Shown one piece after another: positions 1 through 49,319 of a stretch of 49,319 nucleotides of DNA (positions within the stretch are counted from its first letter, which is position 1; every line of letters begins with the position of its first letter). A model generated the notes under the pieces. It searched no databases. It saw only the letters and a program-made list of their open reading frames with translations, and was not told the DNA's origin. The stretch spans positions 1 through 49,319 of the forward strand of contig NZ_CP083670.1 in NCBI RefSeq assembly GCF_020097835.1. The letters run 5' to 3'. Source of the DNA: Haloprofundus halobius (GTDB lineage Archaea > Halobacteriota > Halobacteria > Halobacteriales > Haloferacaceae). A program made the position numbers and the translations under genes.

Positions 1-46
1 GAGCACCCGCAACGTTATTGCATCACAGTATGAACTCGCGGCCGAC

Positions 47-826
47 ATGCACAGTATCGCGGTCACGAATCAGAAAGGCGGCGTCGGGAAGACGACGATT
101 ACCGCTCATCTCGCAGTCGGTTTGGCGCGAAGGGGCCATCGAGTTTTGGCCATCGATCTCGACCCACAGGGGTATCTCACCCGCCATTTCGGTCTCAAGG
201 ACGAACTGTATCGCGCGGAGAGGGACAACCTCGCACTACACCTCACCAACGACACCCCAGGCGAGGTCGTTGACCTCGCAGTAGAGACCGACGAAGGAGT
301 CGACCTCGTTCCCAGCAACTACGATATGCGTGGCGTCGCCGACGCACTCTCGAACGCTCGAAATCGAGAACGCCGACTTCAAAACGTCTTCTCGTCGCTT
401 TCGGACGACGCGTACGACTATCTAGTCGTCGACAGTCCACCGAATTTGGGTGTCCTCACCGACAACGCGATTCTCGCGTCTCGTCGCCTACTCATCCCGA
501 TACAAGCGGAAGACTCCTCCTTGGATGCGCTAGAGATGGTCCTCGACGAGGTCGAGGAGATTGAAGTGGCGTTCGACATCGACATCGAGATTCTCGGTAT
601 CGTTCCGAACCTCGTCCCTCGGGACGGGGTCGCGAAGTCGACGCTCGAGACGATGCGCTCGACTCCCGGTTTGGAGGATCTCGTCCTCCCGTACGAGATC
701 CGGAAACGCGCCGACATCAAATACGCGATGCGTCGAGGCGAAACACTCTACGCCTACAACGAGAGTTCCGACATGATTTCGGTCTTCGACCGCCTCGCCG
801 AGGATGTCGAACGGAGCGTGAATTAA
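47..826 (+). CDS. parA: ParA/Soj-family partition ATPase
   Basis: A 259-residue ParA/MinD-superfamily ATPase, expected to segregate the replicon by ATP-dependent dimerisation on DNA. The deviant Walker A motif KGGVGKTT is at residues 10-17, directly after the first beta strand, and a Walker B-like strand reads YLVVDSPPNLG around residue 125. The length is normal for short, chromosomal-type ParA proteins without an N-terminal helix-turn-helix domain. The ATG at 47 gives the N-terminus typical of the family. An acidic small gene follows on the same strand and is the likely partner. If the replicon is circular, the origin and the repeats at the other end of the window would lie just upstream. 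The family assignment is secure; the role in partitioning is inferred from family and context. Confidence 0.93.
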   Translation: MHSIAVTNQKGGVGKTTITAHLAVGLARRGHRVLAIDLDPQGYLTRHFGLKDELYRAERDNLALHLTNDTPGEVVDLAVETDEGVDLVPSNYDMRGVADALSNARNRERRLQNVFSSLSDDAYDYLVVDSPPNLGVLTDNAILASRRLLIPIQAEDSSLDALEMVLDEVEEIEVAFDIDIEILGIVPNLVPRDGVAKSTLETMRSTPGLEDLVLPYEIRKRADIKYAMRRGETLYAYNESSDMISVFDRLAEDVERSVN

Positions 827-999
827 ATAATGTACTACGTTACTGCTGTCTCGAGGGGAATCGTCGCCGGAACGAGTAGACGTGATCGAGCGATGCGCTA
901 TGGACGTCATCGAACACCACGTAGTCAAACGACACGTCATCGACCTATCTGTCGATGGATACGGTCCCCAGTAGGATCCGGTACTCCGGAGGTGTGGCG

Positions 1000-1422
1000 A
1001 TGACGGACGACGACCTCCGGCGGTCGACCCGGCGACTCGGCGACCGATTCGGAACGGCGAGCGACTCATCCGAGGACGACGTCCGAGAATCCGAAACGAA
1101 CGACGGTCCTCCAGTCGACGACAAGTCGACCAACGATTCCACCGCGGACTCCGCGTCGTCAGCGGCGTCGGACTCCGAACCCGTGTCGGAGCGGTCGAAA
1201 CAAAACGCGAAACGAGGGATAGAGCCGGAGTGGGTACCGACGACGCTGTATCTCCCCGAACAGACGCGTCGCGAGTTCCGCCGATTCTTGAAACGACTCA
1301 CACTCGACCATCCCGAAATCGAGGAGGCGCAGAAACGCGAACTGCACGCAGCGTTGATTCAGGTCGGGATGGAGCAGCCCGAGGCCGTCGCCGAGCGGAC
1401 AGACGAACTGAGAACTGACTGA
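1000..1422 (+). CDS. Acidic small protein downstream of ParA, candidate partition partner
   Basis: A protein of about 140 residues. The first 65 are low-complexity and very acidic, rich in Ser, Asp and Glu. A compact basic C-terminal half contains EPEWVPTTLYLPEQTRREF followed by two predicted helices. I chose the ATG at 1000 because GGAGGTG sits at 988-994, a good ribosome-binding site; an in-frame start at 955 is possible but has none. Small genes directly after parA in haloarchaeal replicons commonly encode DNA-binding partners, and the 'TLYLPEQTRREFRRFLKRL' pattern resembles a ribbon-helix-helix core. I infer a ParB/ParG-like role and do not recognise a named family. Confidence 0.7.
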   Translation: MTDDDLRRSTRRLGDRFGTASDSSEDDVRESETNDGPPVDDKSTNDSTADSASSAASDSEPVSERSKQNAKRGIEPEWVPTTLYLPEQTRREFRRFLKRLTLDHPEIEEAQKRELHAALIQVGMEQPEAVAERTDELRTD

Positions 1423-1771
1423 GGCAATGGCGAGTGATCGACTGATGACGGGTGATCGACTGACGGAACTCGATTTTTGCTAAAAGGATGCAGACCGACG
1501 CCTCTTCTCGGCTCCACGGCCAGTAGCCGAGTAAGCGCAGATGGCCTGCGAACCGACATCCGGGCAAGTGCCGGCCCAGCGCCCGAGGGAAGTCCACGTG
1601 CGCCAATACAGCAAACATCTGCCATCCCTTTCGTTATATGCTAGTTACCCTGCTGAAACGCCGTCCTAATCGGTGGTAGCGCCGCTCGAACTCGATTCTC
1701 AGCCGAGAAATACCGGGCGCTCGTCTCGTCTCCGTCGGAGCGAGGCGGGTCTTCGTCGCCGAGGTTCGTCG
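1423..1771. other. Intergenic region with a 12-bp direct repeat
   Basis: No convincing gene. GTGATCGACTGA occurs at 1434-1445 and again at 1452-1463, just after the parA partner gene. A minus-strand AT-rich stretch, CATATAACGAAAG, lies at 1628-1640 and could be a promoter, but no credible gene follows it. The region separates two convergent units. Confidence 0.4.
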
Positions 1772-2692
1772 CTACGTGACGACCTCCAGCTGCTCGCGAT
1801 AGCGGTTGCGAATCGTCACGTCCGTCACTTGGGCGACTTCCGCGACCTCGCGCTGCGTGAGATTCGTATCCGTGAGTACGGCCGCGGCGTAGATGGCGGC
1901 GGCGGCGTATCCCGGCGGCGACTTCCCGGAGTGAAGCCCCGTCGCGGTCGTCTTCTCCAGAATTTCGCGCGCCTGGGCCTGCACTTCGTGGTTGACACCG
2001 AGCTTCGAGCAGAATCGTGGGAGGTACTGCGCGGGGTCCGTTGGCTCCAACTGGAGGTCGAGTTCGTCCGCGATGTATCGGTAGGAGCGACCGATTTCAC
2101 GCTGTTCGACGCGAGAGACACTCGACACCTCCTCGAGACTGCGGGGTACGTTCCCCTGGCGACACGCCGCGTACAGCGCGCTCGTCGAGATACCCTCGAT
2201 GGAGCGTCCGCGAATCAGGTCTTTGTTGAGTGCTTGCCGGTAGATGACTGCCGCCACCTCTCGGACGGAATCGGGTATTCCGAGCGCGCTCGACATTCGG
2301 TCGATTTCGCTCAGCGCGTACTGCAGGTTTCGCTCGTCGGCGTTCCGTGTCCGAATCCGTTCCTGCCACGTGCGCATACGTGACAGTTGCCGCCGCTTCT
2401 CGGAGTCGATCATCCGGCCGTGTGCGTCGCGGTTGCCCGCGCCGATTTCGGTCGTCAGCCCCTTGTCGTGTATCATCTGCGTTATCGGCGCACCGACACG
2501 CGAGCGACTGTCCCGCTCCTGTTTGTTGAACGCCCGCCACTCTGCCCCTCGGTCGATAGCAGTCTCTTCTGCTACGAGACCGCACGAGTCACAGACGAGT
2601 TCCCCTCGCTCTGTGTCGGTGACGAGCGGCCCTCCGCAGTCCGGGCACTCGTTTCCTTTCTCTCCCGTGCGCTGCTCGACGGTCCGCGTCAT
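1772..2692 (-). CDS. tfb: Transcription initiation factor IIB (TFB)
   Basis: A 306-residue archaeal TFIIB homologue that bridges TBP at the TATA box and RNA polymerase. The N-terminal zinc ribbon has Cys16, Cys19, Cys34 and Cys37 (CPDCG...CDSCG). It is followed by a B-reader-like segment (DRGAEWRAF...RSRVGAP) and two cyclin-fold repeats, the second ending with a helix-turn-helix near 'TQREVAEVAQVTDVTIRNRYREQ' that reads the BRE. Haloarchaea carry several TFB paralogues with different promoter preferences. This copy lies 93 bp downstream of glmM on the same strand, so the two may be co-transcribed. It is therefore a candidate factor for the unusual promoter element found across the glycan locus, which is inference. 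Full length, no damage seen. Confidence 0.96.
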   Translation of the reverse strand: MTRTVEQRTGEKGNECPDCGGPLVTDTERGELVCDSCGLVAEETAIDRGAEWRAFNKQERDSRSRVGAPITQMIHDKGLTTEIGAGNRDAHGRMIDSEKRRQLSRMRTWQERIRTRNADERNLQYALSEIDRMSSALGIPDSVREVAAVIYRQALNKDLIRGRSIEGISTSALYAACRQGNVPRSLEEVSSVSRVEQREIGRSYRYIADELDLQLEPTDPAQYLPRFCSKLGVNHEVQAQAREILEKTTATGLHSGKSPPGYAAAAIYAAAVLTDTNLTQREVAEVAQVTDVTIRNRYREQLEVVT

Positions 2693-2785
2693 CGACTGGT
2701 AAGTCAGCCGGATGCCACGTAAGAGCAGGAGTCGGTTTCAGGCGAAACGAAAGCTTACGCGGTTGAACGTTGTGAAACGAGCCGT

Positions 2786-4129
2786 TCAGTCGGCGGCGTC
2801 GACGCTCGGTGCAGGCTCCGTCACGCTGCTGACGATGTCACTCACTTCGGCCAGTATAGCGTCCGCCTGCCGGTCGGTACGCGCTTCCGCGGTGAGCCGA
2901 ATTATCGGCTCGGTGCCGCTCGCGCGGACGAGGAACCACCCGTCGTTGCGCTCGACGCGGACACCGTCGGTCGTGTCAACAGCGGCGTACTGGGCTGTGA
3001 GGCGCTCTTGAACGGTTTCAATCGTCGATAACTCGTCGGCGACGTGAATCGACTTTCGACGGATGGGGTAGCGGTCGATGCTCGAGACGAGCGACGAAAG
3101 TGACCCGTGTTCGCGCACGAGCCGCGCCAGTTGACAGGCGGCGAACGGACCGTCGGGACAGAGCGTCTCCTCTGGCCAGATCCACGCGCCGCTCGGCTCT
3201 CCTCCGAACACAACGTCGGGTTTGGACGCCTCCGCGGCCACGTATACGTCGCCTACTTTCGTTCGGACGACCGAACCCCCCGCCTCGACGACGGCGTCGT
3301 CGACGAGGAGACTCGTGTCGACGGGAACAGCGACCTGCTTTCCGGGACGTATCGCCTCGCGAGCGAACAGCGCGAGCAGGACGTCACCGGAGACGAACTC
3401 GCCCGCCTCGGTGACGGCCATCGTACGGTCGGCGTCGCCGTCGTGGGCGATACCGAGGTCCGCGTCGGTGGCTGCCACGAACTCGCAGAGCGACCGACAG
3501 TTCTCGGCGGTCGGCTCGCTCGGGCGTCCGGGGAACCGACCGTCGGGTTGGCCGTTGAGCGTCTCGACCGAACAGCCGAGCCGTTCGAGTGCTTCCGCCG
3601 TGACGCCGCCGGTTCCGTTTCCGATATCGACGACGATGGTGAGCTCTCCGATAAAATCGAGCGCTGCATCGATTCGGTCGGCGTGAGTTTCGACCGCCCG
3701 GTCCCAGGTCCGTTCGCTGCCGTGCTCGTCCCAAGCGGCGAAATCGAACGCTTCGCCGTTGATGCGTCGCGTGACCTCGCGACGCTTCGGTCGGTCGAAC
3801 GCCTGTCCGCTCGGCGTCCAGAGCTTGAACCCGTTGTCGGTCGGTGGATTGTGTGAGGCTGTGACGGCCACCCCGGCGTCGGCGTTGAGCCAGCCGACGC
3901 TCCGAGCGATAGTCGGCGTCGACGTGACGCCGAGGCGAACCACGTCCGCCCCGCATTCGCGTGCACCGGCGCTCACGCCGTCGGCGAGCACCGCTCCGCT
4001 CTTTCGAGCGTCGCGCCCGACGACGATCGTGTGCGCATTCTGGGAAGCGAGGGCCCGTCCGACGTCGAGAGCGAGGTCCGTCGTCACGACTCTCCCGACG
4101 GGACCGCGTATTCCACTAGTCCCGAACAT
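2786..4129 (-). CDS. glmM: Phosphoglucosamine mutase / phosphomannomutase family
   Basis: A 447-residue alpha-D-phosphohexomutase, most likely converting glucosamine-6-phosphate to glucosamine-1-phosphate on the way to UDP-GlcNAc. The family start MFGTSGIRG, the phosphoserine loop TASHNP (Ser92), the metal-binding loop DGDADR (230-235), the sugar-binding GEPSG and the phosphate-binding RASGTEPIIRL are all present. I took the ATG at 4129 because GlmM proteins begin at MFGTSG and a TATA-like TATACTAATG ends 25 nt upstream; the frame stays open further upstream but with non-family sequence. glmS is 1.6 kb away on the other strand, which supports the glucosamine assignment. Phosphomannomutase activity cannot be excluded. 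Confidence 0.92.
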   Translation of the reverse strand: MFGTSGIRGPVGRVVTTDLALDVGRALASQNAHTIVVGRDARKSGAVLADGVSAGARECGADVVRLGVTSTPTIARSVGWLNADAGVAVTASHNPPTDNGFKLWTPSGQAFDRPKRREVTRRINGEAFDFAAWDEHGSERTWDRAVETHADRIDAALDFIGELTIVVDIGNGTGGVTAEALERLGCSVETLNGQPDGRFPGRPSEPTAENCRSLCEFVAATDADLGIAHDGDADRTMAVTEAGEFVSGDVLLALFAREAIRPGKQVAVPVDTSLLVDDAVVEAGGSVVRTKVGDVYVAAEASKPDVVFGGEPSGAWIWPEETLCPDGPFAACQLARLVREHGSLSSLVSSIDRYPIRRKSIHVADELSTIETVQERLTAQYAAVDTTDGVRVERNDGWFLVRASGTEPIIRLTAEARTDRQADAILAEVSDIVSSVTEPAPSVDAAD

Positions 4130-4665
4130 TACAGTTTCCACCCCTGGAAACGGCATTAGTATACGTTTCCTAACGGGTTCGACGGAACGCGAGCGTGCGG
4201 TTGACGACCGTCCTCTGTGAGTGATCGGCGACGTGCTGCCGACAGTTAATTTCTGTTTGTCGGTCCGAATCGTGCCGTGCACCGGCTTTGAGCAAACCTT
4301 CGGACTCGTTGCGAACTCCCCTCCCCGTCTCTTCGGTTCCGTTCTTTCCGCCGCTACTTCCGCCGTCGTCGGCGAACAGAACGTCCATCTGATGGGTCGA
4401 AAGGCCGCCACGCGTCCGCTGGCTCGGTTCCCGGTCCACCAGCGGCCGTCTGTGCCCGGGCAATATCGGCTTACGAACCACGGCGTTTCTGTAGGTAACC
4501 ACTACATTTCGATGCTCTACAGTTATGCTCGGACCGATCCACGGTATGCACCGACAAACGTTAGTTTCAATTGATGAAAATTCCCCGTGTGCTTTTCGCG
4601 CTCTGTGAAATGGATGGGCGGGCTTATCATGTAATGAGTCGTGATTGATAACTGGTGTGTCAACC
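4130..4665. other. Divergent intergenic region between glmM and a DUF7344 gene
   Basis: About 540 bp without a credible gene. It holds the glmM promoter (TATA-like, minus strand, about 4154-4163) and, toward the right, an AT-richer stretch (4610-4655, with CTTATCATG at 4623) that could drive the rightward unit. No repeats or RNA gene recognised. Confidence 0.4.
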
Positions 4666-4776
4666 ATGCAAGCACGGATGCCGTCTCTAGAGCGACGTCT
4701 TCACTCGACGAATAGCTCCGGTGAAAATACAGGTCAGACCGGCAGCGACAGCAACGGAAGCGTGTTCCACGCATGA
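4666..4776 (+). CDS. Possible 36-residue leader ORF overlapping the next gene
   Basis: A short open frame starting at ATG 4666 and ending in TGA at 4774-4776. That stop overlaps the ATG of the DUF7344 gene at 4773 in an ATGA arrangement. The peptide begins MQARMPSLERRL and is Ser/Asn/Gly-rich afterwards, with no membrane segment or known motif. The stop-start overlap is typical of translational coupling, but the peptide looks low-complexity and may only be a transcribed leader. Confidence 0.3.
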   Translation: MQARMPSLERRLHSTNSSGENTGQTGSDSNGSVFHA

Positions 4777-5360
4777 GCGTCGCTGAAAGTCAGTTCAAAG
4801 ACCAGCTACAGCAGCCTCAGGAGTCCGACGACGAACAGCTCTCCCTCGACGTTATCTTCGAGCTACTGAAGAACCGTCGTCGACGGGACATCTTCCGCTA
4901 CCTCATGGAGGTCGACCGCACGGTCACGCTCTCCGAACTCGCCGAGCAGGTCGCCGCCTGGGAGAACGACATCGAAGTGCAGGAACTCAACTCCGACCAG
5001 CGCAAGCGCGTCTACGTCGCGCTCTACCAGACCCACCTCCCCAAGATGGACAAGGCGGGTATCATCGAGTACGAGCAGGACCGCGGTAACATTACGCTCT
5101 CGGAGAACGCGGATCTTCTCAGTATGTATCTCAACAACGACGCGGAAGCCGAAACCGAGTGGGAGAAACGGTATCTCGGCCTCAGCCTCGTCGGCGGTTC
5201 GTTCGCTATCCTGTTCCAGTTGGCCGCCGTCGGTCAACTGTTGCAGGTGCTCGTGACCGTCGCCTTCGTCGCGTCGGTTCTCGGTGTCTCGCTCGTCCAC
5301 GCACGCGACGTGCGCGAGACCCGCCGCGTTGCAGCGGAGAAGTTCTCGCGGATCAAGTAA
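4773..5360 (+). CDS. DUF7344-type winged-helix membrane protein (copy 1)
   Basis: A 195-residue haloarchaeal protein. Residues about 25-110 form a winged-helix-like domain with the family hallmarks: LDVIFELLKNRRRRDIFRYL, then LSELAEQVAAWE, then KRVYVALYQTHLPKMDKAGIIEY. Two predicted transmembrane segments follow in about residues 130-180 (GLSLVGGSFAILFQLAAVG and LLQVLVTVAFVASVLGVSL), with a short basic tail. The layout suggests a membrane-tethered DNA-binding or sensory regulator; the function of the family is unknown to me. It is one of four copies in this window. It sits between divergent glmM and co-directional glmS. Confidence 0.88.
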   Translation: MSVAESQFKDQLQQPQESDDEQLSLDVIFELLKNRRRRDIFRYLMEVDRTVTLSELAEQVAAWENDIEVQELNSDQRKRVYVALYQTHLPKMDKAGIIEYEQDRGNITLSENADLLSMYLNNDAEAETEWEKRYLGLSLVGGSFAILFQLAAVGQLLQVLVTVAFVASVLGVSLVHARDVRETRRVAAEKFSRIK

Positions 5361-5645
5361 CCCGTTCCGCCGGTCTCTCCGATACGTACTTCTCGCGGCA
5401 ATTTCGGCTCTGTTCGGCCATCGCGTTCTCTACTGCACAGTTATACTGATTGGCTCGATAACATAACCTGCGCCCGAACCCCGTATCGCCAGTTCGCGTG
5501 CCAAGCAGCTCGATACGGTCTCAAAGGGCGCTTCTTCAGCAGATTAGGGCTGGGTTGCCCTCCGTCAATTAGCGTATAACAATGATTGTACCGCGTATAG
5601 GCTTGTTCGTTCACTCGACCCTCAAGTCGCAGAACGAAATTACCC

Positions 5646-5723
5646 ATGATACAGGAACACTACACTCCGACGTATCCCGTCGAACGAGTGCCTGCCCCCG
5701 GTCGAAAGGGAGGACACGGCTAA
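5646..5723 (+). CDS. Possible 25-residue upstream ORF before glmS
   Basis: ATG at 5646 opens a 25-codon frame (begins MIQEHYTPTYPVERV, ends GRKGGHG) whose TAA stop is one base before the glmS ATG at 5725. The glmS ribosome-binding site GGGAGG (5708-5713) lies inside it. This could be a leader peptide coupling glmS translation to its own, a remnant of an upstream gene, or chance. Confidence 0.3.
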   Translation: MIQEHYTPTYPVERVPAPGRKGGHG

Positions 5724-5724
5724 T

Positions 5725-7551
5725 ATGTGCGGAATCATCGCCCGCGTCGGCGGCGGCGACGGCGACGGCGTCCAGGAACTGCTCCAGGGACTCTCGAACC
5801 TGGAGTACCGGGGGTACGACTCCGCCGGTCTCGCGGTCAAACAGCGAAACGGTTCGCGACCGACCGTCGTCAAGCGAGAGGGGAACGTCTCCGAGCTCCG
5901 GGACCTCGCCGACGGGCAAGTTCTCGGTCCGGTCGGTATCGGACACACCCGCTGGAGTACTCACGGACCGCCCACCGACGACAACGCGCACCCGCACACG
6001 GACTGTCGCGACCGCGTCGCCGTCGTCCACAACGGCATCATCGACAACTACGGTGAACTTCGCGAGCGCCTCGTGGCCGACGGGCACGAGTTCCAGAGCG
6101 ACACCGACACGGAGGTCGTCCCCCACCTCATCGAGAAGTACCTCGACGAGGGACACGACGCGGAGACGGCGTTCCGCAAGACGGTCGCCGAACTCTCCGG
6201 TAGCTATGCGCTCGCGATGATCGTCGAGGGCGACGACGCGGTGTACGCGACCCGTGAGGGTTCGCCGCTCGTGCTCGGCGTCGGCGACGACAGCTACTAC
6301 CTCGCCAGCGACGTCCCCGCGTTCCTGGAGTACACCGACCGCGTCGTCTATCTCGACGACGGCGACACTTTGGTCGTGACGCCCGACGGGTACACGCTCA
6401 CCGACGCGACCGGCGCGAACAAAGAACCGGCCGTCGAGACGGTTAGCTGGAACCCCGAACAGGCCGGGAAGGGCGCGTACGACCACTACATGCTCAAGGA
6501 AATCTACGAGCAACCGCACTCGCTCCGGCAGGCCATCGAGGGTCGGGTCAAGCCGGAGTCGAACGAGCTCGCGCTCGAAGAGTTCCCGCCGGGGACGTTC
6601 GAGGACGTCGATTCCATCCAGTTCGTCGCGTGCGGAACGTCGTACCACGCCGCCAAGTACGCGGTTCAGATGTGTTCGAACAGACAGCTCTCCGCGCAGG
6701 CGTTCCTCGCGAGCGAGTACGCGACGGCGATTCCCCACGTCGACGAAGACACGCTCGTCGTCGGCGTCACGCAGAGCGGCGAGACGGCGGACACGCTCAC
6801 CGCGCTCCGGAAGGCGAAAGAAGCGGGCGCGCAGACGCTCGCAGTAACGAACGTCGTCGGCAGTACCGCCGCCCGCGAGTGCGACAAGGCGCTGTTCATC
6901 CGCGCCGGCCCGGAGATCGGCGTCGCAGCGACCAAAACGTTCTCCTCGCAGGTCGTCTGTCTCGCCCTGTTCGTCGAGCAGTACTACCGCGACCGACACG
7001 ACGGCGAACCGTCGGACGGCTCCGCGGAGATGCTCGCGGCGGTTCGCGACCTCCCGGACATCATCGAATCCGTGCTCGAAGGGAGTTCGGTCCAATCGGT
7101 CGCCGAAACGTACCGCGACGTGGACTCGTACTTCTTCATCGGCCGCAACACCGGCTACACGGTCGCGCTGGAGGGGGCGCTGAAGTTCAAGGAGATTACG
7201 TACGAACACGCCGAAGGGTTCGCCGCCGGCGAACTCAAACACGGGCCGCTCGCGCTCGTCACCCCGTCGACGCCGATCATCGGCATCATCGACGGGCTCG
7301 ACAGCGAGAAGACGATCCACAGCCTCGCGGAGGCCAAAACCCGGGGTGCGCCCATCGTCGCGGTGACGAGCGACCCCGACAGCGTCCGCGACTTGGCCGA
7401 TATGGTGCTCGAAATCCCCGAGACGAACCTCGAACTCGCGGGCATCGTCGCGAACGTCCAACTGCAGTTGCTGTCGTACCACGCGGCGGCGATGCTGAGT
7501 CGTCCCATCGACAAACCGCGAAATCTCGCAAAGAGCGTCACCGTCGAGTGA
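5725..7551 (+). CDS. glmS: Glutamine-fructose-6-phosphate aminotransferase (isomerising)
   Basis: A 608-residue cytosolic enzyme making glucosamine-6-phosphate from fructose-6-phosphate and glutamine, the entry step to UDP-GlcNAc. The N-terminal Ntn glutaminase domain starts MCGIIARVGG with Cys2 as nucleophile and contains GHTRWSTHGPP and HNGIIDNY. Two SIS domains follow (CGTSYHAAKYA with TQSGETADT, then GRNTGYTVALEGALKFKEI). The C-terminus PRNLAKSVTVE is the family signature. A good ribosome-binding site, GGGAGG, lies 11 nt before the start, so this gene is not leaderless. With glmM nearby, only a glmU-type pyrophosphorylase is missing to reach UDP-GlcNAc; that step is presumably encoded elsewhere. 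Confidence 0.97.
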   Translation: MCGIIARVGGGDGDGVQELLQGLSNLEYRGYDSAGLAVKQRNGSRPTVVKREGNVSELRDLADGQVLGPVGIGHTRWSTHGPPTDDNAHPHTDCRDRVAVVHNGIIDNYGELRERLVADGHEFQSDTDTEVVPHLIEKYLDEGHDAETAFRKTVAELSGSYALAMIVEGDDAVYATREGSPLVLGVGDDSYYLASDVPAFLEYTDRVVYLDDGDTLVVTPDGYTLTDATGANKEPAVETVSWNPEQAGKGAYDHYMLKEIYEQPHSLRQAIEGRVKPESNELALEEFPPGTFEDVDSIQFVACGTSYHAAKYAVQMCSNRQLSAQAFLASEYATAIPHVDEDTLVVGVTQSGETADTLTALRKAKEAGAQTLAVTNVVGSTAARECDKALFIRAGPEIGVAATKTFSSQVVCLALFVEQYYRDRHDGEPSDGSAEMLAAVRDLPDIIESVLEGSSVQSVAETYRDVDSYFFIGRNTGYTVALEGALKFKEITYEHAEGFAAGELKHGPLALVTPSTPIIGIIDGLDSEKTIHSLAEAKTRGAPIVAVTSDPDSVRDLADMVLEIPETNLELAGIVANVQLQLLSYHAAAMLSRPIDKPRNLAKSVTVE

Positions 7552-7751
7552 CGGCGCTGCCGCTCTCGCGTCTCGAACCCGCCACCCGAAGAAAACCGCA
7601 CCGCGGTCGGGTGACGTGATTAGCCCGCTGAACTGAGAGGGGTGGATACTGACTGAGGGTACCTGACTGGTGACCCGTCGGTGTGCTGTGGAAGCGGAAG
7701 TGTCGGGCGGGTGCCGACGACCGTACCCGTCGGTTCGGGTGTACGTGTGGC

Positions 7752-10361
7752 CTACTCCTGCTGGTACTCCTTCTGGAGGTCGACGCTCGCACTACCACTC
7801 AGGTTGAACTGCGTGATGTCGCCCGAGAAGAGGTAGGCGTCTTTGCCGCCGGCGACGGCGCCGGAGGCTTTGTTCCCGTCGACCTCGTCTTCGGGGTTGA
7901 TGCTGCCCGCGATATCGGTCTTCTTGATATCGCCGGTGACGCTGACGACGTAGTTGGTCACGCCGTCTTCCGGTCCGTTGATGACGAGCAGGTGCGGGTA
8001 GTCGGAGTCGCGTTCGACGTCGTCGCCGCCGGTGTCGCCGCGGCCGTCGTCGGAGCCGACCTCTGCGGGATCGACTTCTTCACCGTCGACCGTGACGACG
8101 ATGTCCTCACCGTGTTCGAGTGTCTCGAGTTCGCCCTCGAAGTCGTAGGAGTCGGTCCCACCGCCGGCGACGGCGCCACTCGCAGTCTGTGCGTCGATGG
8201 CGTCCTCTTTGTCGAGGTTCGCCTCTCCGCCGTCGGTTATCTCGCCGGAGGCGGTGAACGTGTACTCACCGTCGCCGGTAACTTCCAGATGCTTCGAGGA
8301 GTCGGCGTCGCCGTCGGTGTCACCGCGGCCGTCGTCGGAGCTACCGTCGTCGGAACTGAGCTCCGAGGGATCGACTTCTTCGCCGTTGACGAGGACTGTC
8401 GCACTACCCTCCGTGAAGCGGAACTGAGTGATGCTTCCGGAGAACGAGTACGCGTCGCTGCCGCCAGCGACGGCGCCCTCAGCCGTCGCACCGAGGATGT
8501 TGTCTTCCTCGTTGATGGAACCAGCGCTGGTGGGGCCGACGTCGAGTTCGCCGTCGACGGTGAACTCGTAGCTCGCGAGACCGTCGTCGCCGCGTATCTG
8601 GACGACGTTCGGACGCGAAATCGACGAGTAGTCGCTCTGGTCGACCGTCTCGCCGTTGACCGTGACGGTGACGTCGTCGGCGTGTTCGAGCGCGTTGAGT
8701 TCTCCCTCGAAGCCGTAGGAGTCGGCACCGCCGCCGGCGACCTCGCCGCTGGCGGTCTGAGCGTCGATGGTGTCCTCCTTATCGAGGTTCGCCTTTCCGC
8801 CGTTCGCGATTTCACCGGAGGTGGCGAACGAGTACTCGCCGTCGCCGGTGACTTCCAGGTAGTTCGAGAGCTCGGACTCGTTCGGATCGCTGTCGGTGTC
8901 GTTGTCGCCTCTGCCGGAGTCACCGTCGTACTCGGCGGGCTTACCGTCGAGTTCCGGTGCTGGGCAGCTACCGCTTCGCGTGATGTTCGCCGTCGCCGCG
9001 TCCATGCTGTCGAACAGCGTCGTGTCGCCGGTCACGTCAATCGTCGAATCACGGAGCGTGAAGTTGTTGACGCGCTTGGCTTCGATACCGTCCCGGTCGC
9101 TACCGGTCTGGTGGATACAGAGGTTCGAGACGCTCGAGCCGTCACGGCTGACGATGTAGAACGCGGTGTCGCCGTCGGCCGACCCGGTGATGCTGACGTT
9201 CTCGACGACGAGTTCACGGGACTCCGGTTCGGAGTCCATCGAGGGTGCGCGATACGGCCAGTCTTTCGGCGGCTTGGACTTGATTCCCTTGACGTCGGTG
9301 TCGGTCTGGATACGCGTGTTCCGGACGATCATCTTACCCGCCTCGGTGTCGTGTTTCACCGCACCCGAGGAGGACGACACATCGCTCATGAGGATGTCGC
9401 AGTCTTCGATGACGGTGAGGTGACCTTCCTTCATCCAGATGCCGCGCATGTTCAGCTCGCGAGGCGTCGCGCTCGGGTCGTCGCAGACGATTTCGACGCC
9501 TTTCACGACGGCGTGCTCGCCACCCGTCCGGACCTGTGCGAGGTTGTTGTTCGCGTAGCGTCCGCCGATGACGTTGAGTTTACCGGCGTGCGCGGAGGCG
9601 TAAAGCCCCTCGCGGTCCCACGCGTTCATCTCGCAATTGATAAAGTTGATCGTCCCAGCGGGGTCGAGTTCGGGGACCTCGCCGGAGTCCGGATAGTCGC
9701 CGACGATAGTCGGTCGAATCCAGACTGCCATCCCTTCGCCGCCCTTCGAGAAGTCGACGTTCTCGAACGTGAGTTTCGTGTCGGAGCCTTTACACTGCAT
9801 GTACGCCCCGCCGGCGTCCTCGTCTTGACGGTCGAGGAGTCGCCAGTTCTTCAGCACGTTCGTCCCGGCTTCCGCTCGGAAGATGACGCGGGAGGAGGTC
9901 GATCCCGACTGTTCGACATCGAACCCTTCGACGTGAACGCCGCGGGCCTCGTCGAAGTACAGGAGGGTGTCTGCGCCGGAGTGGTCCGGAGCGATAGTCG
10001 CGCCGTTCGGAGCGACCATCGCGAAGTTCTCGAGGCCGTCCACCGAAAGCGGACTCAGTCGATACGTCCCTTCCGGGAACTTGACGAGCGTGTTGTCGTT
10101 GAGATGCTCTTCGAGGATACTGTTGATCGCGCTGCCGCCGGAGGTGTCGGCGCCTTCGTCGGCGATGTTGACGACCGTATCGTAGTTATTTTCGGAGACT
10201 GCAGCCGTCGCGACGCCGCTGGCCCCGGCGCCCGTCGCGACAGCCGCGGCGGCCGCCCCGGCCATCTGCAAATAGGAGCGGCGGCCGAGGAGTAATCCGT
10301 CATTATCGCCATCAGTAGTCGACTTCTCTTCTGCCTTATTGACTGCCAGTTCGCGTGCCAT
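7752..10361 (-). CDS. Tat-exported parallel beta-helix protein with four C-terminal repeats
   Basis: An 869-residue secreted protein. The N-terminus has a twin-arginine signal (GRRSYLQMAG, Arg27-Arg28) followed by an Ala/Gly-rich hydrophobic stretch. Residues about 60-430 read as a right-handed parallel beta-helix of the pectate-lyase-like fold (INFINCEMNAWDREGLYAS, GGRYANNNLAQVRTGG and similar rungs), common in polysaccharide lyases, epimerases and glycan-binding proteins. Four domains of about 80 residues then alternate A-B-A-B. A starts LEVTGDGEYSF and B starts VQIRGDDGLASYEF; both contain a 'SG.VAGG.D.Y.F.G' core. Acidic Asp/Gly linkers join them. A canonical TATA box (TTTATAA) is 26 nt upstream. 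The substrate is unknown; action on the locally made glycan is inferred. Confidence 0.88.
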   Translation of the reverse strand: MARELAVNKAEEKSTTDGDNDGLLLGRRSYLQMAGAAAAAVATGAGASGVATAAVSENNYDTVVNIADEGADTSGGSAINSILEEHLNDNTLVKFPEGTYRLSPLSVDGLENFAMVAPNGATIAPDHSGADTLLYFDEARGVHVEGFDVEQSGSTSSRVIFRAEAGTNVLKNWRLLDRQDEDAGGAYMQCKGSDTKLTFENVDFSKGGEGMAVWIRPTIVGDYPDSGEVPELDPAGTINFINCEMNAWDREGLYASAHAGKLNVIGGRYANNNLAQVRTGGEHAVVKGVEIVCDDPSATPRELNMRGIWMKEGHLTVIEDCDILMSDVSSSSGAVKHDTEAGKMIVRNTRIQTDTDVKGIKSKPPKDWPYRAPSMDSEPESRELVVENVSITGSADGDTAFYIVSRDGSSVSNLCIHQTGSDRDGIEAKRVNNFTLRDSTIDVTGDTTLFDSMDAATANITRSGSCPAPELDGKPAEYDGDSGRGDNDTDSDPNESELSNYLEVTGDGEYSFATSGEIANGGKANLDKEDTIDAQTASGEVAGGGADSYGFEGELNALEHADDVTVTVNGETVDQSDYSSISRPNVVQIRGDDGLASYEFTVDGELDVGPTSAGSINEEDNILGATAEGAVAGGSDAYSFSGSITQFRFTEGSATVLVNGEEVDPSELSSDDGSSDDGRGDTDGDADSSKHLEVTGDGEYTFTASGEITDGGEANLDKEDAIDAQTASGAVAGGGTDSYDFEGELETLEHGEDIVVTVDGEEVDPAEVGSDDGRGDTGGDDVERDSDYPHLLVINGPEDGVTNYVVSVTGDIKKTDIAGSINPEDEVDGNKASGAVAGGKDAYLFSGDITQFNLSGSASVDLQKEYQQE

Positions 10362-10385
10362 GCAGTCGGTTAAGATAAGACTGCA

Positions 10386-10395
10386 GTTATAAATC
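10386..10395 (-). promoter_or_regulatory. Canonical TATA box of the 869-residue beta-helix gene
   Basis: Minus strand GATTTATAAC, ending about 25 nt before the start codon at 10361, the position expected for a leaderless haloarchaeal gene. It is a normal T/A box, in contrast to the GATAACAAAG class used by its neighbours. Confidence 0.6.
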
Positions 10396-10606
10396 TTTCC
10401 TAGTTCACGTGATTATGGCACGTTACCTTCTCTATTTACTGAATAAAACTACTAAGATATAATATATTCACTAGAACTGGTATGAGCTACGACATCCTCT
10501 AAAACGCCAGCTTCAGGCGCTTTAAGCGGCGGTAATTTGGTATTAAGGGACTCTTACTCGCTTCTATTCCGACTAGAGACACCGTACCTGATATTCTACT
10601 GACTTC

Positions 10607-10849
10607 TTAGCTCTCCATGTACCCGAGTGACCGGAGCCGATCTTGCACCTCTTCCTCGGAGACCGTCTCGAACTCTTCGTCGGTCGCGTCTTCGACGTGT
10701 GAGAGGACCTCTTCGAGCACGTAGGTGACGTACTCCCCTGACGTGCTGAACTCCGTGTGTGCGAGTCGCTTCTCGACGCGTGCGACTATCTCGGCGGGGA
10801 GTTCGACTGATCGACTCTTCGGGTGGGGTCGGTTGCTCTCGGCGCTCAT
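10607..10849 (-). CDS. Ribbon-helix-helix protein with a C-terminal 'RLRSLGYME' tail
   Basis: An 80-residue protein starting MSAESNRPHPKSRSVELP. The segment SRSVELPAEIVARVEKRL followed by STSGEYVTYVLEEVL fits a CopG/MetJ-type ribbon-helix-helix DNA-binding fold. I prefer the start at 10849 to the in-frame ATG at 10864 because a GCATAACAAAG element ends exactly 25 nt upstream of 10849. The C-terminus EEVQDRLRSLGYMES closely matches the end of the phosphodiesterase-like protein ending at 18332 (VEDRLKGLGYME). It lies divergent to a sulfatase-like gene. Likely a local regulator, by inference; no toxin partner is seen beside it. Confidence 0.85.
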   Translation of the reverse strand: MSAESNRPHPKSRSVELPAEIVARVEKRLAHTEFSTSGEYVTYVLEEVLSHVEDATDEEFETVSEEEVQDRLRSLGYMES

Positions 10850-10873
10850 CACGAATATCGCCACTCCAGGTTG

Positions 10874-10884
10874 CTTTGTTATGC
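10874..10884 (-). promoter_or_regulatory. GATAACAAAG-class promoter element (RHH gene)
   Basis: GCATAACAAAG on the minus strand; its last base is 25 nt upstream of the start codon at 10849. Confidence 0.65.
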
Positions 10885-11114
10885 GATTGTTACCTATTTT
10901 CTCTCGTATGTATCTAATTTCTATAACACATTATTGAAATTCAAACATATTCGTTTGCCTGAGTTTCGAGTTCGGTCATCGGCCCTGAAACGGCCCTTCC
11001 GACGGTTCGTGTCCTCGAAATTCGACACCGGCTCTTCCCAACAATTCCGTCGCGAGAGGTCGCAAAATACCAGAATATCGCGTATTACCTCACCGAGACT
11101 GAACTCTAGACGGA

Positions 11115-11125
11115 CGATAACAAAG
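11115..11125 (+). promoter_or_regulatory. GATAACAAAG-class promoter element (sulfatase-like gene)
   Basis: CGATAACAAAG; its last base is 25 nt upstream of the ATG at 11150. Its spacing is identical to the divergent RHH promoter. Confidence 0.65.
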
Positions 11126-11149
11126 CCACCCCTCGTGGACCACGTCCCG

Positions 11150-12382
11150 ATGACCGATCCGCAGAACGTCGTCCTCTTGACCGTCGACAGTTGGCGAGCC
11201 GACCACTGTGGTTTCATGGGCTACGACGGGGACACGACTCCAGCACTCGACGAGATCGCGGCGGACGGCCTCGTCTTCGAGAACGCCATCGCGCCGGCAC
11301 CGGAGACGAACAGTTCCGTCTCGACGATACTCACAGGCCACTATCCGATGAACGAACTCCGGTCGACGGGTATCGATTACACGGAGCGAATCCGCCACCA
11401 TATGCGGACCCGACAGACGCTCCCCGGTCTGTTCAAGGAGATGGGCTACACCACCGCCGCGTTCACGACGAACCCGTGGACGTCGAGGTTTTTCAATTTC
11501 GACACGGACTTCGACTTCTTCGAGGATTTCATGGACGACAACCTCTCGAGCGACTTCATCAAGGACGGCCGTCAGAGCTCCGTCGTCGGCGACCTCGCCG
11601 TCCAGATGATGAACTGGGCACAGGGACAGGACATGTTCATGTCGTGGGAGGCGTTCTACGACGACCTACAGGCGTGGATCGACGACGCCCCGGAACCGTA
11701 CTTCCTGTGGATCTTCCTCGTCGACATCCACATGCCGTATCTGCCCGGTAAGAACTACCGCTCGCAGTCGCCGCTGATGACGTACCCTGCGAACCTCTCG
11801 CTCTTCGCGGGGAAGTCGAATCTCCGCTTCGAATCGCTGTTCCACGACGTTCTGGTGCGTGCGTACGACGACACGATTCGGTACACGGACGCGTTTATCG
11901 ACCGCCTGCTGTCCGACGTCGACGGCGATTCGCTCGTCGCGATACACGCCGACCACGGCGAAGCGTTCGGGGAGGACGGCGTGTACGGACACGGCCCGCT
12001 CCTGTCCGAGGAGATGATTCACGTCCCGTTCGTCGTCGCGAACGGTCCACGAGACCGCGTCTCTCGACCGATTTCGCTCCGCCGACTTCCGGACCTGCTC
12101 CCGTCGCTGGCGACGACGGGCGAGTATCTACATGCGACCGACGACGTCGTCGGCGCGCGCAACTACGACCCGGCGCTCGCCGTCCGTGGGGAGACCTGGA
12201 AGTACGTCTGGCGACCGGAGTCCGAGCGCCTCCTCGACGGTCGTGACGGCGAGTGGAACGAGTTCGACGACCCACAACTCAGGGAGACGGGACGCCGTCT
12301 CGTCGCACAGTGGAAAGAGTCCGAACGCGAGCGCGGCCGCATTCACGACGCGGTCGATTCGATGCCGATAGCGCCGTTGTAG
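11150..12382 (+). CDS. Sulfatase-like / alkaline phosphatase superfamily hydrolase or transferase
   Basis: A 410-residue sulfatase-fold protein. The N-terminal metal motif is NVVLLTVDSWRADH and the second metal site is HADHGEAFGEDGVYGHG near residue 270. At the nucleophile position the sequence reads ETNSSVSTILTG, so the formylglycine motif Cys-x-Pro-x-Arg of true sulfatases is absent. A Thr or Ser would be the nucleophile, as in phosphoglycerol and phosphoethanolamine transferases of this superfamily. There is no signal peptide. I chose the ATG at 11150 from the domain start and from the upstream element 25 nt away; the frame extends further upstream with unrelated sequence. Probably a glycan or phosphodiester modifying enzyme; substrate unknown. 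Confidence 0.9.
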   Translation: MTDPQNVVLLTVDSWRADHCGFMGYDGDTTPALDEIAADGLVFENAIAPAPETNSSVSTILTGHYPMNELRSTGIDYTERIRHHMRTRQTLPGLFKEMGYTTAAFTTNPWTSRFFNFDTDFDFFEDFMDDNLSSDFIKDGRQSSVVGDLAVQMMNWAQGQDMFMSWEAFYDDLQAWIDDAPEPYFLWIFLVDIHMPYLPGKNYRSQSPLMTYPANLSLFAGKSNLRFESLFHDVLVRAYDDTIRYTDAFIDRLLSDVDGDSLVAIHADHGEAFGEDGVYGHGPLLSEEMIHVPFVVANGPRDRVSRPISLRRLPDLLPSLATTGEYLHATDDVVGARNYDPALAVRGETWKYVWRPESERLLDGRDGEWNEFDDPQLRETGRRLVAQWKESERERGRIHDAVDSMPIAPL

Positions 12383-12390
12383 CTCCGGAG

Positions 12391-13950
12391 TCAGCCGTCG
12401 ACTACGTAGCCCTGCACCGCACTCTGGTCGACACCGGTTATCGCGAGGTCCCCCGACTCGCTCCCGGACTCCAAGAGTTCCCCGCTGAGGCAGTACGGCG
12501 GCGACTCCCCGAGGAGATACCGCTGTACGTCCCCGTCCGCTCGCTCGCTCCGGGTCTCGAGTTCGTTCACCTCGCCGAGTTCGACGCCGCAGGTGTCCTC
12601 CTGTCGTTCGAGACCGACGACCAGCGGATATCGTCCCGCGACGATCGATAGTTCGTCGAGTCGCGTTCGCGGCGACTCGCTGACGATGATACCGTCTCGG
12701 TCGGTCCCTGGTTGCTGTATCTCGACGCCGGTGAGCGCCGAGTTCGCGCGGCCCTGGAGGAGGATTCCGCTCCAGTCGTTCCCATTACCGGTGATTCGGA
12801 GGTTCTCGACCGACAGGTCCCAACTGTCTGGGCGTCCACGCAAGCTGGGCGCGTAGAAGTTCTCTGCCTTCGGGTATCTGGCTTTGATGCCGTACGTCGG
12901 GGCGTCGATGTGGATTTTGGTGTTCCGAATCGTCGCTCGACCGTGTTCGCGGTCGACGACGATGCCGCCGGAACTCGTCGTCCCCTCCAGGTTGGTGATT
13001 CTTATGTCGCAGTCCTCGATGAGGGTGTTGTCGCCCTCTTTCAGCCAAATTCCACGCATGTTTGCCGCCCCGCCGTGCGTCTCGTCGACGCGAACTTTCG
13101 CGCCGCGGACGACGGCCTGTGTGTCGCCGTTTCCGCCGCCGACGCGAATCTGTGCGAGTCCGTTGTTCGCGTACTCGCCGCCGAGTATCTGCAGCGGCCC
13201 TCCGTGCGCCGACCCGTAGAGCCCCTGCACGTACCAGCCGACGATTCGGCAGTCTTTGAACGTTATCGACCCGGGGTCGCTCGCCGGGTAGATGAACACG
13301 GCCGTCCCGTTTCGGGCGCCGTCGGACATGTCGACGTTCTCGAAGAGCAACTCCGTGTTCGCACCCTTGGCCTCGATGTTGAACGCGTGGGTGTGCGTTT
13401 CGGAGACGTCGTGGTACCCTTTCATCCGAACGTCTCTGACGACGTTCGTCCCGGCCTCACAGAGGACCTGCAGCCGGGCTCCGGTGTTCTTCGCGGAACT
13501 GTCGACGGTGATCCCTTCGAGCCTGAAGCCGTTCACCCCCGAGAACGACATTATGGTCCCGGTGAAACCCTCCGGCGGTCGTATCACGGCGTCGTCGCCG
13601 ACGATACCGAAGTTGCGCAGTTTCTCGAAGTTCAGATAGTCCTCGACGCGGTAGACGCCTTTCGGGAAGTGCAACAGCGTGTTGTCGCCGGCGACGCGGC
13701 CGAGCAACTCGTCTATCGGTCTTTCCTCGTCGAGGTCCGCGCCGGCTTCCGTGACGTCGACGACGGTCTGGTACTCGTTGCTGTACGGTATCTCGTTCTC
13801 TTGGGAGGTTTCGTTCGCGGGGGTCGACGTGGCGGTCGATGGTGAGTCCGACTCGCCGCACCCGGCGAGACCGACACCAACGACTCCGGCGGAGAGGGCT
13901 TTCAGATAGCTTCGTCGGCGTAGTTTGCGGTCTGGACTCCTCTCAGTCAC
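12391..13950 (-). CDS. Tat-exported beta-helix lipoprotein
   Basis: A 519-residue protein with a twin-arginine signal (LRRRSYLKALSAG) and a lipobox LAGC at residues 28-31, so it should be exported folded and lipid-anchored at Cys31. A Ser/Thr/Pro/Glu-rich linker follows. The rest is a right-handed parallel beta-helix clearly related to residues 60-430 of the 869-residue protein ending at 7752 (shared runs such as GLYGSAHGG, GGEYANNGLAQIRVGGG, RGIWLKEG). It lacks the four C-terminal repeats. Translation starts at a GTG, 25 nt after a GATAACAAT element. Its stop is 8 bp from the convergent sulfatase-like gene. A cell-surface glycan lyase, epimerase or binding protein is plausible. Confidence 0.88.
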   Translation of the reverse strand: MTERSPDRKLRRRSYLKALSAGVVGVGLAGCGESDSPSTATSTPANETSQENEIPYSNEYQTVVDVTEAGADLDEERPIDELLGRVAGDNTLLHFPKGVYRVEDYLNFEKLRNFGIVGDDAVIRPPEGFTGTIMSFSGVNGFRLEGITVDSSAKNTGARLQVLCEAGTNVVRDVRMKGYHDVSETHTHAFNIEAKGANTELLFENVDMSDGARNGTAVFIYPASDPGSITFKDCRIVGWYVQGLYGSAHGGPLQILGGEYANNGLAQIRVGGGNGDTQAVVRGAKVRVDETHGGAANMRGIWLKEGDNTLIEDCDIRITNLEGTTSSGGIVVDREHGRATIRNTKIHIDAPTYGIKARYPKAENFYAPSLRGRPDSWDLSVENLRITGNGNDWSGILLQGRANSALTGVEIQQPGTDRDGIIVSESPRTRLDELSIVAGRYPLVVGLERQEDTCGVELGEVNELETRSERADGDVQRYLLGESPPYCLSGELLESGSESGDLAITGVDQSAVQGYVVDG

Positions 13951-13974
13951 GCTGTGCTATCTATCTGGTTAGGA

Positions 13975-13985
13975 TATTGTTATCC
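13975..13985 (-). promoter_or_regulatory. GATAACAAAG-class promoter element (beta-helix lipoprotein)
   Basis: GGATAACAATA on the minus strand; last base 25 nt upstream of the GTG start at 13950. Confidence 0.6.
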
Positions 13986-14039
13986 CTCACCTACCCCTCG
14001 TCGGTTCACACACCGGTGACTGATGACACGTTAATGCCC

Positions 14040-14050
14040 ACATTCCAAAG
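14040..14050 (+). promoter_or_regulatory. Weak GATAACAAAG-class element (deacetylase gene)
   Basis: ACATTCCAAAG, two mismatches to CATAACAAAG; last base 27 nt upstream of the ATG at 14077. Confidence 0.4.
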
Positions 14051-14076
14051 CCCGACTCGCTCGAATCTGCGGGCCG

Positions 14077-14775
14077 ATGGAGTTTACCTTCGACGAGTAC
14101 GGCCGTCTCTTGGACTCGCTCATCGAGGACGGGTACACGTTCACCGACTACGAGCGGATGCCGTCGCGCGGACAGGTTATCCTCCGGCACGACGTCGACT
14201 GGTCGCCCGAAAAGGCGCTTCGCATGGCTCGCATGGAGGCCGACCGCGACATCCGCGCGACGTACTTCTTTCTCGTCACGACGCCGTTTTACAACGTCCA
14301 CGCGAGGGATATCCGCGAATCTATCGCCGAGATCGAAGCGCTCGGTCACGACATCGGACTGCACTTCAGTACGCACGAGTACTGGCGCGAGGAACCGCTC
14401 GAATCCGACCTGATTCGCCGCATCGACGGCGAACGGCAGGCACTCGACCCCGTCGTCGGCGATCTCGCCGAGACTATCGCGTTCCACATCCCTCCCGAAT
14501 GGACGCTCGACCGCTCGTTCAACGGGTTCGTGAACAGCTACGAACCGCGGTTCTTCAGCGCCGTCACCTACCTCGGAGACTCCGGACAGCGGTGGCGCAG
14601 CGGCCATCCGTTTGAAGAGGAGATCCCCGAGCGGATGCAGTTGCTCACCCATCCCGGTCTGTGGGGAGACGCCGACGCGACGTTCGAGGAACGGCTCGAA
14701 CAGCAACAGGAACGCCGATTCGACGCGGTTCAGGGCTTTCTAGCGTCGGAGTTCCTCTCCGAAGGTGGCGATTAA
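14077..14775 (+). CDS. NodB-type polysaccharide deacetylase family protein
   Basis: A 232-residue cytosolic protein of carbohydrate esterase family 4 type. Motif 1 reads ILRHDVDWSP (the Asp and metal Asp), then ATYFFLV, and motif 2 reads GHDIGLHFSTHEYW with the H-x3-H metal pair. No signal peptide is present, so it probably acts on cytoplasmic glycan intermediates, removing N-acetyl groups from amino sugars. It leads a run of four rightward genes, with short gaps of 34 to 118 bp up to the membrane protein and phosphodiesterase. The exact substrate is not evident. Confidence 0.85.
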   Translation: MEFTFDEYGRLLDSLIEDGYTFTDYERMPSRGQVILRHDVDWSPEKALRMARMEADRDIRATYFFLVTTPFYNVHARDIRESIAEIEALGHDIGLHFSTHEYWREEPLESDLIRRIDGERQALDPVVGDLAETIAFHIPPEWTLDRSFNGFVNSYEPRFFSAVTYLGDSGQRWRSGHPFEEEIPERMQLLTHPGLWGDADATFEERLEQQQERRFDAVQGFLASEFLSEGGD

Positions 14776-14780
14776 CAATG
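14770..14780 (+). promoter_or_regulatory. GATAACAAAG-class element (membrane protein gene)
   Basis: GATTAACAATG, which has one inserted T relative to the consensus; last base 30 nt before the ATG at 14810. It overlaps the stop codon of the deacetylase gene. Confidence 0.45.
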
Positions 14781-14809
14781 GCCGTACCTCACGACCTCTG
14801 TAACTAGTT

Positions 14810-16627
14810 ATGAGTTTCAGACAGGCCGACGACGAGGCACCGGGCGGAGGGGACCTCGTCGCGACCGGGCTTCTCGCCGTCGGGTTCTTCGCGCTCGCGG
14901 GGGCGATTCTCTACGCGCGAAGCAATCCAGCGACGGGGTACGAGCTCTCGATATACGCTGGAACGCCCGTCGGCGTTTGGGCGGCCATCGGTGCCGCACT
15001 CCTCGTCGCCGCAGTGTACGCGCTGTTCCTTCCGAGGGGGACGACGCGCCTCTGGGCGCTCGTCCTCGGCGGGAGCGCAGTCACGACCGTCGTGGCGATG
15101 CCGCTCGTCCGCGGCTACTTCTTCGTGGGCGTCGGCGACTCGCTGAGTCACCTGGGCTGGGCGCGCTCGATTCAGCGCGCGACGATTCTGCCCCAGCAGA
15201 TGTTCTATCCGAGCATCCACAGTCTCACCGACGCTATCAACCTCGTCGCGGGGATGGGGCTTCGCCGCTCGATGATGCTCGTTGTCGTCGTCACGCTCGT
15301 CGCGTTCCTCATCTTCGTTCCGCTCACGGCCCGCGCGATGACCGGAAGCAACCGAGCGCTCGTGTTCGGCGCGCTCTCGGCGTGGTTGCTCCTGCCGCTG
15401 AACCACGTCGCGGTCCACCTGATGCCGCATCCGAGCACGCAGGCCATCTTCGTCGCCACCATCGCGGTGTACCTCCTCGTCCGCTACGTCCAGAGCCCCT
15501 CGGATAGCGCCCTCGGCAGCCCGATGGCGTTCGGAACGCTGTTCTTCCTCGCCGGTGCAGGAGTGGTGCTGTACCACCCGATGCAGGCGTTGAACCTCTT
15601 CATCCTCTGTGCGACGGTCGGACTCATCCAGTTCCTCGCACGCAGACGGGCGATGGACTCGGTCGTCGCCGGCCACCAGCCGATCTACGCGCAGACCGGC
15701 GTGCTCGGTCTGTTGCTGTTCTCGTGGATGGTTCCGCGAGAACGGTTCCAGGACGCGTTCGAAGGCGTCTACGTCGACATCATCCAGGGTTTGAACGTCG
15801 GTAGCCAACAGATCGAGAGCACGGGTGGAGGTGCCACGGGCGTCGGTGCGAGCCTCGAAGAACTGTTTCTCAAAATCTTCCTCGTCGCGGCTATCTACGC
15901 CGCGCTCACGGGGCTGTTCTTCCTGCTCACGTCGACCGGTCGGCTCGACGACGACGTGCGGAGCCAGTCGCTCGTGCTGTACCTCGGCGCGGCGTTGGTA
16001 CCGCTCGTCGGCCTCTTCGGCGCGTACTTCCTCGGTTCGCCGACGCTCGGCTACCGACAGCTCGGCTTCATCTTCGTCGTCGCGACCATCGTCGGCGCGG
16101 TGGCGCTGAGCAAACTCGTCGGCGGGCTTCAGAGTCGACTCACGTTCGACACCGCTCGGTCCGTCACCGCCGTCGTGATGGTCGCGATGCTCGCGATGTC
16201 GATGGTCGTCGTCTTCCCGTCGCCGTACGTCATCAAGACGACACAGCACGTCTCCGAGCAACAGTACTCGGGCTACGAGACGACGTTCGACCACCGCAAC
16301 GAGGAGGTGTTCTTCTCGGCCGCCGGCGGCGGTGCCGAACGCTTCTCCGACGCGGTGTACGGCTTCGAGAACGTCACCGAACCGTCCGGGCCGCCGGTGG
16401 GCGACACGACCGTCTCGGGCGGTAATGTGAGCAACGTCTCCGGGGTGTTCACCGGCCCACGGTACTTCGTGACGACGGAGGCGGACTACCAGCGCGAGAT
16501 ACTACTGTACAACCAGAAGGAGTACTCGCAGGACGAGTTCGAGTCGCTGCCGACGCAGCGGCAGATGAATCTCGTCCAGTCCAACGAGGAGTACACGCTG
16601 TACGTCACCCGCGACGGGTTCGAGTAG
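14810..16627 (+). CDS. Multi-pass membrane protein of the glycan locus
   Basis: A 605-residue protein with about eleven predicted transmembrane segments from residue 20 to 475 (for example VATGLLAVGFFALAGAILYA, VWAAIGAALLVAAVYALF, LGFIFVVATIVGAVAL). A soluble C-terminal domain of about 120 residues follows and should lie outside the cell. Between early helices is a conserved-looking loop, GDSLSHLGWARSIQRATILPQQMFYPSIHSL, whose Asp and His resemble those in loops of lipid-linked-sugar polymerases and C-type glycosyltransferases. It could be a Wzy-like polymerase, a GT-C transferase or a ligase; I do not recognise the family. Its position among glycosyltransferase and deacetylase genes supports a glycan role. 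Confidence 0.82.
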   Translation: MSFRQADDEAPGGGDLVATGLLAVGFFALAGAILYARSNPATGYELSIYAGTPVGVWAAIGAALLVAAVYALFLPRGTTRLWALVLGGSAVTTVVAMPLVRGYFFVGVGDSLSHLGWARSIQRATILPQQMFYPSIHSLTDAINLVAGMGLRRSMMLVVVVTLVAFLIFVPLTARAMTGSNRALVFGALSAWLLLPLNHVAVHLMPHPSTQAIFVATIAVYLLVRYVQSPSDSALGSPMAFGTLFFLAGAGVVLYHPMQALNLFILCATVGLIQFLARRRAMDSVVAGHQPIYAQTGVLGLLLFSWMVPRERFQDAFEGVYVDIIQGLNVGSQQIESTGGGATGVGASLEELFLKIFLVAAIYAALTGLFFLLTSTGRLDDDVRSQSLVLYLGAALVPLVGLFGAYFLGSPTLGYRQLGFIFVVATIVGAVALSKLVGGLQSRLTFDTARSVTAVVMVAMLAMSMVVVFPSPYVIKTTQHVSEQQYSGYETTFDHRNEEVFFSAAGGGAERFSDAVYGFENVTEPSGPPVGDTTVSGGNVSNVSGVFTGPRYFVTTEADYQREILLYNQKEYSQDEFESLPTQRQMNLVQSNEEYTLYVTRDGFE

Positions 16628-16703
16628 TTGACGTCCCGTCACCGTTCGACCCGCAGCGCCTTTCAACGACCAACTACTCGCCGGTTCTCGGAGGATACGC
16701 GAT

Positions 16704-16714
16704 GCATAACAAAG
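16704..16714 (+). promoter_or_regulatory. GATAACAAAG-class promoter element (phosphodiesterase gene)
   Basis: GCATAACAAAG, identical to the RHH promoter; last base 32 nt before the ATG at 16746. Confidence 0.6.
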
Positions 16715-16745
16715 CGAGTATCAACTCTGTCTCTGAGTAGTAGCA

Positions 16746-18332
16746 ATGCATTCTGATTCGACGACGCGAGCATTCGTTCTCGGACTCGACGGCGTCCCGT
16801 GGGGGATGCTTCGGACTTGGATAGACGATGGGCATCTGCCCAACTTCAAACGCCTCGCCGACGAGGGCGCGTCCGGGTCGCTCCGAAGCACTCGCCCGGC
16901 GTCGACGCCGCTGGCGTGGCCCTCCATCGCGACCGGCGTATGGCCCGACAAACACAGCGTTTACGACTTCCGTCACCTCAACGGCGACTACCGCCGCCAG
17001 ATGAACACGAGCGAGAACGTCGAGCGGCCGTCGCTCTGGAACATACTCTCCCCGGCGGTCGTCGGCAACGTCCCTATCACGTACCCCGCCTCGGAGATCG
17101 ACGGCGCGATGGTTACTGGGATGCTCACGCCGGAGATCAACGACCGGTTCACCCATCCGCCGAAACTCCGACAGAAGATCGAGAACGAGATTCCCGACTA
17201 CACTATCGGCCTCTACTACGAGGAGTACCACGACCGCAAAGACGAGTTCGTCACCGCCGTCGACGAACTCGTCGAGGGTCGCCGCAAACTGCTCTCGCTG
17301 CTCATGAACGAAGTCGACGACTGGCGTCTGTTCTTCTTCGTGTTCACGGCACCCGACCGCCTCCAGCACCTCATCTGGAACGAGGAGACGCTGTTGGCGC
17401 ACTACCGACTGCTCGACACGGTCCTCGGCGACGTCCTCCGCTACGTCGAGGAGACGGACTCGACGCTCTACGTCGTCTCCGACCACGGGTTCGGCCCGAT
17501 CGATAAGTATGCCTGTGCGAACACGCTGCTCGAACAGGAGGGCGTGTTGGTCCGCAAGGACGACGGTACCCGCGGTGCGCTGGGTCGGGTCGGCCTGACG
17601 AAAGACCGCATCACGGGGCTGTTCGACGCGATGAACATCGACATGGGCGAACTCATCAAACGGCTTCCCGGCGACCTCGTTGACTCCGTCGCCTCGCAGG
17701 TGCCGGGCGACCACGCGCTGTACGACGCCGACTTCTCGAAGACGAAGGCGTTCGTCCACGGCTCCGGACTCGTCTACGTCAACGACACCGAGCGTTTCTC
17801 CGAGGGCTGCGTCCCGCCGGAGGAGGTTCCGGCTGTCAGAGAGCGACTCGTCGAGATATTCGAGTCGTACCGAGACCCGGAGACGGGCGAAGCGGTGTTC
17901 GAGGCGTTCGACGGTGGCGAGGAGTATCCGAACGACGCGTGGGCACCGGACGTCGTTCTGGAGGGACAGCCCGGCTACGAGGTCCGCGCATCCCTCTCCG
18001 AGACAGTCTGTATCGCCAGTTCGCATCTCGAAGCGTCGCACCGTCCGGAAGGCATCTTCTACGCGTGGGGCCCCGACATCGCCCCCGGCGCAACTGTCGA
18101 CGACGCGACTGTCGTCGACGTCGCTCCGACGCTCCTCCACGGTGTCGGCGAACCCGTCCCCGAAGACACCGACGGCCGCGTCCTGCTCGAAGCGTTCAAG
18201 CAGGATTCCACCCCAGCGACGCGGGAAGTCGAGTACGCGCCGTACAGCGAAGTCGGACGAAGCGACGCCGAGGAGACGGAGGACTTCTCGGGCGTCGAGG
18301 ACCGCCTCAAAGGTCTCGGCTACATGGAGTAG
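16746..18332 (+). CDS. Alkaline phosphatase superfamily nucleotide/glycan phosphodiesterase
   Basis: A 528-residue type I phosphodiesterase/nucleotide pyrophosphatase-like enzyme. The first metal motif is VLGLDGVPWGML, the nucleophile region STPLAWPSIATGVWP, and later metal sites are TAPDRLQHL and VVSDHGFGP. Near the end, VVDVAPTLLHGVGEPVPEDTDGR is the family's closing strand. No signal peptide or membrane segment, so it is probably cytoplasmic. The C-terminus VEDRLKGLGYME matches the tail of the small RHH protein at 10607-10849. The enzyme may trim or transfer phosphodiesters on nucleotide sugars or glycan lipids; the substrate is unknown. Confidence 0.9.
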   Translation: MHSDSTTRAFVLGLDGVPWGMLRTWIDDGHLPNFKRLADEGASGSLRSTRPASTPLAWPSIATGVWPDKHSVYDFRHLNGDYRRQMNTSENVERPSLWNILSPAVVGNVPITYPASEIDGAMVTGMLTPEINDRFTHPPKLRQKIENEIPDYTIGLYYEEYHDRKDEFVTAVDELVEGRRKLLSLLMNEVDDWRLFFFVFTAPDRLQHLIWNEETLLAHYRLLDTVLGDVLRYVEETDSTLYVVSDHGFGPIDKYACANTLLEQEGVLVRKDDGTRGALGRVGLTKDRITGLFDAMNIDMGELIKRLPGDLVDSVASQVPGDHALYDADFSKTKAFVHGSGLVYVNDTERFSEGCVPPEEVPAVRERLVEIFESYRDPETGEAVFEAFDGGEEYPNDAWAPDVVLEGQPGYEVRASLSETVCIASSHLEASHRPEGIFYAWGPDIAPGATVDDATVVDVAPTLLHGVGEPVPEDTDGRVLLEAFKQDSTPATREVEYAPYSEVGRSDAEETEDFSGVEDRLKGLGYME

Positions 18333-18387
18333 CCGCACCGACTCTTCGCTCCCTCGCTCGGCGATTTAGCCTCCGCCGACAACCGGG

Positions 18388-18398
18388 CCATTACAATA
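18388..18398 (+). promoter_or_regulatory. GATAACAAAG-class promoter element (LpxD-like gene)
   Basis: CCATTACAATA; last base 25 nt upstream of the GTG start at 18423. The spacing supports the GTG as a leaderless start. Confidence 0.5.
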
Positions 18399-18422
18399 CC
18401 CCTTCTGACCGACTACCCGGTC

Positions 18423-19250
18423 GTGCCAACCGAACTACGCGCCTCCGAAATTGCATCGTTTCTCGGCGCGACGCTCGACGGCGACGACGTGCTCGTCACC
18501 GGCGTCGAATCGCTTTACGACGCCGACCCGTCCGACTTCGCGTTCTCGCGCTACGACGACCCCGAGAAGCTCGCCCGCTCCGACGCGGGACTGCTCATCT
18601 GTCCGGAGTCGACGCCCGACATCGCCGACCGGGCGCTCGTCCGTCATCCCGACCCGAAGCTCGGTTTCGTCAAAGTCGCTCGCGAGTTCTTCACCGAGCC
18701 GATCACGGAGACGGTCGTCCATCCCAGCGCCGTCGTCGCCGACGGCGCTGAACTCGGCAAACGCTGCTACGTCGGCGCACAGGCGTACGTCGGCGACGCG
18801 GTGACGCTCGGCGACGGCTGTCGCGTCCACGCCGGAACGACGCTCGGCGAACCCGGCTTCGGGTTCGCTCGCGACAAAGACGAGCGCCCGCTTCGACAGC
18901 CACATCTCGGGGAAGTCGTCCTCGGCGACAACGTCGAAATCGGCGCGAACAGCAGCATCGACCGCGCCGCGTTCTCCGAGACAGTCATCGGCGACGGGTC
19001 GGTGTTGAGCGCGCAGGTCCACATCGCTCACCAGGTCGTCGTCGGAGAGAACGTCTCGATGGCCTACGGCGTCGGTGTCTCGGGAAGTACAGAGATCGGC
19101 GACCGTGTCGTCGTCCAGCCCCACGTCTCCGTCGGCGGACACCTCCAGGTCGGTGACGACGCGGAACTGGGAATGGGGTCGACGGTGCTCGACGACGTCG
19201 AACCGGGAACAACTGTCGTCGGAACGCCCGCCCGCCCGATCCAGCGGTAA
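18423..19250 (+). CDS. LpxD-like left-handed beta-helix acyltransferase
   Basis: A 275-residue protein with the two-part layout of bacterial UDP-3-O-acylglucosamine N-acyltransferase. An N-terminal uridine-binding-like domain (residues 1-95, LRASEIASFLGATLDGDD) precedes hexapeptide repeats (about 100-270). The repeats include SSIDRAAFSETVIGDGS and VHIAHQVVVGENV; the His of IAHQ aligns with the catalytic His of LpxD. It lacks the C-terminal helical extension and is shorter than bacterial LpxD (about 340 residues). Archaea have no lipid A, so the role is probably N-acylation of a UDP-amino sugar, perhaps using acetyl-CoA. The start is GTG, supported by promoter spacing. Confidence 0.88.
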   Translation: MPTELRASEIASFLGATLDGDDVLVTGVESLYDADPSDFAFSRYDDPEKLARSDAGLLICPESTPDIADRALVRHPDPKLGFVKVAREFFTEPITETVVHPSAVVADGAELGKRCYVGAQAYVGDAVTLGDGCRVHAGTTLGEPGFGFARDKDERPLRQPHLGEVVLGDNVEIGANSSIDRAAFSETVIGDGSVLSAQVHIAHQVVVGENVSMAYGVGVSGSTEIGDRVVVQPHVSVGGHLQVGDDAELGMGSTVLDDVEPGTTVVGTPARPIQR

Positions 19251-19304
19251 TCTCGCTTCGTCCGTTTCGACGTTCGTTCAGCGGCCTCTTCTCCGTTCGA
19301 CCTC

Positions 19305-21056
19305 TCAAGCGATTCGACCGGCGTCCGCCGCGACGACGGTGTACAGGTGCGAGAGTTCGGACTTCGAGTACGAGCGACCGTCGCCGATGATCTCCGAGAC
19401 CACACCCGGATCCAGACCGCTCGCGTCGTCACGGAGGAGTTCGTTTATCGGTCCCGTTATCTCGGGGTGGCTCTGTCCGAACTCGCGCTTGACGAGGCTG
19501 ACGATGGTCTTTTTCACGGTGGGGACGCGCCCGAGTTCCTCGTAGAACCGCTTCTTTAGGGCGTACTCGGTCGAGTTGATGGGGGCTCCGAAGTTGGCGT
19601 TTCGGATGTCGACCATCGCTGGAGAGAGCGCTTCGAGGAACGCGCGGTAGAGTTTGCGCCCGCGCTTCTGCTCTGCGGGGCAGTTCATCGCGTACTCGTA
19701 CACCGGACGGGCGTAAAACGGCGCGACGCTCGGGTAGTAGTAGCGGTTCCTGTCCTCGCCGTGCGTGAGCCAGTTCATCCCCCGCTCGCGGAGCAGGTAG
19801 TGGACGTACCGGTTCGAGAGGTCCGATTCGGGGTACGACCGCACTCGGTCGCGGACGCTGTTTCGGAGTTCCTCCGTCGACACGCCCGTCATCTCGGCGG
19901 CGGTTTCGAGCGAGAAGATGCTGTTCGAATCGACGATCTCCTCGACGAGTTCGGCTTCCGAGGACGGGTCGTTCCCCGGCATCAGGTTCTCTAACACCTT
20001 GTCCCCGCCGTCACCGGTGACGTAGGAGGCGGGTCCGACGTCCTCGCGGAGCCGCTCGAAGAACTCGTAGATGAACGACATCCCGAGGTAATTCATCCCC
20101 TGCTTCGTCTCCAACAGCAGCGACGTCGCACGGTCGCTGCGCGGAACGGCGTACAGTTGCCACGGGATGTCTAACTCGTCGGCGACGATTTCGGCGACGT
20201 TCCCCTCCTCGCTGTCGCCGTCGCCGACGGTGAACGTCGCCGCGGTCGTGGGAACGCCCGCACGCGAGTATCCCGCCGCGACGGCGCGGGAGTCGAGACC
20301 GCCGCTGAGCGAGATGATGTGCTGGTCGGCGATACGCCCGCGGCGCTCGCAGGCCTCGATGAACAGTTCCGCGAGCGCTTCGGCGTTCTCCTCGATGCTT
20401 CGGTCCGCGTAGTCGTAGCTGTCGAAGTCGTACTCGTGTACCCGCCGCGTCGATGCTCCGCGGTCGTCGACCGTGAGCATCGATCCCGGCGAAATCCGCT
20501 CCACGTCCGAGTAGAGCGTCCGCGTTCCGAGCGTGTAGCCGAACAGAAGCATCTGCGCCGCTCCGATCCGGTCGAGATTCGTCGGCTCGTTCAGTTCGCG
20601 GGCGACGGAACGAACAAACTTCAGTTCCCTGGAGACGACGACGGTGTCGCCGATGGTAGCGTAGTAGGTCGGAAGCCGAGCGAGAACGTCCGTCAGCGCT
20701 CGAACGTCGCCGTTCGACTCGTCGACGGTGAGAACGACGAAGTCGCCGTCACGCGATTCGAGCCAGCGTTCGAGGTTAGCCGAGTCCCCCTCCTGCATCC
20801 ACTCGGCGACCTTCCGAACCTCTTCCGCCGTGTCCTCCACGTCGTAGAGATATCCTTCGAGAACGGCGAGACCGCCGTCAAACTCGACGGTCTCGACGGG
20901 ATACTCTTCGTATCCCACGTGACCGACGTACGTGCTCGATGCGTGGAAGTCTTCGTGTACTTCGTACCAATCCAGAAAACGGACGTTCTCGAGCGACTTC
21001 GAGAGGGAGGCGTCGTCGAGTTCGTCCGTTCCGCGGACGACAGTAAGCCCTGGCAT
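19305..21056 (-). CDS. Asparagine synthetase-like protein with inactive glutaminase domain
   Basis: A 583-residue AsnB-family protein. The C-terminal synthetase domain carries the ATP pyrophosphatase loop SLSGGLDSRAVA (SGGLDS at 251-256), and SYVTGDGGDKVLENLMPG lies further on. The N-terminal half keeps the Ntn glutaminase fold (GGLAVLEGYLYDVEDTAEE, RDGDFVVLTVD) but begins MPGLTVV, with no Cys2 nucleophile. It therefore cannot use glutamine in the usual way and may use free ammonia or another amine to amidate a carboxylate, possibly on a uronic-acid glycan. I chose the ATG at 21056; an alternative ATG or TTG lies 15 bases upstream. A TAACTTTG promoter-like element sits 26 nt before 21056. Confidence 0.88.
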   Translation of the reverse strand: MPGLTVVRGTDELDDASLSKSLENVRFLDWYEVHEDFHASSTYVGHVGYEEYPVETVEFDGGLAVLEGYLYDVEDTAEEVRKVAEWMQEGDSANLERWLESRDGDFVVLTVDESNGDVRALTDVLARLPTYYATIGDTVVVSRELKFVRSVARELNEPTNLDRIGAAQMLLFGYTLGTRTLYSDVERISPGSMLTVDDRGASTRRVHEYDFDSYDYADRSIEENAEALAELFIEACERRGRIADQHIISLSGGLDSRAVAAGYSRAGVPTTAATFTVGDGDSEEGNVAEIVADELDIPWQLYAVPRSDRATSLLLETKQGMNYLGMSFIYEFFERLREDVGPASYVTGDGGDKVLENLMPGNDPSSEAELVEEIVDSNSIFSLETAAEMTGVSTEELRNSVRDRVRSYPESDLSNRYVHYLLRERGMNWLTHGEDRNRYYYPSVAPFYARPVYEYAMNCPAEQKRGRKLYRAFLEALSPAMVDIRNANFGAPINSTEYALKKRFYEELGRVPTVKKTIVSLVKREFGQSHPEITGPINELLRDDASGLDPGVVSEIIGDGRSYSKSELSHLYTVVAADAGRIA

Positions 21057-21081
21057 CCTCCGTCGGTACACTATCCGGTAG

Positions 21082-21092
21082 CAAAGTTAATC
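21082..21092 (-). promoter_or_regulatory. Divergent GATAACAAAG-class element (AsnB-like gene)
   Basis: GATTAACTTTG on the minus strand; last base 26 nt before the start at 21056. Position fits but the sequence is the weakest match of the set. Confidence 0.35.
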
Positions 21093-21160
21093 ACCGCCAT
21101 CCAGAAATACGTCACCCAGTAACACCGTCGGCGGTCTGACTTAGTCCGACACTTCGACCG

Positions 21161-22084
21161 TTACTGCGCCAGCACGTCCTCGTAGACGTCGTAGATGTGG
21201 TCGGCCATCTGTTCGATGCCGATGCGTTTGGCTTCCTCACGTCCGTTCGACCGCCCGCCCCGTTCGAGCACCCGAATCAGATTCTCGACGAGTTCCTCGT
21301 CGCAGTCGCAGACTGCGGAGGGCTCGACTTCGGCGAGTCGCTCCGGAACGTCGCCGACGCGCGTCGCGACGACCGGAAGGTTGCAGGCCAGCGACTCCTT
21401 GACGACGTTCGGCGACCCCTCTCGCTTCGACGTGAGCAACAACGAGTCGGAGGCGTTCATGTACACCGCAACGCGAGGGTGCGGGAGACCGCTTATCGTG
21501 TGGAGTTCGACCGGTTTCGACAGCCGTTCTCGGGCGGCCTCGACGACGCGTTCGGCCCGCGGGTAATCTTTCACCGTCCGCTCCGGCGAGTAGGGGAACA
21601 GAACGTGGTAGGAGTCGTCATCCCAATCCAGTTCGTCCCGCGCCTCTGTCTGCGGCGTTGGGCTGAACCGCTCCAGGTCGACACCGTGGGGGATGACCGA
21701 ACACTCCTGCCCGAGCGACCGCTTCATCTCCTCGGACATCACGATGACCGCGTCACAGAAGCGGGCTGACGCCTTGCTCACCGGCCTGTACGATCCTTCG
21801 AGGTCCGACCCCCAAAGCGAGAGCACGACCGGCAGTCTGGGCTGCGAGAGCGCCATCGGCGCGGTGAGACCGTAGTTCGCGTGTATCAGGTCGTACGACC
21901 CGAGCGACTGACGGATGACCTGCGGGAAGAATCGCAGATAATCCGTCGCCGTCCGCGGAGACCCGGCTCGGTGTTTGCCCGGAACGGAGAGGGTCGTACA
22001 GCTCACGTCGTGCGCTTCGAGCGCCCGAACCTGTAGTTGATAGAATCTTGCGTCGGCGTTGGTAGTCAAGTTGAGAACGTGCAT
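21161..22084 (-). CDS. GT4-family glycosyltransferase
   Basis: A 307-residue GT-B glycosyltransferase. The N-terminal domain includes DLIHANYGLTAPMAL and VLSLWGSDLEG. The C-terminal nucleotide-sugar domain has VIPHGVDLERFSP, HTISGLPHPRVAVYMNASDSLLL and SKREGSPNVVKESLAC, where the E-x7-E pattern of retaining GT4 enzymes is visible. It is somewhat shorter than the usual 350-400 residues. No membrane segment; it should act at the cytoplasmic membrane face on a lipid-linked acceptor. It is divergent from the DUF354 gene, and both have a GATAACAAAG-class element in the shared upstream region. Confidence 0.92.
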   Translation of the reverse strand: MHVLNLTTNADARFYQLQVRALEAHDVSCTTLSVPGKHRAGSPRTATDYLRFFPQVIRQSLGSYDLIHANYGLTAPMALSQPRLPVVLSLWGSDLEGSYRPVSKASARFCDAVIVMSEEMKRSLGQECSVIPHGVDLERFSPTPQTEARDELDWDDDSYHVLFPYSPERTVKDYPRAERVVEAARERLSKPVELHTISGLPHPRVAVYMNASDSLLLTSKREGSPNVVKESLACNLPVVATRVGDVPERLAEVEPSAVCDCDEELVENLIRVLERGGRSNGREEAKRIGIEQMADHIYDVYEDVLAQ

Positions 22085-22124
22085 ACGACGAGGTGCTACT
22101 GACCGAGTGTAATCTCTAGTCGGC

Positions 22125-22135
22125 CTTTGTTATCC
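22125..22135 (-). promoter_or_regulatory. GATAACAAAG-class promoter element (GT4 gene)
   Basis: GGATAACAAAG on the minus strand, a consensus match; last base 41 nt before the start at 22084, which implies a leader of about 16 nt. Confidence 0.55.
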
Positions 22136-22226
22136 TCCCCCTGATTGATAGACTGTGGCGAGTGTTGCCAATCCCACGAAACCGGCAGACGGAGCCGAGT
22201 TCGACGCGTCCATTCCGGTAGTCGGG

Positions 22227-22237
22227 CCATAACAAAG
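22227..22237 (+). promoter_or_regulatory. GATAACAAAG-class promoter element (DUF354 gene)
   Basis: CCATAACAAAG; last base 28 nt before the ATG at 22265. Confidence 0.6.
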
Positions 22238-22264
22238 GCCGGATGAGAGTATTCTACGAGCGGG

Positions 22265-23380
22265 ATGAGGTATCTAATATTCACGAACACTCCGGCCCAC
22301 GTACACGTTTACAAGAACGTGGTCCGGCGACTGGAGGACCGTGGACACGACGTCCACATCCTTGCGCGCGACTACACGTGCACCAAGGACCTCCTCGAGT
22401 ACTACGACCTCCCGTTCGAGATATACGGCCACCACGATACGGCGGCGTACTCGAACACCGGGATGGCTCGCGAACTGGCGACGCAACTGCTCAAGATTCC
22501 GGTCTCGGCCAAGCGGTTCGATCCCGACGTCGTCGTCGGTCTCGGAGCGTACACCGCCTACGCGGGAACTCTCCTCCGGGCGGAGACGATTCTCCTCCGC
22601 GACTCCGCTCCCGGGACGCTGCTGCCGAAACTCGCCAGCAAATTCGCCGACGTCGTTCTCACGCCGGACGTCTACGGCCTCGACCTCGGTCCGAATCACT
22701 ACACGTTCCCGGGACTGAAGGAGTGTGCGTACCTCCACCCCGACGTGTTCGAGTCGGATCCAAGCGTCCGCGAGGAGCTCGGCGTCGGCCCCGACGAGCG
22801 CTTCGTCATGCTTCGCTTCAACTCGTTCGACGCGATGCACGACGCCGGCAAGAAGGGGTTCTCGCTCGAAGACCGCCGTGAACTCGTCGAACACCTCTCC
22901 GAACAGGCGACGGTGCTCGTCTCCGACGAGGGCGACGACATGGAGTTCGACGACCTCCCGGCGCGACCGTACGACATCCACCCCGGTCGGATGCACGACG
23001 CGCTCGCGGAGGCGTCGCTGCTCATCGCCGACACGGGGACGATGGTCACCGAGGCATCGCTCCTCGGGACACCCGCGATTCGGTCGAGCGCCTTCGTCGA
23101 CCAGGAGTTCGGGGAGTTCGCCGAACTCGAACGGCACGGCCTCATCGACAACATCACCGAGTTCGACGCCGTCGTCGAACGGGCGGACGAACTGCTCGCC
23201 GACGAGAGCGTCCCCGAACTCTGGCAGGAGCGTCGTCGGACGTTCATGGAGGAGCGGGTGAACCTCACCGAACTCATCGTCGACGTCGTGACCGATCCCC
23301 GTTCGGTCAGCCACAACGCCTCGCTGACCCGCTACCGCGAGAGACAGGCCGCCACCCAGACCGACGCAACTCCGCTCTAA
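22265..23380 (+). CDS. DUF354 family protein (GT-B / UDP-GlcNAc 2-epimerase-like fold)
   Basis: A 371-residue DUF354 protein. The N-terminus MRYLIFTNTPAHVHVYKN and RGHDVHILARDYTCTKDLL match the family, and LIADTGTMVTEASLLGTPAIRSS marks the second GT-B domain. The family resembles non-hydrolysing UDP-GlcNAc 2-epimerases and GT-B transferases and is common in archaeal and bacterial surface-glycan clusters. It might convert the diacetamido-gluco product of the cassette at 28.5-32.6 kb to the manno form, or be a glycosyltransferase; neither is shown by sequence. One base separates its stop from the next start, so the two genes form an operon. Confidence 0.9.
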   Translation: MRYLIFTNTPAHVHVYKNVVRRLEDRGHDVHILARDYTCTKDLLEYYDLPFEIYGHHDTAAYSNTGMARELATQLLKIPVSAKRFDPDVVVGLGAYTAYAGTLLRAETILLRDSAPGTLLPKLASKFADVVLTPDVYGLDLGPNHYTFPGLKECAYLHPDVFESDPSVREELGVGPDERFVMLRFNSFDAMHDAGKKGFSLEDRRELVEHLSEQATVLVSDEGDDMEFDDLPARPYDIHPGRMHDALAEASLLIADTGTMVTEASLLGTPAIRSSAFVDQEFGEFAELERHGLIDNITEFDAVVERADELLADESVPELWQERRRTFMEERVNLTELIVDVVTDPRSVSHNASLTRYRERQAATQTDATPL

Positions 23381-23381
23381 G

Positions 23382-24383
23382 ATGTACGAAGGAAAGACAA
23401 TCGGCGCCGTGATACCGGCGTACAACGAGGAGAAGTTCATCGGGGAGGTCATCGAGACGCTCCCCGAGTTCGTCGACAGGGCGTACGTCATCGACGACGG
23501 CTCCAGCGACGACACCTGGGGCGCGATCTGCCGCGCCGCCGACGCAGTCAACGAGAGCTGGGAAGCACCCACGCCACGACCGGACGGCGGCATCGGCTTC
23601 GACCGCCGCGTCGTCCCCATCCAGCACGAGGTCAACCGCGGGGTCGGCGGAGCCATCAAGACCGGCTACCAGCACGCGCTGACCGACCACGTCGACGTGA
23701 CGACCGTCATCAGCGGTGACGGTCAGACCGAACCCGACATCGTCGAGCGCATCATCCGTCCCGTCGCCCTCGGCGACGCCGACTACTCGAAGGGCAACCG
23801 TCTGCGCGGACGGGCGCGGAAGGACATGCCGAAGTTCCGGCAGGTGGGCAACTTCATGCTCTCGCTTCTGACGAAGATCGCGAGCGGTTACTGGAAGCTG
23901 ATGGACCCGCAGAACGGGTCGACGGCCATCTCCTACGCCGCGCTCGACGAGATCGACCTCGACGCGCTGTACGAGGATTACGGCTTCGCGAACGACCTGC
24001 TCGTCCGCCTCAACGTCCACGGGATGGTCGTCGCCGACGTCTCCCGTCGGGCGGTGTACAAAGACGAGGTCAGTCACATCAAGTACCAGGAGTTCATCCC
24101 GAAGGCGTCGGCGCTGCTACTGCGCGACTTCCTGTGGCGACTCCGCGCGAAGTACCTCGTGAAGGATTTCCACCCGTTGCCGTTCTTCTACTACTTCGGT
24201 GCGGCCGCGTCGGTGCTCGGAGCCGGGTCCGCGGTCCGGAGGCTGATCAAGCACGAAGACAGCATGCCTTCCGTGCTGCTGTTCTTCCTCGGATGGCTGT
24301 TCATGCTGTTCGCGATGGTGTTCGACTTCAAGGAGAACGACGACCTGCAGGTCATCGTCCACGACCCCCACGAGTTCGACTAA
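23382..24383 (+). CDS. GT2-family glycosyltransferase with C-terminal membrane anchor
   Basis: A 333-residue GT-A enzyme of the polyprenyl-phosphate sugar transferase type. IGAVIPAYNEEKFIGEVIE opens the domain, YVIDDGSSDDTW is the nucleotide-binding DxD-like region, SGDGQTEPDIVERII is the metal site, and NGSTAISYAAL follows. Two transmembrane segments near residues 265-315 (FYYFGAAASVLGAGSAV and VLLFFLGWLFMLFAMVF) anchor it. It probably charges a dolichol-phosphate or starts a lipid-linked glycan. It is translationally linked to the DUF354 gene before it (one-base gap). Confidence 0.93.
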   Translation: MYEGKTIGAVIPAYNEEKFIGEVIETLPEFVDRAYVIDDGSSDDTWGAICRAADAVNESWEAPTPRPDGGIGFDRRVVPIQHEVNRGVGGAIKTGYQHALTDHVDVTTVISGDGQTEPDIVERIIRPVALGDADYSKGNRLRGRARKDMPKFRQVGNFMLSLLTKIASGYWKLMDPQNGSTAISYAALDEIDLDALYEDYGFANDLLVRLNVHGMVVADVSRRAVYKDEVSHIKYQEFIPKASALLLRDFLWRLRAKYLVKDFHPLPFFYYFGAAASVLGAGSAVRRLIKHEDSMPSVLLFFLGWLFMLFAMVFDFKENDDLQVIVHDPHEFD

Positions 24384-24845
24384 CTACCTCGTCCCGCGTT
24401 TCTTCGTTCGAGACGACTACTGCCGCCGCCACTTCTCTTCAGGACACACGTCCGTTCAGCGTCCGGGTCCCGGAAACTCAGTTATCTCCGCGGACGCAAG
24501 CGACCGACGACACGTTCTCGACGGAACGAGTAGAGGTCGTGCAACCGTCGGGAAGGTATCGACACGTCCCATCGGCGTCGCCGCAGCACATCGCCGCACT
24601 ACCGTGCGTAGTGTACTGCTCGTCGACCCGCGTACGACTCGATATCGAGCGGTCGAGACGTGAACCGACGACGCGACGCGCGTCGGTGATATCCCGGAGT
24701 GACTCGCCGAAGTCGAACCCTGACGGCCCCCGGAGACGTAGCGGGAGAACCATCGAGTATCGACCGAGCCGTACTGTGTCGACAGACCGCCGAGTATCGA
24801 CTGTCCTCCGGTGTCGACGAGAAACCGGGCGTCCGGTGAGCGTCG
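24384..24845. other. Gene-free gap between convergent units
   Basis: About 460 bp between the convergent GT2 and flippase genes. A minus-strand open frame of 91 codons (24478-24753) has acceptable codon use and a Cys-rich run (AAMCCGDADGTC), but no ribosome-binding site, promoter element or recognisable family. It could be a gene remnant. No repeats or RNA recognised. Confidence 0.35.
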
Positions 24846-26375
24846 CTACGAGGGGAAGTACCGACGGACGAACGGGATCTGTCGACCGAGGCGGTCCTCG
24901 ACGAACTCGATGACGAACATGTCCTCCTCCTGGAGTGCCCCGCCGACGATGACGACGCCGATGCCGAGCAGTCCGACGACGATGAGGAACGGAAGCAGCG
25001 TCACCGCCGATAGCGATAATCCGGCGTACTCTCTGAGAACGTACCCCACCGGCATCAACACCAGCGGCAGGAAGACGAACGTCCGGACGTTCTCCGGAGA
25101 CGAGGGCGTGATGCCGAACTTCTGCTTCAGGACGATGACGACGATCCCGTTCAGCACGACGAGCGAGATCGCGGAGGTGATGCCGGCACCGACGAAGCCG
25201 TACCGCGGAATCATGTAGAGGTTGAGCAGGAAGTTCACCATGAACGCCGCCACGTTCGAGACGAGGATGAACTTCGTCTCGCCGAGCGCCGACAGCGTCT
25301 CGCGGTTCCGACCCACCATCGCGCTGGTGAAGAAGCCGAACGCGAGAATCGGCAGCACCTGCGCTGCCGGGAGATACTCGGCGTTGAAGATGATTTGCAG
25401 GACATCACCTGGGAAGATGACAAACGTCAGGAACCCCGGGAACGTGAGGATGTACACCCACTTCGTCGTCGTGCTGTAGATGAGATCTATCTCCCCGTGC
25501 TTCCCGTCGGCGTCGAGGCGCGACGCCATCGGGAGCATGATGAACCCGAACGCCGAGAGCGCGACCAACATCCCCGACGCGAGCGTGTACGCGGCCCCGT
25601 ACTGGCCCGTCTGGAACGAGGTCGTGAAATATCCCAGCATGACGGTGTCCGTCTGGATGACGAGCACCGACATCACCGTCGAGACGATGAGTGGGGCCGA
25701 GAACGTCAGCATCTCCCTGTTGTGCATCCGAAACGCGCCGCGGAGCGGAATCAACCGGCGAAGGAGAACGTGCGCGACCACGAACGCGAGGACGGCGGAG
25801 ACTATGTACGCGTACCCGACCGATAGGAGACCCATGTTCAACCCGAACAGGAAGATCCCGATGAGGATGAGTCGCGTCAGCGGGTACGTGAAGTCCTGAA
25901 CGTACGTCTTGTAGATGGTATTCTCGTAGCCGCGAATCGCACCGACAGCGACCTGCATGCCGACGACGAACGGGGCGGTCAGCGCGAACACGCGAAGCAG
26001 CCTCACGGCCTGGTCTCCGCTATCGAACAGGGCCGCCGCGATGGGTTCGGCGAAGAACACCACGACGACAGTCGCGACGATAGCGATCGCTCCCGTCAGC
26101 ATCATTCCGCCGGCCCACAGTCCCCGCCGGTCCACGTCGTCGTCGTACCGCGAGAGGTACCGCGGAATCGCCTGCGTGAAGCCGACGAGCGAGAGCGTCG
26201 TCACGAACGTCATCACGGCGAACCCGATGTTCATCTCGCCGTAGGCGTCGGGCGCGAGCGCTCGACCGACGATGATTCGTTCGAACAGCTTCCCCGCCGA
26301 GCCGATGAGGCCGCCGACGATGACGAGCGTCGCACTCGACAGGAGCGTCTTCAGTTCGTCACCCGAGTCGGCCAT
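24846..26375 (-). CDS. Wzx-type polysaccharide/oligosaccharide flippase
   Basis: A 509-residue membrane protein of the MOP/MATE superfamily with about 14 transmembrane segments. The start TLVIVGGLIGSAGKLFERIIVGRALAPDAYGEMNI has the family's amphipathic first helices, and the repeated 6+6 helix pattern is evident. It should flip the lipid-linked glycan across the membrane. It lies 73 bp downstream of the FemAB-like gene with no promoter element of its own, so the two are probably one transcript. Confidence 0.93.
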   Translation of the reverse strand: MADSGDELKTLLSSATLVIVGGLIGSAGKLFERIIVGRALAPDAYGEMNIGFAVMTFVTTLSLVGFTQAIPRYLSRYDDDVDRRGLWAGGMMLTGAIAIVATVVVVFFAEPIAAALFDSGDQAVRLLRVFALTAPFVVGMQVAVGAIRGYENTIYKTYVQDFTYPLTRLILIGIFLFGLNMGLLSVGYAYIVSAVLAFVVAHVLLRRLIPLRGAFRMHNREMLTFSAPLIVSTVMSVLVIQTDTVMLGYFTTSFQTGQYGAAYTLASGMLVALSAFGFIMLPMASRLDADGKHGEIDLIYSTTTKWVYILTFPGFLTFVIFPGDVLQIIFNAEYLPAAQVLPILAFGFFTSAMVGRNRETLSALGETKFILVSNVAAFMVNFLLNLYMIPRYGFVGAGITSAISLVVLNGIVVIVLKQKFGITPSSPENVRTFVFLPLVLMPVGYVLREYAGLSLSAVTLLPFLIVVGLLGIGVVIVGGALQEEDMFVIEFVEDRLGRQIPFVRRYFPS

Positions 26376-26448
26376 CAGTTGTACTCCATTCGTATCCTAT
26401 CAGTCAGTTCTGTGTCGTTCGACCGTAAATCGCACCAGTTAGAGACTC

Positions 26449-27465
26449 TCATCCGTTGATGAAACTGTATGCTTTCTTCGCCATATCCATGCCCACACCC
26501 GACGACTCGACGGTGTAGTACGGGACGAGTTCGGCCCCGAACTTCGCCTTGTAGCGGCAGAGTCGCTCGGTGTTCGCACCCATCAAGTCGTACGACGTGA
26601 CGGAGTCGATAGGGGCCTCGCCGTCGGCGATGTCTTGGATGATACGCCAGTGGATGAGGCTGTTGATCGTCGTTCCGTCGTAGTCGCTGACCGTCCCTCC
26701 CTGCCAAAAGTACGCCATATCGTTCGAGTAGAGCGCGGTGATACCGCTGAGATACTCGCCGTCCGGCGCGCGTGCGAGATACACTCGGCAGCGACCGGTC
26801 TCCGAGAGGGCGTTCGTCAGGTCCCGAACGTACGGCCACGACAGCTGGTACGTTTCTCCCTGTTCTTCGTAGCGGGACTTCGCGTCCTCGTAGACGAGCT
26901 TCGCGCCTTCCGACGCGGGCACCGCTTCGACGGTCACGTCGGTGTCCTCAGCGTCGCGGATTTCACGTCGGAGACTCTTGCTGAACGAACTCAGCAAGTC
27001 GTCGGTGCTCGTCCCCTCCGTGTCGAGCACGTACGTGAAGTACGGGTTGACGCGCATCTCGTTCCACGAGTACGGCCGTGGGTCGGGGTAGTCGGTGCCG
27101 CAGACCATCCGAAAGAGACTGAGAGACGCATCGAGATCCAGGTCGTCGAGCACCTCCTTGGTGAACTCGCGGTTGACGCGTTCGCGCTTGCGACGTTTCG
27201 GACTCGGCGACATCATGATCGGACCGAGTCGGGGAACGCCCATCGAGGGCGGCGGCGAGAACACGGCAGTACCGACTGAACGACGCCGGACGACGAGGGG
27301 GAGAAGCGCTATCGCTTGCTCTCCTTTGAACCCCCCGTAGAGCCGAAGTTCGCCGGGTGCGTGCTCGCGGAGGACTTTCAACGCTTCCGGCGTGTGGAAG
27401 ACCTCGAAACCAGAGGACGGCAGCGCGTTAGCCCACGCTGTCAAGTCGAGCCGTTCAACTCTCAT
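26449..27465 (-). CDS. FemAB/GNAT-fold acyl- or aminoacyl-transferase
   Basis: A 338-residue protein with the tandem GNAT fold of the FemAB and BioF2-like transferases found in exopolysaccharide clusters. Visible features are GFEVFHTPEALKVL at the N-terminus, FSKSLRREIRDAEDT, RVYLARAPDGEYLSGITALY, YFWQGGTVSDYDG and the closing DLMGANTERLCRYKAKFG. Such proteins attach amino acids or acyl groups to sugars or lipid-linked glycan. No membrane segment is present. A consensus promoter element lies 29 nt upstream. The acceptor is unknown. Confidence 0.86.
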   Translation of the reverse strand: MRVERLDLTAWANALPSSGFEVFHTPEALKVLREHAPGELRLYGGFKGEQAIALLPLVVRRRSVGTAVFSPPPSMGVPRLGPIMMSPSPKRRKRERVNREFTKEVLDDLDLDASLSLFRMVCGTDYPDPRPYSWNEMRVNPYFTYVLDTEGTSTDDLLSSFSKSLRREIRDAEDTDVTVEAVPASEGAKLVYEDAKSRYEEQGETYQLSWPYVRDLTNALSETGRCRVYLARAPDGEYLSGITALYSNDMAYFWQGGTVSDYDGTTINSLIHWRIIQDIADGEAPIDSVTSYDLMGANTERLCRYKAKFGAELVPYYTVESSGVGMDMAKKAYSFING

Positions 27466-27493
27466 TGCTGACCACGAAAACAGGCGTTCAGCA

Positions 27494-27504
27494 CTTTGTT
27501 ATCC
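27494..27504 (-). promoter_or_regulatory. GATAACAAAG-class promoter element (FemAB-like gene)
   Basis: GGATAACAAAG on the minus strand; last base 29 nt before the start at 27465. Confidence 0.6.
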
Positions 27505-27567
27505 GCCGCATACCCCGACGCAGTACGGTGATTGTCACCGTCTACTAACGCACCGCGGAGAGAAGCG

Positions 27568-28452
27568 TTACCGTTCGGCGTCGACGGTGGCGGGATGTTC
27601 GAGCGATTGGTATATCTCGGCGAGCGGACCGACGTAGCCGCCGAGTTCCTGCGCTCGCTCGATGAGCCGTCGGTAGAGTCGGCGGTAGCCTGGACGTTCT
27701 TCCTCGTCGTAGTAGGTCGGATGCCACAGCACGGTCATCACCGCCTCGTTCTCCGCCGCCTCCTGGAGCAGCCGCTCGCACTCGGCCCACGCCTCGTCGA
27801 TGTCCTCGGAGACGTTCGGAAGCGTCCGCTCCATGACGGTGAGCGGGAAGACGACGAACTCGTCGTCGAACGGCCGAATCGGGTCGTACCCGTGCTCGAA
27901 GCCGTACGTCGAACTCGATCCGAGCGACGAGTCGTATCGGAGTCCGAGGTCGGCGTGGTGTCGCCACGTGTCGGGGACGGTCATGTTGAGACAGTGTTGT
28001 CTCCCACCGACGACGGTGTCGCCGAGGATGCGTTCGAGCGTGGCTTTCTGTTCGGTGAGCAGTTCTGGTTTGTCGTAGGAACTGTACGACCCGTGGAGCC
28101 CCACTTCCCACCCACCGTCGTTGAGGCGACGGATGAGGTCGTGGATGTCCGGTGCCTCGATGTCGTACCGTCCGATGTGTTCGACCCAGTGACTTTTGTC
28201 GCGCCACTCGTCAAGCGGTCGCTGAAGCATCGACTGCTCCTGCAGAAAGTAGAACGAAGACCGAACGCCGAGTTCGTCTTCGAGCTCCATGATGTCGTCG
28301 AACAGCCAGTAGGGATTCGCGCCCGGCCGAAGTCCCCGGAGACGGCTGGGATTTCGCTCTCGAAGTGCGTAGTACACCGCGTGAATCGGACTCTGGTGCG
28401 GTCTATCTACGTCGTGGGTCAGTCCGAGCGCGAAATCGTATCCGGGTATCAT
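27568..28452 (-). CDS. Polysaccharide deacetylase-like protein
   Basis: A 294-residue NodB-homology protein, distinct from the one at 14077. Motif 1 is FALGLTHDVDRPHQSP. The second motif region is GWEVGLHGSYSSYDKPE, where the second His of the usual H-x3-H pair is replaced, as in several haloarchaeal members. MTVLWHPTYYDEEERPGY lies near the end. It is the last gene of the minus-strand nucleotide-sugar operon, 24 nt after the WbpA-type gene. It could deacetylate an N-acetylated sugar of the glycan; with altered metal ligands, activity is uncertain. Confidence 0.85.
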   Translation of the reverse strand: MIPGYDFALGLTHDVDRPHQSPIHAVYYALRERNPSRLRGLRPGANPYWLFDDIMELEDELGVRSSFYFLQEQSMLQRPLDEWRDKSHWVEHIGRYDIEAPDIHDLIRRLNDGGWEVGLHGSYSSYDKPELLTEQKATLERILGDTVVGGRQHCLNMTVPDTWRHHADLGLRYDSSLGSSSTYGFEHGYDPIRPFDDEFVVFPLTVMERTLPNVSEDIDEAWAECERLLQEAAENEAVMTVLWHPTYYDEEERPGYRRLYRRLIERAQELGGYVGPLAEIYQSLEHPATVDAER

Positions 28453-28476
28453 GTCGTGTATCTCGTTCGCGTCGAA

Positions 28477-29865
28477 CTACTGCTCGACGCGCTCCTTCGT
28501 TCGCATCTCGCCGGGACCGACGCCGATCGTGTAAACGTAGTGGTCGGTGTCGGAGAGGTCGAGCGCCTGACGGCCGTCGACGACGATCATGTCCGCGAAC
28601 TCGTTCCAGTCGATCTCTCGGAACTGCTCGTGAGCGGTGACGAGGACGGCCGCGTCGTAGTCGTCGTCCGTCACCTCGTCGAGGTCGACCGGCGTCGCCC
28701 CGAACTCGGAGACGTCGACGAGGGGGTCGGTCGCGTACACGTCCGCCCCGAGTCTGCGAAGTTCCTCGATGAGCGGTGCGGCGGGCGTCGCGCGCGTCTC
28801 GGCGACGCCTGCGCGGTAGGTGACGCCGAGGACGAGCACTTTCGCTCCCTCGATGTCGGTGTGGCGGCGTGAGAGCCCGTCGAGGAGCTTCTCGACGCCG
28901 AACCCGGGCATCGAATCGTTCACGTCGCGAGCCGTCTGGATGAGCGGCGTCTCCTCGGGGACCTGCTGCATCAGGAAGTACGGGTAGTACGGAATGCAGT
29001 GGCCGCCGACGCCGATTCCGGGCGTGTGGATGTTACAGAACGACTGCGTGTTCGCGGCCTCTATCGCTTCGGTCGTGTCGATGCCGAGGCTGTCGGTGAC
29101 CCGCGCGAGTTCGTTCGCCAGCGCGATGTTCACGTCGCGGTAGAGCCCCTCGAACACCTTGACCGCTTCCGCGGTGGTCGCGTCCGAAACCGGGATGACG
29201 TCGTTGTTCGTGATCTCGCCGTAGATCATCTCCGCGATGCGCGTGCTCTCGTCGTCGATGCCGCCGACGATCTTCGGATGCGCCTCGCGGAGTTTGTACA
29301 GCGCCTTCCCGCTGGAGGTGCGCTCCGGACAGAAGGCGAGTCCGAACTCGCCGCGCGAGAGGCCGCTCTCGCGTTCGAGAATCGGCATGACGACCTCCTC
29401 GCACGTACGCGGCGGGACCGTACACTCCACGATGACGAGGTCGCCGGGGTCGAGGCCGGTCCCGATGTCGGTGCAGACCGACTCGAGCGCCCCCAAGTCG
29501 GCCTCGTCGTCGCTGACGAGCGTCGGCACGATGACGACGTGGACCGACGACTCTCTCGCAGTCTCCTGGGCGTCGGAACTTGCCTCGAACCGGTCGCGTT
29601 CGACCTGCTCGGCGACGAGTTCGGAGAGTCCCGGTTCGCCGTCGATATGGGACTCGCCGCGGTTGATCGTTCGGACGACGTCCTCGTCGATGTCGACGCC
29701 GGTGACGTTGCCGCTCATCTCGGCGTAGACGCCCGCCAGCGGGAGCCCCATCTTGCCGAGACCGTAGATAGCGATGGGAACTGCCCCGCTCGTGAGCCCA
29801 ATGCGCTGTGCTTGCGTCGAGTACTCTGACCCGTACAGGCCGATACCTCGCGGAATGCTACTCAT
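28477..29865 (-). CDS. wbpA: UDP-N-acetyl-sugar 6-dehydrogenase (WbpA/WecC type)
   Basis: A 462-residue nucleotide-sugar dehydrogenase that oxidises C6 of a UDP-HexNAc to a uronic acid with two NAD+. The Rossmann loop is IAIYGLGKMGLPLAG (GLGKMG at 35-40), the middle domain has FCPERTSSGKAL, and the catalytic Cys290 is in GVGGHCIPYY. The start codon overlaps the stop of the upstream gene (ATGA at 29862-29865). That supports this start even though it adds about 28 residues before the Rossmann strand. Because the next genes are 3-dehydrogenase, aminotransferase and acetyltransferase, the likely substrate is UDP-GlcNAc. Confidence 0.92.
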   Translation of the reverse strand: MSSIPRGIGLYGSEYSTQAQRIGLTSGAVPIAIYGLGKMGLPLAGVYAEMSGNVTGVDIDEDVVRTINRGESHIDGEPGLSELVAEQVERDRFEASSDAQETARESSVHVVIVPTLVSDDEADLGALESVCTDIGTGLDPGDLVIVECTVPPRTCEEVVMPILERESGLSRGEFGLAFCPERTSSGKALYKLREAHPKIVGGIDDESTRIAEMIYGEITNNDVIPVSDATTAEAVKVFEGLYRDVNIALANELARVTDSLGIDTTEAIEAANTQSFCNIHTPGIGVGGHCIPYYPYFLMQQVPEETPLIQTARDVNDSMPGFGVEKLLDGLSRRHTDIEGAKVLVLGVTYRAGVAETRATPAAPLIEELRRLGADVYATDPLVDVSEFGATPVDLDEVTDDDYDAAVLVTAHEQFREIDWNEFADMIVVDGRQALDLSDTDHYVYTIGVGPGEMRTKERVEQ

Positions 29866-30827
29866 TGAATCACCTCACGACGTTCGGATTTGGAGGCCAG
29901 TTCGTCGATTTTCCGGGTCACCTCGATGGCACGGAGCGCGTCTTCGCCGGTCACGCGCGGCGTCGTGTTCTCGGTCGACGCCTGCACGAACGCCGTCAGT
30001 TCGTCGCGCAGCGGTTCGTTCTTCTCGACCATGGGCTGTTCGACGATGCTCTCGTGGCGGTAGCGCAGTTCACCGTTCTGCTTGATGTACTCCGGCAGCG
30101 AGTTGCGGTGGATATCGACTGACTGGCTGATGTAGTCGACGTCGACACGGCACTCGTCGGCGGTGACGCTGAGCGTCCGGACTTTACGCTGCGTGAGCCG
30201 ACTGGCCGTCAGCGAGACGACCGTCCCGTCGTCGAACCGAATCTGGGCGTCGGCGTACTGCGTGTCGCGCGTGCCGATAGCGGAGACCGACTCGACCTCC
30301 GCGTCGACGAGCGAGAGAACGATATCCACGTCGTGGATCATCAGATCCATCACGACGCTGTCGCCGAGGTCTCGGTTTATCGGCGGGCCGAGGCGGTGCG
30401 CCTCGACGGCGATGATGTCGAGGTCGGCGACGACGTCGTCGAGCGCCGTGATAGCGGGGTTGAAGCGCTCGATGTGGCCGACCTGCAGCGTCACACCGGC
30501 CTCGTCGGCGCGGCGGACGAGCTCTCGACCCACTTCGAGGTCGTCGACGAACGGTTTCTCGACGAGGAGGTCGACGCCGGCGTCGATGCAGTCACGGGCG
30601 ATCGACGCGTGGAAACGCGTCGGAACTGCAATAGAGACCATGTCGACGGTGTCGAGCAGGCTCTCCATCGAGTACGCCGTCGTGTCGTACTCGGTAGCGA
30701 TGCTCTCGGCCTGCTCCTCGTCCGCGTCGAAGACGCCGACGAGGTCGACGCTGGGCATCTCGCTGTAGACGCGCACGTGGTTCTGCCCCATGTGACCGAC
30801 GCCGATGACGCCGACTTTGGGGGTCAT
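29862..30827 (-). CDS. wbpB: Gfo/Idh/MocA oxidoreductase, UDP-GlcNAcA 3-dehydrogenase (WbpB/WlbA type)
   Basis: A 321-residue NAD(P)-dependent oxidoreductase. VGVIGVGHMGQNHVRVYSE is the Rossmann motif, VDLLVEKPFVDDLEVG carries the family Glu-Lys-Pro, and HDVDIVLSL holds the catalytic-region His. WbpB-type enzymes oxidise C3 of UDP-GlcNAcA to a keto group, ready for amination. Start and stop both overlap neighbours by four bases (ATGA), so the cassette is translationally coupled. The substrate is assigned from gene order. Confidence 0.9.
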   Translation of the reverse strand: MTPKVGVIGVGHMGQNHVRVYSEMPSVDLVGVFDADEEQAESIATEYDTTAYSMESLLDTVDMVSIAVPTRFHASIARDCIDAGVDLLVEKPFVDDLEVGRELVRRADEAGVTLQVGHIERFNPAITALDDVVADLDIIAVEAHRLGPPINRDLGDSVVMDLMIHDVDIVLSLVDAEVESVSAIGTRDTQYADAQIRFDDGTVVSLTASRLTQRKVRTLSVTADECRVDVDYISQSVDIHRNSLPEYIKQNGELRYRHESIVEQPMVEKNEPLRDELTAFVQASTENTTPRVTGEDALRAIEVTRKIDELASKSERREVIQ

Positions 30828-31930
30828 GCGACCACCTCCTCGCCGTGGGCGAGGACAGCGTCGGCGATGACCTCCAGGTCGTCAGCCGCCAGCGCCGGGT
30901 GGACCGGCAGCGAGAGTGCCTCCGTGGCGGCCGTCTCCGCGTTCGGTGCCGTGTGACCGAGGTCCGCGTACGGTTTCTGCTGGTGAATCGGGACGGGGTA
31001 GTAGACGCCGGAGCCGACATCGTGGTCGGCGAGCGTCTCCTGCAGACCGTCTCGGTCGTCGGTTCTGACCGTGTACTGGTGGAAGGCGTGGTCGTAGCCC
31101 TCGGGCGTGTACGGGGTCGTCACCGACGAGTCTTCGAGCAACTCGTTCAGACGAGCGGCGTTCTGCTGACGCGCGTCGATGAACCGCGGTAGCTTCTCCA
31201 ACTGTGCGAGGCCGATAGCCGCGCCGAGGCTCGTCAGCCGGAAGTTGTGGCCGACGGAGACGTGTTCGTAGGTGGAGCTCCCGCCGTAGGCGTCCGCGCG
31301 TCCGTGGTTGATGTACTCGGCGACACCCTCCGCGACGTCGCGGCGGTTCGTGACCACCATGCCGCCTTCGCCCGTCGTCATGTTCTTCGTCGGGTAGAAG
31401 GAGAAACAGGCGGCGTCGCCGAAGGTGCCGACCGGTCGCCCGTCGATTCGCGCGCCGTGCGCCTGCGCGGCGTCCTCGACGAGCTCGAAGCCGTACTCGT
31501 CGGCGAGTTCGACGAACCGCGGCATCTCCGCTGGGAGGCCGTAGAGGTGAACCGCGAGCACGGCATCTATCTGTTCGCCGTCTCGCAGCGCCGCCTCCAG
31601 TTCGTCCGGGTCGAGGTTGTACGTCTCGGGGTCGATGTCCAGAAACACCGGCTCAGCGCCGGCGAGACGGATCGTGTTCGCGCTCGCGATGAAGGAGAAC
31701 GGCGTCGTCGCGACGCGGTCTCCGGGACCGATGTCCAGCGCCTCGAAGGCGGCGTGGAGGGCGGTCGTGCCGTTGGAGGTGGCGACGCCGTGGTCGGCCT
31801 CGCAGTAGGCGGCGAACTCCTCCTCGAATGCGCGCACCTCGGGGCCGTCCGCGAGATATCCGCTTTCGATGATGTCTGCGACGCGTTGCTGTTCCTCGGG
31901 GCCGAGTTCGGGGTTAGCGATTGAAATCAT
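30824..31930 (-). CDS. wbpE: DegT/DnrJ/EryC1-family sugar aminotransferase (WbpE/WlbC type)
   Basis: A 368-residue PLP-dependent aminotransferase. ATSNGTTALHAAFEAL binds the cofactor phosphate, VEDAAQAHGA holds the pyridine-binding Asp153, and FSFYPTKNMTTGEGG has the internal-aldimine Lys182. It should transfer an amino group from glutamate to C3 of the keto-sugar nucleotide. ATGA overlaps join it to both neighbours. Length is typical for the family. Confidence 0.92.
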   Translation of the reverse strand: MISIANPELGPEEQQRVADIIESGYLADGPEVRAFEEEFAAYCEADHGVATSNGTTALHAAFEALDIGPGDRVATTPFSFIASANTIRLAGAEPVFLDIDPETYNLDPDELEAALRDGEQIDAVLAVHLYGLPAEMPRFVELADEYGFELVEDAAQAHGARIDGRPVGTFGDAACFSFYPTKNMTTGEGGMVVTNRRDVAEGVAEYINHGRADAYGGSSTYEHVSVGHNFRLTSLGAAIGLAQLEKLPRFIDARQQNAARLNELLEDSSVTTPYTPEGYDHAFHQYTVRTDDRDGLQETLADHDVGSGVYYPVPIHQQKPYADLGHTAPNAETAATEALSLPVHPALAADDLEVIADAVLAHGEEVVA

Positions 31931-32568
31931 TCGAGTAAGTTACCTCCCTGAAGCTTCTCCGGCAGGGCCCGGTGTTTCGCGGGTGTACCTACTGCGAGCG
32001 TCCGCGGCGGGACGTCCTCCGTTACCACCGCTCCCGCGGCGACGAACGCCCCTTCTCCGACCGTGACGCCGGGGAGAACCGTCGCGTTCGCACCGATGGA
32101 GACGTCGTCTTCCAGCGTCGGGCCGACGAGGTCGACGTCGGTGCGGATCGGATAAGGGTCGTTCGTCAGCGTTGCTGCGGGACCGACGAAGACGCGGTCG
32201 CCGATGGTGGTCCCGGTCGGGATGTACACGTTCGTCTGGAGGCTCACGTTCGAGCCGATCTCCGTCTGTCCGTCGATGACCGTGTTCGTACCCACGAGTA
32301 CGTCGTCTCCGAGCGTCGTGAACTCGCGAATCAGCGCGTTGTGACCCGTGTTCAGGCCGTCGCCGGCGACGACGTCTCGGTAGATGATGGTACCCGCACG
32401 TACGGTCGCACTGTCGCCCAACACCGTGGGTTCGGACGCGTCACCGTGTGAGTGACCCAGAACTGCGGTCTCGTGGACAGCTACGTCCGACCCGAGTTCG
32501 GTAGGTGACTCTCCGGCCCCGCGATGGCCCGTCTCCTCCGTTTCGCCGTGTTTGTCTCTTTGTGTCAT
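31927..32568 (-). CDS. wbpD: Hexapeptide-repeat N-acetyltransferase (WbpD/WlbB type)
   Basis: A 213-residue left-handed beta-helix acyltransferase with repeats such as GSNVSLQTNVYIPTGTTIG, GDRVFVGPAATLTND and EDDVSIGANATVLPGVTVGEGAFVAAGAVV. WbpD and WlbB enzymes acetylate the 3-amino group of UDP-GlcNAc3NA to give UDP-2,3-diacetamido-2,3-dideoxyglucuronic acid. It is the first gene of the minus-strand operon. A GAATAACAAAG element lies 79 nt upstream, which would give a leader of about 54 nt. Confidence 0.9.
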   Translation of the reverse strand: MTQRDKHGETEETGHRGAGESPTELGSDVAVHETAVLGHSHGDASEPTVLGDSATVRAGTIIYRDVVAGDGLNTGHNALIREFTTLGDDVLVGTNTVIDGQTEIGSNVSLQTNVYIPTGTTIGDRVFVGPAATLTNDPYPIRTDVDLVGPTLEDDVSIGANATVLPGVTVGEGAFVAAGAVVTEDVPPRTLAVGTPAKHRALPEKLQGGNLLE

Positions 32569-32883
32569 GAATGACGTAGTGGAATCTCGACCGGGCGTCC
32601 GCCCCCCAGTCCGTACAGTTGCAATCCAGACCAGTTGGTGTCGTAGCTTTGTTATTCACAGCCTGATGCCAGAGTATGAGCCAGTTTACCAATTTTCAGT
32701 ATATCGAGTATCGAAATTTAATTTCGAGCGCGAAACGAATGGAGTCCCAACCGAATTACAATGTGAGACAAGCGAGCGACGGTCCCGCGTTAGCCAGCGG
32801 ATAGTAAAGTGTCGATAGGATGGATGGGTAAGACATGTACTGGCAGTTCAGTCGAACCGTAGACGGAGCGAACTCATGGCCTC
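32569..32883. other. Divergent promoter region of the wbp operon
   Basis: About 315 bp between the wbpD-type gene and a rightward DUF7344 gene. It contains the GAATAACAAAG element at 32647-32657 (minus) and an AT-rich stretch (about 32690-32725) that probably serves the rightward gene. No further gene seen. Confidence 0.45.
32647..32657 (-). promoter_or_regulatory. GATAACAAAG-class promoter element (wbp operon)
   Basis: GAATAACAAAG on the minus strand; last base 79 nt before the start at 32568. Confidence 0.5.
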
Positions 32884-33423
32884 ATGCGAGGGATGACTAG
32901 CGCACCGTCCGGTGGCCTCACGCAGGGCGAACTGTTCGATACGCTCTGCAACCAGCGCCGACTCGGTATCATCCGTCATCTCCAGGCGAGCGACGGCGTC
33001 TCGCGGTTGAGTCCTCTCGTCGACTACGTCGCCGCCGCCGAGAACGGCAAGCAACCCGACGACCTCGCCCGCGCCGAGCGACGACGCGTCTACATCTCGT
33101 TGTACCAGACGCATCTCCCGATGCTCGAAGAGCGGGGCATCGTCGAGTGGGACCGTACTGACAACGTCATCTCGCTTCGACCGAGCAGCAACGTCGAGCG
33201 ATATCTCGGGCACAGTACTGGAAGCGACCGACCGTGGCACGTCGGTTACATACTCACGAGCGTTCTCGGAGCCGGTCTGTTACTTCTACAAGCGCTGCAC
33301 ATTGCACCGTTCGACGGGCTCTCTCTCTCGTGGACACTCGCGGTCGTCAGCGCGGCCGTTCTCGGCATCGTCGTCGCCCGATACGCCCTTGAGCGACCAC
33401 CTCGAATGCCAATCACTCCCTGA
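32884..33423 (+). CDS. DUF7344-type winged-helix membrane protein (copy 2)
   Basis: A 179-residue member of the haloarchaeal family also seen at 4773, 38982 and 45731. The winged-helix part shows GELFDTLCNQRRLGIIRHL, LSPLVDYVAAAEN and RRRVYISLYQTHLPMLEERGIVEW. Two hydrophobic segments follow in about residues 120-170 (YILTSVLGAGLLLLQALH and WTLAVVSAAVLGIVVA). The start may be 32884 or the ATG at 32893. It lies 11 bp upstream of the ATP-grasp gene, so the two are probably co-transcribed. Function unknown; a membrane-bound regulator is plausible. Confidence 0.86.
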   Translation: MRGMTSAPSGGLTQGELFDTLCNQRRLGIIRHLQASDGVSRLSPLVDYVAAAENGKQPDDLARAERRRVYISLYQTHLPMLEERGIVEWDRTDNVISLRPSSNVERYLGHSTGSDRPWHVGYILTSVLGAGLLLLQALHIAPFDGLSLSWTLAVVSAAVLGIVVARYALERPPRMPITP

Positions 33424-33434
33424 GGCAACAAGTT

Positions 33435-34727
33435 GTGACCACCGATCACCACGGGCAATTTTCCGACGGAAAAGAGCACCCCACGGACGAGTTATCACAG
33501 AGCATCGAACAGCCGAGAGAAACACCACGAGAGACGTCTAACTCGGTTCTCGTTCTCGACTCCCACTGCCGATACGCGCTCACGGCGATTCGGAGTCTCG
33601 GACGACAGGGCGTCGAGGTGATCGCCGCCAGTCCGACCCCCCGGTCTGCGGGGTCGCTCTCGCGGTACGCGAACGGGGCACGAACGTATCCGTCACCCAA
33701 CGAACACCGGGAAGCGTTTCTCTCGTGGCTCGAAGCCGAACTCAGAGACGGCGACTACGGGATGGTTCTCCCCGTCGCGGAGGCGACGGTTCGACCCGTG
33801 ACCGAAGCGCGGGAACGGTTCGACCCGCACACAGTCGTGCCGTTTCTCCCGTACGACCGGCTACTCGTCGGACTCGACAAGTCCCAGACGATTCGCGCGG
33901 CTCGACGAGCGGACGTGGCGTGTCCGGAGACGCTGTTTCTCGAGACGGCCGACTACGACCGAGCCGTCCGAGAACTCGGAAAGCCGCTCGTCGTCAAAGC
34001 CCGTCGAGGCTCCTCCCGGACCGGCGTGTACGTGTGTGACGATAGAGCGGTGTTCGTAAGCGCGTTCGAGGCGGCTCGTACCGACGACGGTCCGCCGCTA
34101 GTGCAGGAGTACGTTCCGGACGGCGGCGAACGCGGCGTCTACACGGTGTACGACTGCGAAGGGTCGCTACTCGGGTTGACGATACAGCATCGGCTTCGTT
34201 CGAGTCACGACGACGGTGGTGCGAGCACGTACCGCGAGACCGTCGACGATCCGGAGCTGCGACGAACCGCCAGACGTCTACTGGAAGAGTTGGACTGGCG
34301 GGGCGTCGCGATGGTCGAGTTTCGAATCGACGCGCGGACCGGCGAGGCGAAACTGATGGAGATAAACCCCCGTCTCTGGGGGAGTCTGGCGCTCACAGTC
34401 AAAGCGGGTGTCGACGTTCCGTATCTGCTGTATCGGACGGCCTGTTTCGGCGACGCTGAACCGACGCTGACGTACGACTCGGGTGTGCGAATGCGGTGGT
34501 TTTTCGGCGATATGATGCGGGTCTCGAAGACCGAGAACCGACTCGCCGGGATGGCCGAGTTCGTCTCCGACACCGCCGACCGGACCGGCTACGACGTCCT
34601 CTCGATGGACGACCCGCTCCCGGTCCTCGGAAGCGTCGAGGCGATGTTTCGGAACGTCTACTCACAGACGAACGGGATGTTATCGGTCCCGGTACGGCGA
34701 CGACGAACCGAGTCGGACTCGCGGTAA
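33435..34727 (+). CDS. ATP-grasp ligase
   Basis: A 430-residue ATP-grasp protein of the carbamoyl-phosphate-synthase-like or carboxylate-amine ligase class. A preATP-grasp domain (SVLVLDSHCRYALTAIRSLGRQGVEV) precedes the ATP-grasp core: GKPLVVKARRGSSRTGVYV, VQEYVPDGGERGVYTV and VEFRIDARTGEAKLMEINPRLWGSL with the metal-binding Glu and Asn. It starts at GTG, 11 bp after the DUF7344 gene. The long Ser/Glu-rich first 30 residues are probably disordered. Such proteins occur in surface-polysaccharide loci and may add an amino acid or amine to a uronate; substrate unknown. Its 3' end overlaps the convergent gene by 48 bp. Confidence 0.88.
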   Translation: MTTDHHGQFSDGKEHPTDELSQSIEQPRETPRETSNSVLVLDSHCRYALTAIRSLGRQGVEVIAASPTPRSAGSLSRYANGARTYPSPNEHREAFLSWLEAELRDGDYGMVLPVAEATVRPVTEARERFDPHTVVPFLPYDRLLVGLDKSQTIRAARRADVACPETLFLETADYDRAVRELGKPLVVKARRGSSRTGVYVCDDRAVFVSAFEAARTDDGPPLVQEYVPDGGERGVYTVYDCEGSLLGLTIQHRLRSSHDDGGASTYRETVDDPELRRTARRLLEELDWRGVAMVEFRIDARTGEAKLMEINPRLWGSLALTVKAGVDVPYLLYRTACFGDAEPTLTYDSGVRMRWFFGDMMRVSKTENRLAGMAEFVSDTADRTGYDVLSMDDPLPVLGSVEAMFRNVYSQTNGMLSVPVRRRRTESDSR

Positions 34728-35261
34728 TCCGGGTTTCCCGTCCCACAGCCAGAGCAGAAACGCCGTTCCAAGCAGTCCCAGTTCGAGGAAGACGTAGATC
34801 ATCCCCTCGGGACTGGCGAGTGTCTCCAGGTAGTTGCCGAAGTAGTAGAAGAAGTTACTGAACAGCCCCGCTCGCGACGGCGAGGACGTCTCGTACAGCG
34901 GCCAGAGGAGAAAGGAGAACGACGGGTTGTCGCCGTAAGCGATTCCGGAGATACCGTCGCCGAACAGGTGTGAGACGTAGGCGACGGCGAACGGAATCCA
35001 GAGTCGTCTGAACCCGGTCAGTCGACCGACGAGGTACGCCACTATCGTAGCCGGCGGAACGAAGAACGCCGAGTGAGCCAACGAGACGCCGCTAGGGAGA
35101 AGCTCGAAGGTCCACGCCAGCGGCTTGTCGATGAGATCGGGTAACTGCGTCGCGAACGCGACGGTGAGGGCGGCAGGGGTGCTGACGCCTCGACGCATGA
35201 CGATGCGGTGGGCGAGCGAGTAGAGGATGTATCCGAACGCGAGATGCTCCCACGGCCACAT
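34680..35261 (-). CDS. Membrane-bound metal-dependent hydrolase-like protein (YdjM/DUF457 type)
   Basis: A 193-residue membrane protein. It starts MWPWEHLAFGYILYSLAHR, followed by FATQLPDLIDKPLAW, SLAHSAFFVP and YVSHLFGDGISG. These His/Asp pairs inside membrane segments are the hallmark of the YdjM-like family. I chose the ATG at 35261 because homologues begin at MWPW; a GTG lies 12 bases upstream. About five transmembrane segments are predicted. It follows the DUF1616 gene on the same strand by about 110 bp and its last 48 bp overlap the convergent ATP-grasp gene. Function unknown. Confidence 0.85.
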   Translation of the reverse strand: MWPWEHLAFGYILYSLAHRIVMRRGVSTPAALTVAFATQLPDLIDKPLAWTFELLPSGVSLAHSAFFVPPATIVAYLVGRLTGFRRLWIPFAVAYVSHLFGDGISGIAYGDNPSFSFLLWPLYETSSPSRAGLFSNFFYYFGNYLETLASPEGMIYVFLELGLLGTAFLLWLWDGKPGLPRVRLGSSSPYRDR

Positions 35262-35372
35262 GTTATCTCTCACCGCCTCTGCACTCCGCGTGCGTGCGGT
35301 GACGGGTGGTGAGAGCAGGTCCGCGAGTGCCGGGTGAGAGCGGATACACGTATGCTGTCGTCGGGCTGTCGG

Positions 35373-36374
35373 TCAGGGTTCGGTTACGGTAATCCATATG
35401 TGGAGGCTGTCGTCGGCGTTCTGTGTGCGGGGGTCTGCGGGCGGCGACCCTTCGTACAGGAGATACTGGACGCGGAGATCCTCTCCGGTCATTGAGGGAG
35501 CGATGGAGTGTTTGTGTCGCCACGTCCCTTCGTCGCCGACGGTACGCGAGAAGCGGGTAAGTTCCTGTCGCTCGACGACCTGTTCGCCGTCCACCCGCTG
35601 CAGTTGGACGACGACGGAGTAGTTGGTCTCCTCGCCTTCGTGGTTCTCGATACCCGTCGCCATCGGAATCGACGTCCCCTGCGACACCTCCGACGGGAAG
35701 CCCGCGGAGGAGAACGTACCGTTCTCGTTCTGGGTGAGCAGCGAGAAGTCGGTGAAATCTCCGCCGCCAGGAGGTGCCGCCAGCGCGAACGCCATACTGC
35801 TCGCGGCGGCGATGACGCCGACGACGAGCAGGACGTTGACCACCGTGACGGCGGTTCCGCCGTTCGAGAGTCGACGCTGGTAGTTCGTGTACCCGACGGT
35901 GAAAGAGGGGTTGTACCGTTCCTCGAAGGGAAGTCGGTACCGTCTGACGACACCAATGAGCGAGAATAGCGTCACGAAGATGCCGAACGCGCCGAGAACG
36001 GACTCGAGTGTGATGCCCCAGACCGATGCCCCGAGGCCGAGGATGAGCAGCGGAGCGATGACCAGACTCATCCCGAACGAAAGCGCGAGCCGTTCCCCGC
36101 CGGTGATGCCGTGGACGAGCGGTTCTCTGACGTCCGACCACTGACCTGTGTTTCGTTCCGTGGGCTCTCGCGGGAACAGCGTCGCCAGCAACGCGTACCC
36201 CGGGAGGAACAGGAGTAGCGGGAGCCCGAAGACGAACCGAATCAGGCCCGCGGACCGGGGTACAAATAGTGCAGCCAGTACGCCGGCGGCGGCGAGTAAC
36301 AGTGCTGCGACTATATCCGTCGGAAGGAGCTGTTCAGTAGAGAGCCGTGTCTTCGTCTCAGTTTCTGATTTCAT
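35373..36374 (-). CDS. DUF1616 family membrane protein
   Basis: A 333-residue protein with four transmembrane segments in the first 160 residues (DIVAALLLAAAGVLAALFVP, FVFGLPLLLFLPGYALLATLF, LALSFGMSLVIAPLLILGLG, ESVLGAFGIFVTLFSLIGV). A fifth segment near residue 190 precedes an extracytoplasmic beta-rich domain (YSVVVQLQRVDGEQVVERQEL). This is the layout of archaeal DUF1616 proteins, often encoded near surface glycan and cell-envelope genes. Its role is unknown. A GCATAACAAAA element lies 67 nt upstream of the start. Confidence 0.9.
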   Translation of the reverse strand: MKSETETKTRLSTEQLLPTDIVAALLLAAAGVLAALFVPRSAGLIRFVFGLPLLLFLPGYALLATLFPREPTERNTGQWSDVREPLVHGITGGERLALSFGMSLVIAPLLILGLGASVWGITLESVLGAFGIFVTLFSLIGVVRRYRLPFEERYNPSFTVGYTNYQRRLSNGGTAVTVVNVLLVVGVIAAASSMAFALAAPPGGGDFTDFSLLTQNENGTFSSAGFPSEVSQGTSIPMATGIENHEGEETNYSVVVQLQRVDGEQVVERQELTRFSRTVGDEGTWRHKHSIAPSMTGEDLRVQYLLYEGSPPADPRTQNADDSLHIWITVTEP

Positions 36375-36440
36375 GTTGCCCGTGATATATCCGACGTCCC
36401 GTGTTCATAGCTAAGCAACCGAACAGAGGCTCGCGTCGGG

Positions 36441-36451
36441 TTTTGTTATGC
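36441..36451 (-). promoter_or_regulatory. GATAACAAAG-class element (DUF1616 gene)
   Basis: GCATAACAAAA on the minus strand, 67 nt before the start at 36374; implies a leader of about 42 nt. Confidence 0.45.
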
Positions 36452-36490
36452 CGCGGTTACCTTCGACCGTCGAGATCGCGCGTTCACGCG

Positions 36491-36769
36491 CTACTGGAAG
36501 CTGAAGTACTGTGCTTCCCACTCTCGGCGCTTCCGCATCGCTTCCTCGCCGCGTTCCGTGAGCGCGTAGTAGTTCGTCCGCCTGTCGAGCTGTCCCTTCT
36601 CCACGAGATCCTTGTTCACCAGCGTGTCCAGATTGGGGTACAGCCGTCCGTGGTTTATCTCTGTGTCGTAGTACTGCTCGAGTTCGTCTTTCACCTGCTG
36701 TCCGGACGGTCTGTCGTATCCGCCGATGACGTACAACAAGTCTCGTTGGAATCCACTCAAGTAATGCAT
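36491..36769 (-). CDS. PadR-family transcriptional regulator
   Basis: A 92-residue winged-helix protein with the PadR pattern: SGFQRDLLYVIGGYDRPSGQQVKDELEQYY, then INHGRLYPNLDTLVNKDLVEKG and RRTNYYALTERGEEAM. It has the compact form without the long C-terminal dimerisation helix. PadR proteins are usually repressors. It is one of two regulators in a minus-strand pair at 36.5-37.4 kb, so it could control neighbouring envelope genes. Confidence 0.93.
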   Translation of the reverse strand: MHYLSGFQRDLLYVIGGYDRPSGQQVKDELEQYYDTEINHGRLYPNLDTLVNKDLVEKGQLDRRTNYYALTERGEEAMRKRREWEAQYFSFQ

Positions 36770-36804
36770 CTGTACATTCTGATAGACCGTTCAACGTACT
36801 GGGT

Positions 36805-36815
36805 ATTTGTTATCC
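36805..36815 (-). promoter_or_regulatory. GATAACAAAG-class promoter element (padR gene)
   Basis: GGATAACAAAT on the minus strand; last base 36 nt before the start at 36769. Confidence 0.5.
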
Positions 36816-36870
36816 ATGTCATAAACAGCAGTACATACTGGTTTCTTCCGTCTGTGCGGGCTGTACGGCG

Positions 36871-37350
36871 TTATTGGCAGTTCTGTCCCCAGATTTCGAC
36901 GAACTGCTCGAACATCTCGTCGGTGAGTCCGATCTGCACCGTGAGTTCGCGGTTGGTCGCGTCGGTTCGGACGTGTTCGAACGGCATCTCCGAGAGGAGC
37001 CGCATGAGGTGGTACGAGCTCCCGTTCTGGTCGTGCGAGGCGACCTCGAAGCCGTCGTCGGAGAGGTCGATATCGACGTGTGAGAACGTCGTCTTGTACA
37101 CTTTCTGTCTCCCCGAGTTCGCGCCGAACTCGATGGACTCCTCGAGGAGACCGTGGTCGAGGAGCGTGTTTATGCGGCGGTATACTGTCGCGGGCGAGAC
37201 GTCACAGGAGTTCGTCAACTCCTTTGCAGTCATCGATTCTCGGCCGGCGGCGGCGAGGATGGCGCGTGAGCATTCGTCACCCAGTACGTCGAGAAGGGCC
37301 GTGCTCGCGACCGGGGTGTCGGTTTTGGTGTCGGTGATGTTCTCTGGCAT
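36871..37350 (-). CDS. Winged-helix (ArsR-like) transcriptional regulator
   Basis: A 159-residue protein with an N-terminal winged helix-turn-helix: ALLDVLGDECSRAILAAAGRE, MTAKELTNSCDVSPATVYRRINTLLDHGLLEES, then a beta wing with GRQKVYKTTF. The C-terminal half is an uncharacterised domain common in haloarchaeal regulators of this type. A strong TATA box is about 70 nt upstream. Target genes unknown. Confidence 0.9.
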   Translation of the reverse strand: MPENITDTKTDTPVASTALLDVLGDECSRAILAAAGRESMTAKELTNSCDVSPATVYRRINTLLDHGLLEESIEFGANSGRQKVYKTTFSHVDIDLSDDGFEVASHDQNGSSYHLMRLLSEMPFEHVRTDATNRELTVQIGLTDEMFEQFVEIWGQNCQ

Positions 37351-38035
37351 GTGATGGACGTGAGATAGTTCGCTGCTGACGCACCGGCTGACCCGGGTCG
37401 CCGCTAGTCCAACGAGAGTCTATATAAGCTCTCGCGGAGGCGTGCGTCGGCGATAGTCGGCGGTTGTCGTACCTGGTCGTCGGTCGTCTCGGGATGGGTC
37501 GGAACAGTATACGGACGAACCACGAATCGGCGGGACGAGACGCCAACGCTCGCCGTACGGGAGCCCGCTCGATGTGGATTAGTGTCGTTTATCTGCACAG
37601 TTTCCCCCCTGTTTCGATTTACTCGGGTGACTGTATGTCCAAGCTACTGTAACATTATTACTCGCAGGTTAAAAATCGCAAACGGGTGGAAACCGGTGCG
37701 TGAGTTCGAATCAAGCACCGCTTTCGTCGTTCATCCCGACATCGGAACCGTTGAACGATACGGAACGGAGTACCTTACGGACTGGTTACACAAATTTACG
37801 GATTCGGGGGGTGTAACCCTCATTCACGGAGAAATGTACATCTACTGGGCATGAACTCGAATAAACCCTGACAAACGGTGTTCCTCCTTTATCAGGTCTC
37901 TGCACCCACAGATGTATCGAAGGCGAAGAAACCCAGTCTGTGGCCGTTAGAACGGCCGTGGACGGAGAGACACGAGCCGGCGACTGGTGCACCGCACCGG
38001 CGTCGGTACAAGCGGACAAGAGTGAGAATCCAACA
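37351..38035. other. Gene-poor intergenic region
   Basis: About 685 bp. It holds the TATA box of the leftward regulator (37421-37428). Around 37640-37700 the DNA is AT-richer than its surroundings. Short frames of up to 90 codons exist on both strands but none has a ribosome-binding site, family resemblance or haloarchaeal composition, so I call none. Confidence 0.4.
37420..37429 (-). promoter_or_regulatory. TATA box of the ArsR-like regulator
   Basis: Minus strand AGCTTATATAGAC, a clear archaeal TATA box; transcription would start near 37395, giving a leader of about 45 nt. Confidence 0.55.
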
Positions 38036-38233
38036 ATGGCAGACCTGAACTGGAACGGAAGGGGAGCATCGAACACGAGTCCACGTTGCAGCAACTGTGG
38101 CCGGCACGTGACGCCACAGTTCGCGCGGGTGTTCGGTGACAACATCGACGACGTACATGGGTGTCTCGAGTGCACGACGTCTCGCGAGCGGCAGACCGGC
38201 GAGCACATTCCGCAGCAGCGGATGAACAGCTAA
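38036..38233 (+). CDS. DUF7563-like small zinc-binding protein
   Basis: A 65-residue protein with a Cys2-Cys2 zinc ribbon: SPRCSNCGRHVTPQFARVFG and later DVHGCLECTTSRE. This pattern is widespread in small haloarchaeal proteins of the DUF7563 type, whose function is not known. I chose the ATG at 38036 because the homologous part begins shortly after it; the frame is open for 32 more codons upstream. Confidence 0.8.
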   Translation: MADLNWNGRGASNTSPRCSNCGRHVTPQFARVFGDNIDDVHGCLECTTSRERQTGEHIPQQRMNS

Positions 38234-38286
38234 CCACCGGCGTTGCGTCCATTTTCGGCGTATCGTATTCATCCAGCGGAGCCCAG

Positions 38287-38298
38287 AAAATATATAAT
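38287..38298 (+). promoter_or_regulatory. TATA box of the 159-residue membrane protein gene
   Basis: AAAATATATAATGG, a canonical TATA box ending about 28 nt before the ATG at 38326. Confidence 0.55.
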
Positions 38299-38325
38299 GG
38301 TGTGCAGAGCGTGGACAGTATACTG

Positions 38326-38805
38326 ATGAGGATCTCTGGACTCCTATCTGCGTTCACCGGCGACCGTTCGACGAACGACGAACGGAGCGGCGGGGTTGGA
38401 TCCTCCGAGATTTCCGAACAGCTCGTCGAACGGCTGCCGCTCGACCGAACGGAGACGACTGTCGCCCGCGAGAGCGTCCGACTGATGCTCGAGCGAGGAA
38501 CGTTTCCCATCACCGTCGGCGAAGAGACGGTCGCCGAACGCGATGGGGCGACGGACGGGTCGTTGCGTCTGTCGGTCGATTCGTTTCCCGTCGAGGGCGT
38601 CTCCTGGAACAGTTACTATCTGAGTACGGCGAGCGTCGGTGTCGTCTTCGTGCTGGGGAAACTGCTGGGCGTGCCGTACGTCCGAACTCTCGATGTTCTG
38701 CTTCCCATCTTCGTGGTCTTCACGCTCCTGGTCTGTGGAGCGCTGTATCAACTCCACACGCGCACCAATCTCGTCCTGTTCGGCTGGGTCAGCGACACCG
38801 AATAG
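38326..38805 (+). CDS. Small two-span membrane protein
   Basis: A 159-residue protein with a soluble N-terminal part of about 95 residues (ISEQLVERLPLDRTETTVARESVRLMLERG). Two transmembrane segments follow (YYLSTASVGVVFVLGKLLGV and VLLPIFVVFTLLVCGALYQL). The layout resembles the neighbouring DUF7344 proteins (soluble head, two spans), but the head lacks their sequence hallmarks. I chose the ATG at 38326 because a TATA box is correctly spaced; longer in-frame starts overlap the zinc-ribbon gene. Family not recognised. Confidence 0.7.
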   Translation: MRISGLLSAFTGDRSTNDERSGGVGSSEISEQLVERLPLDRTETTVARESVRLMLERGTFPITVGEETVAERDGATDGSLRLSVDSFPVEGVSWNSYYLSTASVGVVFVLGKLLGVPYVRTLDVLLPIFVVFTLLVCGALYQLHTRTNLVLFGWVSDTE

Positions 38806-38981
38806 TCGCGTTTTACCTCCCGAAATTCGTTATTTTAACATAGTATTTCAGTTGTAAATGTAATACTGAAAGCAAACGTGACAGTGCAAACTATTAAACC
38901 TGCCTGAAGACACAAGCAATATACTGAGACGAAACCGGCACAGCGGGTCACACAACCACGCGTGAGGACTGAGAGAGGACA

Positions 38982-39503
38982 ATGTACGCGTTAGAGAGGA
39001 TGACAGGCGAGGTAAACACCGAACGAGAACTGGACGAGGCGGAGATATTTCACATACTGGGGAACGACCGCCGACGGGCCACCATCAACGGATTAGCGGA
39101 GAGCGGCGGGAGTATCGCCGTCTCCGAACTCGCGGAGCAGATCGCCGCACAGGAGGCCGACACCGAGGAAGACGCACAGAAGCTGTACAAGAGCGTCTAC
39201 GTCTCGCTCAGGCAGACGCATCTCCCGAAACTCGAAGAGCAGGGAATCATCCAGTACGACGCGGACAACCAGCGTATCATGCCGGGCGCGCAGATGAACG
39301 AGATACAGGTGTACACCGACGGAACGACCGGTCTCGAGGCCGTGCACCGGTCGGTGTATCTCGTGGTCAGCGTCATCGGACTGCTCACCATAATCGGTGC
39401 GCAACTGGGTGTCCCCGTTCTCAATGTGCTGGCGGTCGAGGTGTGGGCGGTCATCTTCCTCACGCTCATCATCGTTCTCGGCGTCTACCAGCAGTACCGC
39501 TAA
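38982..39503 (+). CDS. DUF7344-type winged-helix membrane protein (copy 3)
   Basis: A 173-residue family member. The head shows AEIFHILGNDRRRATINGL, VSELAEQIAAQEAD and LYKSVYVSLRQTHLPKLEEQGIIQY. The tail has two membrane spans (YLVVSVIGLLTIIGAQLGV, LAVEVWAVIFLTLIIVLGVY). The sequence is much closer to copy 4 at 45731 (shared KSVYVSL.QTHLPKL and VAAEVWAV-like segment) than to copies 1 and 2, so 3 and 4 look like a recent duplicate pair. The ATG at 38982 follows a GAGAGGAC ribosome-binding site; ATG 39000 is an alternative. Confidence 0.87.
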   Translation: MYALERMTGEVNTERELDEAEIFHILGNDRRRATINGLAESGGSIAVSELAEQIAAQEADTEEDAQKLYKSVYVSLRQTHLPKLEEQGIIQYDADNQRIMPGAQMNEIQVYTDGTTGLEAVHRSVYLVVSVIGLLTIIGAQLGVPVLNVLAVEVWAVIFLTLIIVLGVYQQYR

Positions 39504-39512
39504 AACGCTCTG

Positions 39513-39740
39513 CTACAGGTCGATATCCTCGAACGCCATCAGATCAGGAAGGTCCGCTACCGCCTGGTGTGTTCCGCGGTACGTCGCGGCGTCCGTCGCT
39601 CGGTTGAACGTCGACACGTCCGGATACTCGCGCAGCGTGAGGACTCGGCCATCGGAGACCGCGAAGACGACTTCCATCGTCCCGTTCTGATACTGGTACT
39701 GGTCGGCTTTGGTAGCGTCTCCGGGAGCAGTCGAATCCAT
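39513..39740 (-). CDS. Small conserved haloarchaeal protein
   Basis: A 75-residue acidic protein: YQNGTMEVVFAVSDGRVLTLREYPDVSTFNRATDAATY, then a short helix. The beta-hairpin-rich middle and the 'VLTLREYPD' motif are familiar from small haloarchaeal proteins of unknown function. It is convergent with the DUF7344 gene, with a 9-bp gap. No membrane segment or metal site. Confidence 0.75.
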   Translation of the reverse strand: MDSTAPGDATKADQYQYQNGTMEVVFAVSDGRVLTLREYPDVSTFNRATDAATYRGTHQAVADLPDLMAFEDIDL

Positions 39741-39799
39741 ACTGCAACTGTAGCGTGCGACCGACTTATCTCTTCGTCAGAATAGCAGCGGGTGAGATC

Positions 39800-42073
39800 T
39801 CAGCGCCGCGTTCGGCGCGTGAGAGTCACCGCAAACAGTATCAGCGAGACGAACGCGACCACGGTCCCGAATCCTGGTGTCGTCGTGGAGGTGGTCGCCT
39901 CGGTGTCCTGCTGGTTCTGTACCTCGTCGACCGAGATGTCGATCGTCTGTCGCGTCTCGGCACCGTACTCGTCGCGGACGACGACGACGACGGACTGTTC
40001 GGTCGCGGACTGCGGCGTGTACTCCGCCGTCGAACCGGTCTGGTTGCCGTTCGGCAGTATCCAGGTGACCGTCGTATCACCGATCTCGTTCGTGACGTTC
40101 GCGTTGAGTTCGGCCGACTCGCCGACGCTCATCGACGTCGGTGCGTCGACGGAGACCGCCGGTTGGTCGTTGACCGCAACGGTGACAGTCCGTTCGTCGG
40201 TCAGTCCGTACTCGTCAGTCACCGTCGCGGTAACGTTGTGGTAGCCGGGTTCGTCGAACTGGACGGTCGCCGACTCGCCGTCGACCGAACCGCCGTCGAA
40301 CGACCACGAGACCGAGGAGTTCTCCGCGGTACCCATCGTGGAGGCGGACGCGTTCAGGTCGACGGACTCGCCGGGTTCGACCGCACCTGCCGGAACGCCG
40401 TCGACGGCGGCAGTCGGTCCCTCTATCGACGAGACACCGAGCACGGAGGCGGACGAGGGGAGCGTCGCACTCACGACGACAGTACCGTTGTCGACGGTCG
40501 TCTCGCTGTCGGCGAACTGCCACTTACCGTCGCTGTAGTACCCGAGTCGGAGCGAGTCGACGGAGGCGTTACGCTCGCGAATCGCCTCCTCGTCGAACCG
40601 CGCTGTGATGGTGGTCGAGTCCTTCTCCAATCCGTTCGTGGAGAGACTCGCTGCGTACACCGGCGTCCCGGGCATCGAACTGTCGAGGAAACGCCGCTGC
40701 GTGATCGACGCCGAGACGTTGCTCACGTTGTACTCTTCGTCGTACGCGAGCGTCACCGGTTCGTCCCCGAAGACGACCGTTGAGGTACCGTTGTCGGCGG
40801 AGACGGTCCCATCGACACTGCGGGAGAGTCCGACGTACCAGCCCTCGTCGCCCGAGAAACCGGCGGCAGCGTAGCCGCTGTCGGTCGACAGGACGGGCCA
40901 GAGAGCGTCTCTGTCGGCGGTTCCGAGACGTTCGCGCCACTCGGCGTTCCCAGCTTCGTCCGTCCGGATGAGCCATCCGTCGAGGTTCCGCGAGGCGAAC
41001 AGCCGGTTGCCACCGCTGAGGATGTACCCGTCACCGTCGCGGTCTATGCCTTCGAGCATGTCGTAGCCCCTGTCGCCGTACGTCCGGCTATTCACGAACT
41101 CGCCGGAGTCGGTGAACCGAGCGAACAGTCCGTCGGGTTTCTCGTTCGACTGTCCCTGATCGACACCGGCGACGGCGAACTCCCCGTCGCCGGCGGTGAC
41201 AGCACGGTACTCCACGTTTTCGCCTGCGCGCTCGTGGGTCTCCTCCCAGAGGAGCGTTCCGTCGGTATCTAACTTCGCGACGTATCCGTCGGTGGTGCCG
41301 TCGGCGGACTCGGCGTCGCCGACCAGAACGAACCCGTCGTCGGTCGCGACGCTATCGCGAACGTACTGATTGCGAGATTCGTCGGTCCTCCACTCCCACT
41401 CGGTCTCACCGCGGTCGTCGACGGCGACGGCGTATCCGTCGGCGTCACTATCGTCCGTCGGTGTCCATCCACCGAGCAGGTACGTGTCGTTGACGCGACT
41501 GACGGACCAGAACGCGTCGCCGCGGGCGTCGCCGTACTCGTTCTCCCAGCGAACGTCGCCGTTCTCGGAGAGACCGACGGCCCACGCCTGCGCCCAGCCG
41601 GAGTCGTCGTTCGAGCGGCCGACGGCCATGTAACCGTCGTCGGTTTCGACGACGTCGAACAGGCGGTCGGTGCCCTCGCCGCCGAAGCGTCGAGTCCACT
41701 CGCGGTCGCCTTGCGCGTCTATCTTGACGACTGTCGCCTGATCGCCGTCGTCTCGGTCCCCGCTGTCGGTCCAACCGACGAGCAGGTAGCCGCCGTCGTC
41801 AGTCTCGATCATGCTGGAGAAGACGACGCCGTCGGAACCGTGGTACGTCTCGTTCGTCTCGATGGGGTCGGTGTCGGCCGCGACGGTCGAAAGCGTCGCC
41901 GCGGTGGCCGAATCGTCGGTGTTCGGTCCCACCGCGATGGCGGGACCGGCTATCGAACCCACGAGAAGAACGACGGTGAACGCGCTCGCAGCGAAGCGTC
42001 TCGTCGCCTTCGGACCGGTCGTAGAGCGGTACAAACGGCGTATGATGGCTGAAAATCCTGGTTGTAGACTCAT
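39800..42073 (-). CDS. PGF-CTERM surface protein with propeller-like and PKD domains
   Basis: A 757-residue secreted protein. After a Sec-type signal (FAASAFTVVLLVGSIAGPAIA), about 380 residues carry six or seven imperfect repeats of the form 'DDGYLLVGWTDS..D..VVKID..GD.EW.R.FG', a beta-propeller-like pattern. A beta-rich stretch follows, then two PKD/Ig-like domains (SVDLNASASTMG, SVSWSFDGGSVDGESATVQFDEPGYHNVTATVTD). A Thr-rich linker leads to the tripartite PGF-CTERM signal TPGFGTVVAFVSLILFAVTLTRRTRR, processed by archaeosortase A. Translation may start at ATG 42073 (preferred) or GTG 42079. Probably an S-layer-associated protein and a natural carrier of the local glycan. Confidence 0.9.
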   Translation of the reverse strand: MSLQPGFSAIIRRLYRSTTGPKATRRFAASAFTVVLLVGSIAGPAIAVGPNTDDSATAATLSTVAADTDPIETNETYHGSDGVVFSSMIETDDGGYLLVGWTDSGDRDDGDQATVVKIDAQGDREWTRRFGGEGTDRLFDVVETDDGYMAVGRSNDDSGWAQAWAVGLSENGDVRWENEYGDARGDAFWSVSRVNDTYLLGGWTPTDDSDADGYAVAVDDRGETEWEWRTDESRNQYVRDSVATDDGFVLVGDAESADGTTDGYVAKLDTDGTLLWEETHERAGENVEYRAVTAGDGEFAVAGVDQGQSNEKPDGLFARFTDSGEFVNSRTYGDRGYDMLEGIDRDGDGYILSGGNRLFASRNLDGWLIRTDEAGNAEWRERLGTADRDALWPVLSTDSGYAAAGFSGDEGWYVGLSRSVDGTVSADNGTSTVVFGDEPVTLAYDEEYNVSNVSASITQRRFLDSSMPGTPVYAASLSTNGLEKDSTTITARFDEEAIRERNASVDSLRLGYYSDGKWQFADSETTVDNGTVVVSATLPSSASVLGVSSIEGPTAAVDGVPAGAVEPGESVDLNASASTMGTAENSSVSWSFDGGSVDGESATVQFDEPGYHNVTATVTDEYGLTDERTVTVAVNDQPAVSVDAPTSMSVGESAELNANVTNEIGDTTVTWILPNGNQTGSTAEYTPQSATEQSVVVVVRDEYGAETRQTIDISVDEVQNQQDTEATTSTTTPGFGTVVAFVSLILFAVTLTRRTRR

Positions 42074-42134
42074 GTTCACTCCCCACCCGCACTAGTAGAT
42101 GCGGGCGTCGGTTCGAGAATTGACTAGTTAAAGA

Positions 42135-42145
42135 GATTGTTATTC
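42135..42145 (-). promoter_or_regulatory. GATAACAAAG-class element (PGF-CTERM gene)
   Basis: GAATAACAATC on the minus strand, 62 nt before the ATG at 42073; implies a leader of about 37 nt. Confidence 0.4.
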
Positions 42146-42187
42146 GTCTACTGAAACAGGTTAGGAGTTCGTTACTATGGTAGGGTC

Positions 42188-43024
42188 TCAGTTCTCCGGC
42201 GCGGCGGCGAAGGGCGAGCGGGAGGCCTCCGGTTCGCAACCGCGGATGCAGATGAGGTTTTCGCGGCCGAGACGGAGTTTCGTTATCTCGCCCTCCTCGT
42301 CCAACCGCGACAGCAGACGGCTCACTTTCGCCTTCGACCACTCGACTTCCTCGACGATAGCCACCTGTCGCATCTGGCCGTCGTGCTCCTCGAGTAATCG
42401 CATAATACACTCCTCGTCGGTCGGTGTCGGCTCCGGGTCCACCAGGGACGGCTCGACTTCGCGTTCGAGACCGGTCGGGGCGGAGAGTCGCCGGTACGCC
42501 ACGAGTCCGATACTGACGAGTACCGTCGTGAGGCTCAGCATGAGCGCGAAGTAGTCGATCTCGGCGAGACGCTCGTCCGCGCTCGGATTCATCCACTCGA
42601 TGGGCGGCGCGGCGTACACGTCGTTTTGAATCGGCGAGGCGCCGCCGCGCTGCAGAGCGGCGCCCGAGGCGGCGTCTAACCGACCCAAGAACACGGTGAA
42701 CGTTATTCGAGTCGACTCCCCGCGGAGCAGCGAGTCGCCGAAGACGGTGTCAAGCAGCGCGGTGCCGGTGTCGGCGACGATCGAGGGGAGAGCGGCGACG
42801 GAGAGCGACGGGCTATCAGTCCAAACGAGCGAACTGTCGTCGGAGAGTTGCCACAGTTGCGTCGACGCGACGTCGACGCCGTTCGTCACCGAGAACGAAT
42901 CGGCGGACGCAGCGGGCGAGTGTGCCGGGTCGTCGGCGACGACCGAACCGCACGCGACGCTCAACAGAACGATGCAGAGTACGGCTGTCTTCGCGTACGC
43001 GCTCGTTGATCGGCCCGAAATCAT
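42188..43024 (-). CDS. Membrane-anchored winged-helix protein with exported sensor-like domain
   Basis: A 278-residue protein. It has a signal sequence (TAVLCIVLLSVACGSVVA), an extracytoplasmic stretch of about 130 residues, one transmembrane segment (ALMLSLTTVLVSIGLVAY, about residue 165) and a cytoplasmic C-terminal winged helix (CIMRLLEEHDGQMRQVAIVEEVEWSKAKVSRLLSRLDEEGEI). This matches haloarchaeal DUF7343-type proteins and suggests direct signalling from outside the cell to DNA. It lies 108 bp upstream of, and on the same strand as, the PGF-CTERM protein gene, which could be its target or partner. Confidence 0.86.
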   Translation of the reverse strand: MISGRSTSAYAKTAVLCIVLLSVACGSVVADDPAHSPAASADSFSVTNGVDVASTQLWQLSDDSSLVWTDSPSLSVAALPSIVADTGTALLDTVFGDSLLRGESTRITFTVFLGRLDAASGAALQRGGASPIQNDVYAAPPIEWMNPSADERLAEIDYFALMLSLTTVLVSIGLVAYRRLSAPTGLEREVEPSLVDPEPTPTDEECIMRLLEEHDGQMRQVAIVEEVEWSKAKVSRLLSRLDEEGEITKLRLGRENLICIRGCEPEASRSPFAAAPEN

Positions 43025-43366
43025 ACTCGAGTGACGTAGATGTTCTGTCTCATGTTTTCTCCCAGAGTCAGCCGCGAGCGACTGCGATGGCGTCGCTGTC
43101 TCCGGATTACTTATGCACAGACTGGTTCGGAGAATATAGCCTTTATCACGTTACAAAAACTCGTAAATAACTATACGGAAGTCAGTCTCGTGAGTTGATA
43201 CTCACGGGCCGAAGGTACCCGTCGATAGTAGAGAAGTGAGACGAACCGACAGGGAGAGAATCTCGGCAGGAGAGAACCGAAGGAGGAGGAACGCAGCACT
43301 ACCTTATTTTGTCGCGCGTGCGTCGCGTCGGACGGTGGAGGTCGATTACTGGGCGGCGCGGGTCGA
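43025..43366. other. Intergenic region with a small hairpin
   Basis: About 340 bp without a recognisable gene. CGTGAG-TTGATA-CTCACG (43189-43206) forms a 6-bp hairpin, and a purine-rich stretch follows (43225-43300). The decamer GGTCGATTAC occurs twice near 43338-43370, next to the galE-like stop codon. Confidence 0.35.
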
Positions 43367-44281
43367 TTACTCACACAGCGACGCGAGTCCGTTCTCGAGT
43401 GTCACCGTCGGTTCGTAGCCGAGCGACTCTCGGATGCGGGAGATGTCGGCTCTGCTGTCGCGAACGTCGCCGGATCGGGCGTCGACGTGGGTTATCTCCG
43501 ACGAGGAGTCCGCGGCGTCGCGGATTGCGGCCGCGAGTTCGTTTATCGAGATGCTGTCGCCGGTACCGACGTTGTACGCTCGTCCCACCGCGTCGGTCGT
43601 CCCTGCGGCGAGGTTCGCTCGAACGACGTCGCGCACGTGGACGAAGTCCCGGGTCTGCTCGCCGTCTCCTTCGACGGTTATCGGCCGGTTCGACGTCGCT
43701 TGGTCGAGGAAGATGCTGATGACGCCGCTGTAGTCGCCCGCAGTCTGTCGGGGACCGTAGACGTTGAAGTACCGGAGCGCGACGGTCTCTAGCCCGTAGA
43801 GGTCGTGATAGATTCTCGCGTACGTGTCGAGCGCGAGTTTATCCGCGCCGTACGGCGACTCCGGGTTCTTCGGGTGCGACTCGCTGATGGGTACGTCCTC
43901 GGGTTGACCGTAGATGGCCGCACTCGACGAGAGCACGACGCGCGCATCCACCTCTCTGGCGTGTTCGAGCAACGAAACCGTCGCCGCCGCGTTGGTGCTG
44001 TGGCTCAAGAGCGGATCTTCGACCGACGCCGAGACGCTGACCAGCGCCGCGGTGTGATAGATCAGATCGACACCCGAAACGGCGCGTTCCAAGAGGTCGT
44101 CGTCGCGGATGTCGCCCTCGAAGACAGTAACGTCGTCTCGGAGATTCTCCCGTCGACCCGACGAGAAGTCGTCGACGATTCGGACGTCGTTCGCTTCGAT
44201 CAGCGCGTCGACGAGGTGACTTCCGATGAATCCCGCGCCGCCGGTAACGAGTACCGTCTGTCCCGTTGGTGATTCGGTCAT
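43367..44281 (-). CDS. NAD-dependent sugar epimerase/dehydratase (GalE-like)
   Basis: A 304-residue extended short-chain dehydrogenase. VLVTGGAGFIGSHLVDAL is the NAD-binding motif, SSSAAIYGQPEDVPI carries the catalytic Ser, and SPYGADKLALDTYARIYH supplies the Tyr-x3-Lys pair. The nearest activity is UDP-glucose/UDP-N-acetylglucosamine 4-epimerase, but 4,6-dehydratases share these motifs. A GCATACCAAAG element ends exactly 25 nt upstream of the start, so it belongs to the same promoter class as the glycan genes 12-33 kb away. Confidence 0.92.
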   Translation of the reverse strand: MTESPTGQTVLVTGGAGFIGSHLVDALIEANDVRIVDDFSSGRRENLRDDVTVFEGDIRDDDLLERAVSGVDLIYHTAALVSVSASVEDPLLSHSTNAAATVSLLEHAREVDARVVLSSSAAIYGQPEDVPISESHPKNPESPYGADKLALDTYARIYHDLYGLETVALRYFNVYGPRQTAGDYSGVISIFLDQATSNRPITVEGDGEQTRDFVHVRDVVRANLAAGTTDAVGRAYNVGTGDSISINELAAAIRDAADSSSEITHVDARSGDVRDSRADISRIRESLGYEPTVTLENGLASLCE

Positions 44282-44305
44282 TGTGTAACTGTTCGAGCGA
44301 TAGCC

Positions 44306-44316
44306 CTTTGGTATGC
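44306..44316 (-). promoter_or_regulatory. GATAACAAAG-class promoter element (GalE-like gene)
   Basis: GCATACCAAAG on the minus strand, one mismatch to GCATAACAAAG; last base 25 nt before the start at 44281. Confidence 0.55.
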
Positions 44317-44490
44317 GTGGGTTTCCGTGCCGGGGAGGCCGGTCAGCACTACTCGGAACAGACGGTTCTTTACGGAGGTAGCCGTGTAAGCCGACGGGTG
44401 TGACGAAGTAGGGTGCTTCGGGCCGTTCGACCGCCCGTACCGCTGCTCACAGGCAGATGCACGTCTGGGTGAATTACCGGTTTGACGAAA

Positions 44491-44501
44491 GGTTTAACTA
44501 T
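44491..44501 (+). promoter_or_regulatory. TATA box of the rdfA-like gene
   Basis: GGTTTAACTAT, ending about 26 nt before the ATG at 44527; a conventional T/A box for a leaderless transcript. Confidence 0.5.
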
Positions 44502-44526
44502 CGTATAGAAAACAGAACTATCAGCC

Positions 44527-45222
44527 ATGAGCCAGCAACGGGGAGTCGCCAACGAGTCGGACAGCGGCTGCGGGTGCAAGGTCGAACGGGTCGCCGAGCG
44601 ATACGAACTCGACCGAATCGACGACGCGCTCGTCACCGGATGGTTGGGAGAGAGCGGCGAACGTTACAGTCTACGCCGGTTGGAGACGTACCTGAACGAG
44701 CGGGTTCTCGAATCGGCGATGGCGGAGACGACGATGACCGTGTTGGACGGCGACGTCGCACATCTCTACGAGCGACTGACGGACGGGTCGGTGAGTGCCG
44801 GACAGCGCGCCGAGACGGAGAACTACCTTAAACGAGCAGGTATCAACGTCGAGCGGGTGCGAAACGATTTCGTCTCGCACCAGACCGTTCACACACACCT
44901 CCGAAACTGCCTCGGAACGACGCGGAAACGGACACAGAACACCGAGTCACGCGTCGAGAAAGCCGACCAAACTGTCCGGGCGCTACAGAACCGGATGCGG
45001 TTGGTCACCGGGGGAACGGTCGAACGGCTGACGCGAGCGGGAGCCGTTTCGATCGACTCGTTCGACGTGTACGTCGAGACGACCATCGTCTGCAGGGACT
45101 GTGACCGGTCGGCTTCGTTCTCCGAACTGCTCGAGCGGGGCGGTTGTCGCTGTCGAGTAGACACCGAACGGGGTGGAGTGGAGGAGTTAGGCGGGGAGAC
45201 TGCAATTCGAGCCGAGCGCTGA
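44527..45222 (+). CDS. rdfA: RdfA-family (rod-determining factor) protein
   Basis: A 231-residue haloarchaeal protein related to RdfA, a factor needed for rod-shaped cells in Haloferax volcanii. Recognisable parts are GCGCKVERVAERYELDRIDDALVTGWLG, YSLRRLETYLNERVLESAM, VLDGDVAHLYERLTDGSVSAG and VRNDFVSHQTVHTHLRNCLG. A helical linker follows, then a C-terminal zinc-ribbon-like segment with CRDC and CRC. Haloarchaea carry many RdfA paralogues, often on plasmids, and most are uncharacterised, so a role in cell shape is not assured here. It has a conventional TATA box rather than the glycan-locus element. Confidence 0.82.
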   Translation: MSQQRGVANESDSGCGCKVERVAERYELDRIDDALVTGWLGESGERYSLRRLETYLNERVLESAMAETTMTVLDGDVAHLYERLTDGSVSAGQRAETENYLKRAGINVERVRNDFVSHQTVHTHLRNCLGTTRKRTQNTESRVEKADQTVRALQNRMRLVTGGTVERLTRAGAVSIDSFDVYVETTIVCRDCDRSASFSELLERGGCRCRVDTERGGVEELGGETAIRAER

Positions 45223-45295
45223 CGATCGACCGCGCATCGGTATCGGCCGGATTGGGAACCGGTCGGTCGAGATCGCTAACGGACGGCCGAAGCAC

Positions 45296-45409
45296 TCAGA
45301 GAGCGATGCCGAAGACCACGAGCACGAAGAACACGTACCAGAGGCACAGTAGTGTGTTTCGCTTCGGAGCGTTCGGCCGCATTCCGGGGACAAGTCGTGT
45401 GGGAGTCAT
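45296..45409 (-). CDS. 37-residue membrane microprotein
   Basis: A short gene starting at ATG 45409 and ending with TGA at 45296-45298. The peptide has a basic, Pro-rich N-terminus (MTPTRLVPGMRPNAPKRN) and a single hydrophobic helix (LLCLWYVFFVLVVFGIAL) that runs to the end, the shape of an authentic single-span microprotein with its N-terminus in the cytosol. Codon third positions are mostly G or C. It is convergent with the rdfA-like gene, 73 bp from its stop. Function unknown. Confidence 0.6.
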   Translation of the reverse strand: MTPTRLVPGMRPNAPKRNTLLCLWYVFFVLVVFGIAL

Positions 45410-45730
45410 TGTGAGACGTGTACTTCGTCGAGTCCGGGTTTCTCGACGGAAGGCGGCTGTTCGACATACTGCCACACCACGGATAGCTATGTGCGGCGTT
45501 ACTCGGGGTAACTCCGGCTTATAGAGTTTTGAATAGACCTCTAGTGAGACGAAACGAATCGGGTGGCCGGAGGGTCAGTCGGGATAATTCGAGTATTATC
45601 GTGGGGAAACGTTCGGCTATCGAGAGCACTTTCAAGTCGGGTCAGAGCGGGACTCTAAAAGTCATTAAACACAATATTACTGAATTTTCTGAATAAGAAT
45701 GAATACGGACTACACACTTGGTACGGTGTG
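45410..45730. other. AT-rich intergenic region
   Basis: About 320 bp. The right part (45650-45715) is AT-rich (ATTAAACACAATATTACTG) and likely holds the promoter of the DUF7344 gene at 45731. No other gene or repeat recognised. Confidence 0.4.
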
Positions 45731-46261
45731 ATGTCCGCGGAACTGAGTCCTGTCAGCGAAAATGGGCGTAGCGACGTTCCGAACCCGACAGCCAAAGAGG
45801 ACGTGGTGTTCGATCTCCTAAAGAACGACCGTCGTCGGATGGTGATGTCGCTGTTGGCCGAGGAAGCCGAACCGGTCACTATCGGAGATATCGCCGGTAC
45901 GATTGCGGCCGACGAGGCCGACGAAACGCCGGCACCGGAGAAAGTGTACAAGAGCGTCTACGTCTCGCTCCAGCAGACGCACCTTCCGAAGTTAGCCGAG
46001 AACGGCGTCATCGAGTACAATCGGAGCACCGGGACGATCGCACCGGGACCGAACCTCGAAAAGGTGCTCTTGTACGTCGAACCGTCGAGCGTACGCGACA
46101 TCTGGCAGTCCGAGGAGTTGATTATAGGGTTCGTCGGACTCACAGTAACGCTCGCCGCAGTAATCGGGATCCCGCTCGTCAGCGTCGTGGCCGCGGAGGT
46201 GTGGGCAGTCGTCTTCTTCACGGCGATTATCTGTCTGAACTTCTATCGCCTATTCGCGTAG
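45731..46261 (+). CDS. DUF7344-type winged-helix membrane protein (copy 4)
   Basis: A 176-residue protein closest to copy 3 at 38982. The head has VVFDLLKNDRRRMVMSLLAEE, IGDIAGTIAADEADE and VYKSVYVSLQQTHLPKLAENGVIEYN. The two spans are LIIGFVGLTVTLAAVIGIPLV and AAEVWAVVFFTAIICLNFY. I chose the ATG at 45731; a GTG precedes it directly. It is convergent with orc1/cdc6, 77 bp away. Confidence 0.87.
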   Translation: MSAELSPVSENGRSDVPNPTAKEDVVFDLLKNDRRRMVMSLLAEEAEPVTIGDIAGTIAADEADETPAPEKVYKSVYVSLQQTHLPKLAENGVIEYNRSTGTIAPGPNLEKVLLYVEPSSVRDIWQSEELIIGFVGLTVTLAAVIGIPLVSVVAAEVWAVVFFTAIICLNFYRLFA

Positions 46262-46338
46262 TGCGTTCATCGGGCCCGTTCCGATGGTGAAAACAGGACT
46301 CTTCGGACACGTCGGGTGCTACGAACTCGCGCGGGGCG

Positions 46339-47583
46339 CTACGAACCGGCCCCGTCGAACCCATCGAATCGATCATCTGCGGTGATGACCTTTCTCACGA
46401 TGTCGGCGTCTTCGAGCAAGCGGTGGGTGCTGTAGACGCCGCGGCCACGGCCGCGGCTCGTTCGAGTGGAGTTGATAACGTTCAAGAACGCCTGCTCCTG
46501 GAGGATTTCGTTCACACGACGCTCGGATAGCTGATCCATGCCGATTTCGCTGACGATGGTAGTGTAGGTGTCGTAGACGCGTTTGGTCGAGAATTCGGTT
46601 TCGTCGGCGACGAGCGTCAACATCGCGAGAGCGAGGAGGATAGCCTTCCCCTGAACGGGAGTACCGGCGACAATCTCGTTGAAGCGATTCGCCTCGGTTC
46701 GTTCCTTCGCCTTGCGCACGTGGTCGACGACGACTTCGGTCGACTCTTCTTCGGTGGCGATCCGACCGGCGTTCCGAAGGATGTCTATCGCCTTCCGTGC
46801 GTCGCCGTGTTCCTGGGCGGCGAGCGCTGAGGTGAGCGGAATGACGTCGTCACCGAGCACGCCGGGACGAAACGCGTCGCATCGATTGTCGAGAATGTCA
46901 CCTAACTGGTCCGCTGTGTACGGCTTGAAGACGATTTCGTCGTGCTGGAAACTGCTCTTGACACGCTCCGTCAACTGGTCGGGATAGTCGATCTTGTTGC
47001 TGATACCGATAACGCCGATACTACACCGCGAGACGCGGTTGTTCTCGCCCGCGCGCGAGAGTTTTCGCAAAATTTCGTCGTCGTCGAGCATATCGATTTC
47101 GTCGAGGAGAATCAGCGCGACATCGCATCTGGCGTCAAGGATACGCCAGAGCCGCTTGTAGTAATCGCCGGTCGCCAACCCCCGTTCGGGGACCGAGATT
47201 CCTGTCTCGAGGGATTCATTGAGTTGACTCGCGATGGTTTTGACCGCCGACGTCTCCGTGTTTTCCTCACCACAGTCGACGAAGGCGGTTCGGACAGTAA
47301 CGTCGTCCTTGGCCGCTTCGGCCCCCAGACGCTCCGTCACGTGCCGAGAGACGAGCGACTTTCCGGTACCGGTTTTTCCGTAGATGAGTAGATGTTTCGG
47401 TGGACGGCCGAAGATTGCGGGGTTGACCGCGTTCGCGACCCGCTGCATGTGCGTGTCGCGACCGACGATCCTCTCGGGACCGGGAATGTGCCGAATATCG
47501 AGCAACTCCTCGCGCGCGAAAATCGGCTCCTCGTACCGAAAGAGCGAGTCGCGGTCCGCCTCGGAGAGATTTTCGTCGGTCAT
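46339..47583 (-). CDS. orc1: Orc1/Cdc6 replication initiator
   Basis: A 414-residue archaeal origin-recognition protein. The AAA+ domain has Walker A YGKTGTGKSLVSRHV (about residues 68-82), Walker B VALILLDEIDMLDDDEIL, sensor 1 CSIGVIGISNKIDYPDQL and sensor 2 GDARKAIDILRNAGRIA. The C-terminal winged helix (ERRVNEILQEQAFLNVINSTRTSRGRGRGVYSTHRLLEDADIV) binds origin boxes. The gene points away from a cluster of TCGCGAATGTA repeats that begins 60 bp upstream of its start codon, the usual arrangement of a haloarchaeal origin next to its own initiator. A CTTATCGC box about 28 nt upstream may be its TATA element. Confidence 0.96.
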   Translation of the reverse strand: MTDENLSEADRDSLFRYEEPIFAREELLDIRHIPGPERIVGRDTHMQRVANAVNPAIFGRPPKHLLIYGKTGTGKSLVSRHVTERLGAEAAKDDVTVRTAFVDCGEENTETSAVKTIASQLNESLETGISVPERGLATGDYYKRLWRILDARCDVALILLDEIDMLDDDEILRKLSRAGENNRVSRCSIGVIGISNKIDYPDQLTERVKSSFQHDEIVFKPYTADQLGDILDNRCDAFRPGVLGDDVIPLTSALAAQEHGDARKAIDILRNAGRIATEEESTEVVVDHVRKAKERTEANRFNEIVAGTPVQGKAILLALAMLTLVADETEFSTKRVYDTYTTIVSEIGMDQLSERRVNEILQEQAFLNVINSTRTSRGRGRGVYSTHRLLEDADIVRKVITADDRFDGFDGAGS

Positions 47584-47642
47584 CGATTGTCCGAACGTTC
47601 CGAAGCGACAGCGATAAGTCTACCGACAAAACGGGGGTGGTG

Positions 47643-47653
47643 TCGCGAATGTA
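47643..47653 (+). repeat. Origin box R1
   Basis: TCGCGAATGTA, preceded by GGGGGTGGTG. Confidence 0.8.
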
Positions 47654-47720
47654 TCGTCACGTTTCGTGGGACAGTTCCGTCTAAAACGGCCGGATTGCCG
47701 AATACAGCGGAGAAGTAACG

Positions 47721-47731
47721 TCGCGGATGTA
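47721..47731 (+). repeat. Origin box R2 (one mismatch)
   Basis: TCGCGGATGTA. Confidence 0.65.
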
Positions 47732-47851
47732 ACAACGTCTCTGGAAGAGTCCGCGACGCCCCGAGTAGTGCGAACGAAAGGGCAGGAGAAACGGAGAAGA
47801 CACGGCGAGCTAACGATCGATATGGCCGTTTCGGAGACGGGGGGGGTAGTA

Positions 47852-47862
47852 TCGCGAATGTA
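47852..47862 (+). repeat. Origin box R3
   Basis: TCGCGAATGTA, preceded by a run of eight G. Confidence 0.8.
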
Positions 47863-47895
47863 TTTTAGCAGACCTGAGGAGAAGACACACCTACA

Positions 47896-47906
47896 TCGCG
47901 AATGTA
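47896..47906 (+). repeat. Origin box R4
   Basis: TCGCGAATGTA, 44 bp after R3. Confidence 0.8.
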
Positions 47907-48099
47907 ACTCGTGAGAATATCGGTACAGAACTGTGGAAGATAGACAAATTATAGATATGTTGATTCGCGTCAACGAAGTAATCGTGGAGCTCTCTTGAGA
48001 CGAAGAGGCGTCACGAAGTTCCAGATGAAATTCAGAGCCGAGAGGAAACAGTAGAAGCAGTCGAATGGTTCCTTTTGGGGGGTTTCAGAGGGAGTGGTG

Positions 48100-48110
48100 T
48101 CGCGAATGTA
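48100..48110 (+). repeat. Origin box R5
   Basis: TCGCGAATGTA, preceded by GGTG as in R1; a G6 run lies 18 bp further upstream. Confidence 0.8.
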
Positions 48111-48209
48111 AATTTCCCCTAGAATCCAAAATAGGCGGTAGAGAGTTCAAAATAGTGTATTTCGGCAGATGAGGAGGAAAATAGAAAGGGTAGGGTCACA
48201 CACCCCAGT

Positions 48210-48220
48210 TCGCGAATGTA
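48210..48220 (+). repeat. Origin box R6
   Basis: TCGCGAATGTA, left border of the AT-rich core. Confidence 0.8.
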
Positions 48221-48603
48221 ACGGCCACGAGAGAGGGGGGTGCATTGGAAGAGAAGGTTTTCCGAAATGAGATCGATCAGAAAACACGGAGAATGGGAGA
48301 AAGAAACGTTCAGTCGATATTCTACGCGGGAGAATATCTCGATGTCTATTTCCGTGAATACGGTCGCTTCACCTGTACATACCTGGTGAGAAACGAAGAA
48401 TTCGTTTCTCTTCTATTCCGAAACGAAGTTAACTTAGTGGACTATTCTCATCCTACAGATTTAAACTATTCTAATCATCACCGAAAAGGCAAACCGACTA
48501 CATGTCAAAAGACAGTTTATTTTGTAACAAAAAACCGACAGGAACGGCAGTTTACCGGCAATAAAAACCGGTTCGTGAGTGGGGGCCCCTCTCTCGAACG
48601 CGT

Positions 48604-48614
48604 TACATTCGCGA
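48604..48614 (-). repeat. Origin box R7 (inverted)
   Basis: TACATTCGCGA, the exact reverse complement of the other boxes, at the right border of the AT-rich core. Confidence 0.8.
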
Positions 48615-48712
48615 CGGTGGTGTGTGTGTCCGATCTCAACGATTCACTCGGGAGATAATCCTCTCAAGCCACTCTCCGTAAGACGATCTCCATTTAGGAC
48701 CCTCATTTCGCT

Positions 48713-48745
48713 TCGAGTTCGCCTTGAGTTCGTCTCGAGTTCGCC
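48713..48745 (+). repeat. Triplicate 11-bp tandem motif
   Basis: TCGAGTTCGCC, TTGAGTTCGTC, TCGAGTTCGCC in direct succession: three units of 11 bp, one helical turn each, the first and third identical. Confidence 0.7.
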
Positions 48746-48992
48746 AAATTCACACCGAAAACTAGCCTGCAGTACAGTCTTTTCGTTCGAGTATCTCCGT
48801 TCGGTTCCTCAGTCAACCCCCAATTGAGCTCCTTTCTTCGTTCCCGGGCTCCCTTGGTTCTCGGGATCTCACCGAGGACACAGCAGATAGCGTCAATAGA
48901 TTCTCGATTCGATATACCTATCGCTGCTATATCATCGTTTCAGCAGCCTGCTATCCCATCCTTGTAACCGACGTATTTCACGTCTGGTCTAT

Positions 48993-49024
48993 TTACTGTG
49001 TACAACAACACTTGTACACAGTAA
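48993..49024. repeat. Perfect 13-bp inverted repeat
   Basis: TTACTGTGTACAA and TTGTACACAGTAA separated by six bases (CAACAC). Could be a dimeric-protein operator or a hairpin; directly followed by the 21-bp tandem repeats. Confidence 0.75.
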
Positions 49025-49029
49025 CTGTC

Positions 49030-49085
49030 GTGACTTCCTCGACGATCACCGTGACTTCCTCGACGATCACCGTGACTTCCTCGAG
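49030..49085 (+). repeat. 21-bp tandem repeat, 2.7 copies
   Basis: Unit starts GTGACTTCCTCGACGATC and is 21 bp long; copies at 49030-49050 and 49051-49071, with a third truncated after 14 bases at 49072-49085. The two complete copies are identical. Confidence 0.8.
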
Positions 49086-49319
49086 TACTGATGTCCAGGG
49101 TTCCTTCACCGCGGTAGACCGACTGTATGCTCCCGACTTATCGACCGTATGCTGATCGAGGTTTCGCCGAGTCCCCTGACCCGTCAACTCGGTGTTCTTT
49201 CTCGCTTTCCTCTCTTTTCCTCGATTCCCGTGGTGTGCATTATATAATGCAGTACTTTTCATAATGCTCAACATTTTAAGATCTACTAACTCAAATAATT
49301 ATTTGCATTTTAAGCTCTA

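Follow-up and report, generated by a model that had tools for sequence, protein, structure and literature searches.

The regulons of bacterial alternative sigma factors are each defined by one core-promoter sequence that marks a functional gene set, and haloarchaea have many TFB genes. PMC2121645 put forward the idea that TFBs may differ in the promoter class they read, and also describes the bop promoter of Halobacterium as having the TATA sequence GTTACA and no BRE. The canonical haloarchaeal promoter, as given in PMC4983044, comprises the BRE CGAAA, the TATA element TTWT, and WW at -10. In GvpE-activated gvp promoters, a 20-nt UAS, made of two 8-nt halves separated by 4 nt, lies next to the BRE (PMC4390858).

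The window analyzed here, 49,319 nucleotides in length, is an entire 49-kb Haloprofundus contig, evidently a plasmid. It contains seven exact copies of ATAACAAAG, each of them followed 20-85 nt downstream by a start on the same strand, which bears out the original prediction of a recurrent core in the orientation of the gene. This recurrence is genuine and far above chance expectation, considering that 503 permuted 9-mers averaged 0.09 copies in the window (the highest, a single permutation, reached 4) and first-order Markov shuffles of the window averaged 0.01 copies of ATAACAAAG. The 11-mer including G(G/C), initially proposed as the unit, turned out to be over-specified. It occurred 15 times with at most two mismatches versus 5.9 times in shuffles, with none of 100 shuffles as high, but exact G(G/C)ATAACAAAG was present in only four copies in the window, which are all of its copies in the genome, and the flanking GS is variable. 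GATAACAAA, overlapping ATAACAAAG sites, was also listed four times in the window. The supported unit is YA-N8-ATAACAAAG-N13-W. Its A at -9, in numbering relative to the A of ATAAC, is a second conserved position that the earlier description had overlooked; 87 of 105 non-redundant sites have it, and W at +22 occurs at 88 of 105, compared to 45 of 138 and 71 of 138, respectively, around permuted 9-mers of the same DNA. Positions -8 to -1 showed weak preferences, mostly for G/C, and the profile contains 10-11 bp steps formed by A(-9), T(-20), and TA(-31/-30).

Flanks were compared at 99 sites in three groups of 33: those with a start 17-32 nt away, those whose start is more distant, and those lacking one. 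In this order, A(-9) was present in 82, 91, and 70% and W(+22) in 81, 91, and 82% of the sites. Since the flanks are alike regardless of a start codon about 25 nt away, the element acts like a signal for transcription. Of 18 loci of a tRNA-like RNA gene, 7 (six of them from one genus) have the element, in each case 26 nt before the RNA, a spacing that hints at a transcription start without the help of a start codon. In 68 sampled chromosomal starts, a modest A+T rise was detected at about -35 to -26, the same slot as that of the element.

Similarly to the canonical promoter, the element lies in the slot upstream of leaderless starts and has a W located 10-13 nt ahead of the predicted start. 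WW near -10 is represented through W(+22), the only strong W position. In contrast, ATAACAAAG would stand in place of CGAAA-TTWT: TTWT in the -30 region is absent from the 9-mer, which fills the slot, and CGAAA directly upstream of the box is absent from the element profile. The additional A at -9 is unmatched in 34 ordinary TATA promoters, where every upstream position had at most 43% A. A non-canonical box in the TATA slot is common to bop and the element, whereas bop is a single promoter with another box and the element recurs across many genes and several families. A contact at a constant distance immediately upstream of the core, as in gvp, would fit the A(-9) signal; however, the gvp halves lie upstream of BRE and TATA, whereas the strongest letters of the element are in the core slot. 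Two 8-nt half-sites of the GvpE type were not found, the upstream signal consisting of single positions about 10-11 nt apart. Alternative sigma regulons share with this system a single core-promoter sequence marking a functional gene set, but the machinery here is archaeal, with a dedicated reader only as a candidate. Our literature search found no published description of the element.

The original prediction listed 16 element-bearing starts, for which the site listing gave A at -9 in 15 and C/T at -10 in 13. As a scale of chance, when the corresponding span before each of 2,000 random positions was scanned, the top match reached at least 8/9 in 16 cases and at least 7/9 in 73. Exact cores lie at 10874..10882 (- strand; 24 nt before ORF 10849), 11117..11125 (+; TA at -10/-9; 24 nt before the sulfatase gene 11150), 16706..16714 (+; 31 nt before the phosphodiesterase-family gene 16746), 22125..22133 (-; 40 nt before the glycosyltransferase gene 22084), 22229..22237 (+; 27 nt before the DUF354 glycosyltransferase gene 22265), 27494..27502 (-; 28 nt before the GNAT/FemAB-type gene 27465), and 32647..32655 (-; 78 nt before the hexapeptide acyltransferase operon 32568). 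ORF 10849 is weak, with 80 amino acids and no Pfam match, and the region before it is A+T-rich; in the sister plasmid L015, ORF 10849 and the sulfatase gene are both unannotated and the gap between the neighboring genes is 275 bp. Matches of 8/9 precede the DUF1616 gene 36374 (ATAACAAAA, 36441..36449, -, 66 nt), the PadR-like gene 36769 (ATAACAAAT, 36805..36813, -, 35 nt), and the epimerase gene 44281 (ATACCAAAG, 44306..44314, -, 24 nt, matrix score 22.4). Matches of 7/9 precede the beta-helix gene 13950 (ATAACAATA, 13975..13983, -, 24 nt, TA at -10/-9), gene 14077 (ATTCCAAAG, 14042..14050, +, 26 nt, TA at -10/-9), gene 14810 (TTAACAATG, 14772..14780, +, 29 nt), and the PKD-domain gene 42073 (ATAACAATC, 42135..42143, -, 61 nt, CA at -10/-9). 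The core before the hexapeptide gene 18423 is weak (ATTACAATA, 18390..18398, +, 6/9), yet it has CA at -10/-9 and the right spacing of 24 nt. For the AsnB-like gene 21056, the claimed site (TTAACTTTG, 21082..21090, -) is unsupported, because a 5/9 match is at chance level versus random positions. The predicted fixed distance, with the last base at -25 (24 intervening nt), proved exact for genes 10849, 11150, 13950, 18423, and 44281. Among the genes named for contrast as having ordinary TATA boxes, 10361 and rdfA do have ordinary T/A boxes around that position, and the 159-amino-acid gene 38326, on the + strand, has the upstream sequence AAAATATATAAT.

In the sister plasmid L015 and in L016, the sites of 22084, 22265, 27465, 32568, 36769, and 42073 are kept, and the counterpart of 13950 has ATAACAATG at the same spacing of 24 nt. 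The site of 14077 has a matrix score of 14.4 compared to a null 99% level of 10.5. Homologues elsewhere scored above null for gene 16746 (11 of 12) and, counted by locus, for gene 14810 (4 of 5), and the element was found at homologues of 22084 (4 of 5), 22265 (4 of 6), 27465 (4 of 11 overall, with the site kept in three Haladaptataceae loci and Halostella), and 36374 (5 of 6, at 87-118 nt), but at none of four homologues of 44281. Taken together by matrix score, 39 of 56 homologues of element-bearing window genes exceeded the 99% null, compared to none of 41 operon-internal genes; in four loci outside the matrix training, the figures were 10 of 16 and 0 of 15. In other families, homologues of operon-leading window genes are marked by the element and operon-internal genes are unmarked.

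The genome holds 14 exact copies of ATAACAAAG, seven on this contig, six on C1, and one on C3, so that 1.25% of its DNA holds half of them. A same-strand ORF start lies within 19-78 nt of 13 of the 14 copies; none was found near the C3 copy. The six C1 targets encode a phosphodiesterase-family protein, two GNATs, an FG-GAP protein, a PGF-CTERM protein, and a 484-amino-acid protein of unknown role; use at similar frequency by housekeeping genes was not seen there, none of the six belonging to a housekeeping family. Looser variants on the chromosome are located upstream of a histidine kinase and a DNA methylase. Placement in the genome and the homologue comparison support the predicted distinct promoter class or TATA-replacing site for glycan genes. 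Its restriction to glycan genes did not hold, as surface proteins, GNATs, DUF7344 genes, and, in relatives, the tRNA-like RNA are included.

The element heads homologous polysaccharide operons in Haladaptataceae, Natrialbaceae, Halostella, and Haloferax mediterranei, where it is contained in the pHME505 polysaccharide locus. ATAACAAAG was enriched in 28 of 28 Haladaptataceae genomes (1,018 versus 290 control hits). Genome G149 has six chromosomal copies, and three of the four loci examined are orthologous to sites of the Haloprofundus genome. The 9-mer is rarer than its control in f12 and genus g2, and the class is therefore not universal in the order.

Because distant relatives keep the element in the TATA slot, it appears to be an archaeal promoter type of its own, and it is probably a separate core-promoter class. 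We consider it fairly likely that it serves as the core promoter for a distinct and conserved haloarchaeal gene class, with a specialized TFB paralogue, together with the common TBP, as the preferred candidate reader. Transcripts would start about 25-26 nt past the final G of ATAACAAAG. Since the element fills the BRE/TATA slot, the pre-initiation complex would probably be built by a non-standard reader, replacing the ordinary TBP/TFB contact with CGAAA/TTWT, and a helper protein may contact the A one helical turn upstream of the core. Judging by its position, the element may replace the TATA box; it would drive transcription, and the shared sequence suggests co-regulation of the glycan genes. 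Surface-polysaccharide operons and some envelope genes could then be switched as one set, as with a bacterial alternative sigma factor.

The Haloprofundus genome encodes ten TFBs plus one TFB fragment, and two TBPs. The plasmid TFB gene (1772..2692, -; Pfam TFIIB and zinc ribbon) is a candidate reader, not the only one, and is kept alongside the locus in sister plasmids at 98-99% identity; no element was found in its upstream region. As sole reader it is ruled out, since G149, lacking it (best match 65%), retains the chromosomal sites, a comparison that covers the plasmid TFB. In two f6 genomes, an exact element is followed by a TFB gene roughly 115-145 nt downstream. Of the 51 retrieved TFB loci (33 distinct TFB rows), just 2 are preceded by an exact element, neither of them that of the plasmid TFB. 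In the retrieved chromosomal polysaccharide loci of Haladaptataceae, no TFB gene was found. The more specific proposal, that an alternative core promoter read by a dedicated TFB, and not an added activator, serves exopolysaccharide and envelope genes of several families and even a tRNA-like RNA, is advanced tentatively.

It is possible, if somewhat unlikely, that a DUF7344 winged-helix regulator instead binds on top of or next to a weak core promoter, recruiting TBP/TFB or blocking them until a signal arrives. The near-invariant 9-mer is sharper than expected for TBP/TFB binding and would be in keeping with a sequence-specific regulator, as would its combination with the 10-11 bp steps; however, the site is non-palindromic. 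The window encodes a candidate regulator (4773..5360, +; PF24035), whose structural model shows a predicted winged helix and, after it, long helices that by eye look membrane-spanning, albeit with a best PDB match of E 0.024 and a mean pLDDT of 70. A second family member (32884..33423, +; own-built DUF7344 profile, E 1.8e-50), divergent from the 32568 operon, has ATAGTAAAG with TA at -10/-9 located 74 nt upstream, and this divergent DUF7344/acyltransferase arrangement around the element recurs in L044 and L174. DUF7344 genes are present in the locus in Haloprofundus, H. turkmenica, Halomicrococcus, other Haladaptataceae, and Halostella, but absent from the retrieved Halobaculum, H. mediterranei, and Natronorubrum stretches, which have the element or a degenerate form, and from those of L175, L176, and L177, where an unlinked copy is possible. 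In the Haladaptataceae stretches listed first, a DUF7344 ORF lies no further than 1 kb from 3 of 22 sites, where we estimate an expectation of about 0.2, given the 17 copies in 3.8 Mb of G041. However, at the same distance one was found for none of the 6 chromosomal sites of the Haloprofundus genome, for 1 of the 7 in the window, and for 1 of 32 in the 3-kb loci from Haloprofundus and f6. Moreover, the family occurs in 43 of 47 genomes searched, including genomes without element enrichment.

Against a separate class, it can be argued that ATAACAAA is an odd TATA box for the ordinary machinery. An improbable extension of this view is that the site is a repressor operator over a poor TATA box, its fixed letters being kept by the covering repressor. 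In archaea, repressors are known to act through sites that overlap BRE/TATA (PMC6085418), and the contig has several winged-helix genes. However, inspection revealed no inverted repeat over the box in ATAACAAAG and the profiled flanks, spacing and W(+22) are common to the sites in a core-promoter-like manner, and beside most window sites no ordinary box at the usual spacing was seen by eye. Chance recurrence, or common ancestry of duplicated promoters in one locus, is very improbable: the sites were picked by eye and some are weak, but the window counts far exceed shuffles, all 28 Haladaptataceae genomes are enriched over control, homologous genes of other families retain the element, and three G000/G149 orthologous pairs have an intact 9-mer despite differing flanks.

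If the separate core-promoter class is indeed read by a dedicated TFB, it would be an archaeal counterpart of an alternative-sigma regulon and would help explain why these cells have about ten TFB genes. A near-invariant, easily mutated element at dozens of sites within one genome makes the question of TFBs and promoter classes directly testable. It also provides a handle on the joint switching of exopolysaccharide and surface proteins, including in Haloferax mediterranei.

The 9-letter core ATAACAAAG occurs seven times in the window, always 20-85 nt upstream of a start codon on the same strand and in five of the seven cases at 22-32 nt. Permutations of the same letters (503 tested) averaged 0.09 copies in the window, with a maximum of 4, and first-order shuffles of the window contained a mean of 0.01 copies of ATAACAAAG. 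The observation of a recurrent element holds, with corrections. At the 16 starts named in the original prediction, the core is exact at seven, matches in 8/9 letters at three and in 7/9 at four, and is weaker at one (6/9); the claim for the start at 21056 (5/9) is not supported. The fixed spacing proposed for five of the starts is exact, at 24 nt, and the G(G/C)-flanked 11-mer as originally written has only four exact copies. A weight matrix for the extended element placed 13 of 40 scored window starts above the 99% level of the null (10.5); these include 10864, through a shifted site, and 43024, which the original list lacked. The starts at 14810 and 18423 (antisense ORFs called) and 11150 (wrong start) were left out. 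With the same matrix, 6 of 112 starts exceeded this level in the chromosome control, the stretches of which had been chosen for holding a site.

The window is the complete contig C5 (49,319 bp) of a 3.95-Mb genome in five contigs. Since two named circular sister plasmids match it, NZ_CP083665 of Haloprofundus salinisoli and pMHR1-4 of Haloprofundus sp. MHR1, we regard it as a Haloprofundus plasmid. It encodes ParA, Cdc6/Orc1, a TFB and RdfA, along with over 20 polysaccharide, surface, or regulatory proteins. The polysaccharide set comprises GlmS, phosphohexomutase, UDP-sugar dehydrogenase, Gfo oxidoreductase, DegT aminotransferase, hexapeptide acyltransferase, flippase, and glycosyltransferases, and resembles a pathway for making an acetamido-uronic-acid polysaccharide. 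An 80-aa ORF and a sulfatase gene at 10607-12382, together with their two exact elements, are unannotated in the sister-plasmid stretch L015; this segment may reflect an insertion in the window or a loss in L015. On a Halomicrococcus plasmid (L018), a gene annotated as histidine--tRNA ligase (L018:19244-20566) adjoins a flippase gene within the polysaccharide region.

In the sister plasmids, the same genes again have the element upstream, and a homologous polysaccharide locus bearing it was found on Haladaptataceae chromosomes. It is also present in Haloterrigena turkmenica pHTUR04, Halostella pelagica, Natronorubrum aibiense, and Haloferax mediterranei pHME505, and in a looser form in Halobaculum salinum. 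Of 56 homologues of element-bearing window genes, 39 scored above the null, compared with 0 of 41 operon-internal homologues (UDP-sugar dehydrogenase, Gfo, DegT, GT2, YdjM-like, deacetylase, and TFB); the matrix was trained on several of the compared loci, and in four untrained loci, counted apart, the figures were 10/16 and 0/15. By family, the counts were 11/12 for the phosphodiesterase, 5/6 for DUF1616, 4/4 for the beta-helix protein, 4/5 each for the 14810-type protein and the glycosyltransferase, 4/6 for DUF354, 4/11 for GNAT, 2/2 for the acyltransferase, 1/1 for the PKD protein, and 0/4 for the epimerase, which was counted as element-bearing, with glmS in neither group. The distance from element to start differs between haloarchaeal families although the element is retained; for the closest phosphodiesterase homologues it is 31 nt in the window versus 56-68 nt in five other loci. 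Between H. halobius and its relative G149, the 9-mer is intact at three orthologous chromosomal promoters, whereas the flanks differ. The YdjM-like gene of H. mediterranei, with a score of 1.2 from the start used, nevertheless has ATAACAAAA 63 nt upstream of a longer version of its reading frame. No site was detected within 145 nt of three glmS homologues; exact copies lie ~200-340 nt upstream of glmS homologues in three loci (L046, L050, and L053), and the window carries ATAACAATG (5576-5584, plus strand) in the gap separating the DUF7344 gene from glmS, at 140 nt from the start of glmS (5725), a copy retained at the equivalent position in both sister-plasmid stretches (L015 and L016). If the phosphohexomutase gene starts at 4129, it is preceded by ATACTAATG (4154-4162, minus strand), a 6/9 match with 24-nt spacing and TA at -10/-9, possibly a degenerate member of the class heading toward the TFB gene. 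The Halomicrococcus plasmid L018, whose TFB is among the closest to the plasmid TFB outside the genus (66%), contains only two matches to ATAACAA[AT] in 50 kb, and one of its beta-helix homologues has a matrix score of 12.3.

Alignment of 97 non-redundant sites from all loci revealed conservation outside the core at A(-9) (79%), Y(-10), T(-20), TA(-31/-30), and W(+22), counted from the first A of the core, with the upstream signals spaced by ~10-11 bp, one helix turn; most loci behind this alignment, the start-codon split, and the permutation control described here were chosen for holding the 9-mer. When 99 sites were split into thirds, with a start codon at 17-32 nt, further away, or without a called gene start within 130 nt (33 each), A(-9) was present in 82, 91, and 70% and W(+22) in 81, 91, and 82%, respectively. 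The architecture of the site is independent of the translation start, as expected of a promoter. A(-9) accompanied 87 of 105 element sites versus 45 of 138 permuted 9-mers in the same DNA, and W(+22) 88 of 105 versus 71 of 138; among the looser variants ATAACAA[AT][ACT], each was found in 28 of 34. In ordinary TATA promoters (n = 34; 27 from Haladaptataceae loci and 7 from the genome of H. halobius, before pooling), A never exceeded 43% at any upstream position. Ordinary genes of H. halobius (68) show a modest rise in A+T at about -35 to -26, and the element fills this slot.

An RNA gene provides a further mark of the transcription start. This 85-nt tRNA-like RNA is encoded in or near the polysaccharide locus in several Haladaptataceae genomes. 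Copies were noted at L045:8820-8904, L050:10644-10728, L053:10724-10808, L077:2058-2142, and L178-L203, of which L203 is the H. halobius copy (G000:C1:676542-676639). Among 18 RNA loci (L178-L195), ATAACAAAG occurs within 60 nt upstream in seven, and in all seven the RNA 5' end follows 26 nt after the element; these loci are not independent, because six of them are from a single genus, g46. As the gene has no start codon, this spacing supports a transcription start ~26 nt downstream of the element. The RNA has tRNA acceptor, D, and T arms, and many copies carry a hairpin, from a tetraloop to a long arm, in place of the anticodon loop. A covariance model at E 1e-8 detected it in 28 of 43 genomes and, among Haladaptataceae, in 14 of 16; the model's weakest hits may be ordinary tRNAs. 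ARAGORN reads an anticodon in some Halorussus copies, and six of seven loci tested against Rfam score as tRNA (39-48 bits). In some genomes the RNA gene adjoins polysaccharide genes; in Haloprofundus and in f6, a family that 82% DNA identity would place near Halostella, its neighbor is the succinate dehydrogenase gene. No description of this RNA was found among the literature matches listed. Because FemAB/GNAT-type genes are present in the locus, we would guess at a non-decoding tRNA donating its amino acid.

The H. halobius genome contains 14 exact 9-mers, seven in the window, six on C1, and one on C3. In 13 of the 14 a same-strand ORF starts 19-78 nt downstream, by an ORF scan that was permissive (75-100 aa), so that these position counts are not strict; for the C3 copy no such start was found. 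Six genes on C1 follow a copy: one of the type I phosphodiesterase family, two for GNAT acetyltransferases, and one each for an FG-GAP repeat protein, a PGF-CTERM protein, and a 484-aa protein whose family match is marginal. On C3, the exact copy and four looser matches all lack an ORF start within 120 nt and therefore look like background. With the exact copies placed across the genome, the element did not occur at an equal rate at housekeeping genes. Three of four looser C1 places precede long ORFs, which encode a histidine kinase, a 967-aa protein, and a DNA methylase; if these sites are real, the gene set is not purely envelope related. The proposal of a distinct promoter class co-regulating glycan genes is well supported by sequence as to the class and would need widening as to the genes.

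At least one copy of the 9-mer is present in 364 of 392 genomes of the order. Family tallies, covering 100 of the 392 with the same letters backwards as control, were 1018 versus 290 in Haladaptataceae (higher in 28/28 genomes), 101 versus 36 in f6 (8/9), and 49 versus 29 in Haloprofundus (5/5), whereas the element was rarer than the control in family f12 (55 versus 87; 26 genomes) and genus g2 (67 versus 122; 32 genomes). Sites beyond the main locus were sampled in 20 stretches of three Haladaptataceae genomes, taken in listed order; a DUF7344 gene follows 3 of the 22 sites therein. Of ten downstream ORFs scanned (seven Haladaptataceae, three f6), five were assigned to a family: PKD surface protein, GNAT, DUF5658, DUF7563, and formyltransferase-like.

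Consulted passages of earlier work report CGAAA (BRE), TTWT (TATA), and WW at -10 as haloarchaeal elements (PMC4983044), a bop promoter with GTTACA and without BRE, for which special TBP-TFB pairs were raised (PMC2121645), GvpE action via a 20-nt UAS beside BRE (PMC4390858), repressors over BRE/TATA and WW (PMC6085418), and membership of RdfA, also encoded on the window plasmid, in the H. volcanii CsmR regulon (PMC13286277); the element appears in none of them. Nor did we find a published description within accessible papers on haloarchaeal promoters, TFBs, glycans, and EPS, and among the matches listed for the 9-mer string none was archaeal by title.

As to what reads the element, we tentatively favor a specialised TFB, at somewhat under even confidence. 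A TFB gene lies on the plasmid beside the locus and is 98-99% conserved in the sister plasmids. At two f6 loci (L101 and L106, on G006:C2 and G078:C2), a TFB gene is located roughly 115-145 nt downstream of an exact ATAACAAAG, which suggests that one TFB belongs to the element's regulon. TFB was not found in the fetched stretches of chromosomal Haladaptataceae loci, and a tree of 33 distinct TFB rows, built to find a matching clade, had long branches. The plasmid TFB as sole reader is ruled out, since G149 lacks it and keeps sites (six copies; three of the four examined are orthologous to H. halobius sites). Ranking only slightly below a specialised TFB is recognition by DUF7344 or another HTH protein. 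Winged-helix DUF7344 proteins are encoded in many element loci, sometimes behind an element of their own, but did not turn up in the stretches examined from H. mediterranei, Natronorubrum, and Halobaculum and are widespread elsewhere; as a locus-linked universal reader DUF7344 is rejected, the gene having been found at only some of the element loci examined. The helices following the winged helix look membrane-spanning by eye, and we found no literature match for DUF7344. TFB and DUF7344 genes lie close by each other in the window (1772-2692 and 4773-5360), on pHTUR04 (L017:19626-20582 and 21331-21927), and on the Halomicrococcus plasmid (L018:13294-14250 and 15856-16449). The remaining probability, the smallest, falls to ordinary factors using an unusual box; TBP variety was considered as an explanation, and H. 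halobius has only two TBP genes.

In kind, the element is an archaeal core promoter with its regulon, and its promoter class is new to the literature searched. There is a realistic prospect that it will prove a clear example of a TFB-specific promoter class.
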